From: Bacteroidia bacterium
GTDB lineage: Bacteria > Bacteroidota > Bacteroidia > Cytophagales > Cyclobacteriaceae
NCBI GenBank assembly: GCA_030430675.1
Contig: JAUIKU010000004.1
Coordinates: forward strand, 1 to 57,335
Direction: 5' to 3'
DNA length: 57,335 nucleotides
The notes under the pieces were generated by a model. The model worked only from the letters and a program-made list of their open reading frames with translations. It had not been told where the DNA came from and searched no databases. The position numbers and the translations under genes were made by a program. This document shows positions 1 to 57,335 of this stretch, in pieces; positions within the stretch are counted from its first letter, which is position 1; the number at the start of each line of letters is the position of its first letter.

Positions 1-1471
1 GATCCCCGGTTTCCCGGTATATCTCATAGCAGGCATTAATGGCCTGTTCAAAGACGGTCATTGATTCTGTTTGCAAAAGCAGTTTCGAGTCATCCAGCAT
101 GTAACCACGCCTTATCTGATCAATAAAGGTGACGGCTTTCTCCATGGTTGTGAGGGCCTGTTTCAGATGGGTAAGATCCTGAGAATGGTAATAGCTGGAC
201 CTCAGAATTTCCGCTTCTTCCCGAACCAGATCTAACAGAATCTGCCGGTCCAGGTAGGTATCAGCGGATAAAGACGTACCGGTTTCTTCACCGCCCTTCT
301 CAAGTGCGCTGTATCCTGAAGCTACTGCTTTCAGGGCCTGATGGTAGTGACCACGTTGTCTTTCAACATGGGCCATCTGCCGGTAAGTAGAAGCGATAAA
401 TGGATGATTAGTATTAAAATTTCTGTTGAGTAGGTCCAGTGTTAGTTCCAGGTATTCCAAGGCGCGCTGATAGGCTTCTTGCCGGGCCAGAACCTCTGCC
501 ATAGCCCGGTAGGAGTGATTAATTCCGGGAAAATCCTTGCCGAAATGTTCGATGAACAGATCAATGGCCTGTTGGTACAGGGCAAGAGCATCATTCAGTT
601 GGTTTCGCCTGGTGGCGATATTCCCCAGGCCGTAGTGACTAATAGCATGTAATTCATGAAGCTGGTTCTTACTACTTAACTGAATGGTCTTCATGTAATA
701 CTCTTCCGCCAGTTCGGGCTTATTCAGATTCATGTAAGAGATGGCCATATTGTAGTAATTGTAGGCCAGCAGGTAAAAATCATCCCCGTATAATTTTCGA
801 TCTATGGCGGTTGATCTGAGATAATATTCCAGGGCTTTGTCGGGTTCCCCCCGCTTATCATAGAGAATACCCAGGTTTACATAGATACTGGAGGTTCGCC
901 GGTGGTCTTCCCCGTGATGCTCAAGGTAGATGGGCAATGCTCTCTGATAAGCATCCATGGCGTTTTCATATTCCCCGTAGTTCATGTAGGCCACGCCTGC
1001 ATTATAGTAATTAACCCCGGTGTCGATATGGTCCTCGCCCAGGAATTGGCGTTTTATTTCGAGTGACCGGATAGTGTAAATGAGTCCCTGATAATAATTG
1101 CCGGAGGTTGCATACAGTGAACCCAAACCCAGGCAAGGCCCCGCGATCGCCATGTTATCGGTAGGGTAAATTGATTCATACAGGTCAAGGGATTTGAGGT
1201 ATTGCGTTTCGGCCAGTTCCAGTTTTTGTCCCCTGTGTGCACTGAAACCGCTACGCAGCAGGGCGTAGGCCTGTCTTTCCGGATTTTTTGATTCCTCATA
1301 CAGCAACGCGGCCTTGGAATAGTAAAAAAAAGCACTGTCGTAGTTTTTAAGTTCCGAGTGGTATTGATCACCCAGTGTCAGGTTTTGGAAGGCCTCCAGG
1401 GTATCTGGCGTTTGTCCTTTAGTCTGCCAGGTGGTGGACAAAAGAATAAGGAGACCTAGCATTATCCGCAT
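1..1471 (-). CDS. Secreted TPR protein, N-terminal part (probable CHAT-domain protein, truncated by window edge)
   Basis: About 490 residues are visible; the C-terminus lies beyond base 1. The chosen ATG at 1469-1471 gives a signal peptide (about residues 1-20, ending TKGQ). From residue 25 to about 400 there are repeated TPR-like helices with the recurring pattern of small and aromatic residues (for example YYNAGVAYMNYGEYENAMDA and the similar repeat after it). The last visible segment, with DDSKLLLQTES followed by FEQAINACYEIY, resembles the linker that precedes the caspase-like CHAT domain in Bacteroidota TPR-CHAT proteins. The CHAT domain itself is not in the window, so that part is inference. 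The gene is divergent from a sigma factor gene at 1684, which suggests a signalling role rather than metabolism. TPR identity is secure; CHAT is moderately likely. Confidence 0.8.
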   Translation of the reverse strand, partial: MRIMLGLLILLSTTWQTKGQTPDTLEAFQNLTLGDQYHSELKNYDSAFFYYSKAALLYEESKNPERQAYALLRSGFSAHRGQKLELAETQYLKSLDLYESIYPTDNMAIAGPCLGLGSLYATSGNYYQGLIYTIRSLEIKRQFLGEDHIDTGVNYYNAGVAYMNYGEYENAMDAYQRALPIYLEHHGEDHRRTSSIYVNLGILYDKRGEPDKALEYYLRSTAIDRKLYGDDFYLLAYNYYNMAISYMNLNKPELAEEYYMKTIQLSSKNQLHELHAISHYGLGNIATRRNQLNDALALYQQAIDLFIEHFGKDFPGINHSYRAMAEVLARQEAYQRALEYLELTLDLLNRNFNTNHPFIASTYRQMAHVERQRGHYHQALKAVASGYSALEKGGEETGTSLSADTYLDRQILLDLVREEAEILRSSYYHSQDLTHLKQALTTMEKAVTFIDQIRRGYMLDDSKLLLQTESMTVFEQAINACYEIYRETGD

Positions 1472-1683
1472 TGATGGAGGGGATTATTACCTGCTGCTTT
1501 GAAAGAAAAGCTAAGGGGAAATTAAAAAAAATCTTTGAACCGGTAATCTTATGAGGTCATATTCTATTAATAGTAAACCGGTTATTTCAGTATTTGAGCA
1601 TAGCTGTTAACCTGTTCTGGCTGGATAGAAGCGTTTAGCCCGAAATTTTAGCTAAATTTCACTTTGAAATACTGCTAAATGAA

Positions 1684-2268
1684 ATGAGACTGGAATCCAC
1701 CCAGCCATCGACAGATCAGCTTTTGCACCAAATAAGGAAGGGTGACCGACTGTTCCTTCGCCAGTTGTACGAAGAGAACCGGAGTGCATTTGGGGTTTGG
1801 GTCACCAAAAACTATCAATGCGATGAAGACATGATTGCAGACATATACCAGCAGGCTTTTACCACTTTGTACTACAATGTGAAGGAAGGCAGGTTAGTTA
1901 CACTGACCAGCAGTATCAGGACTTACCTGTTTGCCATAGGAAAAAATCTGATTCGTGACCATATTAAGATAACCGCACGAAGGCAGGAGATACTGGAAGT
2001 TGCAGTGGAAATGAACGATGTAGATAACAGTATAATTGACCGATATCAGCAATCGGCTGTGAAAACTACCGTAAGTATGCTGTTAAACAGGATTGGAGAG
2101 CCCTGTAAAAGTGTGTTGGAACTTTTTTACATAAAAGGGTATGCCCTGGATGCTATAGCGGTTGAGATGAATTACAGCAATGAGAATGTGGTAGCCAAAA
2201 GAAAATTTATATGCCTGAAGCAGATGAGGGAGCTTTTGGCTGAAGGCACTCCTGGTGATGAAATATAA
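1684..2268 (+). CDS. ECF-like sigma-70 family RNA polymerase sigma factor
   Basis: A 194-residue protein of the length usual for ECF sigma factors. The N-terminal half (about residues 25-95) resembles region 2, with acidic DEDMIADIYQQAF and a following aromatic helix; the C-terminal part (about 130-185) resembles region 4, ending in a helix-turn-helix-like segment YSNENVVAKRKFICLKQM. It would direct RNA polymerase to a small regulon. The next gene, a membrane protein, starts three bases after its stop, so the two are almost certainly co-transcribed and the partner may act as anti-sigma factor. The divergent neighbour is a TPR/CHAT-like protein. I see no clear TAnnTTTG promoter immediately upstream; the gene may use its own sigma factor. 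Confidence 0.88.
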   Translation: MRLESTQPSTDQLLHQIRKGDRLFLRQLYEENRSAFGVWVTKNYQCDEDMIADIYQQAFTTLYYNVKEGRLVTLTSSIRTYLFAIGKNLIRDHIKITARRQEILEVAVEMNDVDNSIIDRYQQSAVKTTVSMLLNRIGEPCKSVLELFYIKGYALDAIAVEMNYSNENVVAKRKFICLKQMRELLAEGTPGDEI

Positions 2269-2271
2269 CAA

Positions 2272-3012
2272 ATGATGGAAGAGAACACAGACCGTATAAT
2301 CGAACAGTACCTCAGTGGAAATCTCCGGGAAGAGGAGTTGGAACAGTTTAAAAATACCCTGAAAAGCGACCAGCGACTGGCCCGCAGGGTGAAAGACCTG
2401 CAGGCCATTGAAAGTGGTTTACACGCTTTGGGCATGGATCACCTGATGCAGGACATGAAAAAGTGGGAGAAAGATATTAAGTTATCACAGCCACCGGTGA
2501 CAGCCTGGAAAAAGTATCTGGCAGTGGCAGCAGTAATTACACTGATCCTGGTTCCGGCAGTATATTTCTTTACTTCAAAAAGTCCCACTTCGGAAGAGTT
2601 ATTCCTGGCCTATTACGAACCCTATGAGGAGATGTTGATTTCAAGAAGCAATACTAGCGACAGCCTGGGGATCCTGCTGGCTGCCGGCTTGGATGCCTAC
2701 AACCGGGGGGCCTACCAGCGCTGCACAGACCTGCTGAAATCTTACCTGCAGCAACAACCTGAAGCCTACCGGGTGGCGCTTTACCTGGGTATTGCACAAC
2801 TGGAGATCGACCAGAAGCAATCCGCTGAAAAGAATTTTCTGCTGGCTCAGAACGACCCGGCATTTGAACAACAGGCACAGTGGTACCAGGCGTTGTCATA
2901 TTTGAAATTTGGTGAAATCCCTAAGGCCAGAGACATCCTGCAGTCGATTAGTACTTCGGAGAGTCACTACAGAAAAGACCAGGCGTCAGACCTGTTAAAA
3001 GATTTGCACTGA
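2272..3012 (+). CDS. Single-pass membrane protein with C-terminal TPR-like repeats (candidate anti-sigma partner)
   Basis: 246 residues. The cytoplasmic N-terminus (1-80) is charged and begins with an anti-sigma-like helix (RIIEQYLSGNLREEELEQF), followed by one transmembrane segment at about 82-100 and a periplasmic part with TPR-like helices (about 125-240). The short helix pattern at the N-terminus, in which a low-complexity segment says how many residues the domain needs to work, is typical of membrane proteins encoded directly after ECF sigma factors in Bacteroidota. It starts three bases after the sigma factor stop; a second ATG follows immediately and could also be the start. Its role as an anti-sigma or sensor is inferred from topology and position only; no zinc-binding anti-sigma motif (HxxxCxxC) is present. 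Confidence 0.75.
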   Translation: MMEENTDRIIEQYLSGNLREEELEQFKNTLKSDQRLARRVKDLQAIESGLHALGMDHLMQDMKKWEKDIKLSQPPVTAWKKYLAVAAVITLILVPAVYFFTSKSPTSEELFLAYYEPYEEMLISRSNTSDSLGILLAAGLDAYNRGAYQRCTDLLKSYLQQQPEAYRVALYLGIAQLEIDQKQSAEKNFLLAQNDPAFEQQAQWYQALSYLKFGEIPKARDILQSISTSESHYRKDQASDLLKDLH

Positions 3013-3249
3013 TCAGGATTCAGCATCAGCTTCGGCACAGGCTTCACATTCTTCAATAAAATCAAAAGGCACTACCCCGTGACATCCTCCCCAGGTAAAG
3101 GGCTTGCACTTCTTTTCAACCCGATCGTAATAGTATTTTTCAATAGCCGCCTCACAGGGGCCCGGATCTGGTTTCAGCCGGCACCTGCTGTCTTGTTGAA
3201 GTGTCTTGCAACCCGCTAAAAATATGGATAGCAACAATAGATATTTCAT
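3013..3249 (-). CDS. Small lipoprotein with a Kunitz/BPTI-type domain
   Basis: 78 residues. A lipoprotein signal peptide ends in LAGC (Cys14). The mature part has six cysteines at 23, 32, 48, 56, 68 and 71; the spacings 9, 16, 8, 12 and 3 nearly match the 9, 16, 8, 13 and 4 of bovine pancreatic trypsin inhibitor. Other hallmarks are present: GPC before the second cysteine, a YYYD aromatic strand, KCKPF, and WGGC. The residue after Cys32, the P1 position in Kunitz inhibitors, is Glu33, unlike the Lys/Arg of trypsin inhibitors. Known family members bind serine proteases or act as binding scaffolds; the target here is unknown. Its stop codon abuts the stop of the convergent membrane TPR gene. 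Kunitz assignment is confident, inhibitory activity is not. Confidence 0.85.
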   Translation of the reverse strand: MKYLLLLSIFLAGCKTLQQDSRCRLKPDPGPCEAAIEKYYYDRVEKKCKPFTWGGCHGVVPFDFIEECEACAEADAES

Positions 3250-3349
3250 GCACTTGATGACGGATATCTTTTATAATTTAGTTAAATCCCGCAAGTATTG
3301 CAATGTGTAGCATAAGAGGGTGAACGATTGACCGCTCCTTCAGATGGTA

Positions 3350-3378
3350 TTTGGGGAATTTCGTTTGGCGTATCTTTG
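3350..3378 (+). promoter_or_regulatory. Bacteroidota-type promoter for the TonB-dependent receptor gene
   Basis: A perfect -7 element TATCTTTG (3371-3378) is preceded by TTTG at 3350-3353 with a 17-base spacer, matching the Bacteroidota TTTG / TAnnTTTG consensus. Transcription would start near 3385, giving a leader of about 100 bases before the ATG at 3487. Confidence 0.55.
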
Positions 3379-3486
3379 AACAAACCTCTTGTTTTTGAGT
3401 TATACGTTAGAGTTTTCAAAAGCATAACCGTTAAAATACAACCTAAAGCGTTTCCCTGCGTAGAGAACAAAGGGTCATTTTTTTGA

Positions 3487-5877
3487 ATGGTATATCTGAA
3501 GTACGTTTTGTGTTTGATCGTGGTGCATGTGTTAGGCACCTCTACCGGGTTAGCCCAGGAAAAAGTCACCCTATCCGGATATTTGTTTGATACCTCCAAT
3601 GGAGAAACCCTGATCGGCGCCACAGTATATATTCCCGATCTGGAGGCAGGAGCTGTTACCAATGTTTATGGTTTTTACAGCATTACACTTACTCCGGGCA
3701 CCTATCAGATCGAGTACCGGTACATTGGATACCAGTCGGTAACCCGAAATCTCGATTTATCCACCAGCCAAAGGGTGGATATTGAGCTGGATAGTGAAAG
3801 TAAGTTGTTACAGGAGATAGTGATTACCGATGAGATAGTTGACCTTAACGTTACCGGGGTACAAATGGGTACCAATAGCATGACCATGCAGACCATTGCC
3901 AGTATTCCCCCATTTCTCGGCGAGGTTGATGTACTCAAGAGCATCCAGTTTCTTCCCGGGGTCAGTACTGTGGGTGAAGGCGCCTCCGGCTTCAATGTTA
4001 GGGGAGGGGGTGTCGGACAAAACCTGGTGCTGCTGGATGAAGCGCCGGTGTACAATTCATCCCATATGCTGGGCTTCTTCTCAGTGTTTAATCCGGATGC
4101 GGTAAAGGATATTCAGTTAATAAAGGGTGGAATACCCGCCAAATACGGCGGTCGAATTGCCTCCATACTGGATATACGGATGAAGGAGGGGAATAGCAAA
4201 GAACTGAATGTCAGTGGTGGTATAGGGTCCATATTCAGCAGGGTAGCCATTGAAGGCCCGCTGGCCAAGGACAAGGCCTCTTTTATTGTAGCAGCCAGGA
4301 GGTCATATGCCGATGCGGTGGCCAAGGTATTTACCAATGCCCTGGACGATGGAGCAGCCCTGAACTTTTATGATCTGACGCTGAAAACCAATTATAATAT
4401 CAACAAGAGAAACAGGATCTACCTGTCGGGCTATTTTGGCAGGGATAAGTTTAAATTCGATGAAGCTCAGGGATTTAATTGGGGGAATAGCACTGCTACC
4501 TTAAGGTGGAACCACATTTTCAACCAGAGGTTGTTCTCCAATTTTACGGCGTTCTTTAGTGACTATGACTATGAGCTGGCCTTTGGAGATGACGAACTGG
4601 ACAAGTTCGATTGGAATTCCCGGATTAGGACATTCAACTTCAAACCGGAATTCACGTATTTCATCAACCCCGGTAACGAACTATCCTTTGGCGGTGAGTT
4701 TATCAATTATGATTTTGAGCCAGCCAATGCCGTGGGGGTTAGCAACGGCGAGGTGTCGGATGTGAGTGTAGCCCGGAAAAATGGTTTGGAATGGGCGGTT
4801 TACCTCAGTAATGATCAAAAACTTGGTAGCAATTGGCGCATGCAGTATGGCCTGCGCTATTCGAACTTTGCGCTGGTAGGACCCGGACCCTACTACGAAT
4901 TCGACAACCCGGAGCCAGGACAGCGTAGAAATGTGATCAACACTTTCCAGGCAGATAAAGGAGAGACCATAGAACAATATGGCAACCTGGAACCAAGAGC
5001 TTCACTCAGATACCAGATTTCACCAGCTGCCAGTCTCAAAGCCAGCTACAACCGCACCGTGCAGTATATCCACCTGGTATCCAATACTACCGCCTCCAAT
5101 CCCCTGGACATCTGGACTCCCTCGACCAACAATATTGAACCTCAAAAGGCAGACCAGTGGAGTATTGGCTATTTCAAGAATTACGGTGCCCAGGTCAATT
5201 TTGAGACTTCGGTGGAGCTGTACTACCGCCAGGCACGGAATCAGATTGACTATATCGATGGAGCTGATCTGCTGATCAACGAATACATTGAAGGAGATTT
5301 GCTGAGTGGAGATGGCAGGGCCTACGGCCTGGAACTTTACGTGAAAAAGAACACGGGGTTGATTAACGGATGGATCAGCTATACCCTGGCACGTACAGAA
5401 TTGAAAGTCAATGGTATCAATAACTACCAGTGGTATCCCACCCGCTACGATCAAACGCACAATTTAAAGGCGGCAGTGTTTTACGATCCTGAATCGCGTT
5501 GGAAGCTGTCGGCCAATTTTACCATGTTGTCCGGAACACCAAGTACCTTCCCCACCTCCAGGCTGGAAGTTCAGGGCTACCTGTTGCCCTACAATTATTA
5601 CAATTCTCGTAACAACGTGAGAATCCCGCTGTTCCACCGGCTGGACTTATCGGCCACTTTAACCGGCAGGAAAACCAGAAAGGGTAGGGCCAGAAAGAAC
5701 GAAGACTACTGGATATTCAGTATTTATAATGTCTATGGTCGCAGAAATCCATTTTCCATATACTTTTCACAAACTGATGACCGGCCGATGCCGGGGGTAC
5801 CCATCGAATCCCAGGCTACTCAGGTTTCTATCATAGGCAGTATTGTTCCGGCCATATCCTATAATTTCAAATTTTAG
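3487..5877 (+). CDS. TonB-dependent outer-membrane receptor with carboxypeptidase-regulatory-like N-domain
   Basis: 796 residues, the usual size for this family. A signal peptide (about 1-24, ending LAQ) is followed by a carboxypeptidase-D regulatory-like beta-sandwich (about 25-110, with GETLIGATVYI), a plug domain (about 125-235, with FNVRGGGVGQNLVLLDEAPV and KGGIPAKYGGR) and a long beta-barrel ending in an aromatic residue (YNFKF). Such receptors import large or scarce ligands using the proton-motive force through ExbB/ExbD/TonB. The next gene, a DUF4249 lipoprotein, starts at the base after the stop codon; this receptor-DUF4249 pairing is common in Bacteroidota and differs from SusC/SusD pairs. 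The ligand cannot be read from sequence. The ATG is supported by the signal peptide. Confidence 0.92.
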   Translation: MVYLKYVLCLIVVHVLGTSTGLAQEKVTLSGYLFDTSNGETLIGATVYIPDLEAGAVTNVYGFYSITLTPGTYQIEYRYIGYQSVTRNLDLSTSQRVDIELDSESKLLQEIVITDEIVDLNVTGVQMGTNSMTMQTIASIPPFLGEVDVLKSIQFLPGVSTVGEGASGFNVRGGGVGQNLVLLDEAPVYNSSHMLGFFSVFNPDAVKDIQLIKGGIPAKYGGRIASILDIRMKEGNSKELNVSGGIGSIFSRVAIEGPLAKDKASFIVAARRSYADAVAKVFTNALDDGAALNFYDLTLKTNYNINKRNRIYLSGYFGRDKFKFDEAQGFNWGNSTATLRWNHIFNQRLFSNFTAFFSDYDYELAFGDDELDKFDWNSRIRTFNFKPEFTYFINPGNELSFGGEFINYDFEPANAVGVSNGEVSDVSVARKNGLEWAVYLSNDQKLGSNWRMQYGLRYSNFALVGPGPYYEFDNPEPGQRRNVINTFQADKGETIEQYGNLEPRASLRYQISPAASLKASYNRTVQYIHLVSNTTASNPLDIWTPSTNNIEPQKADQWSIGYFKNYGAQVNFETSVELYYRQARNQIDYIDGADLLINEYIEGDLLSGDGRAYGLELYVKKNTGLINGWISYTLARTELKVNGINNYQWYPTRYDQTHNLKAAVFYDPESRWKLSANFTMLSGTPSTFPTSRLEVQGYLLPYNYYNSRNNVRIPLFHRLDLSATLTGRKTRKGRARKNEDYWIFSIYNVYGRRNPFSIYFSQTDDRPMPGVPIESQATQVSIIGSIVPAISYNFKF

Positions 5878-6789
5878 ATGAGAAAGGCTTTTCTATATTT
5901 AATCGGCATACTTTCGATCCTCTCCTGTGAGGATCAGATTACTCCTGATCTGGAAGATGCGCCAGCCATTTTAATTATTGATGCATTCCTAACCAATCAG
6001 GATAGTGTGCAAACCATCCGGATCGCTCAGTCACAACCTTATTTTGACAACAGTGCCTTACAGGGCGTTTCCGGAGCTACTGTACTGGTAAATCATATCG
6101 ATGGCACGGTCTACGAATTTGTAGAAGTTGCACCGGGGTACTATCGCTACGATGCACTTGCTAACGGCTCCATTGCCCGGATTCAGGATAGTCTGACTTT
6201 ACAGGTTACCATCGGAGAAGATCTGTTTCAGGCCGGCAGCAGGGTCAACCGGGTACCAAATATTGACAGTATTACCTTCCGGTTTGAAGAGGAGAATCTC
6301 TTTTTGCCTGATAGTTATTTTGCCGAATTCTGGTCCAGGGATCCATTGGGGCCCGGGGACACCTACTGGATTAAATCGTATAAGAATGGACAATACCTCA
6401 ACCAACCCAACGAAATCAATATTGCCTATGACGCCGGGTTCAGTGAAGGGGGTGATGTGGACGGGTTGATTTTTATCCCGCCAATACGCGATGGCATAAA
6501 TCCTTTTGAAGAGGATGAGAATGATGACTTTGTTTCACCATTCGAAGATGGAGACTCTGTGTATGTTGAAATACACAGCATTTCCAATGAGACCTTCAGG
6601 TTTCTCAATGATGTCAGGATCCAAACTGACCGCCCGGGGGGATTTGCGGAGCTTTTTTCAGTGCCCCTAAGCAATGTCAGATCCAACATAATCTATAGGG
6701 GTACCGATCCGGAGATAGCGGTGGCAGGTTTCTTTAACGTGGCTGCCGTGACCGGGGCAGGTAAAAGGTTGGATGTAACGGACCTGTAA
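5878..6789 (+). CDS. DUF4249 family lipoprotein
   Basis: 303 residues. The signal peptide ends in a lipobox (SILSC, Cys17). The following pattern, a short acidic linker, then LIIDAFLTNQDSVQTIRIAQSQPYFDN and GVSGATVLVNH, is characteristic of DUF4249 proteins, which have an N-terminal immunoglobulin-like fold. Function is not established; they are encoded directly after certain TonB-dependent receptors and probably act at the cell surface as the receptor's partner lipoprotein, by analogy with SusD but without sequence similarity. The start codon follows the receptor stop with no gap, so translation is likely coupled. The middle of the protein contains a very acidic patch (EEDENDDF) that might bind cations. 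Confidence 0.85.
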   Translation: MRKAFLYLIGILSILSCEDQITPDLEDAPAILIIDAFLTNQDSVQTIRIAQSQPYFDNSALQGVSGATVLVNHIDGTVYEFVEVAPGYYRYDALANGSIARIQDSLTLQVTIGEDLFQAGSRVNRVPNIDSITFRFEEENLFLPDSYFAEFWSRDPLGPGDTYWIKSYKNGQYLNQPNEINIAYDAGFSEGGDVDGLIFIPPIRDGINPFEEDENDDFVSPFEDGDSVYVEIHSISNETFRFLNDVRIQTDRPGGFAELFSVPLSNVRSNIIYRGTDPEIAVAGFFNVAAVTGAGKRLDVTDL

Positions 6790-6824
6790 TTTTTTTGCTA
6801 TCTTCCCCACTTTTATGTAATACT

Positions 6825-7262
6825 ATGGAATTATTAGTGGTCTTTAAATACCTGCACTTTATCTCCATTTTTGGGGTGGTGTCAACGGTGGTAGCGGAAC
6901 ATTTGCTGATAAAGGAACGGATGACCCGGGCCGAGATTAAGAGAGTATCGCTAATCGATGGAATATACGGCATGAGTGCCATACTGGTAGTGGCCATGGG
7001 CTTGCTTATGTGGTTTATGGTGGGCAAGCCGTCTGAGTATTACAACACCAATTGGATCTTTCATATGAAGGTTGGCTTGTTTGTGGTGGTGGGATTGATT
7101 TCAATAATGCCAACCCGTTACCTGCTTAAGAATCGAAAAGGTGACATGGATGAAGTGGTTCATGTTCCCAAATCTATCAAAATGAGCATAAGGGTAGAGT
7201 TGCTAATCTTATTCCTGATTCCATTACTGGCTACGCTTATGGCTCAGGGATTTGGCTCCTGA
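6825..7262 (+). CDS. Small integral membrane protein (DUF2214-like)
   Basis: 145 residues from the ATG at 6825; a TTG start at 6795 would add ten residues that do not look conserved. Four hydrophobic helices are visible (about residues 3-22, 44-63, 80-97 and 122-143), with conserved-looking features FKYLHFISIFGV near the start, GLLMWF, and NWIFHMKVGLF. This pattern matches the DUF2214 group of small bacterial membrane proteins, whose histidines within helices hint at heme or metal binding; function is unknown. It follows the DUF4249 gene after 35 bases and may be transcribed with it. Confidence 0.7.
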   Translation: MELLVVFKYLHFISIFGVVSTVVAEHLLIKERMTRAEIKRVSLIDGIYGMSAILVVAMGLLMWFMVGKPSEYYNTNWIFHMKVGLFVVVGLISIMPTRYLLKNRKGDMDEVVHVPKSIKMSIRVELLILFLIPLLATLMAQGFGS

Positions 7263-7268
7263 CCCAGT

Positions 7269-7324
7269 TCACAGATCAAAAATCTCAAATTAGAGATCGG
7301 AAATCACAGATCACAGATCACAGA
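7269..7324 (+). repeat. Short tandem repeat TCACAGA
   Basis: Three perfect back-to-back copies of the 7-mer TCACAGA occupy 7304-7324 and a fourth copy lies at 7269-7275, in a gene gap rich in AATC/AGATC words. Such intergenic short repeats are common in Bacteroidota. No function is evident. Confidence 0.7.
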
Positions 7325-7359
7325 TTTTTACTATCTTGCTATGTCTAACCTTTGGTGGC

Positions 7360-8343
7360 ATGACTGAACTATTCCGCTTGTTTATTTACCGGCTAAAAAT
7401 CGGGTACCTTTTGGCTATGGCAGGGGTGTTTCTGCTGGTGAATGCCTGTCAGCAGTCACAGGCCTACTCCGATGGGCCAACGGAACAACCGGATATGATG
7501 GTGGTGAAATTAGGTCAGGGTGATTCGGAAGGTTTTGAAAAAATCAGACGGGCTTTTGTTGACCACAATGACGGGTACGATTTGGATTACCTCCAAGATA
7601 TCACTTCCATAGCTGCCCGCGATAATTTCCGGGTATTATTTGTCCAGCAGGGATGGCCTGAAATTCAATTATCGCAGGGTACCGAATCGGAGGTTACAGT
7701 AGGCGATATTGTGCTGCTGGCACCCGGTATCGGACTGAAAGCTGACAGCAGTTTATCTGTGCTGGAGTTTACCAGTCCCCATGCCTTTCCCGAAGGTATA
7801 CCGCTGGTGATACGGCCGGACTGGGATCCTAACATAACCGATATCCCAGGGGGGTGTGCCACTGAAACCAATGCCTATCGCCGAATTCTGCTAACCTGGA
7901 AGCAGGAAGTGGGCCAGTATTTGTATCACGCATTAAATGCACACCGGGTGAGGATTATGGACTCGTTTAGTCATTATCATCCGGTAGTGGGCGGGTTTGA
8001 TGAGTTTTACCTGGTACAAATGGCATTACCAGATGCCAGAATTATTACCAGTAGTCAGGTAGCTGCTATTTCCGATCCGCTTAACGTCAGTGAACCAGCC
8101 TCTCAACAATTACTACAGAGTACTTCATTGGAGGTAGGTGATCTGATTTACCTACCTCGCGGTACTATGCATCGGGGAATTGGCGGGGTACTGGCGCAGG
8201 TTATCACTGTACCCGGGTTTATTCCCGGATCCGAAATCGGGGTGGACCATCATCTTAAAACAATTAATGAAAATCTAAATTTATCGGCTGACCGTGCCTT
8301 GCCTTATAACCAGGAAGCTGCGGACGGCCCTGTGATTAAATAA
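7360..8343 (+). CDS. Cupin-fold lipoprotein of unknown function
   Basis: 327 residues from the ATG at 7360 (a TTG at 7336 is a less likely start). A lipobox VNAC follows a long hydrophobic segment, so the protein is probably membrane-anchored outside the cytoplasm. The C-terminal half has cupin-like metal-site features: HYHP at residues 205-208, GGFDEFYLV shortly after, and a later PRGTMHRG segment that would supply the third histidine. An N-terminal second beta-domain (about 70-150, with GDIVLLAPG) may be a degenerate cupin, giving a bicupin. Cupins of this kind are dioxygenases, isomerases or binding proteins; I cannot choose. It is the first gene of a tight set leading to the giant heme protein at 9063, so a role in an oxidation pathway is plausible. 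Confidence 0.7.
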   Translation: MTELFRLFIYRLKIGYLLAMAGVFLLVNACQQSQAYSDGPTEQPDMMVVKLGQGDSEGFEKIRRAFVDHNDGYDLDYLQDITSIAARDNFRVLFVQQGWPEIQLSQGTESEVTVGDIVLLAPGIGLKADSSLSVLEFTSPHAFPEGIPLVIRPDWDPNITDIPGGCATETNAYRRILLTWKQEVGQYLYHALNAHRVRIMDSFSHYHPVVGGFDEFYLVQMALPDARIITSSQVAAISDPLNVSEPASQQLLQSTSLEVGDLIYLPRGTMHRGIGGVLAQVITVPGFIPGSEIGVDHHLKTINENLNLSADRALPYNQEAADGPVIK

Positions 8344-8349
8344 TTTTAT

Positions 8350-9063
8350 ATGAGAGCCAATCTTAAAAGACTTTTACTGGTATCGGCCATGATAGCAGGA
8401 GCAAATCTCACTACTTTTTGTCAGGAGAATATCCCCGAGGGTTATCAGTTGTTGTACCAACAGGATTTTACCGATCCCGATGCCATAAACCAGTTTGAAA
8501 TGTCTGACAGATCTGCCTGGAAATCAACGACCGGGGAACAGGGCTGGCTGGAACTGTTTGGGAAAAGTGACTATGAAGGCCGGGTGAGATCACCGTTTAA
8601 TATCGCCCTGCTCAAGCAGCATAACTTTGGTGATTTTGTGTTGGAAGCAGACCTGGCGCAATCGGGCCGGGAATACGGTCACCGGGATCTGTGCTTGTTT
8701 TTCGGTGCCAAGGATGCTGCTAATTTTTATTATGTCCATATTGCCTCGGTTGCAGACCCGCATGCTAATAATATATTCCTGGTCAACGATGCGCCCCGGG
8801 TAGCCATTGCCACTAAAACTACCGAGGGCACGAACTGGGGAGATACCAATAGTTGGCACAAAGTACGTATTGAAAGAAATATAACCGAAGGTAGTATCAA
8901 AGTGTTTTTCGACGATATGAGTACCCCCATTATGGAAGCAACGGATACACATTTTGACTACGGCAGGATTGGATTTGGTTCCTTTGATGATACCGGCCGT
9001 TTCGATAATATCAAAATATACGGTCCGGGGGTATATGCAGAAGGTGATGGCTTTTTTAAATAA
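8350..9063 (+). CDS. Secreted LamG/concanavalin-like protein (DUF1080-like)
   Basis: 237 residues with an N-terminal signal peptide (about 1-24). The rest is a single beta-jelly-roll: GYQLLYQQDFTD near the start, FGDFVLEADL in the middle, WHKVRIER and FGSFDDTGRFDNIKIYGPG at the end. This pattern is shared by concanavalin A-like domains of the DUF1080 (3-keto-disaccharide hydrolase) superfamily, which recognise or act on sugars. No catalytic residue can be assigned with confidence. It starts six bases after the cupin gene and its TAA stop overlaps the ATG of the following giant heme protein, so the three are translated as an operon. Substrate unknown; carbohydrate binding is inference from the fold. 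Confidence 0.7.
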   Translation: MRANLKRLLLVSAMIAGANLTTFCQENIPEGYQLLYQQDFTDPDAINQFEMSDRSAWKSTTGEQGWLELFGKSDYEGRVRSPFNIALLKQHNFGDFVLEADLAQSGREYGHRDLCLFFGAKDAANFYYVHIASVADPHANNIFLVNDAPRVAIATKTTEGTNWGDTNSWHKVRIERNITEGSIKVFFDDMSTPIMEATDTHFDYGRIGFGSFDDTGRFDNIKIYGPGVYAEGDGFFK

Positions 9064-12000
9064 TGAGTTTTAAAAATCTGCCCCGGCGATACACAATAGG
9101 CTTCCTGGTTTTCTTTGTTTTGTTATGCTGCCTTACCTGTCAGCATGGAGATGAGAATGGTCCGCCTCAGATGTTTCTGGCCAGTCCGTCAGACTTTGCT
9201 GATAGTGCTAATGTAGCGGTTGAACTTGACCGGGATTTTACCTTGAAGCTTTGGGCACCAGGTCCCCTGTTGACCAATGCCGTTGCCATAAGTATGGATG
9301 ACCAGGGTAATGCCTATGTTACGGAAACCCAGCGTCGCAAGAGTTCCGATATAGACATTAGATCACACCGGGATTGGATGATCGAAGACCTTTCCCTGCA
9401 AAGCCTGGAGGATACCCGGGAATTTCATCGCAGAAAACTTAGCCAGGAACTCAGTCAGCAAAACCAGTGGCTGGAAGATTTCAATCAGGATGGATCCCGT
9501 GATTGGCGGGACCTGACCGTACAAAGTGAATATGTACGTAAAATATGGGATAGTGATGGTGACGGACGGGCGGATAAGGCTACGCTTTATGCACAGGATA
9601 TAAACGATATGATCACCGGAGTGGCTGCCGGTGTTGTGTTTCATGATGACCATGTTTATGTAACCGCAGCTCCTGATGTATACAGATTTAAGGACCGGGA
9701 TCAGGACGGAGATGCAGATGAACGGGAAGTCATTAGCCAGGGTTACGGGATACATATTGCCTATGCCGGACACGACATGTCGGGTTTGACCATAGGGCCT
9801 GATGGAAAAATCTACTGGTCGGTAGGGGATATCGGAGTCAATGTAAAGAGCAAGTCAGGCAAGCATTTTTATTACCCCAACCAGGGGGCGGTGATGCGCT
9901 GCAATCCGGATGGTTCTGACTTTGAAGTTTATGCTCACGGTTTACGAAACCCACAGGAACTGGCATTTGACAACTTTGGCAACCTGATAAGCGTGGATAA
10001 CGATGGTGATCACCCGGGAGAACATGAACGAATTGTACATATACTGGAAGGATCGGATTCCGGTTGGCGTATCAACTGGCAATTCGGGAAATACAATCAG
10101 CCCAATGAGTCTTATAAAGTTTGGATGGATGAAAAACTACATGTGCCTCATTTTCCCGGCCAGGCGGCCTATATACTGCCTCCGCTGGCGCTGGCTCCGG
10201 ATGGTCCGGCGGGACTGGTTTACCAACCCGGCACCGCTTTGAACAGTGAATGGAAAAACTTTTTCTTTGGTTCCTATTTTAAAGGGTCCGCCGCTCAGTC
10301 CAAGATCCAGGCTTTTAGGTTAGAGCCGAAGGGGGCTACCTTTGAATTGGCTGAAACCAGGGATATCTTATCGGGAATTGTCAGTACGGGTTTGTCTTTT
10401 GGTCCCGATGGTACCTTGTATATCAATGACTGGCTGGAAGGTTATGAAAAGAAACCCGCAGGCCGGATCTGGCAGTTGGATGTAAAACAAAAAGATGCAG
10501 TATTGAGAGGTCAGACCAGGGAGTTGCTGGCAGAGGGAATGGGAGATCGTTCACCTGATCAGCTGGTGGCGTTTTTGGGCCATGAGGACATGAGGGTAAG
10601 ACTGGCAGCCCAGTTTCAACTGGTAAAGCGCAAAGAAATACGATTGTTCCATTCGGTGATGGAGCAGCCAAATACACAACTTTCACGGATACATGCAATT
10701 TGGGGTCTCGGACAATTGGCCAGAGAAAAGAAGAAGGTAGGGGAAAGCATGTTGCCCTATTTGGATTCGGATGACGCTGAGATCAGAGCACAAACGGCTA
10801 AGGTGTTGGGTGATGCCAGGGTCGGGAAAGCCTCCCAGGCACTGTTGACCGCTTTACAGGATTCATCTCCCAGGGTAGTTTACTTTGCGGCGGAAGCACT
10901 GGGTAAACTTGGGGAGCAGGGGGCATTCGAGCCGCTTACGGAGGGTATTGTGGCGTACGGCGATAGCGACCCTCACTTGCGACATGGATTGATCTATGCA
11001 CTTTCCAATTTAAACATGGAGGGGGAACTGGTGGCGCTAAAGGATCATCCTTCGGTTCAACTGCGCCTGGCGGCGGTAGTGGCACTGAGACGTTTACGAT
11101 CCGGTGGATTGGCCCAGTTTCTACAGGACAGCGATACCCTGGTGCTGATGGAGGCGGCCAGGGCCATTAATGATGACTTGTCGGTACCTGAAGCGTTTCC
11201 GGAGCTTGCTGCAGCCTTGCTCACACAGCAGGTAACGAATGAAGCCTTTATACGCAGGGCAATAAATGCCAACCTGCGTTTGGCGGATGCTGCATCGGCA
11301 TCCAGGCTGGCAGAGTATGCGGCCAATGATCGGGCACCCCTGGACATGCGAAGAGATGCTTTATGGGCGCTTGGTTACTGGTCCCAGCCTCCGGTACTGG
11401 ACCGGGTGGATGGAAGGTACCGCGAATTGCCAGCGGGAAATTTGGCAGAGGCACAGCAGGCATTTTCCAAGGTTGCGCAAAACCTGTTGAATTCCGGAAA
11501 CATCCCTTTGAAAACTTCGGCGGTGGCAGCGGCCGGCAGGTTGAGATATCAGCAGGTCGAGAGGCAGCTGGTGGATCTGTGCATGCAAAAATCCCAGCCG
11601 GAAGAGGTGAGGAGGGCAGCTTTAAAAAGCCTGGCAGATCTGCAAAGTAGTTCAATGAAGGTAGTACTCTATTCAGCACTTTCCGATAAAAGCGTGGACC
11701 TTCGTACAGACGCGCAGTCATTGCTTGGAGAACTGGATCTGGCACCGGAAACGGTGGTAGAACTATTGGAGAAAGTGCTGGAGAGCTCTACTATAGCGGA
11801 AAAGCAACAAGCATTGAAAAGCTTATCGCAGATTGATCATCCGGAAGCCACTGCTTTACTGGATCAGTGGCTGGACAGTTTGATCGATGGAAAACTGGAA
11901 GCGCCGCTGCAGCTGGATCTGATGCAGGCGGTAGCCCAGAGCCCTTCTGAGCCCCTTAGGGACAAACTTGCTAAATACGAAGAAAGCAGGGCATCACTTT

Positions 12001-12449
12001 CCCCTATGGAACGGTTTGGGGAAGCTCTTGCAGGTGGTGATGCGGTACAGGGACGTCGTATCTTTCTTCAGGACAATTCTGCTCAGTGCATTCGCTGCCA
12101 TATATTGGGTGAATACGGGGGAGAAGTAGGACCGGATCTTACCAGTATCGCCACTGTTTTAAACCCTGAGTCACTACTTCAGGCCATGGTCGAACCCTCG
12201 GCACGACTTGCACCTGGTTATGGCACCATCAATGTGACAATGCAAGACGGCACTCAGGTGGTGGGTGTCATCGAGGCAGAATCTGCCGACTCACTGGTGG
12301 TGCGCACCGCCGATGGTTCAAGCCGGTCAATTTCGCAACAGCAGGTAAAAAACAAGAGTTATGTTCCCTCTTCCATGCCCACCATGGAGAATGTATTGAC
12401 TAAGGAGGAGATCAGAGACCTGGTGGCGTTTTTGATTACCCTTAAATAA
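9063..12449 (+). CDS. Giant lipoprotein: beta-propeller dehydrogenase-like, HEAT repeats and C-terminal cytochrome c (PVC-type heme-binding)
   Basis: 1128 residues. A lipoprotein-like signal (CCLTC) is followed by a six-bladed propeller resembling PQQ-dependent sorbosone/glucose dehydrogenases (about 45-480, with HGLRNPQELAFDNFGNLISV and GPDGTLYINDWLEGYEKK), many HEAT-like helical repeats (about 490-960) and a cytochrome c domain with CIRCH at 1009-1013. The family is known in planctomycetes and Bacteroidota as PVC-type heme-binding CxxCH protein. The propeller carries three Ca2+-binding-like loops: DFNQDGSRD at 139-147, DSDGDGRAD at 163-171 and DRDQDGDAD at 211-219. It presumably oxidises a sugar-like substrate outside the cytoplasm and passes electrons to its own heme; the substrate and the presence of PQQ are not proven. 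A paralogue lies at 32084. Confidence 0.88.
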   Translation: MSFKNLPRRYTIGFLVFFVLLCCLTCQHGDENGPPQMFLASPSDFADSANVAVELDRDFTLKLWAPGPLLTNAVAISMDDQGNAYVTETQRRKSSDIDIRSHRDWMIEDLSLQSLEDTREFHRRKLSQELSQQNQWLEDFNQDGSRDWRDLTVQSEYVRKIWDSDGDGRADKATLYAQDINDMITGVAAGVVFHDDHVYVTAAPDVYRFKDRDQDGDADEREVISQGYGIHIAYAGHDMSGLTIGPDGKIYWSVGDIGVNVKSKSGKHFYYPNQGAVMRCNPDGSDFEVYAHGLRNPQELAFDNFGNLISVDNDGDHPGEHERIVHILEGSDSGWRINWQFGKYNQPNESYKVWMDEKLHVPHFPGQAAYILPPLALAPDGPAGLVYQPGTALNSEWKNFFFGSYFKGSAAQSKIQAFRLEPKGATFELAETRDILSGIVSTGLSFGPDGTLYINDWLEGYEKKPAGRIWQLDVKQKDAVLRGQTRELLAEGMGDRSPDQLVAFLGHEDMRVRLAAQFQLVKRKEIRLFHSVMEQPNTQLSRIHAIWGLGQLAREKKKVGESMLPYLDSDDAEIRAQTAKVLGDARVGKASQALLTALQDSSPRVVYFAAEALGKLGEQGAFEPLTEGIVAYGDSDPHLRHGLIYALSNLNMEGELVALKDHPSVQLRLAAVVALRRLRSGGLAQFLQDSDTLVLMEAARAINDDLSVPEAFPELAAALLTQQVTNEAFIRRAINANLRLADAASASRLAEYAANDRAPLDMRRDALWALGYWSQPPVLDRVDGRYRELPAGNLAEAQQAFSKVAQNLLNSGNIPLKTSAVAAAGRLRYQQVERQLVDLCMQKSQPEEVRRAALKSLADLQSSSMKVVLYSALSDKSVDLRTDAQSLLGELDLAPETVVELLEKVLESSTIAEKQQALKSLSQIDHPEATALLDQWLDSLIDGKLEAPLQLDLMQAVAQSPSEPLRDKLAKYEESRASLSPMERFGEALAGGDAVQGRRIFLQDNSAQCIRCHILGEYGGEVGPDLTSIATVLNPESLLQAMVEPSARLAPGYGTINVTMQDGTQVVGVIEAESADSLVVRTADGSSRSISQQQVKNKSYVPSSMPTMENVLTKEEIRDLVAFLITLK

Positions 12450-12572
12450 AAAAACAAGCGCCAAATCTCAAATTTTACCAGGATCCAAATACCGATGAGG
12501 GCAAGCACCAAAATACCTGCTCTGCACATGTTTGGTGATTGAGAATTGGTTCTTGGTACTTTTTGGGATTTG

Positions 12573-12917
12573 TTATTTGTCCTTTGGAGTTTTCCTGGAA
12601 CGTAGTTCCAGATACTTATTAAGCTTATCCAGTTTATCATCCCAGAATTGCTCGTAGAACATTACCCAGTCCCGTATTTCTTTTAAAGGGCCAGCGTTGG
12701 CCAGGCAGTATCGTTCCCTTCCCTTTGAGGAGATTTCCAATAGCCCGGCCTTCTGCAGCACCTTTAGATGTTTTGTGATCCCCTGTCTGCTGATATCGAA
12801 ATGGTCGGCAATTTGAGTGATAGATAAGGCAGTGCTGGCCACGATCAACAGGTGAAAGATCTCACGTCGTGTGGGATCGGCAATAGATTTGAAGATGTTA
12901 TTCAATCTGTTAGACAT
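12573..12917 (-). CDS. ArsR-family transcriptional repressor
   Basis: 114 residues, a compact winged helix-turn-helix protein: IADPTRREIFHLL, LSITQIADHFDISRQGITKHLKVLQKAGLLEI and a wing ending RYCLANAGPL are classic ArsR features. There is no CxC metal site, which fits the non-metal SdpR-like subgroup usually paired with AHSA1 proteins; the C-terminal MFYEQFWDDKLDKL tail is also typical of that subgroup. It is the second gene of an operon: its start overlaps the AHSA1 gene by eight bases. Two 16-base inverted repeats upstream of the operon (13359-13374 and 13397-13412) are the likely operators, suggesting autorepression. Confidence 0.93.
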   Translation of the reverse strand: MSNRLNNIFKSIADPTRREIFHLLIVASTALSITQIADHFDISRQGITKHLKVLQKAGLLEISSKGRERYCLANAGPLKEIRDWVMFYEQFWDDKLDKLNKYLELRSRKTPKDK

Positions 12918-13329
12918 GCTTTGATTCTATAAGGTGTTTGGCCAAACTGGTAATACATGAGTCCCAACCACCGGAAAAACTATTAAACATTTTGTCGATC
13001 ATTTCTTCAGTAGGGTAGTTTGAGATACCAGAGTGCTCCAACCTCAACAATGTTCCCCGTTCATTCTCCTCTAGTTGCCACTTCACGGTAGTTTCCACCC
13101 CGGTGCCCTTTATTTCCCAGGTATAAACCAGGTTATAGACGGGGTCCACTTCCAATACCTTACCATTGATAACCGTATTTTCATGGGTGAAGGTATAGTG
13201 ATAACCCACTTCTGCTTTAAAATCGGCCTCGATAAACCAGGCAGATATTTCCTCTGCATGACTGATGGCGTTCCACACATCGGCTATGTCAGCCTGGTAC
13301 TGATGTTCTTTTCGGATAATGTCTTTCAT
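12910..13329 (-). CDS. SRPBCC/AHSA1 (activator of Hsp90 ATPase homologue 1-like) domain protein
   Basis: 139 residues forming one START-like helix-grip domain: DVWNAISHAEEISAWFIEADFKAEVG at the N-terminus, VLEVDPVYNLVYTW in the middle, GTLLRLEHSGI, and GGWDSCITSLAKHL in the C-terminal helix. These proteins bind hydrophobic small molecules or act on Hsp90-like chaperones in eukaryotes; in bacteria, members next to ArsR regulators are thought to be stress-linked ligand-binding proteins. It is the first gene of a two-gene operon with the ArsR gene, an inverted order compared with many genomes where the regulator comes first. The start codon at 13327-13329 is followed 30-80 bases upstream by two operators. 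Confidence 0.92.
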   Translation of the reverse strand: MKDIIRKEHQYQADIADVWNAISHAEEISAWFIEADFKAEVGYHYTFTHENTVINGKVLEVDPVYNLVYTWEIKGTGVETTVKWQLEENERGTLLRLEHSGISNYPTEEMIDKMFNSFSGGWDSCITSLAKHLIESKHV

Positions 13330-13358
13330 GATTGTCTAATGGGTTTGATGATTAAAAA

Positions 13359-13374
13359 GCAACCATATAGTTGC
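13359..13374 (-). promoter_or_regulatory. ArsR operator 1 overlapping the -7 element of the AHSA1-ArsR promoter
   Basis: Sequence GCAACCATATAGTTGC is a 16-base inverted repeat matching GCAACC-N4-GGTTGC with one mismatch. On the minus strand it overlaps a likely -7 element TATGGTTG (plus-strand 13360-13367), which lies 19 bases from a TTG at plus-strand 13387-13389. Confidence 0.7.
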
Positions 13375-13396
13375 GTATATATGTTTCAACGAATAC

Positions 13397-13412
13397 ACAA
13401 CCGTTTGGTTGC
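13397..13412 (-). promoter_or_regulatory. ArsR operator 2 upstream of the -33 element
   Basis: Sequence ACAACCGTTTGGTTGC repeats the same 16-base inverted pattern with one mismatch at its first base. Its centre lies 38 bases from operator 1, just upstream of the presumed -33 element, an arrangement expected for cooperative repression of the AHSA1-ArsR operon. Confidence 0.7.
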
Positions 13413-13570
13413 ATAAAATTGTATTATTATATTGTTCGGGAAAATTTGCTGGTCATTACCCATGTAATATTCTCATTTTACTTAATGATCATTCTACGGT
13501 AGAACTGCCTATCTTTCGCCCGTTGACAAGTTGAGGAGGACTATTTTTTATTTTATTGTTTATAGCCCTT

Positions 13571-14596
13571 ATGATTGAAAGTTTTGCCCAAAGTCCACAA
13601 TGGGTGCTTTATCTGATATTTGCCGGTATTATTTTTCTCTTCCTGGTAGTTGACCTGGGACTGCTAAATCGATCCGCCAAGAAGCTTTCCGGAAAGGCCG
13701 CTTTATATCAATCCATATTCTGGATAGCTATTTCCCTGCTGTTCGGTGTTTTTATCTATTATTATTTCCTCGATGTAAATAAAGCCCTGGCCTTTTTCTC
13801 AGCATATGCTACCGAGAAAGCCCTGTCATTTGACAACATGTTTGTGATGTTGCTTATTCTCAACTATTTCGGGATTGAGAGCAAATACCATCACAGGGTG
13901 CTTACCTGGGGAATCCTGGGAGCCCTGGTGTTCAGGGGAATTTTTATTTTCGTTGGACTATATTTAATTGATGTTTTCAAAGGAATCCTTTATCTGTTCT
14001 CTGCATTCCTGATCTACTCGGGAATCAAATTATTTCTAGACAAGGAAGAGGACCATGTTGAACCCGAAAAAAGTTTTATTTACAGGTTGTCCAAAAAACT
14101 ACTTCCGCTAAAGGAAGGAGATCACCATGGTAAGTTTGTGGTACGGGAAAACGGTAAACTGCTGTTTACTACCTTGTTCCTGGTGCTTATCCTGATAGAG
14201 ACTACGGATATTTTCTTTGCTGCGGATTCCATTCCCGCCGCTTTTGCCATTTCAGATGACCGGTTCATTATTTACACCTCCAATATTTTTGCGGTACTGG
14301 GTCTTCGGGCACTGTTTTTTCTGCTGGCTTCCATCATCGATAGGTTTTACCTGCTGCAAAAGGGTGTTTCTCTAATTCTAATTTTCATTGGTATTAAACT
14401 GGGTCTGGAACTCTTCCATTTTGAAGTGCCTACTTATGTTTCGTTTAGTATCATTGTATTCTTCCTGGTGAGTTCGGTATTGGGATCCATGGCAATACCG
14501 CAGCCACCAGCCACACCGGACAGGCCAGCAAAAAGCCCGGAAGGTACAAAAGATTCACAGTCCCAGGTAGAACTGGTCCTCGACGAAGAATCCTAA
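13571..14596 (+). CDS. TerC family integral membrane protein
   Basis: 341 residues from the ATG at 13571. Many transmembrane helices and the TerC hallmarks are present: LVVDLGLLNR in the first helix region, AFFSAYATEKALSFDNMFVMLLI, an ETTDIFFAADSIPAAFAI segment with acidic residues inside a membrane, and LGLRALFFLLA. TerC proteins are implicated in tellurite resistance and, more recently, in manganese export that supports metalation of exoenzymes. A strong Shine-Dalgarno-like GAGGAGGA lies at 13533-13540, too far from the ATG, so a TTG at 13556 (five residues longer) may be the real start. The C-terminus is charged and disordered. Divergent from the AHSA1-ArsR operon. Confidence 0.92.
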   Translation: MIESFAQSPQWVLYLIFAGIIFLFLVVDLGLLNRSAKKLSGKAALYQSIFWIAISLLFGVFIYYYFLDVNKALAFFSAYATEKALSFDNMFVMLLILNYFGIESKYHHRVLTWGILGALVFRGIFIFVGLYLIDVFKGILYLFSAFLIYSGIKLFLDKEEDHVEPEKSFIYRLSKKLLPLKEGDHHGKFVVRENGKLLFTTLFLVLILIETTDIFFAADSIPAAFAISDDRFIIYTSNIFAVLGLRALFFLLASIIDRFYLLQKGVSLILIFIGIKLGLELFHFEVPTYVSFSIIVFFLVSSVLGSMAIPQPPATPDRPAKSPEGTKDSQSQVELVLDEES

Positions 14597-14632
14597 TACG
14601 GGTTAACCACTGTTGAGGGGGTAGGTTAGCAT

Positions 14633-15577
14633 TTAATCCTGCCACAGCCAGCGCAATCCTTCAGGCAACAACATTCCGGGATGTTTGTCATTGTGTTCCC
14701 CGTCGGTCCATACTGCCTGTAACTGATAACGCGGGCCGCCGGTTTGACTCTCATCTGCATTGGCATTGGCGTATTCCATGGCGGATACCATTTGCTGGTT
14801 GGCCAGGAACCAGTTGCCCCACCTGTTGCTTAGATCGTTGATCCCGTCCTGGATGTAAATTTTGATGGGACGAATAGGTTCACGCCGAATCAATGCCGGG
14901 TAGTCCTGACCTCCCAGTTTAATGGGTTCTTCATGCGGGCGAAAGCCAATTGATACATAGCTGCCAATAGAACTATATACTTTACGGAACATATCGGGGA
15001 AGTGCCAGGCAACGGTAAACGCCGCTATCGCACCACTGCTGGTTCCGCCAATCGCTCGTTGTTCGGGATCGTCGGTGAGGTTGTATTGCTTGCCCACTTC
15101 AGGAAGCATTTCCTCTATAATAAAACGGGCATAGCGGTTGTCCATGACATCGTATTCCCGGGCCCGGTTGTTGGGGTTTTTGGGCCCAAGATCCATGGGA
15201 TATTTTTCCGAACGGTTCCCCGGAGTTATAAATATGCCTATGGTTACCGGGATGTCTCCCTTAGCTATCAGGTTTTCCATTACCTGGGGCACCCTAAGAC
15301 TTCCCTCAGGTATAGTGGCTCTGTTCCCATCCTGGAAGACCAACACACTGGCAGGTTCCGACCCATCATACTGTGCCGGAATGAATAACCAGTAAAGGCG
15401 TACCGTACCTTCGATGATCTTGCTATGGAATTCGAATGGTCCCTTTAACTCTCCTTTGGGTACACCTTCCTGGGGAAAATGGTCCGGTGTCAGTTCCAGG
15501 TTCTTGCGAATGGAAAGTTGACCAAAGAGGGTGAAAGTTGATAAGAGCAGCAGCAGGGGTATAATTATTATTCTCAA
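14633..15577 (-). CDS. Secreted alpha/beta-hydrolase esterase (enterochelin esterase/esterase D-like)
   Basis: 314 residues with a signal peptide (about 1-20). The core resembles Fes/esterase D proteins: VLVFQDGNRAT, an oxyanion-like region, EEMLPEVGKQYNLTDDPEQRAIGG, then the nucleophile elbow GTSSGA, and a probable catalytic histidine in DGEHNDKH near the C-terminus. Members cleave ester bonds of siderophores, feruloyl-sugars or similar compounds; this one is exported, so it likely acts on an external substrate. It is convergent with TerC (36-base gap). It is transcribed in the same direction as the AIM24-family gene upstream but 97 bases apart, so co-transcription is uncertain. Confidence 0.85.
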   Translation of the reverse strand: MRIIIIPLLLLLSTFTLFGQLSIRKNLELTPDHFPQEGVPKGELKGPFEFHSKIIEGTVRLYWLFIPAQYDGSEPASVLVFQDGNRATIPEGSLRVPQVMENLIAKGDIPVTIGIFITPGNRSEKYPMDLGPKNPNNRAREYDVMDNRYARFIIEEMLPEVGKQYNLTDDPEQRAIGGTSSGAIAAFTVAWHFPDMFRKVYSSIGSYVSIGFRPHEEPIKLGGQDYPALIRREPIRPIKIYIQDGINDLSNRWGNWFLANQQMVSAMEYANANADESQTGGPRYQLQAVWTDGEHNDKHPGMLLPEGLRWLWQD

Positions 15578-15674
15578 AATATTAATCTCCTTTATAGTTT
15601 TTAACAGGATAATATACTGATTTTCACGATTGTCCCAGTAACTTTTAAAGCGATCCGGGAAAAATATTCACCAT

Positions 15675-16466
15675 TTAATTGTCCCCATCAAGCATTCTGC
15701 CCAGACCTCCAAGTACTGAACCTTCACCTTTGGATGAACCGCCGGCTTTTGGGGCATGCTGAATAATGCGATCGGCCAGCCTGGAGAAGGGTAAACTTTG
15801 GAGGTACACTTTACCGGTTCCCCGAACCGTAGCCAGGAATAATCCTTCTCCTCCGAAGAACATGGATTTCAGGTTTCCCGCCCTTTGGATACTGTAGTCC
15901 AATCCAGGAGTGAAGCCCACGATACAGCCAGTATCGATAAGCAGTGTTTGGTTGTGAAGTTCCCGCTCTATCACCGTGCCCCCGGCATGAAGGAATACCA
16001 GTCCGTCACCTCTTAACTTTTGCAGAATAAACCCTTCACCTCCGAAAAATCCCGACCCCAGCCGTTTGTTGAAGGCAATGGACACTTCTGTGCCTTTGGC
16101 CGCGCAGAGAAAAGCGTCTTTTTGGCAAAGGATCTCCCCACCGATGGCAGCCAGATCAAGTGGGATAATTTTACCGGGATAGGGGGCGGCAAAGCTCACT
16201 TCCTTTTTGCCCTGGCCAATATTGGTAAAATGAGTTAGGAAGATGGATTCTCCGGTAAGCACCCGCTTTCCCACATCCAGTAACTTGCCGAATATTCCGG
16301 TGTCCGGTTTGGACCCGTCACCCAGTTTGGCTTCGAAATTCACTTCCTGGTCCATCCAGTTCATGGTTCCTGCTTCCGCAATCACCGTTTCCCCCGGATC
16401 TAATTCAATTGAGACGATCTGCATATCGTCTCCATAAATTTTGTAGTCGATTTCATGTGCATTCAT
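15675..16466 (-). CDS. AIM24/TIGR00266 family protein
   Basis: 263 residues. The pattern is that of the TIGR00266 family: an N-terminal strand-rich region with [20 protein letters not shown], glycine-rich turns such as [19 protein letters not shown] and [20 protein letters not shown], and a glycine-rich C-terminus. The fold is a double-stranded beta-helix resembling AIM24 of yeast mitochondria. Bacterial members are widespread; function is unknown and none of the conserved residues suggests a known catalytic site. It lies 37 bases downstream of the FAD oxidoreductase gene and in the same direction, so it may belong to that transcript. Confidence 0.88.
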
Positions 16467-16503
16467 GATGGGTAGTTTGTTTAAATCTCAAAATTGGCAT
16501 GGT

Positions 16504-18198
16504 CTAGTTTTCCAGTACCTGTTTACCGGCCAGCAGCAATGGCTCTAGTTGTTGGTAGCTTACATCCTGTACAGAACTTTTCTGGTCAATGGCTACACTG
16601 GCGGCGGTAGCGGCAGATTGTCCCAATACCATAAACACCGGTTCCATGCGAATTGAGCCAAATGCAATATGTGAAGCGCTAAGGCATACAGGCACCAGTA
16701 AATTGGTGCACTCCTGACGTTTGGGAGTGATTGACCGGTAACTCACAGGATAAGGGGCCTGGACTTTGGCTTCCACGTTGCCTTCATTCTTAGCCCAGCC
16801 CTCTTCGGAAACATAACGCTGGGTGTTATGGGAATCCATACCATAAGCGCCCATACCGATGGGGTCTGAGGCGACTTCCAGGCCCTCGCAGTGATATTGG
16901 GTCATCACATATTCACCGATCATCCGCCGGGCTTCTCTGATGTAGAGCTGCTGTTGCCAGCCGTCGGCACGGTCAAATTCATCTTTGCAGGTACCCCACC
17001 GGGCTACTTCATTGCGGATGTGGTCCGGTATTCTGGGGTGATTGGCCAGGGTCCACATCAACCCCTGCTGATACTGGCGGTGTTGCTCAATTATTCGCTC
17101 TCTTTCCTGGTAGCTGGCCTCCGGATAATGGTAATTTTGGCCTATAAAATCCGTGGAAAACCCGGTGCGGTTGTTGGTATCGGTTTTGCGATTGGGCATT
17201 TTAGAATTGATCCATGGGAACCCATCTTCTCCGGCCTCATAGTTTCTCAATAACAACTCGTAGTTCAGTTCATTATATCCGGCAGGTTTTTCAAAAGGAA
17301 TGCGATTGTCAGGGTGGTCGGTAAGGCACATCCTGAAGCAATAGGCTTGTACCCGTTTATCTGCGGCCCCGAAATCACCGGGCCCTTCCGGATCAATGTG
17401 GGGAAGTAGACCACTGCCGGGATCTCCGGCTATCACGTATGGATCAACCCCGTCCACTAAGTTGTGATTGACCTGGTTTCGGGAAGGATAGCCGGTCATG
17501 GTAGTATCGGTTAGCCGTGTATGTACCCCATTGAGCGTTTCCCGATAGGTTTCGTTCGACTCTCTGCCTACGGTATAGGAGACCCCGGCTGCCGCCATCA
17601 GGTCACCCTCATAGGTGGCATCTATGAAAACTTTCCCCCGGTAGGTTTCACCTGAAAGCATGGTGATAGCACTGATGTTGGTATCTTCCTTGCTGACACC
17701 TGATGAGCGGTCCAGCTGTTGACCCATTATCAATTCTATGTTGTGTTCCGCTATAAAATCCTGGTAAACTTTAAGTGCCGCTGAAGGCTCGAAGGTCCAC
17801 ATGGCGGCCTCACCGGATTCGGTGCGGGTTTGGCCGCCATCCTGGTAATCCTGTTGAGATTGGAATTTCCAGTGGGCAGGATCATCGTAGTATTCTTTTA
17901 TCCCCTCATAGAATTCCCTGGCGATCCCTCCAATGGCTTGCTTATTGCCGATGTCCGTCTGACCCAATCCACCGGTGGTTAAACCCCCAATGCGCTGTCC
18001 CGGCTCCAGCAAAATCACGGACTTTCCCATGCGACTGGCCTGAATGGCAGCGGCAACCCCTGCCGAGGTGCCTCCATAAATCACCATGTCATAAGTAATA
18101 GTTTTCTGCGTTCCATCGGTGTTGCAACCGACTACTAATGTCAGGCCAATCAGCAGTTTCCAACTTACAAAATCTGTTAAATTAATTTTTCTCATCAT
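16504..18198 (-). CDS. FAD-dependent oxidoreductase, exported lipoprotein
   Basis: 564 residues. A lipobox (LVVGC) is followed by a Rossmann FAD-binding motif, [20 protein letters not shown], with the FAD-ribose acid in VILLE and a glycine-rich [12 protein letters not shown] loop. The C-terminal part has [21 protein letters not shown] and a closing helix GQSAATAAS, as in the PF12831 FAD-oxidoreductase family, whose members often act on sugars or sugar-derived polymers. Being a lipoprotein, it would work outside the cytoplasm, which raises the question of how it acquires FAD. It lies 175 bases downstream of the PQQ-dependent dehydrogenase gene, same direction. Confidence 0.88.
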
Positions 18199-18373
18199 TT
18201 TTTAATATTTCAATTGCGTGCTTCATTCTGACCGGTTAACAGACTGACTCTTGAAGGAGAACACACTGTACAGGAGTATGCTTGAGTTCCCTTCATTCCT
18301 TCTTGAGACAAGCGCGCCAGGGCCGGCAATGAAATGAAAAATCTACTTTTAATCATTCAAAAGGTTTATCCAA

Positions 18374-20518
18374 TCAAGGCAAAGCAAAGGTTACAATGCC
18401 ACTTTTATGATGTTGCAGGTTTTCTCCTACACTCACGGCAATGGCAATGAACTGTCTGCCATTCACTTCATATACTGCCGGGTTGGCCAATCCATTCCCG
18501 GGAAGTTCGGTTTGCCACAGCAGGGCGCCACTCTCTTTGTCAAACACCCGGAATTTACTGTCAAGCGTGGCTGCGATTAGCACCAGACCCCCTGCAGTAA
18601 CTACCGGTCCACCATAGTTTTCCATTCCGGTATCGGGTTCCCCGGGTTGTTGGTACTCGGGATGACTTCCCAGGGGTACTTTCCACAGGAATTCACCATT
18701 GTTCATATCTATGGCATTCAGCGTCCCCCAGGGGGGGCTTATGACCGGCCGCCCCTGATTGTCCAGCATATATCCATGTCCGGTTACATTGAGATAGGTG
18801 GTGGTGGTATCTTCTTCTTGCTCAGCAGTTACCAGTTGATCCTTACCGGTTTCAGTGAGAAAAGCCAGTATTTCTTCCTGGTGCCCCTCCATTACTTTCA
18901 TAAATCCCGGCATGATTCCGGCACCATTGTTCACCCGCTCCAGAATCTGCGGTCCTGTCATGCGTTGATCAATGTCAACCAGAGATGGATTGGACTCGAC
19001 TCCCTGCTTGTCAGCCCCATGGCAACTGACACAATAGGTCATATAAAGTGCTTTGCCGGCCGCGAACAGGGTGCGGTTCTGACTGCTGGCACGGTGTACT
19101 TTTTCCATGCGACCGATTTCCGGTGATTCATTGGAGTTGATATAAATCACCCCGGTCTCAACATCAAACGCAGCACCACCCCATTCGGCACCACCCCGGG
19201 ATCCCGGGATTAGCAGTGTCCCTTGCGTATCAGCTGGCGTGTAGATTCCTTCATGCCATAAGCTCCTTAATAGTTGCTGATTATAAACATAGGCTTCATC
19301 TGTTACTTTATAGAGGTCTTCCTCACTCATAGATTGCCGGGCAAAAGATTCCGGTTTGGTGGGAAAAGGCTGGGTAGGCCATGCTGTTTCACCGGGGACT
19401 TTGGAACCGGGTACCGGCCGCTCTTCCACCGGGAAAACAGGGGTGCCGGTTTCCCGGTCAAGCACAAAAATAAATCCCTGTTTGGTGGGTTGTGCTACGG
19501 CATCAATTTTCTTACCCTGCGATGTGACGGTTATAAGATTGGGCGAAGTCGGCAGATCGTAATCCCAAATGTCGTGGTGTACAGTTTGAAAATGCCAAAT
19601 TCTTTTACCGGTAGTAGCATCCAGTGCGATCAGGCAATTACCAAATAAATTGGCACCCAGCCGGTCCGCCCCGTAATAGTCATACGTGGGTGAGCCCGTG
19701 GGTACATAAACAATGCCTCTTTCCTGGTCCAGGCTCATGCCAGCCCAATTATTGGCGCCACCGGCGTATTTGTAGGCATTTTCAGGCCAGGTTTCATATC
19801 CAAACTCTCCCGGCTCCGGTATGGTGTGAAAGGTCCAGACCAGTGCCCCTGAGAGTACATCATAGGCCCTTACATGGCCGGGAGCGGCCCCCGAAGCTTC
19901 AGAGACGGCAGCGCCCACTATTATCAGATTATTATAGATAATTCCCGGCGTGCTTAATTTCACAGCGCCCGGGGTATCGCGGTGCGGTTGCGGCACATCC
20001 ATATTAATATTTCCCTGATCTCCGAAAGTTGTTACCGCCTTACCGGTCCTGGCGTCTACCGCCCAAAGCTTGTTGCCATGAGTTACAAATATGCGTTTCA
20101 GTCCCTGGCCTTCCCAATAGGTTACTCCCCTTAATACCCCTCCGCCACGCTCGCCCTGCAGAAGGTCGAAGGTCCACAACTGCTCACCATTGGCAGCATC
20201 GACCGCATAAAGCTGTCGCCAGGCAGAAGTGAGGTACATGGTGTCGTTCACTATTATTGGGTTACATTCGTATTTCCAGAATTGAAATCGCTCCGGTTCA
20301 TCTTCCGGATAGAAAGCCCAGGCCTGGGTCAACAGGTGCACATTGGATTTGTTTATCTGATCCAGTGCACTGTAGTTATTGGATTCAGGTCCCCCTTTGT
20401 AAACTTCCCAGGTACGGTAGCGGGTATCACGATCACTGCAAGATGCCAGCCAGAGTGTAATACAAAGGATTGTATAAAGAGAAAAGAATTTGGATGAAAT
20501 GCGGCCTTTTATACTCAT
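18374..20518 (-). CDS. PQQ-dependent quinoprotein dehydrogenase with cytochrome c domain, lipoprotein
   Basis: 714 residues from the ATG at 20516-20518, chosen because it gives a lipoprotein signal (LASC); an upstream ATG adds only a non-signal leader. The protein is an eight-bladed propeller with the characteristic tryptophan-rich repeats (VWTFHTIPEPGEFGYETWPE, KRIWHFQTVHHDIWDYDLP), as in glucose/alcohol quinoprotein dehydrogenases. A c-type heme motif CVSCH sits at 496-500, inserted between propeller blades rather than at the terminus. It would oxidise an alcohol or sugar with PQQ and pass electrons to its own heme. No PQQ synthesis genes are in the window. It is divergent from the DUF1592 gene. 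Confidence 0.9.
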   Translation of the reverse strand: MSIKGRISSKFFSLYTILCITLWLASCSDRDTRYRTWEVYKGGPESNNYSALDQINKSNVHLLTQAWAFYPEDEPERFQFWKYECNPIIVNDTMYLTSAWRQLYAVDAANGEQLWTFDLLQGERGGGVLRGVTYWEGQGLKRIFVTHGNKLWAVDARTGKAVTTFGDQGNINMDVPQPHRDTPGAVKLSTPGIIYNNLIIVGAAVSEASGAAPGHVRAYDVLSGALVWTFHTIPEPGEFGYETWPENAYKYAGGANNWAGMSLDQERGIVYVPTGSPTYDYYGADRLGANLFGNCLIALDATTGKRIWHFQTVHHDIWDYDLPTSPNLITVTSQGKKIDAVAQPTKQGFIFVLDRETGTPVFPVEERPVPGSKVPGETAWPTQPFPTKPESFARQSMSEEDLYKVTDEAYVYNQQLLRSLWHEGIYTPADTQGTLLIPGSRGGAEWGGAAFDVETGVIYINSNESPEIGRMEKVHRASSQNRTLFAAGKALYMTYCVSCHGADKQGVESNPSLVDIDQRMTGPQILERVNNGAGIMPGFMKVMEGHQEEILAFLTETGKDQLVTAEQEEDTTTTYLNVTGHGYMLDNQGRPVISPPWGTLNAIDMNNGEFLWKVPLGSHPEYQQPGEPDTGMENYGGPVVTAGGLVLIAATLDSKFRVFDKESGALLWQTELPGNGLANPAVYEVNGRQFIAIAVSVGENLQHHKSGIVTFALP

Positions 20519-20592
20519 ACGCCTGTTATCAGTAAATAGCCGGTGATCCCGCCCAATATAATGCATAATTCATAGCTGATAATTTACAACCA

Positions 20593-20611
20593 ATGAAAAA
20601 GTTATTTTCAT
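20593..20611. promoter_or_regulatory. Perfect inverted repeat between divergent dehydrogenase and DUF1592 genes
   Basis: Arms ATGAAAA (20593-20599) and TTTTCAT (20605-20611) flank a 5-base spacer. The right arm lies about 20 bases before a -7-like TAAATTTA (20629-20636) for the DUF1592 gene, where a -33 element would sit. It is a plausible shared operator, but the AT-rich arms weaken the case. Confidence 0.4.
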
Positions 20612-20665
20612 CAAATCTTGATTTTTTGTAAATTTAACACAGGAAAGGGGTAATTTAATCCATAT

Positions 20666-22645
20666 ATGAGCAATTCAGTTAAGTCTTTGGTTTTCTATGT
20701 GCTAGCTATGCTGTCTTTAACGTCAGTACTTGCTCAGGTGGATGATCCCAGACAGAAGCACTATCAGCGAAATGTGCGACCCATTTTTATGGAGCACTGT
20801 TACCCCTGTCACAATGGAGAGGACAAAAAAGCAGGGATCGATTTTGACAACTATTTTTTTATCAGTTCCATCGTGCGCCGCGGAGAACTATTTCAGGAAA
20901 TCGTCCATCAGGTTGAAAACCGCACCATGCCCCCTGAAATGAAGACCCCACTGACACAGAATGAAATAGATACAGTTACCTATTATATCAACAGTTACCT
21001 TCGTGCCGCTCTGGATGAGAAAGACCCCGGTTTGATACCCCCGCGGCGTTTAAGTAACCAGGAGTACAAATATGTAATCTCCGACCTGCTCGGTTTGGAG
21101 GTTGATGTAGATGAGATCTTTCCCTCGGATCCGTCGGGGGGAGAGGGGTTTGACAACCAGGCGTCGGTACTTTACATGTCGCCGCTGTTGATCGAACGAT
21201 ATTTCGAGACGGCAGACGATCTTATCGATAAGTTGTATTCACAACCGAAAGCCTGGCGAAATTTGGTGCCAAAATACCGAAAGAGCCTGTGGACATCCAT
21301 TAAAGTACTGTGGTACAAGGTTTTTTATAATCGCGATATTTCGCTGGAAAGACCGGTGAGAATGGCATCTGAAGTCCTGGTTCCATTTGCCACTTTGGCT
21401 TACAGGGGGTTTATTGAACCTGAAGAAAAAACCAGGCTGCTGGACTTTTTTGAGCAGACGTATGTGGAATTTTCGGATCGGTCAGACCGCTATGATGCCA
21501 GCATAAAGGAAACCATGAAACTGGTATTGATGTCACACAGTTTCTTGTACCGGATAGAAAGCGATCCCGATATAGAGGGTCCGTATAGGGTTACCAATAA
21601 GGAACTGGCTTCGCGCCTTTCTTTCTTCCTGTGGTCCAGCATTCCCGATCAGCAGTTATTGCACACCGCATACAAGGAAGACCTGCATGATCCGGAAGTA
21701 ATGGCTCGTGAGGTACGGCGCATGCTCAAGGACCCCAGATCAAAACGTATTGGTCAACAATTTGCCATTCAGTGGCTTGAGCTGAAGAAACTAAAGGATC
21801 CCGCTTTTCAGGTTGACCTGGAGACCTTTCCCGAATACAATACCGAACTAAGTGGGGCAATGCTAAAGGAGGTAGAGCTGTTTTTTAACCACGTGCTGCT
21901 GGAAAGTAAAAACATGTTGGAGCTAATAGACAGCGACTACAGCTATTTAAATGAAACATTGGCCAGGCATTATGGCATTCAGGGAGTGGAAGGCTCACAA
22001 ATGCGCAAAGTAGCTTTCACTTCAGGGGAACGGGGAGGAATTTTGGGTATGGCCGGAGTATTGACCGCCACATCACTGCCGAACCGCACCAGCCCGGTGC
22101 TTCGAGGCAAGTGGGTATTGGAGCAGGTACTGGGTACACCACCACCACCTCCGCCGCCGGATGTACCGGAACTGGAAGTAGCGCATGATTCGGAGGAATC
22201 CATAGAGACCCTGAGAGCTATATTGGAGCGGCATAGGGAAGATCCCAGCTGCCATAGCTGCCACCAGGCCATGGACCCCATTGGTTTGGGGTTGGAAAAC
22301 TTCGATGCTATTGGTCGTTGGCGTACCGCCTATGGCACGGAGCAAATAGATGCTTCGGGAGTGCTGGAGTCAGGGGAGCAATTTGCGGGACCGGCAGAGC
22401 TTCGTAAGATTCTGGTGGGAAAGCAGGAATTATTTGCCAAAACACTGAGCAAAAAGATGCTTTCATTTGCCTTGGGGCGGTCGTTACAATTCAAAGACAC
22501 TCCCACAATTGAGCAATTGCAAAAGAGTTTGCTGGAAACGGGCTTTGACAGTGAACAATTTATCATTGAAATAACCAATAGTTATCCTTTCAGGTATAAA
22601 AAGAGCGACACCAAGGACGTTCCCCCCAAACGTGTAGCGGGTTGA
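20666..22645 (+). CDS. DUF1592-type multi-domain cytochrome c protein (PSCyt1/DUF1587/DUF1595/DUF1592/DUF1588/DUF1585)
   Basis: 659 residues with a signal peptide ending LAQ. An N-terminal cytochrome-like domain has CYPCH at 45-49; next come RRLSNQEYKYVISDLLGL (DUF1587), ASRLSFFLWSSIPDQQLL (DUF1592), a proline run before DVPEL with a second heme-like motif CHSCH at 529-533 (DUF1588), and KKMLSFALGRSL (DUF1585). This architecture is abundant in planctomycetes and some Bacteroidota, next to DUF1552 proteins, as here. Function is unproven; the heme motifs point to electron transfer in an extracytoplasmic oxidation. It is the first gene of a two-gene unit, divergent from the PQQ-dependent dehydrogenase. 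Confidence 0.92.
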   Translation: MSNSVKSLVFYVLAMLSLTSVLAQVDDPRQKHYQRNVRPIFMEHCYPCHNGEDKKAGIDFDNYFFISSIVRRGELFQEIVHQVENRTMPPEMKTPLTQNEIDTVTYYINSYLRAALDEKDPGLIPPRRLSNQEYKYVISDLLGLEVDVDEIFPSDPSGGEGFDNQASVLYMSPLLIERYFETADDLIDKLYSQPKAWRNLVPKYRKSLWTSIKVLWYKVFYNRDISLERPVRMASEVLVPFATLAYRGFIEPEEKTRLLDFFEQTYVEFSDRSDRYDASIKETMKLVLMSHSFLYRIESDPDIEGPYRVTNKELASRLSFFLWSSIPDQQLLHTAYKEDLHDPEVMAREVRRMLKDPRSKRIGQQFAIQWLELKKLKDPAFQVDLETFPEYNTELSGAMLKEVELFFNHVLLESKNMLELIDSDYSYLNETLARHYGIQGVEGSQMRKVAFTSGERGGILGMAGVLTATSLPNRTSPVLRGKWVLEQVLGTPPPPPPPDVPELEVAHDSEESIETLRAILERHREDPSCHSCHQAMDPIGLGLENFDAIGRWRTAYGTEQIDASGVLESGEQFAGPAELRKILVGKQELFAKTLSKKMLSFALGRSLQFKDTPTIEQLQKSLLETGFDSEQFIIEITNSYPFRYKKSDTKDVPPKRVAG

Positions 22646-22705
22646 ACACGGCGCAATGTTATGCTAAAAGGTTGATAATTAGGAAAATATGAACTATTAT
22701 TAATT

Positions 22706-24088
22706 ATGGAAAAGAAATGGGCAATACCTCGTCGTAGAATGCTAAAAGGCATGGGCGCATGTATAGCGCTTCCTATGCTGGAAGCCATGGTTCCTTCCAG
22801 TATTCTGGCCAGTCCACAGGCGAACGCTCCCAAGCGAGTGGTATTCATGTTCTCACCTAATGGGGTATGTCCTGGAAAATGGTCACCCAAAGGAGTAGGC
22901 AGCGATTTTGAGTTATCACCTATATTGAAGCCGCTGGAATCTCACAAGAATGACTTGCTGGTATTGCAGCAGTTGATGAACAAGGCATCTACTCTGGGAG
23001 TAGAGGGACATTATACCAAGACTGGAAATTTCCTTTCCTCCATGGAGGTCGCCAGGACCATAGGGGCCAACATAAATGTAGGGGGACCCTCAATTGATCA
23101 GCAGATTGCCAAGCAAGTCGGGTCGCAAACCATTATTCCTTCACTGGTATATGGGGTGGATCAGATGAAGAGTGGTGTGTGTACCAGTACCGGTATCACC
23201 CGGCTCTATGGATCTTACATATCCTGGGAAACTGCCACCAAACCTTCGGCCAAGGAGATCAATCCCAGATTTGCCTTTGACCGTATGTTCAGGTCGGTGG
23301 TACCCAAGAAGGATGCCAAGCCTGAAAATCCGTTAAAAGGCAGTATTCTGGACGCAGTTATGCAGGATGCGAAGTCATTGCAAAAGAATCTGGGTATTGC
23401 CGATCAAAACAAGCTGGAAGAATACCTGGCCTCCATCAGGTCAGTAGAGATGAGGTTGGACAATAAAGTACAAATGAAGGATTTTGAAGCCGGGATTAGT
23501 CCCAGTATAAAAAAAGAACTTCAGCGTTTGGATGTGGAGATAGATGAGTTTATCGATCTGGAGGCCGGACTGGATATTACGGAAAAGATAAGACTTATGC
23601 TGGATATTATGACCCTGGCACTGTGGAGTGATGCTAGCAGGGTGGGTACTTTTATGTTTGGCAATGCTGGCAGTAACAGGAATTTTTCCTTTATCGACGG
23701 GGTAAGAGACAGCTTTCATTCCGTTTCACACCATCAAAATGACGAAAGGCGTATGCTGCAGTACCAGCTTATCAATACCTGGCACATGGAGCAACTGGCA
23801 TACTTCCTGGACAAATTGAAAGCTATTCCGGAAGGGGACGGCAATTTGCTTGACAATTCCATGGTGATGTATGGTTCGGGGCTTCGCGACGGCAACCGGC
23901 ATGCGGAAGAGAACCTGCCTATATTATTGGCTGGCAGAGGGGGCGGCTCCCTGAAGCCCGGACGCAACCTTATTTTTAAGGAAGAGACCCCATTGGCCAA
24001 CCTGTATCAGACCATGGCTCAGGTGATGGGTGTGGATGCTAATGGTTTCGCCGATGGCACCGGAACCCTGACAGAAATATACGGTTAA
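22706..24088 (+). CDS. DUF1552 protein, probable Tat substrate
   Basis: 460 residues. The N-terminus carries a twin-arginine-like motif in PRRRMLKGMGACIALPML, suggesting folded export, perhaps with a bound cofactor. The body matches DUF1552: KRVVFMFSPNGVCPGKW, FELSPILKPLESHKNDLLVL, GNFLSSMEVARTIGANI, SIDQQIAKQVG, and near the end YGSGLRDGNRHAEENLPILLAGRG, resembling metal-site regions of sulfatase/alkaline phosphatase relatives (DUF1501-like). It follows the DUF1592 gene by 60 bases; in other genomes the pair is nearly always adjacent, so they probably form one complex. Enzymatic activity is unknown. Confidence 0.92.
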   Translation: MEKKWAIPRRRMLKGMGACIALPMLEAMVPSSILASPQANAPKRVVFMFSPNGVCPGKWSPKGVGSDFELSPILKPLESHKNDLLVLQQLMNKASTLGVEGHYTKTGNFLSSMEVARTIGANINVGGPSIDQQIAKQVGSQTIIPSLVYGVDQMKSGVCTSTGITRLYGSYISWETATKPSAKEINPRFAFDRMFRSVVPKKDAKPENPLKGSILDAVMQDAKSLQKNLGIADQNKLEEYLASIRSVEMRLDNKVQMKDFEAGISPSIKKELQRLDVEIDEFIDLEAGLDITEKIRLMLDIMTLALWSDASRVGTFMFGNAGSNRNFSFIDGVRDSFHSVSHHQNDERRMLQYQLINTWHMEQLAYFLDKLKAIPEGDGNLLDNSMVMYGSGLRDGNRHAEENLPILLAGRGGGSLKPGRNLIFKEETPLANLYQTMAQVMGVDANGFADGTGTLTEIYG

Positions 24089-24102
24089 CCGTTTGTGAGT
24101 AT

Positions 24103-25212
24103 TTAAGCCGGCTGCAGGTGTATGATGGATCCGTTCTGATTTCTGGATGTGATGTAATATCCTTCATTTCCATCGGAGACGAAAGACGTGGGAAAACTTA
24201 AACCGGTGTAAAGTTCAATTATGTTTTTCCCCTCCTTTTCTAAAATTTTACCGGTATTGTTACTGAATCCATCAGAGAAAGAGGCGTACTCCAAACAAAG
24301 GATATTCCCATTTGAACTTTCAGCCAAATCAATGGCCCCGGTGAAACCATCCATTCCATGTAGAATGGAGCCATTCCTCAACACTTCGTAAATAACGGAC
24401 TGTCCTGTTAAAAAGGGGGATCCCCTGAATAATGTAACCAGAAATGTGCCTGGATCTGATTTGTAAATTATTTCTGTAGGTACAGCTTCAATATTCACAT
24501 CGGAAAATTCCGTTAATGTACTCAGCTCGTTCTCATTGACATTGAAAACCAGTATGCTATTTGCTCCCGCATCCGCGATATAAACATTGCCGTCAGGTCC
24601 CAGGGCAAGCCCGTGAATATTTGATTCACCGCCGACATACGCGGTGACGTTCGCCACGGCCATTGACTCATCATATAATAGAGGTGTGTTTCCAGGTTGA
24701 TAATCAGAAATATCTATCTTCAAAAGTTTGCCACCCAGAGTAGCGTTGGTTTCAACTCCCAGCGCCACCCACAGATTATCGCCATCAATCATCAGGTCGT
24801 GGGCGCTGACCGGAACACCTTCCCTCTGGGATGAGGGTAAGTTGGTTATAAAATCGAATAGCTCTGAATCTGAGGTGATCACTTGTATTTTTCCATCATT
24901 GTTTGCAGTTCCAGCTGTGGTAACCCATAAATCACCTTGAGAATCAATTTCAATACCGTGTGGATATTCCAAACCTGTTATTAGTACAGTTTCCGTAAAA
25001 AGAGGAACAGTATTTTCGCAGTTATCTCCTGAAAACCCATTGAGGCACTCACAATTGCCATTGACACAGGTTCCTCCATTCTCACAGGTAATAGCCTTAC
25101 AAGGATCAGGGGACATCGAACCGTCTTCACTGCTACAGGCCATCAGTAAAATCAAAAACAATACGAATGGTGATATTGGGGTGGGGATAGGAGATTTATG
25201 ACTGCTTTTCAT
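24103..25212 (-). CDS. ScyD/ScyE-like beta-propeller lipoprotein with an EGF-like domain
   Basis: 369 residues from the ATG at 25210-25212, chosen because it gives a lipoprotein signal ending LMAC; an upstream in-frame ATG adds 21 residues with no signal. After the lipid cysteine comes a small EGF-like module with six cysteines (PCKAITCENGGTCVNG, then NCECLNGFSGDNC). The rest is an NHL/SGL-type propeller (GLEYPHGIEIDSQGDLWVTT, GLALGPDGNVYIADAGANSI) of the ScyD/ScyE family. EGF modules in bacteria suggest a binding role at the cell surface. It is convergent with the DUF1552 gene with only 14 bases between stops. Function unknown. Confidence 0.82.
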   Translation of the reverse strand: MKSSHKSPIPTPISPFVLFLILLMACSSEDGSMSPDPCKAITCENGGTCVNGNCECLNGFSGDNCENTVPLFTETVLITGLEYPHGIEIDSQGDLWVTTAGTANNDGKIQVITSDSELFDFITNLPSSQREGVPVSAHDLMIDGDNLWVALGVETNATLGGKLLKIDISDYQPGNTPLLYDESMAVANVTAYVGGESNIHGLALGPDGNVYIADAGANSILVFNVNENELSTLTEFSDVNIEAVPTEIIYKSDPGTFLVTLFRGSPFLTGQSVIYEVLRNGSILHGMDGFTGAIDLAESSNGNILCLEYASFSDGFSNNTGKILEKEGKNIIELYTGLSFPTSFVSDGNEGYYITSRNQNGSIIHLQPA

Positions 25213-25411
25213 GGCTGGTTGGTTTAAGTAAGAAGAGAACTTCGAATCCTGGCAGGACCCAGGTTTAGGTAGCATTAAAGAATTTCAAATCCAAGAATTT
25301 TTAGCGATTTTCATCGTTATCCAACTGGTGTTTAAAATGGTTTGGTGGTTATGTTCCCGGCCTCTTTCCGAATTGAACTACAAAAAGTAATTTTAGCCAG
25401 AGACTTGAAAG

Positions 25412-26122
25412 ATGAGAGACAGTAATTTAATATCAGTGATAATCCTGGCGATAGCTATCGTAATCGCCGGATACTTCGTAGGAAATATGCATAAGACCGG
25501 CAGTAAGTACGATCGGTTCGTGCAGGTAAAGGGACTTTCGGAGCGTGAGGTAACTGCCGATTTGGCGGTATGGCCCCTTCAGATCACCCAGACAGGCAAT
25601 GACCTGCGCAGTCTTAAGCAAATCATAGAAACCCAAAATCAGCAGGTCTACGAATTCTTTACCGCACAGGGGTTTCAGGACAGCGAAATTACCCGGGGAA
25701 TTACCAACATTCAGGATGCTCGTGCCAACCTGTATAACACCAATGCCAATATGGGTGAATACCGTTACCTGGCGGTATCGGAGTTGACGGTACGGACCAC
25801 CGATATCAAGAAACTACAGGCTGCGCTGACAGGATCTCTGGACCTCATGTCACAGGGAATTCTTATCAGCTCCAAAAATACCTGGAGACCCATTGAGTAC
25901 ATCTTTACCAGGCTCAATGAGTTAAAGCCGTCCATGGTTGAGGAAGCCACTACCAATGCCCGGGAGGTAGCGGAGAAATTTGCCCGTGATTCCGGATCTG
26001 ATGTGGGAAAGATAAGGGTGGCCAGGCAGGGTTTGTTCACCATCTCTGACAGGGACCAGAATACCCCTGAAATCAAAATTATCCGGGTGGTTTCTACTAT
26101 TGATTATCTGCTTACTAATTGA
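25412..26122 (+). CDS. SIMPL domain protein (DUF541)
   Basis: 236 residues: one N-terminal membrane anchor (about 6-25) followed by a SIMPL domain with VQVKGLSEREVTADLAVWPLQ, the alternating helix region IIETQNQQVYEFFTAQGF, and a C-terminal FARDSGSDVGKIRVARQGLF. SIMPL/DUF541 proteins such as E. coli YggE form large periplasmic assemblies linked to oxidative-stress tolerance; enzymatic activity is not known. It stands alone between the EGF/NHL lipoprotein gene (divergent) and the dehydratase operon. Confidence 0.9.
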   Translation: MRDSNLISVIILAIAIVIAGYFVGNMHKTGSKYDRFVQVKGLSEREVTADLAVWPLQITQTGNDLRSLKQIIETQNQQVYEFFTAQGFQDSEITRGITNIQDARANLYNTNANMGEYRYLAVSELTVRTTDIKKLQAALTGSLDLMSQGILISSKNTWRPIEYIFTRLNELKPSMVEEATTNAREVAEKFARDSGSDVGKIRVARQGLFTISDRDQNTPEIKIIRVVSTIDYLLTN

Positions 26123-26224
26123 GGTAACGGTCAAAAGCTGGATCAAAGACCGCCAATTTTAGGGGAAACAAGTGTTAAGGTATTCCCATTGAACTAAAAT
26201 TTCAATTTGCCTTGAAAATAGCAA

Positions 26225-26254
26225 TTGTCATTGCCCCTGAAATTGTTAAATTAG
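26225..26254 (+). promoter_or_regulatory. Candidate promoter of the six-gene oxidation operon
   Basis: TTG (26225-26227), a 19-base spacer and TAAATTAG (26247-26254) resemble the Bacteroidota TTG / TAnnTTTG promoter with one mismatch in the -7 element. It would place the start about 25 bases before the dehydratase ATG at 26284. Confidence 0.4.
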
Positions 26255-26283
26255 CCGATCTGTAGTATCAATCTAAACCAAAT

Positions 26284-28002
26284 ATGAAGAAGAAAGAACT
26301 CCGAAGCCACCAGTGGTTTGGCAGAGAGGGTAAAATGGGAATGATATATCGATCCTGGATGCGTAATCAGGGAATTCCCGATCATGAATTTGATGGGCGT
26401 CCGGTAATTGGTATTTGCAATACCTGGTCGGAACTTACCCCCTGTAATGCCCATTTCAGGGAGCTGGCAGAATCTGTTAAGAAAGGAGTTTATGAAGCAG
26501 GGGGATTTCCCCTGGAATTCCCTATTACGTCTTTAGGGGAAACCATGATGCGTCCTACCGCTATGCTGTTCCGCAACCTGGCCAGTATGGACGCTGAGGA
26601 AACTATCCGGGCCAACCCCTTGGATGGAGTGGTACTCTTATGTGGTTGTGATAAGACCACACCTTCTTCTTTGATGGGGGCTGCCAGTGTTAATTTGCCC
26701 ACCATTGTGGTTTCGGGAGGACCCATGCTCAATGGGAAATATCAAAATAAGGACATTGGTTCGGGGACACATGTGTGGGCATTTAGTGAAGAGTTGCGCA
26801 GTGGCCGCATGACTCCCCGACAGTTTGCTATGGCTGAAGCCTGTATGTCTCGCAGCAGAGGCCATTGCATGACCATGGGAACGGCATCCACTATGGCCTC
26901 CATGATCGAGTCGTTGGGAATGACCTTGCCGGGAGGGGCCGCAATTCCGGCGGCAGATTCCCGTCGAAAGGTACTGGCCCAGTTGGCAGGACGTCGCATC
27001 GTTGGAATGGTGGAAGAAGATCTTAAAATTTCTGATATCATTACCCGTGAGGCAGTGGAAAACGCCATTATCGTAAACGCGGGTATAGGCGGTAGCACCA
27101 ACCTGGTGATTCACCTGACCGCCATTGCCGGCAGGGTGGGAGTAAAGGTAGATCTGGACGATTATGATAAGCTGGGGAGCAAGGTGCCTCTGCTGGTTAA
27201 CCTGCTGCCTTCCGGAAAATACCTTATGGAAGACTTTTACTATGCAGGTGGTTTACCGGTAGTAATAAATGAATTAAGAGATCTATTGCACATGGATGTC
27301 AAAACAGCCAACGGTAAAACAATGGCTGAAAATGTGAAGGACGCCGAATGCTATAACCGCGAAGTTATTGCCACCCTGGATAATCCCATCAAGGAGGCAG
27401 CGGGCATAGCGGTTTTGCGGGGGAACCTGGCGGAGAACGGTGCCATTATAAAACCATCTGCCGCCACCGATTCATTGATGGTCCATAAAGGAAGGGCTGT
27501 GGTATTTGAGAATATTACGGATTTTTACGCCAAAATTGATGACCCGGATCTGGATATAGATGAGCATTGTGTAATGGTGTTGAAGCATGTGGGTCCCAAA
27601 GGTTATCCCGGTATGGCAGAAGTTGGCAATATGCCGCTGCCCAAAAAGATCCTTAAAAAGGGAATCACAGACATGGTTAGAATTTCAGATGGACGAATGA
27701 GCGGTACTGCCTACGGTACCGTGGTGCTTCATGTAAGCCCGGAAGCCGCAGTTGGGGGTACCCTGGGGCTGGTTGAGAATGGCGATATCATAGAACTGGA
27801 TGTTCCCAACCGGAAGCTGCATCTACATGTAGATGAGCATGAGCTGGAGAAACGACGAAGCCAATACCAGCATACCAACGGAGAGAATGCCAGGGGCTAT
27901 GTAAAACTTTATGTGGATCATGTATTGCAGGCCGACCAGGGGGCGGACATGGACTTTCTGGTGGGAAAATCAGGAAGTTATGTACCTAAAGACAATCACT
28001 AA
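26284..28002 (+). CDS. IlvD/Edd family dehydratase, sugar-acid (aldonate) subgroup likely
   Basis: 572 residues, the usual length. Family motifs: ICNTWSELTPCNAHFRELAE with the first cluster cysteine, LLCGCDKTTPSSLMGAASVN with a second, RGHCMTMGTASTMASMIESLG with a third, and a C-terminal ISDGRMSGTAYGTVVLHVSPEA. The opening RSHQWFGREGKMGM and the wording of the first motif fit the aldonate dehydratases (L-arabinonate/D-xylonate) better than dihydroxy-acid dehydratase IlvD; this is a judgement by eye. The reaction would remove water from an aldonic acid to give a 2-keto-3-deoxy acid, using an Fe-S cluster in the cytoplasm. It opens an operon with a sugar-dehydrogenase-like lipoprotein 23 bases downstream, which fits oxidation of an aldose then dehydration of the aldonate. 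Confidence 0.87.
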   Translation: MKKKELRSHQWFGREGKMGMIYRSWMRNQGIPDHEFDGRPVIGICNTWSELTPCNAHFRELAESVKKGVYEAGGFPLEFPITSLGETMMRPTAMLFRNLASMDAEETIRANPLDGVVLLCGCDKTTPSSLMGAASVNLPTIVVSGGPMLNGKYQNKDIGSGTHVWAFSEELRSGRMTPRQFAMAEACMSRSRGHCMTMGTASTMASMIESLGMTLPGGAAIPAADSRRKVLAQLAGRRIVGMVEEDLKISDIITREAVENAIIVNAGIGGSTNLVIHLTAIAGRVGVKVDLDDYDKLGSKVPLLVNLLPSGKYLMEDFYYAGGLPVVINELRDLLHMDVKTANGKTMAENVKDAECYNREVIATLDNPIKEAAGIAVLRGNLAENGAIIKPSAATDSLMVHKGRAVVFENITDFYAKIDDPDLDIDEHCVMVLKHVGPKGYPGMAEVGNMPLPKKILKKGITDMVRISDGRMSGTAYGTVVLHVSPEAAVGGTLGLVENGDIIELDVPNRKLHLHVDEHELEKRRSQYQHTNGENARGYVKLYVDHVLQADQGADMDFLVGKSGSYVPKDNH

Positions 28003-28025
28003 ATAAAGTCAAAAATCAAAAATAT

Positions 28026-29321
28026 ATGCATAACCTATTTAATATCAGTGTATTAACCTTTCTGGTATTTGCTTCTTGCCAACCTGCTGCCGAAGAATCT
28101 GATCAAGATGTCTCAGAGGTGCCGATGTTTGTAAATGATGGTGCCCTGGAATTATCCGAGGGATTTGCGGCTACTGTGGTGGCCGACAGCACCGTGAAAA
28201 ATGCCCGGCATATCGTGGTGAATGACAATGGAGATATTTATCTAAAGGTACGATCTGGAGATTATGGGGTGTTGGCGCTGAGGGATACAACTGGTGACGG
28301 CAAGGTAGATATGAAGGCAGCATTCAGTACGGTAAATGGAACGGGTATTGATATTTACAACGGCTATCTTTACGCTTCTTCAAGGTCTGAAGTTTTCCGG
28401 TTTAAGCTGAAGGAGGGAAGTTTACTGCCCGATACCACTGCCGAAACCATAGTGACCGGATTTCCGGATCAGACTGCCCATGCGGCCAAGTCCTTCACGT
28501 TTGACCAGTCAGGTAATATTTATGTAAATGTGGGGGGGCCTTCCAATGCCTGTATGGAGCAAAACCGCACCGCCGGGTCCAAAGGTGTAGACCCTTGTCC
28601 CCAACTGGAATGGCAGGGCGGGATATGGCAGTTCAAGGCAGACCAGCCGGGACAGTCACAACAGGAAGACGGTTACAAGTATTGCACCGGTACCAGGAAC
28701 TGTGTGGCGATGGACTGGAACCATCAAATAAACAGTTTGTTTGCCCTGACCCATGGCCGGGACCAGCTTAGTTCCTTTTGGCCGGAGTACTTCGATGATA
28801 AGCAAAGCGCCGAGCTTCCGGCTGAAGAATTCTTTCAGATTGATGACGGCGATGATTTTGGCTGGCCCTATTGCTACTTCGATGGATTTAAGAACACCAA
28901 GGTGCTGGCTCCTGAGTATGGTGGCAATGGAGAGGAGATCGGACGATGTGCGGATAAAAAGGATCCAATAATAGGTTTCCCCGCACACTATGCGCCTAAT
29001 GACCTGGTCTTTTACCAGGGCGACCAGTTTCCGGAAAGGTATAAGAATGGCGCATTTATCACCTTCCACGGGTCCTGGAACCGAGCTCCTGAACCTCAGG
29101 CGGGTTATCTGGTAGCTTTTGTTCCCTTTCAAAATGGCGTGCCCAGCGGTGACTGGGAAGTATTTGCCAACGGGTTTGCGGGGGTGGATAAGGTAGCAGG
29201 ACCAGGAGATGCACAGCACCGGCCCATGGGATTGGCTGAAGGACCGGATGGATCGCTCTATATTACGGATTCGGTAAAAGGAAAGATCTGGCGCATCACC
29301 TATAACGGTGAATCAATATAA
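28026..29321 (+). CDS. PQQ-dependent sorbosone-dehydrogenase-like lipoprotein
   Basis: 431 residues. A lipobox (FASC) is followed by a six-bladed propeller of the soluble quinoprotein glucose/sorbosone dehydrogenase type: GFAATVVADSTVKNARHIVV, NGDIYLKVRSG, a catalytic-type histidine region QTAHAAKSF, DDGDDFGWPYCYFDG, FPAHYAPNDLVFYQGDQFPE, ITFHGSWNR and GPDGSLYITDSVKGKIWRI. Several cysteines (for example around GSKGVDPCPQL and CTGTRNC) probably form disulfides. It would oxidise an aldose outside the cytoplasm and hand electrons to the small cytochrome c encoded 23 bases downstream. Substrate not determinable. Confidence 0.9.
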   Translation: MHNLFNISVLTFLVFASCQPAAEESDQDVSEVPMFVNDGALELSEGFAATVVADSTVKNARHIVVNDNGDIYLKVRSGDYGVLALRDTTGDGKVDMKAAFSTVNGTGIDIYNGYLYASSRSEVFRFKLKEGSLLPDTTAETIVTGFPDQTAHAAKSFTFDQSGNIYVNVGGPSNACMEQNRTAGSKGVDPCPQLEWQGGIWQFKADQPGQSQQEDGYKYCTGTRNCVAMDWNHQINSLFALTHGRDQLSSFWPEYFDDKQSAELPAEEFFQIDDGDDFGWPYCYFDGFKNTKVLAPEYGGNGEEIGRCADKKDPIIGFPAHYAPNDLVFYQGDQFPERYKNGAFITFHGSWNRAPEPQAGYLVAFVPFQNGVPSGDWEVFANGFAGVDKVAGPGDAQHRPMGLAEGPDGSLYITDSVKGKIWRITYNGESI

Positions 29322-29344
29322 ACTAGGTAAAACGCAACTAACAA

Positions 29345-29806
29345 ATGAAATTACAAATTATCGGAGTATTCTTGCTGCTGGCCGCTTGTGGTGGCGGACA
29401 GGAAAACAATCAGGAAAAAGATGCTGCCCCTCAATCCATGGTGCAGCCAGACACAGAAACACCGGAAGCTACGGTAGTGGTCAATGAAGCGGGAAAGAAA
29501 GTGTACGATCAGTACTGCCTGGTGTGTCACCAGGCGGATGGTCAGGGTGTACCGAATGCATTTCCTCCTCTTACTCAGACCGAGTATGTAAATGGCGATA
29601 CCGATCGGCTAATTGGTATTGTATTGAACGGATTAACCGGTGAAATTGAGGTTAAGGGAGAAGTATACAATGGAGTGATGGTGGCTCATAATTTTCTCAG
29701 TGATCAGGAGGTGGCCGATGTGCTTACTTATGTGAGGGGCAGTTTCGGTAATGATGCGGCGGCAGTATCTGCTGAGCAGGTGGCGACGGTGAGAGCCAAT
29801 CAGTAG
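29345..29806 (+). CDS. Small c-type cytochrome lipoprotein
   Basis: 153 residues. Lipobox LAAC, an acidic linker, then one class I cytochrome c domain with heme motif CLVCH at 58-62, GQGVPNAFPPL as in cytochrome c oxidase-associated monohemes, and a likely axial methionine in NGVMVAH followed by the closing helix QEVADVLTYVRG. It is the natural electron acceptor for the preceding quinoprotein dehydrogenase and sits 17 bases before a TonB-dependent receptor gene in the same operon. Confidence 0.93.
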   Translation: MKLQIIGVFLLLAACGGGQENNQEKDAAPQSMVQPDTETPEATVVVNEAGKKVYDQYCLVCHQADGQGVPNAFPPLTQTEYVNGDTDRLIGIVLNGLTGEIEVKGEVYNGVMVAHNFLSDQEVADVLTYVRGSFGNDAAAVSAEQVATVRANQ

Positions 29807-29823
29807 TTAAGTTACTGACAAAC

Positions 29824-32100
29824 GTGCTGAAAACAGCAGTACATATTCTGGTAGTCCTATTGGTAACAACACCGGTAGTGGCACAGCAGGTTACGGGCAG
29901 GGTGCTCGATGCTGTCAACAACGAACCGCTGGTTGGCGCTAATTTGTCGGATTCCACCAGGACCAAGGGCACTACTACCGATGACCTGGGCCATTTTAGC
30001 TGGGACATAGCGGCCAATGGCAGCACTATTTATGTGAACCATCTGGGCTATCAGGAATTGAAAATAACCGTTACCGGTGACAAACGAAGTTTGCGCATTC
30101 TGATGCCGGCTACGGCCCACCAACTCCCTCAGATGATTGTGTCAGCTTCCAACACTTCTTCAAAATTGTTGGAAATCCCCTATTCGGTTTCTGTAATTTC
30201 CAGAAATGAGATAGAAAGAGATAATGGCACCAACATTGCCGATCCCATTAACCGGATCCCCGGCCTATATATGCATTCAGGAACCTTGAATACCAACCGG
30301 ATCACTGTTCGCGGTATCGGCTCCAGATCTCTTTTTAGTACCACCAAGATACGGGCCTATATCAATGAAATTCCCCTAACCACCGGCGATGGTGAAACCA
30401 CAGTAGAAGACATTGATTTGAGTTTGGTGGAACGGGTTGAAGTACTGAAAGGCCCGGCATCTTCCATTTACGGGGCCGGTCTGGGTGGGACCGTTAATCT
30501 GAAAGCACTTAAAGCCCCCTATAATGCCACAGATATTTCCAGTGAATTGACCTTCGGGTCATACGGGCTCTTCCGGAGTGTCAACGGCTTTGAACACAGT
30601 ACGGATGCGGTCAACTTACGGGTGAATTACAGTACCATAAACCAGGATAGTTACCGGGAAAATAATGAGTACGACCGCAAAACCATCAATGTGCTGAATC
30701 AGATATATCCCGGCGAGAACACTACGGTTACCTTCTGGGGAAGCTGGATTAACCTGCTGGCATTTATACCGTCTTCACTGGACAGTGCCGCCTTTGCCGA
30801 GAATCCCCGTCAGGCGGCTTTTACCTGGGGCCAGACCATGGGATTTGAAGATTATAACAAGGGGTTGGCGGGTGCCAATTTGTCAACCAGTTTTTCCAAC
30901 CAATGGGAACTGAGTGCCAGTCTGTTTGGAAGCTTACGGGATTCTTATGAATTAAGACCGTTCAACATCCTGGAGGAAGAAACAGGATCTGTGGGCAGCA
31001 GGTTGAAATTCACGTTCAATCCGGAAATAAAAACGGGCAACCTGGTGTGGACTTTTGGAGGGGAGTACTTTAATGAAAACTACCAATGGCAAACTTTGGA
31101 AAACCAGGATCGTGAGCCAGGCATGCTGCTAAGCGACAACGATGAACGACGGTGGTATTACAATGCTTTTACCGAGGTGAGCTGGACACTGCCCAAGGGT
31201 ACCATATTTTCCGCAGGCCTTAACCTGAATAACACCCAATACCGGTACCGGGATTTAATGACGGACAATGGGGATCAATCCGGTAATTATTCTTTTGATA
31301 CCCAGTGGTCCCCGCGGTTGGCGGTGCTTCATAATTTTTCTGATCGCATGGCGGTTTATGGCCAGCTTAGTCACGGGTTTTCACCCCCAACCCTGGCGGA
31401 AACATTAACTCCTGATGGAGTAATCAATCCCGATATACAACCCGAAACGGGATATAATCTGGAATTTGGTACTCGGGGACAATTTAAAGGCACCCGGTTG
31501 AATTACGATGTTTCCATTTATTCCATGTATATAGAAAACCTGCTGGTAGCCCGACGTGTGGGAGACGATCAGTTCGTGGGAGTAAATGCCGGAAAAACCA
31601 GGCATCGCGGGATTGATCTCAGTCTTAGTTATGATGTTCTGGCGGAATCGGTGAAGTCAGACTTGCATGCCTGGCTGACTTACGGATATGCCGACTACTT
31701 TTTTAAGGAATTCATCGATTTGGACAATGACTACTCCGGCAATGAGCTGACCGGAACACCCAGGCACAAACTAAACTGGGGACTGGATTTTACCCATGAT
31801 ACGGGTCTATATGGCAATCTTACATTTTTGTATGTATCTTCTATGCCAATGAGAGATGATAACACGGCTTTCTCGGAAGCGTACGCTCTGATGAATATTA
31901 AGATGGGTTATCAGAAACAGTTATCAAGGTTGTTGGGAGTCAAAGTTTTTGCTGCCGTAAACAATATTTGGGATGAATCATATGCCTCAATGATCAGCGT
32001 AAATGCCGCCTCGTTTGGTGGCAGCCTGCCCCGGTATTATTATCCGGGGTTGCCCCGGAATTACTATGGAGGATTTAGCGTTAATGTCAGGATCAGATAA
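29824..32100 (+). CDS. TonB-dependent receptor without a SusD partner
   Basis: 758 residues with a GTG start (29824), signal peptide ending VAQ, a carboxypeptidase-regulatory-like domain (about 22-95, with NNEPLVGANLSD), a plug (about 110-215, with RITVRGIGSRSLFSTTKIRAYI and VEVLKGPASSIYGAGLGGTVNL) and a beta-barrel with an FSPPTLAETLTPDG-type region and C-terminal VNVRIR. The plug resembles classic siderophore/cobalamin/PQQ-type receptors rather than SusC. Sitting between a quinoprotein dehydrogenase with its cytochrome and a giant heme protein, it may import the oxidation substrate, its product or PQQ itself; the sequence cannot decide. Its last 17 bases overlap the next gene. Confidence 0.92.
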   Translation: MLKTAVHILVVLLVTTPVVAQQVTGRVLDAVNNEPLVGANLSDSTRTKGTTTDDLGHFSWDIAANGSTIYVNHLGYQELKITVTGDKRSLRILMPATAHQLPQMIVSASNTSSKLLEIPYSVSVISRNEIERDNGTNIADPINRIPGLYMHSGTLNTNRITVRGIGSRSLFSTTKIRAYINEIPLTTGDGETTVEDIDLSLVERVEVLKGPASSIYGAGLGGTVNLKALKAPYNATDISSELTFGSYGLFRSVNGFEHSTDAVNLRVNYSTINQDSYRENNEYDRKTINVLNQIYPGENTTVTFWGSWINLLAFIPSSLDSAAFAENPRQAAFTWGQTMGFEDYNKGLAGANLSTSFSNQWELSASLFGSLRDSYELRPFNILEEETGSVGSRLKFTFNPEIKTGNLVWTFGGEYFNENYQWQTLENQDREPGMLLSDNDERRWYYNAFTEVSWTLPKGTIFSAGLNLNNTQYRYRDLMTDNGDQSGNYSFDTQWSPRLAVLHNFSDRMAVYGQLSHGFSPPTLAETLTPDGVINPDIQPETGYNLEFGTRGQFKGTRLNYDVSIYSMYIENLLVARRVGDDQFVGVNAGKTRHRGIDLSLSYDVLAESVKSDLHAWLTYGYADYFFKEFIDLDNDYSGNELTGTPRHKLNWGLDFTHDTGLYGNLTFLYVSSMPMRDDNTAFSEAYALMNIKMGYQKQLSRLLGVKVFAAVNNIWDESYASMISVNAASFGGSLPRYYYPGLPRNYYGGFSVNVRIR

Positions 32101-35100
32101 AAATAGTTGCCCCAGGAAATTATTATTGACCTTCTGCGGTCAACTACTACTTGTTGGTTCATTCATGGGGTGTCAGCCTTCGCAGGTCGACCAGGTAGAG
32201 TCGGACCCTGAGCAATTCGCCAAACACATCAGAACCACCGAGGCACAAAGCCCCCAGCAGCAATTGCATTCGTTCAAGCTTCCAGAAGGTTTCAGCATAG
32301 AATTATTTGCCTCGGAACCCGACATCGGAAAACCAATGAACATCAGTTTCGATGCCCGGGGCCGGCTATGGGTAACACAATCACAGGAATATCCTCTGTT
32401 TGATTCTTTGCGGGTGGGGCAGGACAAGATCACCATACTGGAAGATACCGATGCAGACGGCAAGGCCGATAATTTCATCACCTTTGCTGACTCGCTGGAT
32501 ATACCCATAGGCATTGTGCCGGTTCCGGATGGTGCCATAGCCTATAGCATACCTTATGTTTACCACCTGGTGGATAAGAATGCCGATGACGTGGTGGACC
32601 ATAGGGAGGTGTTGTTAAGTGGCTTCCAGTACAAGGATACACACGGAATGATCAATAATTTTTTCAGGGGGCTGGATGGATGGATACATGCCGACCACGG
32701 GTTTGCCAACGTATCCAAGGTAGTCGGGACGGACAACCGGGCACCGGTAGTGATGAACTCCGGTAATACTTTTCGTTTCCGGCCTGATGGCACCGGTGTA
32801 GAGTTTACCACTACCGGGAGGGTGAACCCCTTTGGATATGCCATGGATGAGTTTGGTTACATGTATTCTGTTGATTGTCATTCAAGTCCTGTGTATCAGT
32901 TGATAAGGGGAGCAGATTATCCGCATTTTGGTAAGCAGCCAACCGGCATTGGATTCGGCCCTGCCATGATGCCGCACAACTACGGATCGACGGCGCTTGC
33001 TGGCCTGGAGTATTATACCGGAGACCAGTTTCCGAACGACTATCAGCAGAATTTTTATCTGGGTGATGTAGTGAAGAGCCGGGTTTACCGGGCCTCATTC
33101 GATATGCAGGGCAGTACTCCGGTATTAAACTGGGAACCTGATTTTATAGTAAGCAGTGATCCCTGGTTCCGCCCCGTGGATGTTAAACTGGGTCCGGACG
33201 GCGCTTTGTACATCGCCGATTTTTACAATCGAATTATTGGACACTATGAGGTTCCTTTGGACCACCCCGGAAGGGACCGTGAAAGGGGAAGAATATGGCG
33301 TATAACCTTTGACGCCAACCGCCGGAATCACCGGCCTCAAAATTGGCAGCAGGCCCAGGTGAAGGAACTAATAGCGGGATTAAACGATCCAGGTCTGAAC
33401 GTCCGCATGATGGTGGCTGATCAAATTGTTGACCGCCTGGGAGCACAAGCCGCTACCCCGGTACTTGCCATGATGGATGACCCCCAAACTTCACCGGAAG
33501 CCTACATTCATGGTTTATGGATTCTTTACCGGCTCCAACAAATTGACCAGAAGATCGTTGACAATGCCTTGTCGCATTCCAGTGAAAAAGTACGGGTACA
33601 TATGTTGCGCATAATGTTTGAGCAGGAGGACCTGGATGCCAGACAGCTTGACCGGGTGATGGAGTTGTTGGCACATGAAAGTCCACATATTCAAAGACAG
33701 GCGGTTATGATTTTGGCCAAGTATCCTTCGAATGACCGGTTGATTGCCTTACTGGAGGCAAAACACGAGGTGCCGGAAGAAGATACCCATCTGGCATACT
33801 CACTGAAACAGGCAGTGAGAGACAATTTGCGAAATCAACAGGTATTGGCATGGACCTTAGAAAGAGATTGGGATGAACGGAACATCAAGGAACTGGCCCA
33901 GGCAATGATGGGTGTGGAAGATCCGCTGTCAGGGAAGTTCCTGGTGGAGAATCTGGAGATTTTCCAGTCAGATCACTCCCTGATGGTGAAATATGTGAAT
34001 CACGCTACCAGGCAGGTGCCGGCGGCTGAGATCAGTTCGTTGGAATCAAAGTTAAGACGATTGGCAGGCAACGATATTGGCTTGCAATTCAGCTTTATTC
34101 AGTCGTTTCAAAGAGGTCTTTCCCAGAGAGGTGCCCCGGCAGATCAAAGCAAGGACTGGGCTGTAACGCTGGCCTCTGATATCGTAAACAGCCCGGACCG
34201 ATCCAACGGCTGGAAGGTAATTCCCATCAGGGACTATTATCAGTCCAATCCCTGGAGATATCAACAGCTGGCAGCAAGGGAAAACTTTCCCCAACAAACC
34301 GTGCTGATCAGTGGTCCCACAGAAGCCAGAGGGATAGCCTTAAGTCAATTGCGATCTCCGGAGTTTAAACTGCCCGCTCAACTGGAGTTCACCATTTATG
34401 GTAGTATGGAAAAAACCCTGGAAGAACACCAGTCACTGACACCTACCAATTGGATCGAAATTTACCTGGCAGGGTCGGAATCACCTGTAACCAGACACCA
34501 GATCAAGTCAGTGGAAGAACGGGCGAATATCAGCTGGGATCTGAGTGCGCATGCAGGCAAGATGGGATATTTGGTGCTTAATGACGGATCCAATGACTGG
34601 AACGAATATATCGGTGTAACCAGCGAAGATCCTGCTTTTCCCAGGCTTCCGGAACTAAGTCTTAGTGACATCGCAGCGCAGCATATCTTTGCCTGCGATG
34701 TAGCCGCGACCTATAAGTTGAAGTCTTTAATTCCCGGTTTAAGGCAAATGTTAAATGACCCTCAATATGATGCGCTCTCCCGGGTTAAGGCCGGTGAAGC
34801 ACTAATGATATTATCTGCGGACAATTTTCAGGAAGTGGCGGCCGTGGTGCGGGATACCGCCGAGTTGACGGTGGTAAAAGACAGACTACTGACCATGTTA
34901 GTGGACCAGGGGACCACAAATGCCTACCAGCTTGCGGAGCAACAATTGACTGCCCTGTCATTCAATACCCAAAAACAGGTGGTAATGTCAATGGCTAACC
35001 AGACCAATGGCATCCCCCGGGTGTTAACGGCAGCACAGTCGATGACCATCTCTCCCAAAATGCTGCTGGAACCCAGTATTAAAACCGCTTTACAGGACAA

Positions 35101-35620
35101 CATGGATGAACAGCAATCATTGCTATACCAAAAAATAACGGCAGATCTCACTCCGTTTTCAGAGGAGACCCAGAAGTTAATAGATGATCGCATTTCCGGT
35201 TATACCACAGCCTCAAAATCATTAAATGCAGGGGCTGAAGCCTTTAGCAAGTATTGCGCCAGTTGTCATCAGGTCGGTGGATCCGGGGGCAATATAGGGC
35301 CGCAGCTGGATGGAATCGGAAACAGGGGGGTAATAGCACTGACAGAAAAGATTCTCGACCCCAACAGGAGCATTTCCAAGTCATTCGTCAACTATGCTGT
35401 CAGCTTAAAGGATGGTAGCGAAAGACAGGGGTTGTATCGCCGGGATGAAGGTAATCTTAAGGTATTTGCAGATTTAAGTGGCCAGGAATTCTCCATTCCA
35501 TCGGATGAGATCCAGTCACAGACAGCTTTGCCCTATACCCTGATGCCCGATAACTTTTCAAATACAATTTCCGAATCGGAATATTATCATTTGGTATATT
35601 ATCTGTTACAGCAAAAATGA
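32084..35620 (+). CDS. Second giant propeller/HEAT/cytochrome c lipoprotein (PVC-type heme-binding)
   Basis: 1178 residues from the ATG at 32084, which has a GGAGGA Shine-Dalgarno at 32068-32073 and gives a lipobox (FMGC); earlier in-frame starts lack a signal. Domains: propeller (about 70-420, with FDARGRLWVTQSQEYPL, NPFGYAMDEFGYMYSVDCHS and LGPDGALYIADFYNRIIGHYE), HEAT-like helices (about 430-640), a beta-rich insert (about 760-860) absent from the paralogue at 9063, further helices, and a cytochrome c with CASCH at 1058-1062. Ca2+-like loops DTDADGKAD and a following DKNADDVVD are present. It should oxidise a substrate and pass electrons to its heme. The ORF overlaps the receptor gene by 17 bases. 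Confidence 0.88.
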   Translation: MSGSDKNSCPRKLLLTFCGQLLLVGSFMGCQPSQVDQVESDPEQFAKHIRTTEAQSPQQQLHSFKLPEGFSIELFASEPDIGKPMNISFDARGRLWVTQSQEYPLFDSLRVGQDKITILEDTDADGKADNFITFADSLDIPIGIVPVPDGAIAYSIPYVYHLVDKNADDVVDHREVLLSGFQYKDTHGMINNFFRGLDGWIHADHGFANVSKVVGTDNRAPVVMNSGNTFRFRPDGTGVEFTTTGRVNPFGYAMDEFGYMYSVDCHSSPVYQLIRGADYPHFGKQPTGIGFGPAMMPHNYGSTALAGLEYYTGDQFPNDYQQNFYLGDVVKSRVYRASFDMQGSTPVLNWEPDFIVSSDPWFRPVDVKLGPDGALYIADFYNRIIGHYEVPLDHPGRDRERGRIWRITFDANRRNHRPQNWQQAQVKELIAGLNDPGLNVRMMVADQIVDRLGAQAATPVLAMMDDPQTSPEAYIHGLWILYRLQQIDQKIVDNALSHSSEKVRVHMLRIMFEQEDLDARQLDRVMELLAHESPHIQRQAVMILAKYPSNDRLIALLEAKHEVPEEDTHLAYSLKQAVRDNLRNQQVLAWTLERDWDERNIKELAQAMMGVEDPLSGKFLVENLEIFQSDHSLMVKYVNHATRQVPAAEISSLESKLRRLAGNDIGLQFSFIQSFQRGLSQRGAPADQSKDWAVTLASDIVNSPDRSNGWKVIPIRDYYQSNPWRYQQLAARENFPQQTVLISGPTEARGIALSQLRSPEFKLPAQLEFTIYGSMEKTLEEHQSLTPTNWIEIYLAGSESPVTRHQIKSVEERANISWDLSAHAGKMGYLVLNDGSNDWNEYIGVTSEDPAFPRLPELSLSDIAAQHIFACDVAATYKLKSLIPGLRQMLNDPQYDALSRVKAGEALMILSADNFQEVAAVVRDTAELTVVKDRLLTMLVDQGTTNAYQLAEQQLTALSFNTQKQVVMSMANQTNGIPRVLTAAQSMTISPKMLLEPSIKTALQDNMDEQQSLLYQKITADLTPFSEETQKLIDDRISGYTTASKSLNAGAEAFSKYCASCHQVGGSGGNIGPQLDGIGNRGVIALTEKILDPNRSISKSFVNYAVSLKDGSERQGLYRRDEGNLKVFADLSGQEFSIPSDEIQSQTALPYTLMPDNFSNTISESEYYHLVYYLLQQK

Positions 35621-35624
35621 TCGG

Positions 35625-36782
35625 ATGATGTATAGAACAATAATTCGAATGGCCCTGCTGCTAATCACCACGGACATAGCGGCCCAATCTGCAACGGTCA
35701 ACTTTAGAAAGCACGTGATCCATGGGGATTTTATTTCGGAGGGAGTGGCGGTGGCAGATGTCAACAATGACGGACTTACCGACATACTGGCCGGTGCATA
35801 TTGGTTTCAGGCCCCTGACTGGCAGGTGCACCAGTTGACAAACTCGGTTACCTATGATCACACCAGTGAGTGGAGTGATTCATTTTTGAATTTTGCGTCT
35901 GATGTCGATCAGGATGGTTGGACAGATCTCATTGTATTTGATTTTCCGGGAACCGAGGTTAACTGGTTTAAAAACCCCGGTAAAACCGGTGCATTTTGGA
36001 AAAAATTTCTGATTGACAGTACTGCCAGAAATGAATCTCCAATGATGATCGACCTGGATGGAGATGATCACACCGATCTGGTATTTGGCACCGGAAATGA
36101 TCAGATGACCTGGTTTGAAGGGGAACCGACCGGCAGCCAGGGGATAATCTGGAAGAAAGTAGCCATCAGTACCGAAAAGGCCCCGGGAAGTTCCACATTT
36201 TCTCACGGTTTGGGTTATGACGACATGGATGGTGACGGAAGAAAAGATATCATCACTACTGGTGGCTGGTGGCAGGCCCCAGTTGCCGCTGCTACGGATC
36301 CCTGGACCCTCAACGAGACCGGATTAGGACAGCCCTGCTCACAGATGTACCTCTTTGACCTCGACCACGACGGGGACCAGGACCTGTTAAGCGCCTCAGC
36401 CCATAACTATGGCATCTGGTGGCATGAACAACTGGAAAGTAGCAATGGAGGTGTTTTTAAGGAGCACCTGATCGACAGTTCATTTTCACAGACCCATGGA
36501 TTGGCGCTGATAGACCTCAATGGCGATGGATTGCCGGATTTTATTACCGGAAAGCGCTATTTTGCCCATAATGGAAAAGATCCCGGCGGTCATGAACCTG
36601 CGGTGTTGTACTGGTACGAAATGAGAAGAGACCGGCAGCAACGCCCCTCATGGGTGCCGCACCTGATCGATAATAACAGCGGTGTAGGGTTGCAGGTAGT
36701 GGTAGAAGACATCACAGGTGACCAAAAAAGCGATATTGTTATCGCCAATAAAAAAGGGGTATTTCTGTTTGAATCTTACTGA
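35625..36782 (+). CDS. FG-GAP/VCBS-repeat secreted protein
   Basis: 385 residues with a signal peptide ending AAQ. At least six FG-GAP repeats with Ca2+ loops are visible: DVNNDGLTD, DVDQDGWTD, DLDGDDHTD, DMDGDGRKD, DLDHDGDQD and DLNGDGLPD, giving a beta-propeller. Such proteins are usually adhesive or structural, but comparable proteins accompany the heme/propeller proteins in planctomycetes and Bacteroidota, suggesting a subunit role. It starts four bases after the giant heme gene and ends the operon, followed by a terminator at 36784. Confidence 0.88.
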   Translation: MMYRTIIRMALLLITTDIAAQSATVNFRKHVIHGDFISEGVAVADVNNDGLTDILAGAYWFQAPDWQVHQLTNSVTYDHTSEWSDSFLNFASDVDQDGWTDLIVFDFPGTEVNWFKNPGKTGAFWKKFLIDSTARNESPMMIDLDGDDHTDLVFGTGNDQMTWFEGEPTGSQGIIWKKVAISTEKAPGSSTFSHGLGYDDMDGDGRKDIITTGGWWQAPVAAATDPWTLNETGLGQPCSQMYLFDLDHDGDQDLLSASAHNYGIWWHEQLESSNGGVFKEHLIDSSFSQTHGLALIDLNGDGLPDFITGKRYFAHNGKDPGGHEPAVLYWYEMRRDRQQRPSWVPHLIDNNSGVGLQVVVEDITGDQKSDIVIANKKGVFLFESY

Positions 36783-36783
36783 G

Positions 36784-36812
36784 CTAACCTTTTACCAAGG
36801 GTAGGTTTTTTC
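36784..36812 (+). terminator. Rho-independent-type terminator of the oxidation operon
   Basis: Just after the FG-GAP stop, AACC pairs with GGTT and TACC with GGTA around a small loop, and the stem runs directly into TTTTTT. This is the clearest terminator-like structure in the window. Confidence 0.5.
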
Positions 36813-36859
36813 TATTGAGTTTATGGTATTTCATTTATCTCGGAGTAAGGTGAGATATT

Positions 36860-37654
36860 ATGACTTCCATATATCAAAAAATGATTCGGTATCAGCTGTT
36901 ATGCTTTCTCCTGCTATTGTCAGCAGAGGTTTGGGGGCAGTATTCAGAAACCATTAGGACCGGGAGACCCGGTGCCGCCATCGGACCGTTTACCGTAGGA
37001 AAAAAAGTATTTCAGGTACAATCGGGGGTCAATTTGGGTAGAACCATGGATCTGGCCAACGGAACCCATGCTACTGCGGTATTCAGGTATGGTATCCTGG
37101 AGCGGTTTGAGCTAAGCGCTTTGGCCGGGTACTCAAATATCCGGTATAACGGTGAGACAGCCTTGCAACCGGACCGGTCAGGGTTGAGCGCAGCCCAGGT
37201 GGGCTTTAGGGTTAATATCCACGACGGAGGAGGGAAAGGACCCAATATAGGGTTTCAGAGCAGGTTAAAACTCAATGTGCTGGATGAGGACTACCATCAG
37301 CCGCTATTGGCCTCGGTGCATATGTTGATCCTTTCTCAAAAATTAGGCGAAAAAGTGGGAGTAGTTGGCAACCTGGGAATAAGTACCAAAGGCAGTCATG
37401 ACGATGATGATAAACCTTCGGGGATCTATGTGTTGAATTTTAACATGCCGGTGGGCAGAAAATGTTCGGTTTTCATTGAAAATTTTGGATCGTTTGGAAA
37501 TGGATTGGAAACCAGGTTTGACAGCGGGCTTGGCTATTTGGTCACCCCTGATCTCCAACTAGACGCCAGCATTGGATATGGTAAAAACCATGGTATAGAG
37601 GATGTCTTTATCGATTTTGGCTTTTCCTGGCGTACTATTGGGAAGAGAGAATAG
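36860..37654 (+). CDS. Outer-membrane beta-barrel protein (phenol MetA degradation-like transporter family)
   Basis: 264 residues with a signal peptide ending VWGQ (an ATG at 36881 is an alternative start giving a better signal). The alternating strands (FQVQSGVNLGRTMDL, TAVFRYGILERFELSALAGY, GFRVNIHDGGGKGPNIGF) and terminal LDASIGYGKNHGIEDVFIDFGFSWR fit the small outer-membrane family first seen in a meta-cleavage phenol pathway (PF13557). A short poly-Asp turn (SHDDDDKPSG) lies between strands. It stands alone, downstream of the terminator, and need not belong to the oxidation operon. Confidence 0.78.
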   Translation: MTSIYQKMIRYQLLCFLLLLSAEVWGQYSETIRTGRPGAAIGPFTVGKKVFQVQSGVNLGRTMDLANGTHATAVFRYGILERFELSALAGYSNIRYNGETALQPDRSGLSAAQVGFRVNIHDGGGKGPNIGFQSRLKLNVLDEDYHQPLLASVHMLILSQKLGEKVGVVGNLGISTKGSHDDDDKPSGIYVLNFNMPVGRKCSVFIENFGSFGNGLETRFDSGLGYLVTPDLQLDASIGYGKNHGIEDVFIDFGFSWRTIGKRE

Positions 37655-37714
37655 CCTTACCTGCCTAAATACGTTATTATCTAAATCACCGGCAAGTGCC
37701 GGAGGGTCATCTGC

Positions 37715-37744
37715 TTCAATTCTGCTGGCAATTGATTAAATTTG
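37715..37744 (+). promoter_or_regulatory. Candidate promoter of the M48 peptidase gene
   Basis: A perfect -7 element TAAATTTG lies at 37737-37744; 19 bases upstream is TTC (37715-37717) in place of the usual TTG. The start would be about 28 bases before the ATG at 37779. Confidence 0.45.
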
Positions 37745-37778
37745 CCCACTAAACATTACTAAGCAACTTTTTAATACG

Positions 37779-39218
37779 ATGATCCGAACAGCTAGATTTT
37801 TATTTTTACTGGCAACCGCATTGGTTGGATATTCATGTGCGGTCAACCCGGTGACCGGTAACCGGGAACTGATGTTGATGTCGGAAGAACAGGAAATTGC
37901 CCTGGGTAAGCAATCCGATCCCGCAATAATTGCCCAGTACGGCCTGTACCAGGATGAAACCCTGCAAAAATTTATTTCAGATAAAGGTCAACAAATGGCA
38001 AAGATAAGTCATCGGCCAAATCTGCCTTATGAATTCAAAATCGTCGACTCCCCCGTTGTCAATGCATTTGCGCTACCAGGTGGCTATATTTACTTTACCC
38101 GGGGCATCATGGCCCATTTTAACAATGAGGCTGAGTTCGCGGGAGTATTGGGGCATGAGATTGGCCATGTTACCGCCAGGCATAGTGCCAAGCAATATAG
38201 CAAGCAGCAGGTAGCACAGGTCTTGTTGGTGGGGGGGATGCTGGTTTCACCGGAATTTGCACAATTTGGCAATGAAGCGCAACAAGGTCTGGGATTGCTG
38301 TTCCTGAAATTTGGCCGGGAGAATGAAAGCGAGTCGGATAAACTGGGGGTGGAATATAGCACGGAGATAGGCTATGATGCCAAGGAAATGGCCGGATTCT
38401 TTGAAACCCTGAACCGGTTGTCACAAGAGAGTGGGGCGGGGGAGATTCCCACGTTCTTGTCAACCCATCCACACCCCGCAGATCGTTTTGATAAGGTACA
38501 ACGTATGGCTACACAGGTGCAATCCAAGTCCGGCAAATCAAATTACCGGGTGGGGCGTGACAGTTACCTGCAAATGGTAGATGGCCTGGTATATGGTGAA
38601 GACCCCAGGCAGGGGTATACTGAAGATTATGTATTTTATCATCCCGAGCTCAAGTTTCAGTTCCCTTACCCCTCGGGATGGAAGCTCCACAACAGCCCCA
38701 CCCAGGTACAGGTGGTTCCGGAAAACGGAAAGGCGCTGCTGGTATTTACGCTGTCCTCGAAACCGGACCTGGAGAGCGCTGCCAAAGAGATTGTAGATAA
38801 CTTTAAGCTGACGGTGAAAGAGTCTAAGAAAACCACTGTGAATAGCTTCCCGGCATTGACATTTGTGGCCCAGCAGGTCACTGAGTCGCAGTCCATATCG
38901 CTGCAAAGCTATTTGATCAAGAAGGACCAGTATATTTATGTATTTATGGGATTGGCCGGTACCAGCGATTTCAGCAGTTACCAGAGCACGCTGGTGAATT
39001 CAATGGTCAACTTTAAAAACCTGACCGATCAGCGAAAAATAAATGTGAAACCACAAAGGGTATGGGTCAAAACAGTGCCCCGAAACATGGCGCTATCTGA
39101 TGCCCTGGCATACTTCAAGGTCCCCGGTGAAGATCACAACCAGGTGGCAATTCTCAATGGAATGAACTTGAATGACCAGTTGCAGCAGGGAAGCGCTATA
39201 AAAATACTGGGTAAATGA
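37779..39218 (+). CDS. M48 family metalloprotease lipoprotein (BepA-like, with C-terminal LysM-like tail)
   Basis: 479 residues. Lipobox in GYSC followed by AVNPVTGNRELMLMSEEQE, a near-universal opening for this subgroup. The zinc motif HEIGH is at 126-130 and the third ligand, Glu, lies in the ENESESD segment near residue 183. The middle region (about 270-415) resembles a PsbP/Mog1-like domain, and the last 60 residues (PQRVWVKTVPRNMALSDAL, then VAILNGMNLNDQLQQGSAIK) resemble a LysM-like domain. E. coli BepA/YfgC performs quality control of outer-membrane proteins, a fitting role in this envelope-rich region. Confidence 0.92.
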   Translation: MIRTARFLFLLATALVGYSCAVNPVTGNRELMLMSEEQEIALGKQSDPAIIAQYGLYQDETLQKFISDKGQQMAKISHRPNLPYEFKIVDSPVVNAFALPGGYIYFTRGIMAHFNNEAEFAGVLGHEIGHVTARHSAKQYSKQQVAQVLLVGGMLVSPEFAQFGNEAQQGLGLLFLKFGRENESESDKLGVEYSTEIGYDAKEMAGFFETLNRLSQESGAGEIPTFLSTHPHPADRFDKVQRMATQVQSKSGKSNYRVGRDSYLQMVDGLVYGEDPRQGYTEDYVFYHPELKFQFPYPSGWKLHNSPTQVQVVPENGKALLVFTLSSKPDLESAAKEIVDNFKLTVKESKKTTVNSFPALTFVAQQVTESQSISLQSYLIKKDQYIYVFMGLAGTSDFSSYQSTLVNSMVNFKNLTDQRKINVKPQRVWVKTVPRNMALSDALAYFKVPGEDHNQVAILNGMNLNDQLQQGSAIKILGK

Positions 39219-39311
39219 AATATTGTTGACTTTGCCTAAAAACTCACTTAAATTATAACATCAGATCAGGATGAAGGCTAAGTCTAAACAACAACCAACA
39301 ATATCACCATT

Positions 39312-39986
39312 TTGACATCATCGCTCAACACCAGGGATTGGTGGCACCATCTTTATAAGTATCGATTTTACCTGCTTTTGTTGGCGTTGATGTTGATGAT
39401 CGTGTGGCCGGCTTTTGTACCGGAGAAAAATGAAGGCATCATCTGGACTTTAAGCCGTACCCTAATCCTGCTGGCCTGCATTAACGTCCTGCGAAATTTG
39501 CATAGCGGGCTGGTGGGCGTGATGATTCTGGCTATAATTATTGCAGGTGCAGATTGGTTTAATCTCGCCCTGGAAGCCAACGATATGGCCAATCTGATCA
39601 ACGTGTTGTTGTTTGCCATTTTTATCTGCCTGATATCCTATCAGGTATTTCACCAGGTACTGCATGCCAAAGACATTGATTTTCACATCATTATCGGGGC
39701 GTTTTGTGGGTTCTTGCTAATCGGTCTACTTACTTTGATATGCTGTACCTACTTTCATTTGAAAGACCCGCAAAGTTTTAGTAACGTGGCCCCGGGGGCA
39801 CCAGGAGTCGACGACTTATTATATTTCAGCTATATTACTATCATTACCATTGGCTACGGTGATATAGCCCCCCTTACCGATCCCGCACGTCGGATCTCCC
39901 TGTTTTTCGGATTAATAGGGCAATTCTACCTGGCGGTTATCATGGCGGTGCTGGTCGGGAAGTTTATCAGTAAAACAGAAACATAG
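39312..39986 (+). CDS. Six-helix potassium channel protein
   Basis: 224 residues. Five hydrophobic helices precede a pore loop with selectivity filter TIGYGD (in SYITIITIGYGDIAPL) and a final helix (SLFFGLIGQFYLAVIMAVLVG), the 6TM potassium-channel layout without cyclic-nucleotide-binding or RCK domains. No ATG is available: the reading frame is open back only to a TAA at 39285, so translation would start at TTG 39312 or ATT 39309. A 14-codon ORF (ATG at 39271) ends across this start in another frame, suggesting translational coupling or a one-base deletion in the TTTT run at 39310-39313. The cyclase gene follows two bases later, so the pair is surely one operon. Confidence 0.85.
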   Translation: MTSSLNTRDWWHHLYKYRFYLLLLALMLMIVWPAFVPEKNEGIIWTLSRTLILLACINVLRNLHSGLVGVMILAIIIAGADWFNLALEANDMANLINVLLFAIFICLISYQVFHQVLHAKDIDFHIIIGAFCGFLLIGLLTLICCTYFHLKDPQSFSNVAPGAPGVDDLLYFSYITIITIGYGDIAPLTDPARRISLFFGLIGQFYLAVIMAVLVGKFISKTET

Positions 39987-39988
39987 AC

Positions 39989-41080
39989 ATGCCCATTTTC
40001 CGCAGGCAAAGCCTGACCATCATTTTCACAGATTTGTTGGTATGGTGCGTGGCAATGATTGTGTTCGTATTTCTGAGATTTTACGACGATTACTATGGAA
40101 TACTGGGCATTAAGGTGGCCGAACTCATGGTTGGGTTTGATTATGTTTTATGGCTGGGTTTGCAGGCGGGAATCATACTGGGTTTGGTTTATGGCGTGGT
40201 GGATGTGTTTTTGGACCAGCACTGGTTGAGAAAAAGATCCTATGGATCGGTATTGCTGATAAAGGGTTTGATACATATCGTGATCATTCTTTCCTTGAGC
40301 ATATTGGTGAGAATTGAGGCATTTGAAAAGATGGACATTGAGTTAACACCCAGGGAATTGACTTACTCACTGGCCAACCCGGGGCTTCTGATGATCTTTA
40401 TCTATACCACCCTGGTGAATTTCACCATCAATTTTACCAGGCAGATCACCCTAAAATTCGGTCCTGGTAACCTTACCAGGTTTCTTACCGGCAGGTTCCA
40501 CCATCCCAAAGAGGAGGTGCGGATTTTCATGTTTCTGGACATGAAAGACTCTACTACCCATGCCGAGAAGCTGGGCCATGTTAAGTTTGGCTCGCTGGTC
40601 CAGGACTGTTTTAGTGATTTGACGGTAATTGAAAACCGGCAGGCTGAAGTTTACCAGTATGTGGGAGATGAGGTGATAATTTACTGGGAAGTGGAAAAAG
40701 GATTGAAGAACCTCAATTGTATCCATGCCTATTTCGATTTTAAACAACAGCTGGAAAGCCGGGCTTCCTATTACCTTGAAAAATACGGAGTAGTTCCGGG
40801 GTTTAAGGCCGGGATGAACCTGGGTCAGGTAACCGTGACCGAAGTAGGAGACATCAAACGCGATCTGGCATTCCTGGGTGATACTATGAACACCGCCGCC
40901 CGTATTCAGGATCAATGCAATACCTACCAGGTGGAGCTGTTGATTTCACAGCATCTGTACCAGCAACTTACGGAGGCCCCGTCTCTGGAAATCAGATTAG
41001 TAGACAACCTGGCGCTAAGAGGGAAACAACAAAGTGTTGATATCTATTCGGTGGCGCTTCGATCGGCTACTCTGCCTTGA
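39989..41080 (+). CDS. Membrane-bound class III adenylate/guanylate cyclase
   Basis: 363 residues. An N-terminal membrane part with four helices (about residues 8-145, including the segments near 9-27, 45-66, 83-104 and 130-146) precedes the catalytic domain (about 170-345). The paired metal-binding aspartates are D184 in FLDMKDSTT and D227 in [10 protein letters not shown]. The transition-state residues N301 and R305 occur in [11 protein letters not shown]. The positions that set adenine/guanine specificity, by my alignment Q223 and the Ala before FLGD, are not the usual Lys/Asp or Glu/Cys, so the base used cannot be predicted. It is encoded two bases after a K+ channel gene; its last bases overlap the end of tyrS. 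Confidence 0.85.
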
Positions 41081-42350
41081 TCAGGTAGTAGTTCTTCTTT
41101 CCCTTTTGCACGACGAAATACTTATCGTTGATCAGCTCAAAGTCCATTGGCTGCATGGCATCATTGAGACGGGTTTTGTTGATGCTTACACCTCCTCCTG
41201 ATATCATCCTGCGGGCTTCTCCTTTTGATTTAAAGATGTAGCCATCCGTCATTTCCGACAGGAAATCCGTGACATTGACTTCAGGATTCAGGACTGATCT
41301 GGAGACCGCCACTTGTGGTACCCCTTCGAAAACCGTCAGAAGCATTTGTTCATCGATTCGTTGCAGGTCTTGTGCGGTGGACTTTCCAAAAAGAATCTGT
41401 GATGCTTCCACCGCTCTTTGATACTCTGTGTCCGAGTGTACCCGTATGGTAATCTCCCGGGCCAGCTCTTTTTGTAAAACACGCAAATGCGGATTCTTGA
41501 GGTGTTCCTGTTCTACCTGCTCGATTTCCTGTTGGCCACGGGTTGAGAATATCCGGATAAGTTTTTGGGCATCGTCATCCGCACAATTCAGCCAGAACTG
41601 GTAAAACTGATAGGGAGAGGTTCTTTTGGGATCCAGCCATACATTGCCCTGTTCGGTCTTTCCAAACTTGGAGCCATCGCTCTTGGTAACCAGGGGAGTA
41701 GTAAGGGCAAATGCCTCTCCTGCACATTTTCTGCGTATAATCTCGGTTCCGGTAACGATGTTTCCCCACTGGTCGGACCCACCCATTTGCAGCTTTACTC
41801 CGTGATGCTGATATAGCCAGTAGAAATCATACCCTTGCATCAGCTGGTAAGAGAATTCTGTAAAAGAAAGCCCGGTTTCTAACCTGGTTTTGACCGACTC
41901 CTTGGAGGTCATGTAGTTAATGGTGATATGTTTTCCTACATCCCGCAGAAATTCAATAAAGCCTATTTCCTTAAACCAGTCGTAGTTATTGACCATCTCC
42001 GCAGCATTCTTCCCACCTTCGAAATCGAGAAATGAACTGAGCTGCTTCCGAATACAGGACTCGTTGTGACGGAGTTCTTCTTCTTCCAGCAGTTGCCTCT
42101 CCGCACTTTTACCGGAAGGGTCACCCACCATGCCGGTAGCGCCGCCTACCAGGGCATAAGGTTTATGACCACCTCGCTGCAGGTGCACCAGCAGCATGAT
42201 CTGCACCAGGTTGCCGATGTGCAGCGAATCTGCGGTAGGGTCAAAGCCTATGTAGGCGGAAGTAAATTCTTTGGCCAATTGTTCCTGGGTGCCTGGCATG
42301 ATATCGTGAATCATTCCTCTCCATCCAAGTTCCGAAATAAAATCCTGCAT
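41067..42350 (-). CDS. tyrS: Tyrosyl-tRNA synthetase
   Basis: 427 residues, as expected for the bacterial enzyme. Class I signatures: HIGN at 44-47 (after FDPTADSL), the tyrosine-binding [10 protein letters not shown] and [10 protein letters not shown] segments, and a KFGKT signature loop ([12 protein letters not shown]). A C-terminal S4-like RNA-binding domain ([20 protein letters not shown]) is present. It charges tRNA-Tyr in the cytoplasm. The stop overlaps the tail of the cyclase gene by 14 bases, convergently. A good promoter (42376-42409) lies 25 bases upstream of the start. Confidence 0.97.
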
Positions 42351-42375
42351 AAACTGTCCCTGATTTTTGATGGGT

Positions 42376-42409
42376 CAAAGATATAAATTGTTTGTAAATT
42401 AGCGGCCAA
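42376..42409 (-). promoter_or_regulatory. Promoter of tyrS
   Basis: Reading the minus strand: TTG, a 23-base spacer and a perfect TATCTTTG -7 element (plus-strand 42376-42383). Transcription would begin about 20 bases before the tyrS start codon. Confidence 0.55.
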
Positions 42410-42462
42410 TTTCAACCATGTGACTTATCAAAAGGCTGTAATTTGAAATCGGGATTTAGCAA

Positions 42463-43377
42463 ATGAAGAGAGTATTAGGCGTTGTTGAAGGCAAACATGG
42501 GGGACCTCTAAATATATTGTTGGGAGGGCTCCATGGAAATGAGGTTGCCGGCATCAAAGCCATTAATGAAGTACTTCACGCAATTCATATTCACCGTATA
42601 CCTGTGAATGGCACCCTAATTGGCCTGGCTGGTAATTTACAGGCCATTGCCCGCAATCGCAGGTTTATTGATTATGATCTCAATCGTTGTTGGACCGAGG
42701 AGTTTGTGCGACAGGTATACAACAAAGACCACACCTTAGCGGAAGACATAGAGCTCCGGGCATTGCATCAGACCATACTTGAATTCAAAGACCACGACTA
42801 TCCGGTCAAAACCTTAATTGATCTACATACCACCAGTTCCGAAAAGGGAAATTTCATTGTGGTACCCCAAAGTGAAGCCGGGAATGCAATGGTCAAAAGA
42901 CTGCAACAGCCGGTGGTGATCGATTTGGATCTTCATTTGTCCGGCACGTTGTTGAAGTATCTGCAGCAGTACGGCTTTCTGGCAATGGCTTTCGAGGGAG
43001 GTTTGATCGGATCCAGTGAGGCCATTGATTTGCATGTGGCAGGAATATGGGAAATTCTTAAAGCCAGCGGGGCCATCGATCAGGATGTTGATAGTAGTTT
43101 CATTCACTCCAGCAAGAAACTGGCGGAATATTCCAAGGACCTTCCCGGTTTTGTCAAGGTGAAATATCACCATAAAATTACCGAGGCAGATGGATTTACC
43201 ATGGAGCAGGGTTATCGGAACTTTCAGCCGGTGAAGCAGGGTGAATTGGTAGCTACCGATATTTATGGTCCGGTGAGAGCCCCGGTTTCAGGGTTAATGT
43301 TCCTCCCCCTGTACCAAACGTCAGGTGATGACGGGTTTTTCATAGTAGAGGAGATATCAATTGCTGAAGTCACCTGA
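42463..43377 (+). CDS. Succinylglutamate desuccinylase/aspartoacylase-family zinc hydrolase
   Basis: 304 residues. Zinc-site motifs of the M14-like AstE/AspA family are present: GGLHGNEVAGIKAI (His and Glu ligands), ARNRRFIDYDLNRCW and LIDLHTTSSEKGNF (third ligand). A C-terminal beta-domain ends with GPVRAPVSGLMFLPLYQ. Members hydrolyse N-acyl amino acids such as N-acetyl-aspartate or N-succinyl-glutamate; substrate here unknown. It is transcribed divergently from tyrS and followed directly by holA, whose start lies one base after its stop. Confidence 0.9.
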   Translation: MKRVLGVVEGKHGGPLNILLGGLHGNEVAGIKAINEVLHAIHIHRIPVNGTLIGLAGNLQAIARNRRFIDYDLNRCWTEEFVRQVYNKDHTLAEDIELRALHQTILEFKDHDYPVKTLIDLHTTSSEKGNFIVVPQSEAGNAMVKRLQQPVVIDLDLHLSGTLLKYLQQYGFLAMAFEGGLIGSSEAIDLHVAGIWEILKASGAIDQDVDSSFIHSSKKLAEYSKDLPGFVKVKYHHKITEADGFTMEQGYRNFQPVKQGELVATDIYGPVRAPVSGLMFLPLYQTSGDDGFFIVEEISIAEVT

Positions 43378-43378
43378 T

Positions 43379-44404
43379 ATGGGTAGCAAGAGTCCAACTC
43401 AGGTGATGGCAGAATTACGGGATGGTAAATACGCTTCGGTGTATTTCCTGCAGGGTGAGGAGTCTTATTACATAGATGCCATAAGCAATTATTTGGAAGA
43501 ACATGTGCTGGAGGACGCTGAAAAGGGTTTCAACCAGATGGTGATGTATGGCAAGGACAGCAGTATGGAAGCCATTCTTACCAATGCCCGCCGGTTTCCC
43601 ATGATGGCCACCCGTCAGGTAGTAATTGTGAAGGAAGCCCAGGAAATTTCAAATTTTAACAAAGCCGATTCGCAAAAATTATTTGAAGCATACCTGCAAA
43701 CCCCGGTACCCAGCACGGTATTGGTCTTCTGTTACAAGTACAAAACCCTGGATGGCAGAAAAGCACTTACCAAGACCATTGCAGATAAAGCCCTGTTGGT
43801 TGATTGTAAAAAGATTTACGACAACCGGGTACCGGAATGGATATTGGATTACGTGAAATCAAAGAATGCCAGTATCGATCAGGCCACTGCACAACTGCTC
43901 TCGGATTACATCGGTAATAATCTGGAGCGGATTGCCAGTGAGATCGATAAGGTGTTGCTAAATTTGCAGCCACCGGCAAAGATAAATTCTGAAGTTGTCC
44001 AGAAATACATTGGCATCAGCAAGGACTACAATGTATTCGAGCTTCAAAAAGCGCTGGCGGTCAAAGATAATTTGAAAGCTCAGCAAATAGTTAAATATTT
44101 TGCTGCCAATCCAAAGTCAAATCCCGTGATTCCCGTAATCGCCTTGTTATTCGGGTTTTTCAGTAAACTGCTGCTGGTACACTATGCCAAGAATACTTCC
44201 GAGTCGAGCCTGGCTAAGGAGCTCAGGATTCGCCCTTTTTTAATCAAAGAATACCTGCGGGCAGCACGGCTGTATAGCCCTGGTCAGGTGGTCGACAATA
44301 TTGGCTATTTGCGCCAGGCCGATTTGATGGTTAAAGGAGTAGGCAACCTTCACAATTCACCGGCTGAAGTGCTAAAAGAACTAATTTTTAAACTGATGCA
44401 TTAA
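43379..44404 (+). CDS. holA: DNA polymerase III delta subunit
   Basis: 341 residues from the ATG at 43379; a TTG at 43361 would overlap the preceding gene and is less likely. The pattern YFLQGEESYYIDAISNYLEE, then MEAILTNARRFPMMATRQVVIVKEAQ, and IGNNLERIASEIDKVLLNL is the standard HolA core, a clamp-loader subunit that opens the sliding clamp. The C-terminal collar region is well matched (LRQADLMVKGVGN). It is co-transcribed with the upstream hydrolase gene. Confidence 0.93.
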   Translation: MGSKSPTQVMAELRDGKYASVYFLQGEESYYIDAISNYLEEHVLEDAEKGFNQMVMYGKDSSMEAILTNARRFPMMATRQVVIVKEAQEISNFNKADSQKLFEAYLQTPVPSTVLVFCYKYKTLDGRKALTKTIADKALLVDCKKIYDNRVPEWILDYVKSKNASIDQATAQLLSDYIGNNLERIASEIDKVLLNLQPPAKINSEVVQKYIGISKDYNVFELQKALAVKDNLKAQQIVKYFAANPKSNPVIPVIALLFGFFSKLLLVHYAKNTSESSLAKELRIRPFLIKEYLRAARLYSPGQVVDNIGYLRQADLMVKGVGNLHNSPAEVLKELIFKLMH

Positions 44405-44497
44405 TGCGGAAGAATTTTTGCCCGGTTGTTTCATTATGTGTCCACATCTACAATAATTATCCATCACCGTTGTTATCTTTACGTGTTTTATAGTGTT

Positions 44498-47400
44498 ATG
44501 CTGAGAGTCCAGATTTTTTTTGTGCTGCTTTTGGGATGGGTTTCGATGAAGGCGCAGAGCACACTGTACGAAAACCCGGCTGATCAAAAATACCGTACCG
44601 CCGTCGAGCTGTTACAGAAGCAGAAATATGGTGCGGCCCGGCAGGCCTTCGATCAGTATATTTCCAAATATCCAGGAAGCGTCAAAGATGAAGAGGCCAG
44701 GTATTACCGGGCACTGTGTGCGCTGAACCTGTTTCATCCTGACGCGGAAGCTCTTTATACCGACTTTGTCGATAATTATGAATATCACCCCAAAGCTGCC
44801 CTGGCTTATTATGAGCTGGGAAGTTTTTATTTCAAGCAGGAGGACTACGACAAGGCTATTGAATATTTCGAACAGGTGCCATTGGCTAAGTTAAACCAAC
44901 AACAGCAGTTGGAAGCCCGTTTCAAATTGGCCTACGGTTACTTCGGACAAAAGCAGTTTGATCAGGCCCTGGAAAAATTTAACCAGATAAAGACCACATC
45001 CAGCAAATACTCAGCGGCTGCCAGCTATTATGCAGGGTATATAGAGTACCGCAACGGAGCGTATGAGGAGGCATTATCCGACCTCAGCCGGGCGGAACAG
45101 CAGGAGTCATATGCCCGGTTAGTGCCTCATTTAATGGCCAACATATATTACAAACAGGGCAGGTATGACGATTTGCTGGCATATGTGGAAGACGTGCTGG
45201 ACCAACAGGGTGGCAACAGCAACCAGGATCTATACCTGCTGGCCGGGGAGGCATACTATTTCAAACAGGATTACCCCAGGGCGGTGGAGTTCTATCAGGT
45301 TTATTCCGACAAAACCAAACGGTCGCTGCCCCCTGATACCCAATACAAGCAAGCCTATGCCCTCTATGTCACCGGTGAATATGAACAGGCACTGGAAAAA
45401 TTTAAGACCCTGGCTTCACGCGAAGAAGAAGTGGGTCAATTCGCTTCTTATTATTTGGGAGAAGCCTACCTCAAGGACGGAAACCTGAACTATGCGGCAC
45501 CGGCTTTTCTGAAAGCCAGTCAGGATAAGTTCAATAACAACATTGCGGAGGCTGCCACATTTAAACATGCCAAAGTGCAGTATGACCTGGGGAATTACTC
45601 TCAGGCTGTCAACGGTTTACAACAGTTCCTGGAACAATACCCCTCCAGCAAATTCCAATCGGAAGCTGGTGAATTGCTCAGCGAGTCTTACCTGAAAACC
45701 AACGATTATGACCTGGCCATAGAATATTTGGAGCAGTTGGACAACAAAAGCAGCAGGGCCCAGAGAACCTACCAGAAAGTTACTTACTACCGGGGCACTA
45801 CATATTTCAACAACAGCAAATATTACCAGGCCGTACAGATGTTTGAAAAATCCCTGGGCTACCCCATCGACCCGGAAATCGTGTTATTAACCAATTATTG
45901 GTCCGGTGAGGCCTATTCCATTGGTAAGAAATACCAGGAGGCCATTGATGCTTACCTGAAGGTCATCAATGATGAATCGCAATCAGGTCATGAGAAATAT
46001 GTAAGAACCCGTTATGGCCTGGGGTATGCCTATTTCAATACCGCACAATACCCCCAGGCATTAACTCAGTTTAATGCCTTTTACCGGGACTATCAGACAG
46101 ACAACCGGTTTAAGGATGATGCCTTAATAAGGGCCGCCGATTGTCATTATGTGCTTAAGGATTATCAGGCTGCCATCGACAAATATGAGATGGCACTGCA
46201 GCGGGAAAGTCATGATCAGGACTATGCACAGCTTCAAACAGGTACCATCCAAAGCATTTTAGGCAACAGGGATGAGGCCAGACAGCACTTTAGCCGCTTG
46301 ATCGATCAATTCCCCAATTCCCGTTTTGCGGACAATGCCGTGTATCAACGGGCGCAACTGGACCTTGAATCCGGCAATTACCAGCAGGCGGCAACCGGTT
46401 TTACCCGGCTGGTCGAAGAATTCCCCACCAGTGATTTGGTACCCTATGCCTATACCAAGCGGGCACTGGCTTATTATAACCTAAAGGAATATGAAAAAAC
46501 CCTGTCGGATTATCAGATGGTACTCAATCAACACATCAACCATGAAAGTGCCCATGACGCCCTGATCGGGATGCAGGAAACATTGAATCTACTGGGGAGG
46601 AGCGGTGAATTTGAAAAGTATTTTGCCAGTTACAAGGCGGCGAACCCTGACAATAGTTCTCTGGCAAATATCGAATATGAATCAGCAGTGAATCTATACC
46701 TCAGTCAGGAATACCAACAAGCCATCAATAAGTTCGAGTCGTTTATAAGGGCCAATCCGCAAAACAACAAGGTATACGAAGCCAGGTTTTATATAGCTGA
46801 ATCCCATTATCGCGCCAGCCAGGATCAATTGGCCATTACCTATTATCAACAGGTGGTAGAAGAAAATCGCATCAGTCAGGTCAACCGGGCCCGCAGAAGG
46901 CTGGGTGATCTGTGGTTTGAGCAGGAAGCCTATCGGGAAGCCATCGAGGCCTACCTGGAACTGGAAAAATCTGCCCGGACCAAGAAGGAAAATTATTATG
47001 CCTGGTCGGGATTGATGGAGAGCTACTTCCTTACGGAGGCGTACGACAAAGCCGACCAATATGCGGCGCTGCTGTTAGATCAGGGGGCAGTGAATGCCAA
47101 TGCCTCCAACCGGTCGATGTTGATGCGGGGTAAGTGTGCTTATGAGATGGGAAACCCCGAAGCTGCCACTGACTATTTCCTTAGCACATTAAATACCGCA
47201 CAGGACGAAAATGGGGCGGAGGCTCAATACATGTTGGCGAAAATTCAATACGACCAGGAACAGTATCAGCAGTCAAACGAAACCTTGTATGACCTGAACA
47301 ATAGGTTTGGAAATTACGGTAAGTGGCTGGGGAATTCGTTTCTGTTGATTTCGGATAACTATCTGGGTTTGGGTGAGATATTCCAGGCCAGGGCTACCCT

Positions 47401-47536
47401 GCAGTCAATTATTGAAAATGCCCCGGAGCAGGATATTGTGGAAAAGGCACGGCAAAAGTTGGCCGGTCTGGACCGTGAAAACCCCCAGGATTATGTGTCG
47501 GAGGATTCCGTTGAGTTTGAAGTAATAGGCGAATGA
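44498..47536 (+). CDS. Large secreted TPR protein (about 1010 residues)
   Basis: 1012 residues from the ATG at 44498, which gives a signal peptide (LRVQIFFVLLLGWVSMKAQS); an earlier ATG at 44426 gives none. The rest is almost wholly tetratricopeptide repeats, about twenty by eye, with recurrent YYLGEAYLKDGN, FKHAKVQYDLGNYSQAV and YYRGTTYFNNSKYYQA patterns; some spacing between repeats suggests the CpoB/YbgF-like TPR subtype. Probably a periplasmic or outer-membrane-associated scaffold. Its stop overlaps the start of the next gene (ATGA), so it is translationally coupled to a beta-barrel protein and belongs to the envelope cluster running to tonB. Confidence 0.9.
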   Translation: MLRVQIFFVLLLGWVSMKAQSTLYENPADQKYRTAVELLQKQKYGAARQAFDQYISKYPGSVKDEEARYYRALCALNLFHPDAEALYTDFVDNYEYHPKAALAYYELGSFYFKQEDYDKAIEYFEQVPLAKLNQQQQLEARFKLAYGYFGQKQFDQALEKFNQIKTTSSKYSAAASYYAGYIEYRNGAYEEALSDLSRAEQQESYARLVPHLMANIYYKQGRYDDLLAYVEDVLDQQGGNSNQDLYLLAGEAYYFKQDYPRAVEFYQVYSDKTKRSLPPDTQYKQAYALYVTGEYEQALEKFKTLASREEEVGQFASYYLGEAYLKDGNLNYAAPAFLKASQDKFNNNIAEAATFKHAKVQYDLGNYSQAVNGLQQFLEQYPSSKFQSEAGELLSESYLKTNDYDLAIEYLEQLDNKSSRAQRTYQKVTYYRGTTYFNNSKYYQAVQMFEKSLGYPIDPEIVLLTNYWSGEAYSIGKKYQEAIDAYLKVINDESQSGHEKYVRTRYGLGYAYFNTAQYPQALTQFNAFYRDYQTDNRFKDDALIRAADCHYVLKDYQAAIDKYEMALQRESHDQDYAQLQTGTIQSILGNRDEARQHFSRLIDQFPNSRFADNAVYQRAQLDLESGNYQQAATGFTRLVEEFPTSDLVPYAYTKRALAYYNLKEYEKTLSDYQMVLNQHINHESAHDALIGMQETLNLLGRSGEFEKYFASYKAANPDNSSLANIEYESAVNLYLSQEYQQAINKFESFIRANPQNNKVYEARFYIAESHYRASQDQLAITYYQQVVEENRISQVNRARRRLGDLWFEQEAYREAIEAYLELEKSARTKKENYYAWSGLMESYFLTEAYDKADQYAALLLDQGAVNANASNRSMLMRGKCAYEMGNPEAATDYFLSTLNTAQDENGAEAQYMLAKIQYDQEQYQQSNETLYDLNNRFGNYGKWLGNSFLLISDNYLGLGEIFQARATLQSIIENAPEQDIVEKARQKLAGLDRENPQDYVSEDSVEFEVIGE

Positions 47537-49209
47537 AAGCTAGCAATATCATTATCAAAACGATAACACTACTTATTCTGCTATCAGGAGTTGGAACGGC
47601 TTTGATGGCCCAGGACGAACGCGAGTGGGATGAGGATGGGGCCATTCAGGATGCGGAGGTAGTTATAGAGAAGGAGCGTCAGATTACCCTGGAAAAAGCC
47701 AATCGGGGATATGAAAAGGTGGGACCCTTACCGGTGGAGGTCGATGCAAATCCTCAGAGCTATTCCTTTGACCCCATACACTATTCAGCTACACCATTCA
47801 CTCCCAGGATCAGGATCAATCGAATCAAAGAAGAGCCTTTGCCAAAGTTATACGGCAATTACGTAAAGGGAGGAATTGGTAATTACGGCACCACCTATTT
47901 GGAAGGGTTTTTCAATAATAAGCGCAGTGAAACCCACTCTCTGGGCGCCAAGATCAAATCATTGAATTCATCCAGGGGGCCTGTGGACAAAGGTAACTCC
48001 GGCAACAGCGAGTTCGATCTGGAATTTAACGGGAATTATTTTACCGATGAGGTGACCTTCAGTGGTGCGGTGGAGTATCAGAGGGATAAACTTTTTTATT
48101 ATGGGTATTCCCCGGGCCTTGAGGTCGATCGCGACTCCATCAAGCAGGTGTACAACATAATGGAAATAGCAGCAGGCATGGAAGACCGCCGTAAAAACCA
48201 GGGGGTTGACTTTACCCTGAATATGGGATTTACTTCACTGGGTGACAATTATGATGGCAAGGAAAACCAGGGGGCGTTTAATTTCACAGGGGATTATCAG
48301 CTTTTTGAAAACCTGGGTTTCAGCCTGCAGAGTGACCTGTACCTCGGTAAGCACAGTATCGGCAACGACACCCGCGATAGAAGTTTTTTCAGGGTGAGGC
48401 CCATGATTAAAACCAACATCAGCCGCTTTATGCTGGAAGCAGGGCTGAATATAGTTTCGGAGAATGATACCATTGAAAATGGCGACAAGCTCCATATTGC
48501 CCCGGTGGCCAAAGCCTCGCTGGACCTGACGGATAAGATACAGGTGTACGCCGGTATTTCAGGAGATGTGGAATATCGCTCGTTGCAGAGTTATATCGAG
48601 GAAAATCCATATCTGGGCACCGAAGTAGCGCTGTCACATAATATCAAGGCTTTTGAACTGTCGGGAGGACTACAGGGTAGTCTGGGGGATGATTTGAATT
48701 TTCACACCGGGTTATCCATCGGTACCTACCGCAACCTGGCATTTTTTGCAAACAGCGCTGCAGATTCCACCCGGTTTGATATCCTGTACGATACGGGTAA
48801 ACCCACCCTGGTACAGTTCTTCGGTGAGCTGAGTTACACCAGGGAGGACAAACTTGAGGTCAACCTGAGAGCCGATCTTTATGGGTATGATACCAAATCT
48901 GTGTCAGAGCCATGGGGGCGCCCTACCTACAGGTTTAAAGTTTCCGGTAGCTACAACGTTTATGATAAACTCATTTTTGGCACCAGTATTACCGCCCTGG
49001 GAGGAATTAATTCTCTGAATCAACAAAGTGGCAACCGACGAAAGCTGGATGGGGTATTTGATGTAAACCTAAGTGCTGACTATTTGTTTTCCAGGAGGTT
49101 TTCGGCTTTTGTAATTGGAAAGAATATCGTTTCCAAAGAGTATGAGCTTTATCTGAATTATCCTTCCCGGGGATTTACCGCCATAGCTGGAATAACTTAT
49201 TCCTTTTAA
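47533..49209 (+). CDS. Outer-membrane beta-barrel protein (TonB-receptor-barrel-like, no plug)
   Basis: 558 residues with signal peptide (ends LMAQ). After an acidic region (about 25-60) come about sixteen strands alternating polar and hydrophobic residues, ending TAIAGITYSF with terminal Phe as in barrel proteins. The barrel resembles that of TonB-dependent receptors (LPKLYGNYVKGGIGNYGTTYLEG) but no plug domain or carboxypeptidase-like domain is visible, so it may be a porin-like or scaffold barrel. Coupled by a 4-base overlap to the preceding TPR protein, with which it probably associates. Function unknown. Confidence 0.8.
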   Translation: MKASNIIIKTITLLILLSGVGTALMAQDEREWDEDGAIQDAEVVIEKERQITLEKANRGYEKVGPLPVEVDANPQSYSFDPIHYSATPFTPRIRINRIKEEPLPKLYGNYVKGGIGNYGTTYLEGFFNNKRSETHSLGAKIKSLNSSRGPVDKGNSGNSEFDLEFNGNYFTDEVTFSGAVEYQRDKLFYYGYSPGLEVDRDSIKQVYNIMEIAAGMEDRRKNQGVDFTLNMGFTSLGDNYDGKENQGAFNFTGDYQLFENLGFSLQSDLYLGKHSIGNDTRDRSFFRVRPMIKTNISRFMLEAGLNIVSENDTIENGDKLHIAPVAKASLDLTDKIQVYAGISGDVEYRSLQSYIEENPYLGTEVALSHNIKAFELSGGLQGSLGDDLNFHTGLSIGTYRNLAFFANSAADSTRFDILYDTGKPTLVQFFGELSYTREDKLEVNLRADLYGYDTKSVSEPWGRPTYRFKVSGSYNVYDKLIFGTSITALGGINSLNQQSGNRRKLDGVFDVNLSADYLFSRRFSAFVIGKNIVSKEYELYLNYPSRGFTAIAGITYSF

Positions 49210-49233
49210 CGCGATTTCCTTGATATACTTTTG
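49204..49233 (+). promoter_or_regulatory. Candidate promoter of the SPOR-exbB-exbD-tonB unit
   Basis: A perfect -7 element TACTTTTG lies at 49226-49233, 18 bases after TTTT (49204-49207) in place of TTTG. The start would be about 55 bases before the SPOR gene ATG at 49294. Confidence 0.45.
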
Positions 49234-49293
49234 TGCCAGCACGATAATTGATTTACATTTACAGAATACTTAGGATCAATTTTTTAGTATAAG

Positions 49294-49908
49294 ATGGCGG
49301 AAGATTTTTCTGATAAGAATAAGGACTACGGTCTTCCAAAAGTGGAGCCTCAGCCAATCCGCAGAGACCAGCCAGGAATCCCAAAGCCGCCGCCAGTAAA
49401 CAAAGTAAACCGCCCGCCGAAAAAAGATAACCGGCTGATCATTGTTGTATTATCGATTGTGGGGGCATTGATACTGGCTTCCCTGCTTTATATTCTCTTC
49501 TGGGAAGATGGGTCACCGTATGACACACAAGTGGTTCCTGAAGTGGAAGACCGGGTGGTGGTGGATCCCGAACCGGAGGGATCCGGTGACCAGGATGCGG
49601 AAACTGAACCAGTAGATAATAGCGTGGTTACAGAGGAAATATCGGACGAGCCAGGTTCGATCGTTACAATTTCAGCGCGTACCAATCGTTATTACATTTT
49701 CGTAGGTAGTTATAAATTCCGGGCTTATGCCAAACGGCATGCAGAGAAACTGGCAGCCGATGGCTTTGCCGTTAAGCTGATTACCCCGGATAATTGGGTA
49801 GGAGTGCGGGTGGCAGTGGGAAACTATGCTACCAAAGAAGAAGCGGGAGCAGACGCGCAACAGATCCGAAGCAGGTATGGAATTGAAGTTGTCATTTCTA
49901 AATATTAA
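49294..49908 (+). CDS. SPOR-domain membrane protein
   Basis: 204 residues: a proline-rich cytoplasmic N-terminus, one transmembrane helix (about 48-70), an acidic linker and a C-terminal SPOR domain (about 128-203, with YYIFVGSYKFRAYAKRHAEKLA, FAVKLI and VGVRVAVGNYATKEEAGADA). SPOR domains bind denuded glycan strands at the division septum. It is placed 16 bases before exbB, linking a septal binding module with an energy-transducing motor. It is preceded by a promoter-like element. Confidence 0.92.
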   Translation: MAEDFSDKNKDYGLPKVEPQPIRRDQPGIPKPPPVNKVNRPPKKDNRLIIVVLSIVGALILASLLYILFWEDGSPYDTQVVPEVEDRVVVDPEPEGSGDQDAETEPVDNSVVTEEISDEPGSIVTISARTNRYYIFVGSYKFRAYAKRHAEKLAADGFAVKLITPDNWVGVRVAVGNYATKEEAGADAQQIRSRYGIEVVISKY

Positions 49909-49923
49909 GAATTACAGATAAAT

Positions 49924-50604
49924 ATGATTATAGCACAAATTACTACCGCCCCGGTAGATAGCGTGGCATTAGAGCAGGGAACAGAGACCATCAGGGTAAT
50001 TGATTTACTGTTTAAAGGAGGTTTTATGATGGTACCCCTTATCCTGTTGTCGATTCTGGCAGTATACATTTTCGTAGAGCGAATAATGACCATAAAAAAA
50101 GCATCCCAGACCCCGGGGCACTTTACGGATAAAATTCGTCAGCTGGTAGGGGCTGGTGACATCAGTGGTGCCAAAATGCTGTGTTCGCAAACCAATACCC
50201 CAATTGCCAGAATGATCGAGAAAGGCATAAGCCGTATAGGGAGTCCGTTGAAAAATATAGAAGTGGCCATTGAAAATGTGGGCAAGATCGAAATCTTCAG
50301 GCTGGAGAGAAGACTGAGTACCCTGGCCACTATTTCAGGTGCTGCACCCATGCTGGGCTTTCTGGGTACGGTGATTGGAATGATCAGGGCGTTTATTGCC
50401 ATTGCCCAGGAAGAAGGCTCCGTAAGTCCCAAACTTCTGTCATCGGGAATTTATGAGGCCATGATTACCACCGCAGTAGGACTGTTCGTAGGTATCCTGG
50501 CCTACCTGGGTTATAACTACCTGGTCTCACAGGTTTCCAAGGTTATCCATAAGATGGAATACAACTCCATCGATTTTATTGACCTGCTTCAGGAACCCCG
50601 CTAG
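49924..50604 (+). CDS. exbB: MotA/TolQ/ExbB proton channel protein
   Basis: 226 residues with the three-helix ExbB/TolQ layout (about 34-54, 137-158 and 175-195). Conserved features: RIMTIKKAS in the cytoplasmic region, MISTLATISGAAPMLGFLGTVIGMIRAF-type segment (visible as LSTLATISGAAPMLGFLGTV), and GIYEAMITTAVGLFVGILAYLGYN. Together with ExbD and TonB it converts the proton-motive force into movement. Followed two bases later by exbD. The ExbB/TolQ choice cannot be made with certainty. Confidence 0.93.
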   Translation: MIIAQITTAPVDSVALEQGTETIRVIDLLFKGGFMMVPLILLSILAVYIFVERIMTIKKASQTPGHFTDKIRQLVGAGDISGAKMLCSQTNTPIARMIEKGISRIGSPLKNIEVAIENVGKIEIFRLERRLSTLATISGAAPMLGFLGTVIGMIRAFIAIAQEEGSVSPKLLSSGIYEAMITTAVGLFVGILAYLGYNYLVSQVSKVIHKMEYNSIDFIDLLQEPR

Positions 50605-50606
50605 GT

Positions 50607-51005
50607 ATGGATCTTAGATCGAAACATAAGATAAACGCCGCTTTCAGCATGTCATCCATGACGGATATCATATTCCTGTTGTTGATATTTTTCATGCTTA
50701 CCAGCAATTTTATCACCCCTTCCGGACTGCCGGTAAAACTACCCAGCAGTAAGAGCTCTAATATTGTGATGCAAAAAGTGACTGTTACCATCACCTCGGA
50801 TTTGCAGTACTTTGTCAATGCCAAGAAAACCTCGCTCAACGGAATAGAAGGGTTGCTGAGGAATGAGCTGACCGGAAACGATGGGGTGGTGGTTTTGCAT
50901 ATTGACAAAGAAGTGCCGGTTGAACACCTGGTAAAAGTGGCAGGGTTGGCAACTTCTATGAATGCCAAGGTAACGGTGGCCACCAGTCCCGAATTAACAC
51001 CATGA
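50607..51005 (+). CDS. exbD: ExbD/TolR biopolymer transport protein
   Basis: 132 residues: one N-terminal helix with the conserved proton-carrying aspartate D20 in SMTDIIFLLLIFFMLTSNF, followed by a small periplasmic domain (PVKLPSSKSS, then VVVLHIDKEVPVEHLVKVAG). Partner of ExbB; its stop overlaps the TonB start by four bases (ATGA), so the subunits are made together. Confidence 0.93.
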   Translation: MDLRSKHKINAAFSMSSMTDIIFLLLIFFMLTSNFITPSGLPVKLPSSKSSNIVMQKVTVTITSDLQYFVNAKKTSLNGIEGLLRNELTGNDGVVVLHIDKEVPVEHLVKVAGLATSMNAKVTVATSPELTP

Positions 51006-51910
51006 CCGCTGAAGAGAAAAAAAACGACCGCTGGGGAATTGGCGTATCGCTGGGCATACATGCCGCACTACTGATATTGTTTATATTCCTGCTGGCCTGG
51101 AAAGAGCCCTTCCCACCCATGCCGGAATACGGTATAGAGGTAAACTTCGGTCTGGTTGACGCCGGATCGGGTAATGTACAGCCCACCACCCCGGCCAATA
51201 ATAATCCTGCCCCGGCAGAGGACCCGGCGCCGGAAGAACCGGCTGCTTCCGAAGAAGAGGCGACTCCGGAACCGATTTCAGAACCGGAGGTAACTGAAAC
51301 CGTTCAGGAACAGGTGGTAGAAGAAGTGGAAGAAGCTGCTCCGGTAGAGCAGCCTCAGGAAACCCAGCCAGAGCCCAATGTGGTACCGGTGCAGGAGGCC
51401 CCTAAACCGGAAAAAACCCCGGAAAAGCCTGTGGAGAAACCGGAACCAAAACCAAACCCGGCAGCTACCTATCCCAACAAGACCAGCAATACCAGTGGCG
51501 CCAGCGGCACCGAGGGTGAGTCCCGGGAGCCCGCTCAGAGCAACCAGGGTGACCAGCCCGGGGAGACGGGTGATCAGGGAAATCCGGAAGGTAAGGTGGA
51601 CGCCAGGGCATTGTATGGGAATCCCGGTGGAGGTGGCGGCGCCGCACTGGAAATGACCGGCTGGAACTGGGACTTTCTGCCCAAGCCCAACGATGTCAGT
51701 AATGAAACCGGCCATATTGTATTTGAGATCAAGATCGATGAGGACGGAGAGATCCTGTCGATCCGTACCATTGAGAAATCGGTCAGCGATCCTTTGGTAA
51801 AGGTTTACCGGGCAGAAGTGGCCAAACTCACATTTTCCCCTACCTCTTCCAATTCACGACCGGCACCCACTTCAACGGGACGTATTACTTTTATTATCAA
51901 AGCACGGTAA
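51002..51910 (+). CDS. tonB: TonB-family energy transducer
   Basis: 302 residues: short cytoplasmic N-terminus, one transmembrane helix (about 14-33), a long Pro/Glu-rich spacer (about 65-170) that can span the periplasm, a glycine-rich stretch, and a C-terminal TonB domain (about 225-302, with GHIVFEIKIDEDGEILSIRTIEKS). It would contact TonB-dependent receptors in the outer membrane or act as a TolA analogue; the mid-length spacer allows both. Overlaps exbD by four bases. Confidence 0.92.
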   Translation: MTAEEKKNDRWGIGVSLGIHAALLILFIFLLAWKEPFPPMPEYGIEVNFGLVDAGSGNVQPTTPANNNPAPAEDPAPEEPAASEEEATPEPISEPEVTETVQEQVVEEVEEAAPVEQPQETQPEPNVVPVQEAPKPEKTPEKPVEKPEPKPNPAATYPNKTSNTSGASGTEGESREPAQSNQGDQPGETGDQGNPEGKVDARALYGNPGGGGGAALEMTGWNWDFLPKPNDVSNETGHIVFEIKIDEDGEILSIRTIEKSVSDPLVKVYRAEVAKLTFSPTSSNSRPAPTSTGRITFIIKAR

Positions 51911-51994
51911 TATTTAATTGGGAATTACCAATTGGCCAATTTGTCAACTGAGCTGGTTTTTCCGGGAAGTATTTCTGTTTGGGAGTTCATAAAA

Positions 51995-52028
51995 TATTCG
52001 TAATTCGCAATTCGTAATTTCTAATTTC
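51995..52028 (+). repeat. Degenerate TAATTCG-type short repeat
   Basis: Several near-copies of a 7-8 base word (ATTCG TAATTCGC AATTCGTAATTTC) run just before folC. Nearby lie AATTGG(N6)CCAATT (51916-51933) and palindrome ATTGGCCAAT (51931-51940). Similar AT-rich intergenic repeats occur in other Bacteroidota; no function is evident. Confidence 0.5.
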
Positions 52029-52033
52029 CTAAA

Positions 52034-53338
52034 GTGACTTACCAACAGTGTCTTGACTACTTGTACCGGCAGTTGCCCATGTACCACCGGGTGGGACCGG
52101 CGGCACTGAAACTCAATCTGGACAACATCAGGGCCATATCAGAAAAACTAGGTCACCCCGAAACCAGGTTTCCTTCAATTCATATTGCCGGCACCAACGG
52201 CAAGGGAAGTTGCTCCCATATGCTGGCGGCAATTTTGCAAAGTGCAGGTTATAAAACCGGCTTGTATACTTCACCTCACCTGAAAGATTTCAGGGAACGG
52301 ATCAAGATCAACGGGCAACCTATCAGCCGGCAGGAAGTGGTAGCTTTTGTAATGGACAACCAGCACTGGCTGGAAGATTTCAGTCCCTCATTTTTTGAGT
52401 TGACAGTGGCCATGGCCTTCGAACATTTTGCCCGGTGTAAAGTTGATATTGCGGTGGTAGAGGTGGGCCTGGGAGGCAGGCTGGACAGCACCAATATTAT
52501 CAAACCGCTGCTATCAATTATTACCAACATCGGAGATGACCACGGTTCTTTGCTGGGTGACTCACCGGAAGCAATTGCCCGGGAAAAAGCCGGAATCATT
52601 AAAGCCGGAGTACCATTGGTGGTGGGAGAGCGGCATCCTAATACCGACCAGGTATTTCACGACAAAGCGGTGGGCCTGGGTACCGCCATTTATTTTGCCC
52701 AGGACCATTACCAGGTTTCGGTAGTTTCTTCAAATCCATTGGTTATTGATGTTAACAGTAAAGATGGACGGGAGTGGGAATCGCTGGGACTCCAATTGAC
52801 GGGACCCTACCAGCAAAAAAATGTGCTTCCGGTATTGAAATCGGTAGCCTTATTAACCGGGCTGGGTTTCGAAATTGCCAACACGCAGGTGCGGGCAGGT
52901 CTGGCCAATACCATCGATCTCACCGGGATTAAGGGCAGATGGCAGGTTTTATATGAAAATCCACTGGTGATTTGTGATACCGGCCATAACAAACCCGCCA
53001 TGGAGTATCTCATTACAGAATTGCAACGCATCTGTACCGGCCAACTGCACATGGTACTAGGTTTTGTAAACGATAAGGACATCAGGGGAATGTTGGAATT
53101 AATGCCGGTTGATGGTGTGTACTATTTTTGTGCTGCCCGGGTTCCCAGATCCCAGGAACCACAGCTACTATTGGAAATGGCGGCAGCTTATGGATTAAAG
53201 GGCACCGCCATCTCCGATGTCAACCAGGCACTGGAATCAGCCAGAAACGCCGCCAGTGGGGACGATGTTATATTTGTGGGAGGAAGTACATTTGTGGTAG
53301 CAGAACTGAATGAATTAGATGAGCAGGCACAAGCTTAA
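52034..53338 (+). CDS. folC: Folylpolyglutamate/dihydrofolate synthase
   Basis: 434 residues, GTG start. The ATP-binding loop and family pattern are clear: PSIHIAGTNGKGSCSHMLAA, SPHLKDFRERIKING, VGLGGRLDSTNII, IGDDHGSLLGDSPEAIAREKAGIIKAG and ICDTGHNKPAMEYLI. It adds glutamate to folate (and may make dihydrofolate from dihydropteroate) in the cytoplasm. Overlaps trmB by 20 bases. Placed after tonB but about 120 bases separate them. Confidence 0.95.
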   Translation: MTYQQCLDYLYRQLPMYHRVGPAALKLNLDNIRAISEKLGHPETRFPSIHIAGTNGKGSCSHMLAAILQSAGYKTGLYTSPHLKDFRERIKINGQPISRQEVVAFVMDNQHWLEDFSPSFFELTVAMAFEHFARCKVDIAVVEVGLGGRLDSTNIIKPLLSIITNIGDDHGSLLGDSPEAIAREKAGIIKAGVPLVVGERHPNTDQVFHDKAVGLGTAIYFAQDHYQVSVVSSNPLVIDVNSKDGREWESLGLQLTGPYQQKNVLPVLKSVALLTGLGFEIANTQVRAGLANTIDLTGIKGRWQVLYENPLVICDTGHNKPAMEYLITELQRICTGQLHMVLGFVNDKDIRGMLELMPVDGVYYFCAARVPRSQEPQLLLEMAAAYGLKGTAISDVNQALESARNAASGDDVIFVGGSTFVVAELNELDEQAQA

Positions 53339-53978
53339 GAAATTTGCCGAAAACGAGGCCCGTGGCAATATTATTCAGCCTGGCAAGGAGCTGTTCGAAA
53401 AGATAAAGGGCCATTGGCGAACACTTTACTTCGGGAATGAGCATCCGCTGGTGCTGGAATTGGGTTGCGGCCGGGGAGAGTATAGTATTGGAATGGCCAG
53501 GTTACATCCCGAACGGAATTTTGTGGGAGTGGATATCAAGGGAGACCGCATCTGGAAGGGGGGCAAGACTGCTGACAGGGAAAATTTGACTAATGTAGCC
53601 TTCCTGCGCACGCAGGTACAGTTGCTGGACCAGTTTTTTGAGCCCGGAGAAGCAGATGAGATTTGGTTGACCTTCCCTGACCCCAGACCAAAAAAACGCG
53701 ACATCAAGCGTCGAATGACACATCCCAGGTTTTTGGAGATCTATCGCAGGATTTTAAAACCCGGGGGTCGTGTGCACCTGAAAACCGATAATGACATTCT
53801 GTTCGACTACACCCTTGAAACAGTTGACCGGATGGAAGGGATCGGTCAACTGCAGCACAGCCACGACCTGTACCAGTCGGATCTTATAAATCCCTTATTG
53901 GAAATACGCACCCATTACGAAGAACTATTCTCCGAACAGGGATTTCGCATTAAATACCTCACCTTCTTATTTGATTAG
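53319..53978 (+). CDS. trmB: tRNA (guanine46-N7)-methyltransferase
   Basis: 219 residues with the TrmB signature: SAM-binding LELGCGRGEYSIGMA, acidic VGVDIKGDRIWKG, the catalytic-type EIWLTFPDPRPKKRDIKRR with TFPDP, MTHPRFLEIYRRILKPGG and HLKTDN. It methylates G46 of the tRNA variable loop. Overlaps folC by 20 bases. Confidence 0.96.
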   Translation: MSRHKLKKFAENEARGNIIQPGKELFEKIKGHWRTLYFGNEHPLVLELGCGRGEYSIGMARLHPERNFVGVDIKGDRIWKGGKTADRENLTNVAFLRTQVQLLDQFFEPGEADEIWLTFPDPRPKKRDIKRRMTHPRFLEIYRRILKPGGRVHLKTDNDILFDYTLETVDRMEGIGQLQHSHDLYQSDLINPLLEIRTHYEELFSEQGFRIKYLTFLFD

Positions 53979-53983
53979 CCGGT

Positions 53984-53996
53984 AAGGGACACCCTT
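53984..53996 (+). terminator. Weak hairpin after trmB
   Basis: AAGGG(ACA)CCCTT forms a short perfect stem six bases after the trmB stop, but it is followed by TCGTTTCC rather than a clean T run, so terminator status is doubtful. Confidence 0.3.
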
Positions 53997-54112
53997 TCGT
54001 TTCCTGTAAAACCCACGCACTGTTTTGGATGTCACCTGCAGTAACCTTTTGCTGCGAATAGGCGTATATTATTATGATATTAAATTGATATCACATAACT
54101 AAACCAACAACC

Positions 54113-54967
54113 ATGGAAAAAGAAAAAAACTACCATCCTTTCAACGGATACCTGTTTCTGTTGATTGTATTTACAGTATTTGCCTTGGCGGTGGTGGGCA
54201 TAGCCATGTGGAAGAATCCCTGGTTTGCTCCATTGATCCCGCTGGCGATATTTATCAGTGTGGGCTTTACCACCGTTTACCCCAATGGCAGCCGGGTGCT
54301 TACCTTGTTTGGAAAGTATGTGGGAACTATTAAAATGAATGGGTTTTTTTGGGCAAACCCCTTATTTCTAAAGAAGAAGATCTCGTTACGGGCCCGGAAC
54401 CTGGACAGTGAAAGAGTAAAGGTCAATGACAAACTGGGTAACCCCATTATGATCAGTGTAATACTGGTATGGCAGGTTCAGGACACGTTTAAAGCGGCCT
54501 TTGAAGTGGATGATTATGAAAACTTCGTCAGAGTACAGACCGATGCCGCGGTAAGAAACCTGGCCGGAAGCTATCCCTACGATAACTTCGAGGATGGTGA
54601 AGCCGAAATTACCCTGAGGTCCGGGGTTAAGGAAGTGAATGAGGCGTTGGAAAGACAGTTGCATGATCGCCTGGAGATTGCCGGCATCAAGGTAATTGAA
54701 GCCCGGATCGGGTACCTGGCCTATGCCAGTGAGATCGCAGGGGCCATGCTTAGAAGGCAGCAGGCCACAGCCATCGTAGCTGCCCGCCATAAGATTGTCG
54801 AGGGCGCTGTCAGTATGGTGGAAATGGCTTTGGACAACTTATCCCGGAATAACATCATTGACCTGGATGAGGAACGCAAGGCCGCTATGGTTAGCAATTT
54901 GATGGTGGTACTTTGTGCCGATAAAGATGTTTCACCGGTGGTTAATTCAGGCACTTTATATCCGTAG
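54113..54967 (+). CDS. SPFH/band-7 domain membrane protein
   Basis: 284 residues: two N-terminal membrane segments (about 12-33 and 38-58) followed by an SPFH/prohibitin core: VLTLFGKYVGTIK, ISLRARNLDSERVKVNDKLGNP, RVQTDAAVRNLAGSYPYDN and IKVIEARIGYLAYASEIAGAML. SPFH proteins organise membrane microdomains and scaffold proteases or other partners. It is followed by a membrane protein gene after five bases and then a ribbon-helix-helix gene. Confidence 0.92.
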   Translation: MEKEKNYHPFNGYLFLLIVFTVFALAVVGIAMWKNPWFAPLIPLAIFISVGFTTVYPNGSRVLTLFGKYVGTIKMNGFFWANPLFLKKKISLRARNLDSERVKVNDKLGNPIMISVILVWQVQDTFKAAFEVDDYENFVRVQTDAAVRNLAGSYPYDNFEDGEAEITLRSGVKEVNEALERQLHDRLEIAGIKVIEARIGYLAYASEIAGAMLRRQQATAIVAARHKIVEGAVSMVEMALDNLSRNNIIDLDEERKAAMVSNLMVVLCADKDVSPVVNSGTLYP

Positions 54968-54971
54968 ACAG

Positions 54972-55511
54972 GTGATATCTGAAAAAGTATATTTCAAGGA
55001 AGAGCAAAGGATTGATCAGTTGGGCATAAAGCTATTTATGGCTGCCACTACCGCATTGTCGTTGGTTTCCTTCCTGTTGGCAGACTGGGGACCCCCGATA
55101 CCGGTGGAGTTGGCAATGACCATGATGGGTGTGGCCTTTGCTTTGATTTGGGTGAATATTATGGTGTTCGCGATGAAGTTTGAAACCAGGATAACCAACC
55201 GGGGCATTTATTATAAATACCCTCCCATAGTGTGGAAATGGAAGCAGGTGACCTACCAGGAGCTGGCTGACTGGAGGATTCGCAAGTATAGTATATGGAG
55301 AGAGTTTGGAGGTCCGGGCCACAAAAACAAACTGTTCAAAAAAGAAAAAGGAATTATAATCAATGGGGATCAGGGACTGGAACTTACCTTCAAAAATGGC
55401 AAGCGGCTGCTATTGGGAACCCAGAGGCCAGGTGAGTTGAAAATTGCAATTAAAAGAGCAAAAGGAGAGGAATCAGCAGAATCATGGGAAAGAAGAAAGC
55501 ATTTGCACTGA
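54972..55511 (+). CDS. Membrane protein with PH-like C-terminal domain, unknown function
   Basis: 179 residues, GTG start five bases after the SPFH stop (an ATG-like earlier start inside the SPFH gene is unlikely because residues there do not look conserved). Two transmembrane segments (about 17-37 and 46-70) precede a soluble region with the recurring pattern ITNRGIYYKY, ADWRIRKYSIWREFGGPGHK and GLELTFKNGKRLLLGTQRPGELKIAI, resembling bacterial PH-like domains. Its last 28 bases overlap the ribbon-helix-helix gene, so the two are translationally linked. Confidence 0.7.
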   Translation: MISEKVYFKEEQRIDQLGIKLFMAATTALSLVSFLLADWGPPIPVELAMTMMGVAFALIWVNIMVFAMKFETRITNRGIYYKYPPIVWKWKQVTYQELADWRIRKYSIWREFGGPGHKNKLFKKEKGIIINGDQGLELTFKNGKRLLLGTQRPGELKIAIKRAKGEESAESWERRKHLH

Positions 55512-55639
55512 GAATCAATCCGGAAACCCTGAAAGAGTTGGAACAATGGGCACAGCAGGAGTTCCGCAGTGTTAACGGTCAAATTGAATACCTGTTACAA
55601 AAGGCCCTCAACGACCGAAAAAAAACCCGGGATAAGTAG
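55484..55639 (+). CDS. Tiny ribbon-helix-helix (Arc-like) DNA-binding protein
   Basis: 51 residues. ATG at 55484, TAG at 55637-55639. The sequence AFALRINPETLKELEQWAQQ followed by EFRSVNGQIEYLLQKAL has the classical ribbon-helix-helix pattern: a short strand then two helices, as in Arc. Such proteins bind DNA as dimers and often regulate their own operon. It overlaps the preceding membrane-protein gene by 28 bases. The same order SPFH-membrane protein-RHH recurs in other bacteria as far as I recall. Confidence 0.85.
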   Translation: MGKKKAFALRINPETLKELEQWAQQEFRSVNGQIEYLLQKALNDRKKTRDK

Positions 55640-55675
55640 GCACCCACGCACCAAATCACCAACTCTTCAATTGAA

Positions 55676-56284
55676 TCAGTCTTCCGTCTCCAGCGTTTCC
55701 AGGATATCTGCCAATTCATCGAAATTTTTGAACCCTGGCCTGATCTCTTCGCCTCCTTTCAGTGAAAAACCACTAAATCCAGCTGCTATCAGGCTATCCA
55801 CATTGTCGGTAGAAAGATTACTTCCCAGCATAATCGGGTATGCTGAAGTTTGGGTTTTACACCAGGCCAATAACTCTTCTGACAATGGTTTTTCCGGTTC
55901 AAGGAGATACCACGCCGGTAATTCAGAAAATTTCTTGAAACTATCAGCAATCAGTGACCTGGAAGGCCTGGCAATTTTGATGATCAGCGGCAGTGGACTT
56001 ACTTTTAGTATAGCCGGATCTACCCCGGCATCTATCTGTAGATAGTCAATGCCGTATTGTTCCGGCAATTGGCCAAGGTCTGTTCCTTGGCAGTCATCCA
56101 ATTCGCCCACAAATTTTACTCCTGATATCCAGGAAGTTATGGCATTGAATTGTTCAGGGCTGATAAAATCTTCAGCGTTGGGATCCATATTGAATCCCAT
56201 AAGTTCAACCCCCATACCTGCGGCATAACGGGCATCGCTCAGATTATTAACACTACTAATTTTTACCAGGCATCGCAGCGCCAT
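55676..56284 (-). CDS. TrpF-like protein lacking catalytic residues (phosphoribosylanthranilate isomerase pseudoenzyme)
   Basis: 202 residues, the length of TrpF. The barrel strands can be matched: VKISSVNNLSDARYAAGMG (TrpF: KICGL.N..DA..A...G), GIDYLQIDAG (usual LQLHG), WYLLEPEKP and IMLGSNLSTDNVDSLIAAG, FSLKGGEEIRPGFKNFDEL (usual DVSSGVE..PG.KD). The catalytic Cys is Ser10 here, and the catalytic Asp position in the LLD motif is Glu129; the phosphate loop GGTG is also absent. It therefore probably does not make CdRP in tryptophan synthesis; no other trp genes are nearby. A moonlighting or different isomerase role is possible. Confidence 0.75.
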   Translation of the reverse strand: MALRCLVKISSVNNLSDARYAAGMGVELMGFNMDPNAEDFISPEQFNAITSWISGVKFVGELDDCQGTDLGQLPEQYGIDYLQIDAGVDPAILKVSPLPLIIKIARPSRSLIADSFKKFSELPAWYLLEPEKPLSEELLAWCKTQTSAYPIMLGSNLSTDNVDSLIAAGFSGFSLKGGEEIRPGFKNFDELADILETLETED

Positions 56285-56313
56285 ATAATATTAGATTGTT
56301 TTAGCTTAAATGG

Positions 56314-56321
56314 CAAAGTTA
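56314..56321 (-). promoter_or_regulatory. Minus-strand -7 element for the TrpF-like gene
   Basis: Reading the minus strand, TAACTTTG matches TAnnTTTG exactly, about 30 bases before the TrpF-like start at 56284. No good -33 partner is visible at the usual distance. Confidence 0.4.
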
Positions 56322-56323
56322 TT

Positions 56324-56338
56324 GTTTACCTGGTAAAC
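56324..56338. promoter_or_regulatory. Perfect palindrome GTTTACC-T-GGTAAAC, possible shared operator
   Basis: Seven-base arms around one base, located between the two divergent -7 elements (56314-56321 and 56363-56370) and near where -33 boxes would lie. This placement is expected of a repressor or activator site acting on both divergent genes. The regulator is unknown. Confidence 0.5.
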
Positions 56339-56362
56339 TTATGACTTTAATCTGGCAAGATT

Positions 56363-56370
56363 TATCTTTG
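56363..56370 (+). promoter_or_regulatory. Plus-strand -7 element for the 78-residue gene and mnmA
   Basis: TATCTTTG matches the Bacteroidota -7 consensus exactly and lies 17 bases before the ATG at 56388. The -33 region is weak; the palindrome at 56324-56338 sits about 24 bases upstream. Confidence 0.5.
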
Positions 56371-56387
56371 TAACTGGAATTTCTACC

Positions 56388-56624
56388 ATGGAAGAGCGGG
56401 CCGTCGAACGAATCGTTGAAACTTACTTGTTATCCGACCTGGAACAGGCAAACAAAGCCCTGGTGCAGGGTAAGGAGGCGAAGTTCAAGCTTCCCGGGAA
56501 AACCCCGGGAGAAAAACTGTCTTATGTAACAGCTGCCATTTGGATCGTAGAAAAGATCAAGCGCGACCGGTGTGATTTCAGAGAGGCTTATAGCGCCTAT
56601 CAACTGGTAATTAAGGGAAAATAG
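56388..56624 (+). CDS. Small acidic/basic helical protein of unknown function
   Basis: 78 residues, predicted mostly alpha-helical (VERIVETYLLSDLEQANKAL, then LSYVTAAIWIVEKIKRDRCD). No signal or membrane segment and no motif I can name. It starts 17 bases after a clear -7 element and its stop lies one base before the mnmA start, so it is the first gene of that operon. Its position next to a tRNA-modification enzyme is the only functional hint. Confidence 0.6.
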   Translation: MEERAVERIVETYLLSDLEQANKALVQGKEAKFKLPGKTPGEKLSYVTAAIWIVEKIKRDRCDFREAYSAYQLVIKGK

Positions 56625-56625
56625 C

Positions 56626-57335
56626 ATGAGTAAGCAGGGCAGGGTACTAGTAGCCATGAGCGGTGGGATCGATAGCTCATTGGCAGCGGTGTTATTACAC
56701 GAACAGGGTTATGAGGTTATTGGCATGACCATGAAAACCTGGGACTATGCCAGCTCAGGGGCCTCAAAAAAGGAAACGGGCTGTTGCAGCCTGGATTCCA
56801 TAAATGATGCCCGCAACATTGCGGTTAACCTTGGTTTTCCCCATTACATACTGGATATAAGAGAGGAATTTGGTGATTACGTAATCAATCACTTCACATC
56901 GGAATACCTGGATGGTCGCACTCCAAACCCCTGTGTGCTGTGCAATACCCATATCAAATGGGAGGCGCTATTGAAAAGAGCGGACCAGCTTGGTTGTGAA
57001 TTTATGGCTACCGGGCATTACGCTAACCTGCGCTATGAAAACCACCGATATGTCATTTCCAAAGGGAAGGACCAGTGGAAAGATCAGTCCTATGCCCTGT
57101 GGGGCATTTCTCAGAAAAATCTGGCGCGTACCCAGTATCCCCTGGGAAAATATACCAAACAGGAGATTAGGGAAATGGCCGCGGAACGGGGATTTACTGA
57201 ACTTCTCAGTAAACCCGAGTCTTATGAGATCTGTTTTGTGCCCGACAATGACTACCGGGGGTTCCTAAAAAGAAGGGTAGAGGGGTTGGAAGAAAAGGTT
57301 CGCGGTGGTGAATTTGTGCTGGAGGACGGTACTGT
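56626..57335 (+). CDS. mnmA: tRNA-uridine 2-sulfurtransferase MnmA, N-terminal part (cut by window edge)
   Basis: About 236 residues visible. The PP-loop SGGIDSS (12-18) that activates uridine with ATP, then CCSLDSINDAR, NPCVLCNTHIKW with one catalytic cysteine, ATGHYA, and YEICFVPDNDYRGFL with the second cysteine, are typical. It thiolates U34 of tRNAs for Lys, Glu and Gln. The C-terminus lies beyond the window. Confidence 0.95.
   Translation, partial: MSKQGRVLVAMSGGIDSSLAAVLLHEQGYEVIGMTMKTWDYASSGASKKETGCCSLDSINDARNIAVNLGFPHYILDIREEFGDYVINHFTSEYLDGRTPNPCVLCNTHIKWEALLKRADQLGCEFMATGHYANLRYENHRYVISKGKDQWKDQSYALWGISQKNLARTQYPLGKYTKQEIREMAAERGFTELLSKPESYEICFVPDNDYRGFLKRRVEGLEEKVRGGEFVLEDGT

Follow-up and report, generated by a model that had tools for sequence, protein, structure and literature searches.

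Two linked, separable gene modules with a candidate role in PQQ-dependent sugar oxidation in the envelope of a member of the Bacteroidota

Pseudomonas and acetic acid bacteria carry out a peripheral oxidation of glucose to gluconate. The closest described system for import of the PQQ cofactor is the Escherichia coli TonB-dependent receptor PqqU (YncD), whose published signature consists of an aromatic residue (Y, F or W) at position 99, R304, and R365 (PMC12124388); the same paper reports no PQQ synthesis genes in 206 PqqU-bearing Bacteroidota. Another study (PMC5615132) states that genes of the PSCyt2 and PSCyt3 types typically have a member of either of two uncharacterized families beside them and are without any known function. 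Here, we analyze a window of 57,335 nucleotides, the whole stretch of DNA under study, in which relatives of these systems lie side by side within 20 kb (Table 1). We found no study of this gene set in the limited collection of literature searched, and no match in viral contigs.

Table 1. Genes of the 20-kb region, with strand and supporting observations.
Feature	Coordinates	Strand	Remarks
FAD_oxidored lipoprotein	16504-18198	-	E 9.3e-118
Quinohaemoprotein (PQQ) dehydrogenase lipoprotein	18374-20566	-	PF01011 E 3.4e-192
DUF1587/1595/1592/1588/1585 dihaem protein, PSCyt1 + PSCyt3 type	20666-22645	+	Six PSD/PSCyt models over cut-off
DUF1552 (HXXSHH) Tat-type protein	22706-24088	+	E 9.4e-90; twin arginine at 9-10
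NHL/ScyE-like lipoprotein	24103-25275	-	Absent from the preliminary description
SIMPL (DUF541) protein	25412-26122	+	Absent from the preliminary description
IlvD/EDD-family dehydratase, sugar-acid type	26284-28002	+	Operon gene 1
GSDH / PQQ-sugar-dehydrogenase-like lipoprotein	28026-29321	+	PF07995 39.2 bits, cut-off 25
Cytochrome c lipoprotein	29345-29806	+	Operon gene 3
TonB-dependent receptor, PqqU/YncD family	29824-32100	+	Operon gene 4
Giant: DUF7133 propeller + HEAT + TIGR02603 haem lipoprotein	32084-35620	+	Start uncertain; one CxxCH
FG-GAP repeat protein	35625-36782	+	Last conserved operon gene; absent from the preliminary description

Profile searches placed every gene named in the preliminary description where it had been reported. 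That description had proposed one coordinated oxidation system; the 20 kb instead hold two linked, separable modules. Module 1 is divergent, with the PQQ quinohaemoprotein on one side and the DUF1592 dihaem protein and DUF1552 Tat protein on the other. Module 2 is an operon of six genes: dehydratase, GSDH lipoprotein, cytochrome c, TonB receptor, the DUF7133-HEAT-haem giant, and the FG-GAP protein. Because these six genes run head to tail with tight spacing (gaps of 23, 23, 17, and 4 bases, with one pair overlapping), in an order kept in four of five genomes of the genus (G000–G003) at 58–96% protein identity, the operon is more than a chance arrangement; the contig of the fifth genome, G004, is too short and shows the receptor-giant pair only. 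Module 1 stands beside module 2 in three genus genomes (G000, G001, and G002); in G002, the contig of module 1 stops inside the dehydratase gene, the rest of which starts the contig of the operon. Within the genus, therefore, the operon and its neighboring module hold together.

Beyond the genus, the order GSDH-cytochrome-receptor recurs in G020, and in G051, from another family, the GSDH gene and a receptor of the same family are adjacent and divergent. Cytochrome c adjoins GSDH in many genomes, and the sampled receptors outside G020, G051, and the genus are without these genes nearby. The check put forward earlier, that the island should be conserved in its entirety throughout Bacteroidota, was not borne out: DUF1552 occurs in 8/241 genomes sampled from the order (E 1e-25), GSDH in 33/59 (E 1e-30), and the PQQ dehydrogenase in 27/59 (E 1e-60). 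Since these genes spread independently, which the preliminary description had itself named as grounds for abandoning its proposal, a single system over the whole 20 kb was rejected. The NHL/ScyE-like lipoprotein is not conserved in the island, nor is the FAD_oxidored lipoprotein, previously counted in the system and probably not part of it; neither has a homologue (E 1e-3) on the corresponding contigs in G001 or G002. The SIMPL protein is in the same place in G001 and was not seen there in G002 or G003.

The receptor is the operon member with the most informative relatives. Its best PDB matches are 6v81, YncD (3.6e-42), and 9c4o, labeled ‘Pyrroloquinoline quinone transporter’ (1.2e-41), followed at a distance of 24 orders of magnitude by CntO (4e-18). 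It is also the best match to E. coli PqqU in its own genome (1.2e-42 versus 7.0e-10 for the next), with 26% identity, and the NCBIfam model NF041535 (PqqU) scores highest among the TonB models listed, at 197.9 bits against a curated cut-off of 1200. With groups of homologues assigned by score, position 99 of the signature is F171 in the receptor and aromatic in 17/17 of the near group, and R304 corresponds to R372 and is Arg in 15/17. By contrast, R365 is replaced by W422, with Arg in none of the 17 and Trp in 12, while the more distant group lacks both signature arginines; among 59 rows, only G046 besides E. coli carries the full signature. All 17 near-group members have Glu at 274, a common published PqqU variant found in many published homologues. 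With two of three signature residues present, the receptor appears PqqU-like rather than a proven PqqU, a certified identity having been rejected on R365. A sugar receptor is disfavored, and the earlier assignment of this protein to a sugar or polymer system fits poorly, because a PQQ importer is its closest relative among solved structures.

Co-occurrence points in the same direction. At cut-offs chosen after the tables had been seen (receptor 1e-50; GSDH 1e-80 or quinohaemoprotein 1e-60), a quinoprotein is present in 30/38 genomes with the receptor family versus 1/21 without it (Fisher 2.7e-8, uncorrected for kinship). The association persists with the receptor cut-off at 1e-30 (p 1.4e-5) or 1e-60 (p 2.1e-5), and in genomes of 3.5–6.5 Mb outside the genus (16/23 versus 1/13, p 4e-4). 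Two control receptors gave p 1.0 and, in the opposite direction, 0.03. The cell itself apparently lacks PQQ synthesis, as judged from profile searches: PqqE was over cut-off in none of 59 genomes, its own included, and equally in none of 14 control genomes, so this count has no positive control, and in 55/59 the PqqE model matches as a radical SAM protein. PqqC was found in 0/19 genomes with controls likewise silent, which makes this no evidence of absence; in a further 15 genomes intended as a positive control, one match fell below the cut-off and none exceeded it.

The neighbors of the receptor bear on the substrate. The GSDH lipoprotein, probably PQQ-dependent, has a weak match among solved structures to an extracellular PQQ-dependent sugar dehydrogenase, 6jt5 (6e-05), a fungal AA12 enzyme. 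It scores 56.9 bits with TIGR02604 (PVC-type haem protein), below the cut-off of 122.2, which the giant exceeds at 234 bits; the giant is also over the cut-off of TIGR02603 (90.6 bits). The giant was also considered as a PQQ enzyme, and no HGSWN-type motif was seen in it; this motif is present in 19 of 30 GSDH loci, some of the 11 misses possibly being wrongly picked frames, and was given no weight. The first ATG of the giant, at 32003, is inside the receptor gene; its true start is probably downstream, near 32084, because nothing equivalent to its initial residues exists in three homologues from the genus. These homologues also lack ~140 residues within positions 732–885 of the window copy. 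We infer roles in the operon for both the giant and the FG-GAP protein. A second giant of the same kind is located at 9063-12449.

The dehydratase, in which no signal peptide was seen, is over the cut-offs of NF004784 (919 bits, cut-off 539) and NF009560, broader subfamilies both named dihydroxy-acid dehydratase, and just below the equivalog cut-off of L-arabinonate dehydratase NF009559 (841.6 versus 882). Its best PDB match is 8ej0, labeled dihydroxyacid dehydratase (882 bits), followed by L-arabinonate dehydratase 9evv (792 bits) and galactonate dehydratase (509). An ordinary IlvD is disfavored, with 468.1 bits under the 618.15 cut-off of the IlvD equivalog TIGR00110 and solved canonical dihydroxy-acid dehydratases matching far more weakly (≤319 bits). 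A sugar or sugar-acid substrate is favored by the neighboring genes and the dehydratase type, and nothing was found in favor of the polyol or polymer proposed earlier.

In module 1, the quinohaemoprotein scores 640.7 bits with the PF01011 propeller (cut-off 26.7) and has a cytochrome c domain, with one CVSCH at residue 512, inserted between two propeller stretches. E. coli Gcd residues R266, W404, T424, D466, K493, and D730 are conserved in it, and H262 is not. D466 and K493, the positions of the catalytic Asp and Lys, are D335 and K362 here and the same in 11/11 aligned rows. With TIGR03074 (membrane glucose/quinate/shikimate dehydrogenase), the score of 447.4 bits is below the cut-off of 832.65. 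An extra Asp two residues past the catalytic Asp suggested a lanthanide mark, a reading dropped because E. coli Gcd carries the same DxD.

The other arm of module 1 is the DUF1592/DUF1552 pair, for which sequence searches of the PDB gave chance-level matches only. The DUF1592 protein has CxxCH motifs at 45 and 529, with each of the four cysteines in 50/51 aligned rows and M88 in 51/51. Its AlphaFold model (mean pLDDT 88.4) had no PDB match at E < 0.001 (best Z 5.8 over 95 residues), a result that does not in itself establish a new fold. The DUF1552 model (pLDDT 82.9; best Foldseek match 9.6e-05) superimposes on 7cba (Z 17.4, rmsd 3.5, 247 aligned) and is predicted to adopt an alkaline-phosphatase-superfamily fold; N52, D131, D309, H338, H342, H343, and H399 are invariant in 66 rows. 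The pair was seen in Bacteroidota, Verrucomicrobiota, Armatimonadota, Acidobacteriota, and Planctomycetota. The window clade of DUF1552 is monophyletic (100/100), and its pairs are near sugar-acid genes in 4/4 contexts versus 0/76 other loci, by gene categories picked after the contexts were seen; in two of them (L236 and L238), the sugar-acid genes are ~4–8 kb away on the opposite strand. This clade is without the DUF2231-PSCyt1 gene, which accompanies the pair at the majority of the remaining Bacteroidota loci seen. A tentative and rather doubtful proposal is that the pair is a new haem-linked sugar or sugar-acid oxidoreductase, in which DUF1552, as a Tat-exported metal protein of alkaline-phosphatase fold, would perform the chemistry and DUF1592, as a dihaem helical protein, would take the electrons, the quinohaemoprotein replacing the usual membrane cytochrome partner, DUF2231-PSCyt1, which was lost or never had. 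If true, a widespread orphan pair gains a function. The sugar-acid neighborhood is itself a substrate lead for the pair.

The extracytoplasmic oxidation role suggested earlier is still the best reading, in the form of periplasmic, PQQ-dependent conversion of sugar to sugar acid. The GSDH lipoprotein would oxidize an aldose and pass electrons through the small cytochrome c to the respiratory chain. The sugar acid would be taken into the cell, where the IlvD/EDD dehydratase would start its catabolism, with a 2-keto-3-deoxy sugar acid as the product; none of the window proteins scanned was recognized as a sugar-acid uptake system. The TonB receptor would import PQQ, perhaps with its metal, for both GSDH and the neighboring quinohaemoprotein. 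Module 1 may carry out an additional oxidation in the envelope, within this sugar or sugar-acid metabolism; DUF1592 would be its dihaem electron carrier, and DUF1552, which may bear a metal site, a partner exported by the Tat route. To two linked, separable modules working in this way with scavenged PQQ, we give about even credence.

The receptor could instead carry another ligand, such as a metal complex or a molecule derived from sugar, making the operon a sugar-oxidation system with a substrate receptor to which PQQ is irrelevant. We consider this possible, on the unlikely side: the uniform absence of R365 in the near group and of both arginines in the distant one, the usual occurrence of the receptor as a lone gene, and the five of 17 near-group genomes without quinoproteins at the thresholds used would fit it, whereas the solved PqqU structures far above other TonB receptors, the quinoprotein association not shown by the control receptors, and the PqqU-variant Glu at 274 argue for PQQ.

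Two further explanations concern the neighborhood as a whole. Unrelated envelope genes might have come together in a genome rich in quinoproteins and cytochromes, which has eight PQQ-dehydrogenase matches at seven places, six GSDH matches, and the additional giant at 9063-12449; the independently distributed parts and unconserved FAD and NHL genes are also in keeping with this. Set against the operon-like spacing, the order kept at such protein identities in the genus, and the renewed GSDH-receptor linkage in G020 and G051, chance seems improbable. It is highly improbable that the haem and quinoprotein set supplies electrons to polysaccharide-cleaving copper enzymes (LPMOs), or that its substrates are polymers instead of free sugars. 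The dehydratase without a signal peptide speaks against this, as does the lack of an LPMO model in the Pfam matches of the 30 window proteins scanned, a subset of its ORFs, and a Teredinibacter GSDH-cytochrome protein is reported, as cited in PMC12055684, to be unable to reduce an LPMO. The nearest solved GSDH relative, an extracellular PQQ-dependent sugar dehydrogenase, would suit such a role, as would Cellvibrio Cbp2D, which carries DUF1587 and a haem domain, X183, that can reduce LPMOs (PMC8981238).

Under the preferred reading of sugar oxidation with scavenged PQQ, an operon combining a PqqU-type receptor, GSDH, and a dehydratase of sugar-acid type would connect the scavenging of a cofactor with a single use in metabolism, in bacteria with no recognized PQQ synthesis. 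The operon also points to a ligand that can be tested directly for a group of receptors lying beyond the published PqqU signature. The receptor resembles E. coli PqqU/YncD (PMC12124388) in family, aromatic residue 99, Arg 304, and a host without PqqE over cut-off, and differs in its Trp for R365, low identity, and operon with a GSDH dehydrogenase. The quinohaemoprotein shares the propeller and the catalytic Asp and Lys positions with Gcd and quinohaemoprotein alcohol dehydrogenases; it differs from them in being a lipoprotein, in having its haem domain inside the propeller in place of a membrane domain or a C-terminal haem, and in not conserving His262. The DUF1592/DUF1552 genes have the same domains as the planctomycete-type PSCyt3/PSD genes described in PMC5615132, whereas in the window clade they stand next to sugar-acid genes and have no DUF2231-PSCyt1 gene with them. 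As in peripheral glucose oxidation, an envelope quinoprotein would yield a sugar acid for subsequent breakdown by the cell; here, however, the cofactor is apparently scavenged, GSDH is paired with a cytochrome c, and the DUF7133 giant and the DUF1592/DUF1552 pair are present.

All the genes named in the preliminary description lie in the window (contig C254 of a 4.96-Mb genome). A plus-strand run of six genes, with one overlap and otherwise gaps of 23, 23, 17 and 4 bases, encodes a dehydratase, a PQQ-sugar-dehydrogenase-like (GSDH) lipoprotein, a cytochrome c, a TonB receptor, a giant DUF7133 propeller, HEAT and haem lipoprotein, and an FG-GAP protein, in that order. Upstream, a quinohaemoprotein gene (minus strand) and a DUF1592–DUF1552 pair (plus strand) diverge, 99 bases apart. 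The window also holds another set with a DUF7133-HEAT-haem giant.

Coordinates of the gene sets and of neighboring features
Feature	Location	Coordinates
Island	window	16504-36782
Six-gene operon	window, + strand	26284-36782
Second giant-bearing set	window	3487-12449
TonB receptor of second set	window	3487-5877
Weak, sub-cut-off match to JmjC	window	7336-8343
Weak, sub-cut-off match to 3-keto-disaccharide hydrolase	window	8350-9063
DUF7133-HEAT-haem giant	window	9063-12449
Aminotransferase-like gene	G001, locus L065	10474-11808
Aminotransferase-like gene	G003, locus L063	1-1327

We searched the surroundings of the receptor (up to 20 kb) in 30 genomes with 20 window proteins (tblastn). The six-gene order is identical in three other genomes of the genus (G001, G002, and G003; the G001 and G002 contigs break off within FG-GAP), and a fourth (G004) carries receptor and giant on a 4.2-kb contig. 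The quinohaemoprotein and DUF1592–DUF1552 genes precede the operon in G001 too. In G002, this linkage follows from a dehydratase gene split over two contigs: the operon contig begins at dehydratase residue 283, and the gene order on the other contig is dehydratase (residues 1-109) < DUF1552 < DUF1592 < quinohaemoprotein > AIM24 > esterase. The sole counterpart in G003 and G004, whose assemblies are 94 and 87% complete, is a distant DUF1592 copy (52 and 51%). The island's FAD_oxidored and NHL/ScyE-like lipoproteins have no homologue on the G001 and G002 contigs matching the island (E 1e-3), and of 241 genomes in a sample of the order, 8 carry DUF1552. Therefore, the island, previously proposed to be one coordinated extracytoplasmic oxidation system, consists of two envelope oxidation modules conserved within the genus: the linkage of the two modules stands at genus level, while the FAD and NHL genes and the patchy DUF1552 speak against a single unit. 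By eye, an aminotransferase-like gene, absent from the window, lies upstream of the dehydratase on the opposite strand in G001 and G003, and one occupies the place of the window's NHL gene in G001.

The receptor resembles the E. coli PQQ importer PqqU/YncD, which leads its PDB matches (3.6e-42 and 1.2e-41), followed by CntO (4e-18). NF041535 (PqqU) is its top NCBIfam TonB model, yet the score is far below cut-off; conversely, E. coli PqqU retrieves the window receptor first from the window's genome (1.2e-42; runner-up 7.0e-10). At the published signature positions Y/F/W99, R304, and R365 (PMC12124388), read from a 59-row receptor alignment, the window receptor has F, R, and W. All 17 members of its score group carry an aromatic residue at 99 and Glu at 274, whereas R304 is present in 15/17 and R365 in 0/17; both arginines are missing from a group further removed. 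Glu at 274 occurs in a considerable share of modelled homologues, for which metal co-transport was proposed, and a Glu change at 274 inactivated the E. coli protein (PMC12124388). In this alignment, the full signature is confined to E. coli and G046, whose same-order receptor (L079, G046:C63) shares 34% identity with E. coli PqqU. Elsewhere, a window-group receptor (L075, G011:C6) neighbors an azurin-like gene (by eye) on the other strand, and a YncD-like receptor (L152, G024:C20), apparently in two frames of 422 and 344 aa, is possibly a decaying gene; that genome lacks GSDH or quinohaemoprotein matches.

The window's own genome has eight quinohaemoprotein matches at seven places and six GSDH matches. 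PqqE was over cut-off in 0/59 genomes, including this one (controls, 0/14); PqqC gave no match in the 19 genomes searched, which is no proof of absence, as a positive-control attempt also gave none over cut-off. Across the 59 genomes (receptor E < 1e-50; GSDH E < 1e-80 or quinohaemoprotein E < 1e-60), a quinoprotein accompanies the family receptor in 30/38 genomes versus 1/21 without it (Fisher 2.7e-8). Two control receptors from the same genome gave 15/29 versus 16/30 (p 1.0) and 15/37 versus 16/22 (p 0.03, sign reversed). For the near receptor group, the count is 12/17, or 7/12 without the window's genus, against 1/21 in family-free genomes. The physical linkage is seen again in G020 (GSDH-cytochrome-receptor) and in G051 (GSDH and receptor, divergent); other sampled receptors outside the genus had no GSDH, quinohaemoprotein or remaining operon genes within the stretches read.

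Aligned with E. coli membrane glucose dehydrogenase (Gcd) and nine relatives, the quinohaemoprotein shares Gcd positions R266, W404, D466, K493, and D730 with all 11 rows; Gcd H262 is Gly in the window protein. A single CxxCH is present in all ten non-Gcd rows, at a comparable internal position. The dehydratase is over cut-off for NF004784 and NF009560, both titled dihydroxy-acid dehydratase, narrowly below it for L-arabinonate dehydratase (841.6; cut-off 882), and well below it for ilvD (468; cut-off 618). Its top solved structure is 8ej0 (labeled dihydroxyacid dehydratase, 882 bits), then 5j83/9evv (792-795 bits; 9evv labeled L-arabinonate dehydratase), a galactonate dehydratase (509 bits), and canonical dihydroxy-acid dehydratases (≤319 bits). 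Because of these family-model and structure scores, the enzyme is probably of sugar-acid type.

A genome scan with a DUF1552 alignment gave 189 loci, of which the best 80 were used. DUF1592 was recognized at 65 of these 80, and a DUF2231-PSCyt1 haem gene at 47, one being a short, far-off acidobacterium match (L311). Most Bacteroidota loci, including L177 (G000:C356, own genome), L217, L218, L219, and L221, combine the pair with this membrane haem gene, which lies upstream of the pair at L260, L262, and L267 (Saprospiraceae/Bacteroidia). The window clade (five tree rows, monophyletic, 100/100) has it at 0/4 named loci (L235-L238), of which L235 and L237 are shortened by contig ends. Sugar-acid genes lie nearby in all four, few contexts and with gene categories picked post hoc, and the same queries found none at the 76 other loci (E 1e-8), excluding short-chain dehydrogenases, which matched four of the 76. 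In the window's genus, the dehydratase is co-directional with the pair (~150 bases from DUF1552 in G002); at L237, a GntP permease lies directly downstream, co-directional. On the other strand, L238 has altronate/galactarate dehydratase, GntP, and UxuA ~4-8 kb away, and L236 has PfkB kinase and KDPG aldolase ~4.5-6 kb away. Cyclobacterium loci L244, L245, L248, L249, and L284 carry a PQQ quinohaemoprotein homologue on the opposite strand, ~1.6 kb past the triad, which again connects the pair with quinoproteins.

The predicted DUF1552 model (pLDDT 82.9) resembles the alkaline-phosphatase superfamily (Foldseek top, choline sulfatase, 9.6e-05; VIA-align Z 17.4, rmsd 3.5, 247 aligned). H338, S341, H342, H343, and H399 are invariant across 66 rows, and DUF1552 may have a catalytic role. 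For the DUF1592 model (pLDDT 88.4), the PDB gave no match (best Z 5.8 over 95 residues) other than weak ones between the N-terminal part and cytochrome c6.

Among characterized proteins, Cbp2D has a DUF1587 domain, and its X183 haem domain gives electrons to LPMOs (PMC8981238). Teredinibacter has GSDH-cytochrome proteins (PMC12055684), domains of a kind that, according to a report cited there, do not reduce LPMO. In kind, the two modules are ordinary, namely putative peripheral sugar oxidation by quinoproteins; unusual are the PqqU-like receptor inside a dehydrogenase operon and the orphan DUF1592/DUF1552 pair tied to sugar-acid metabolism.
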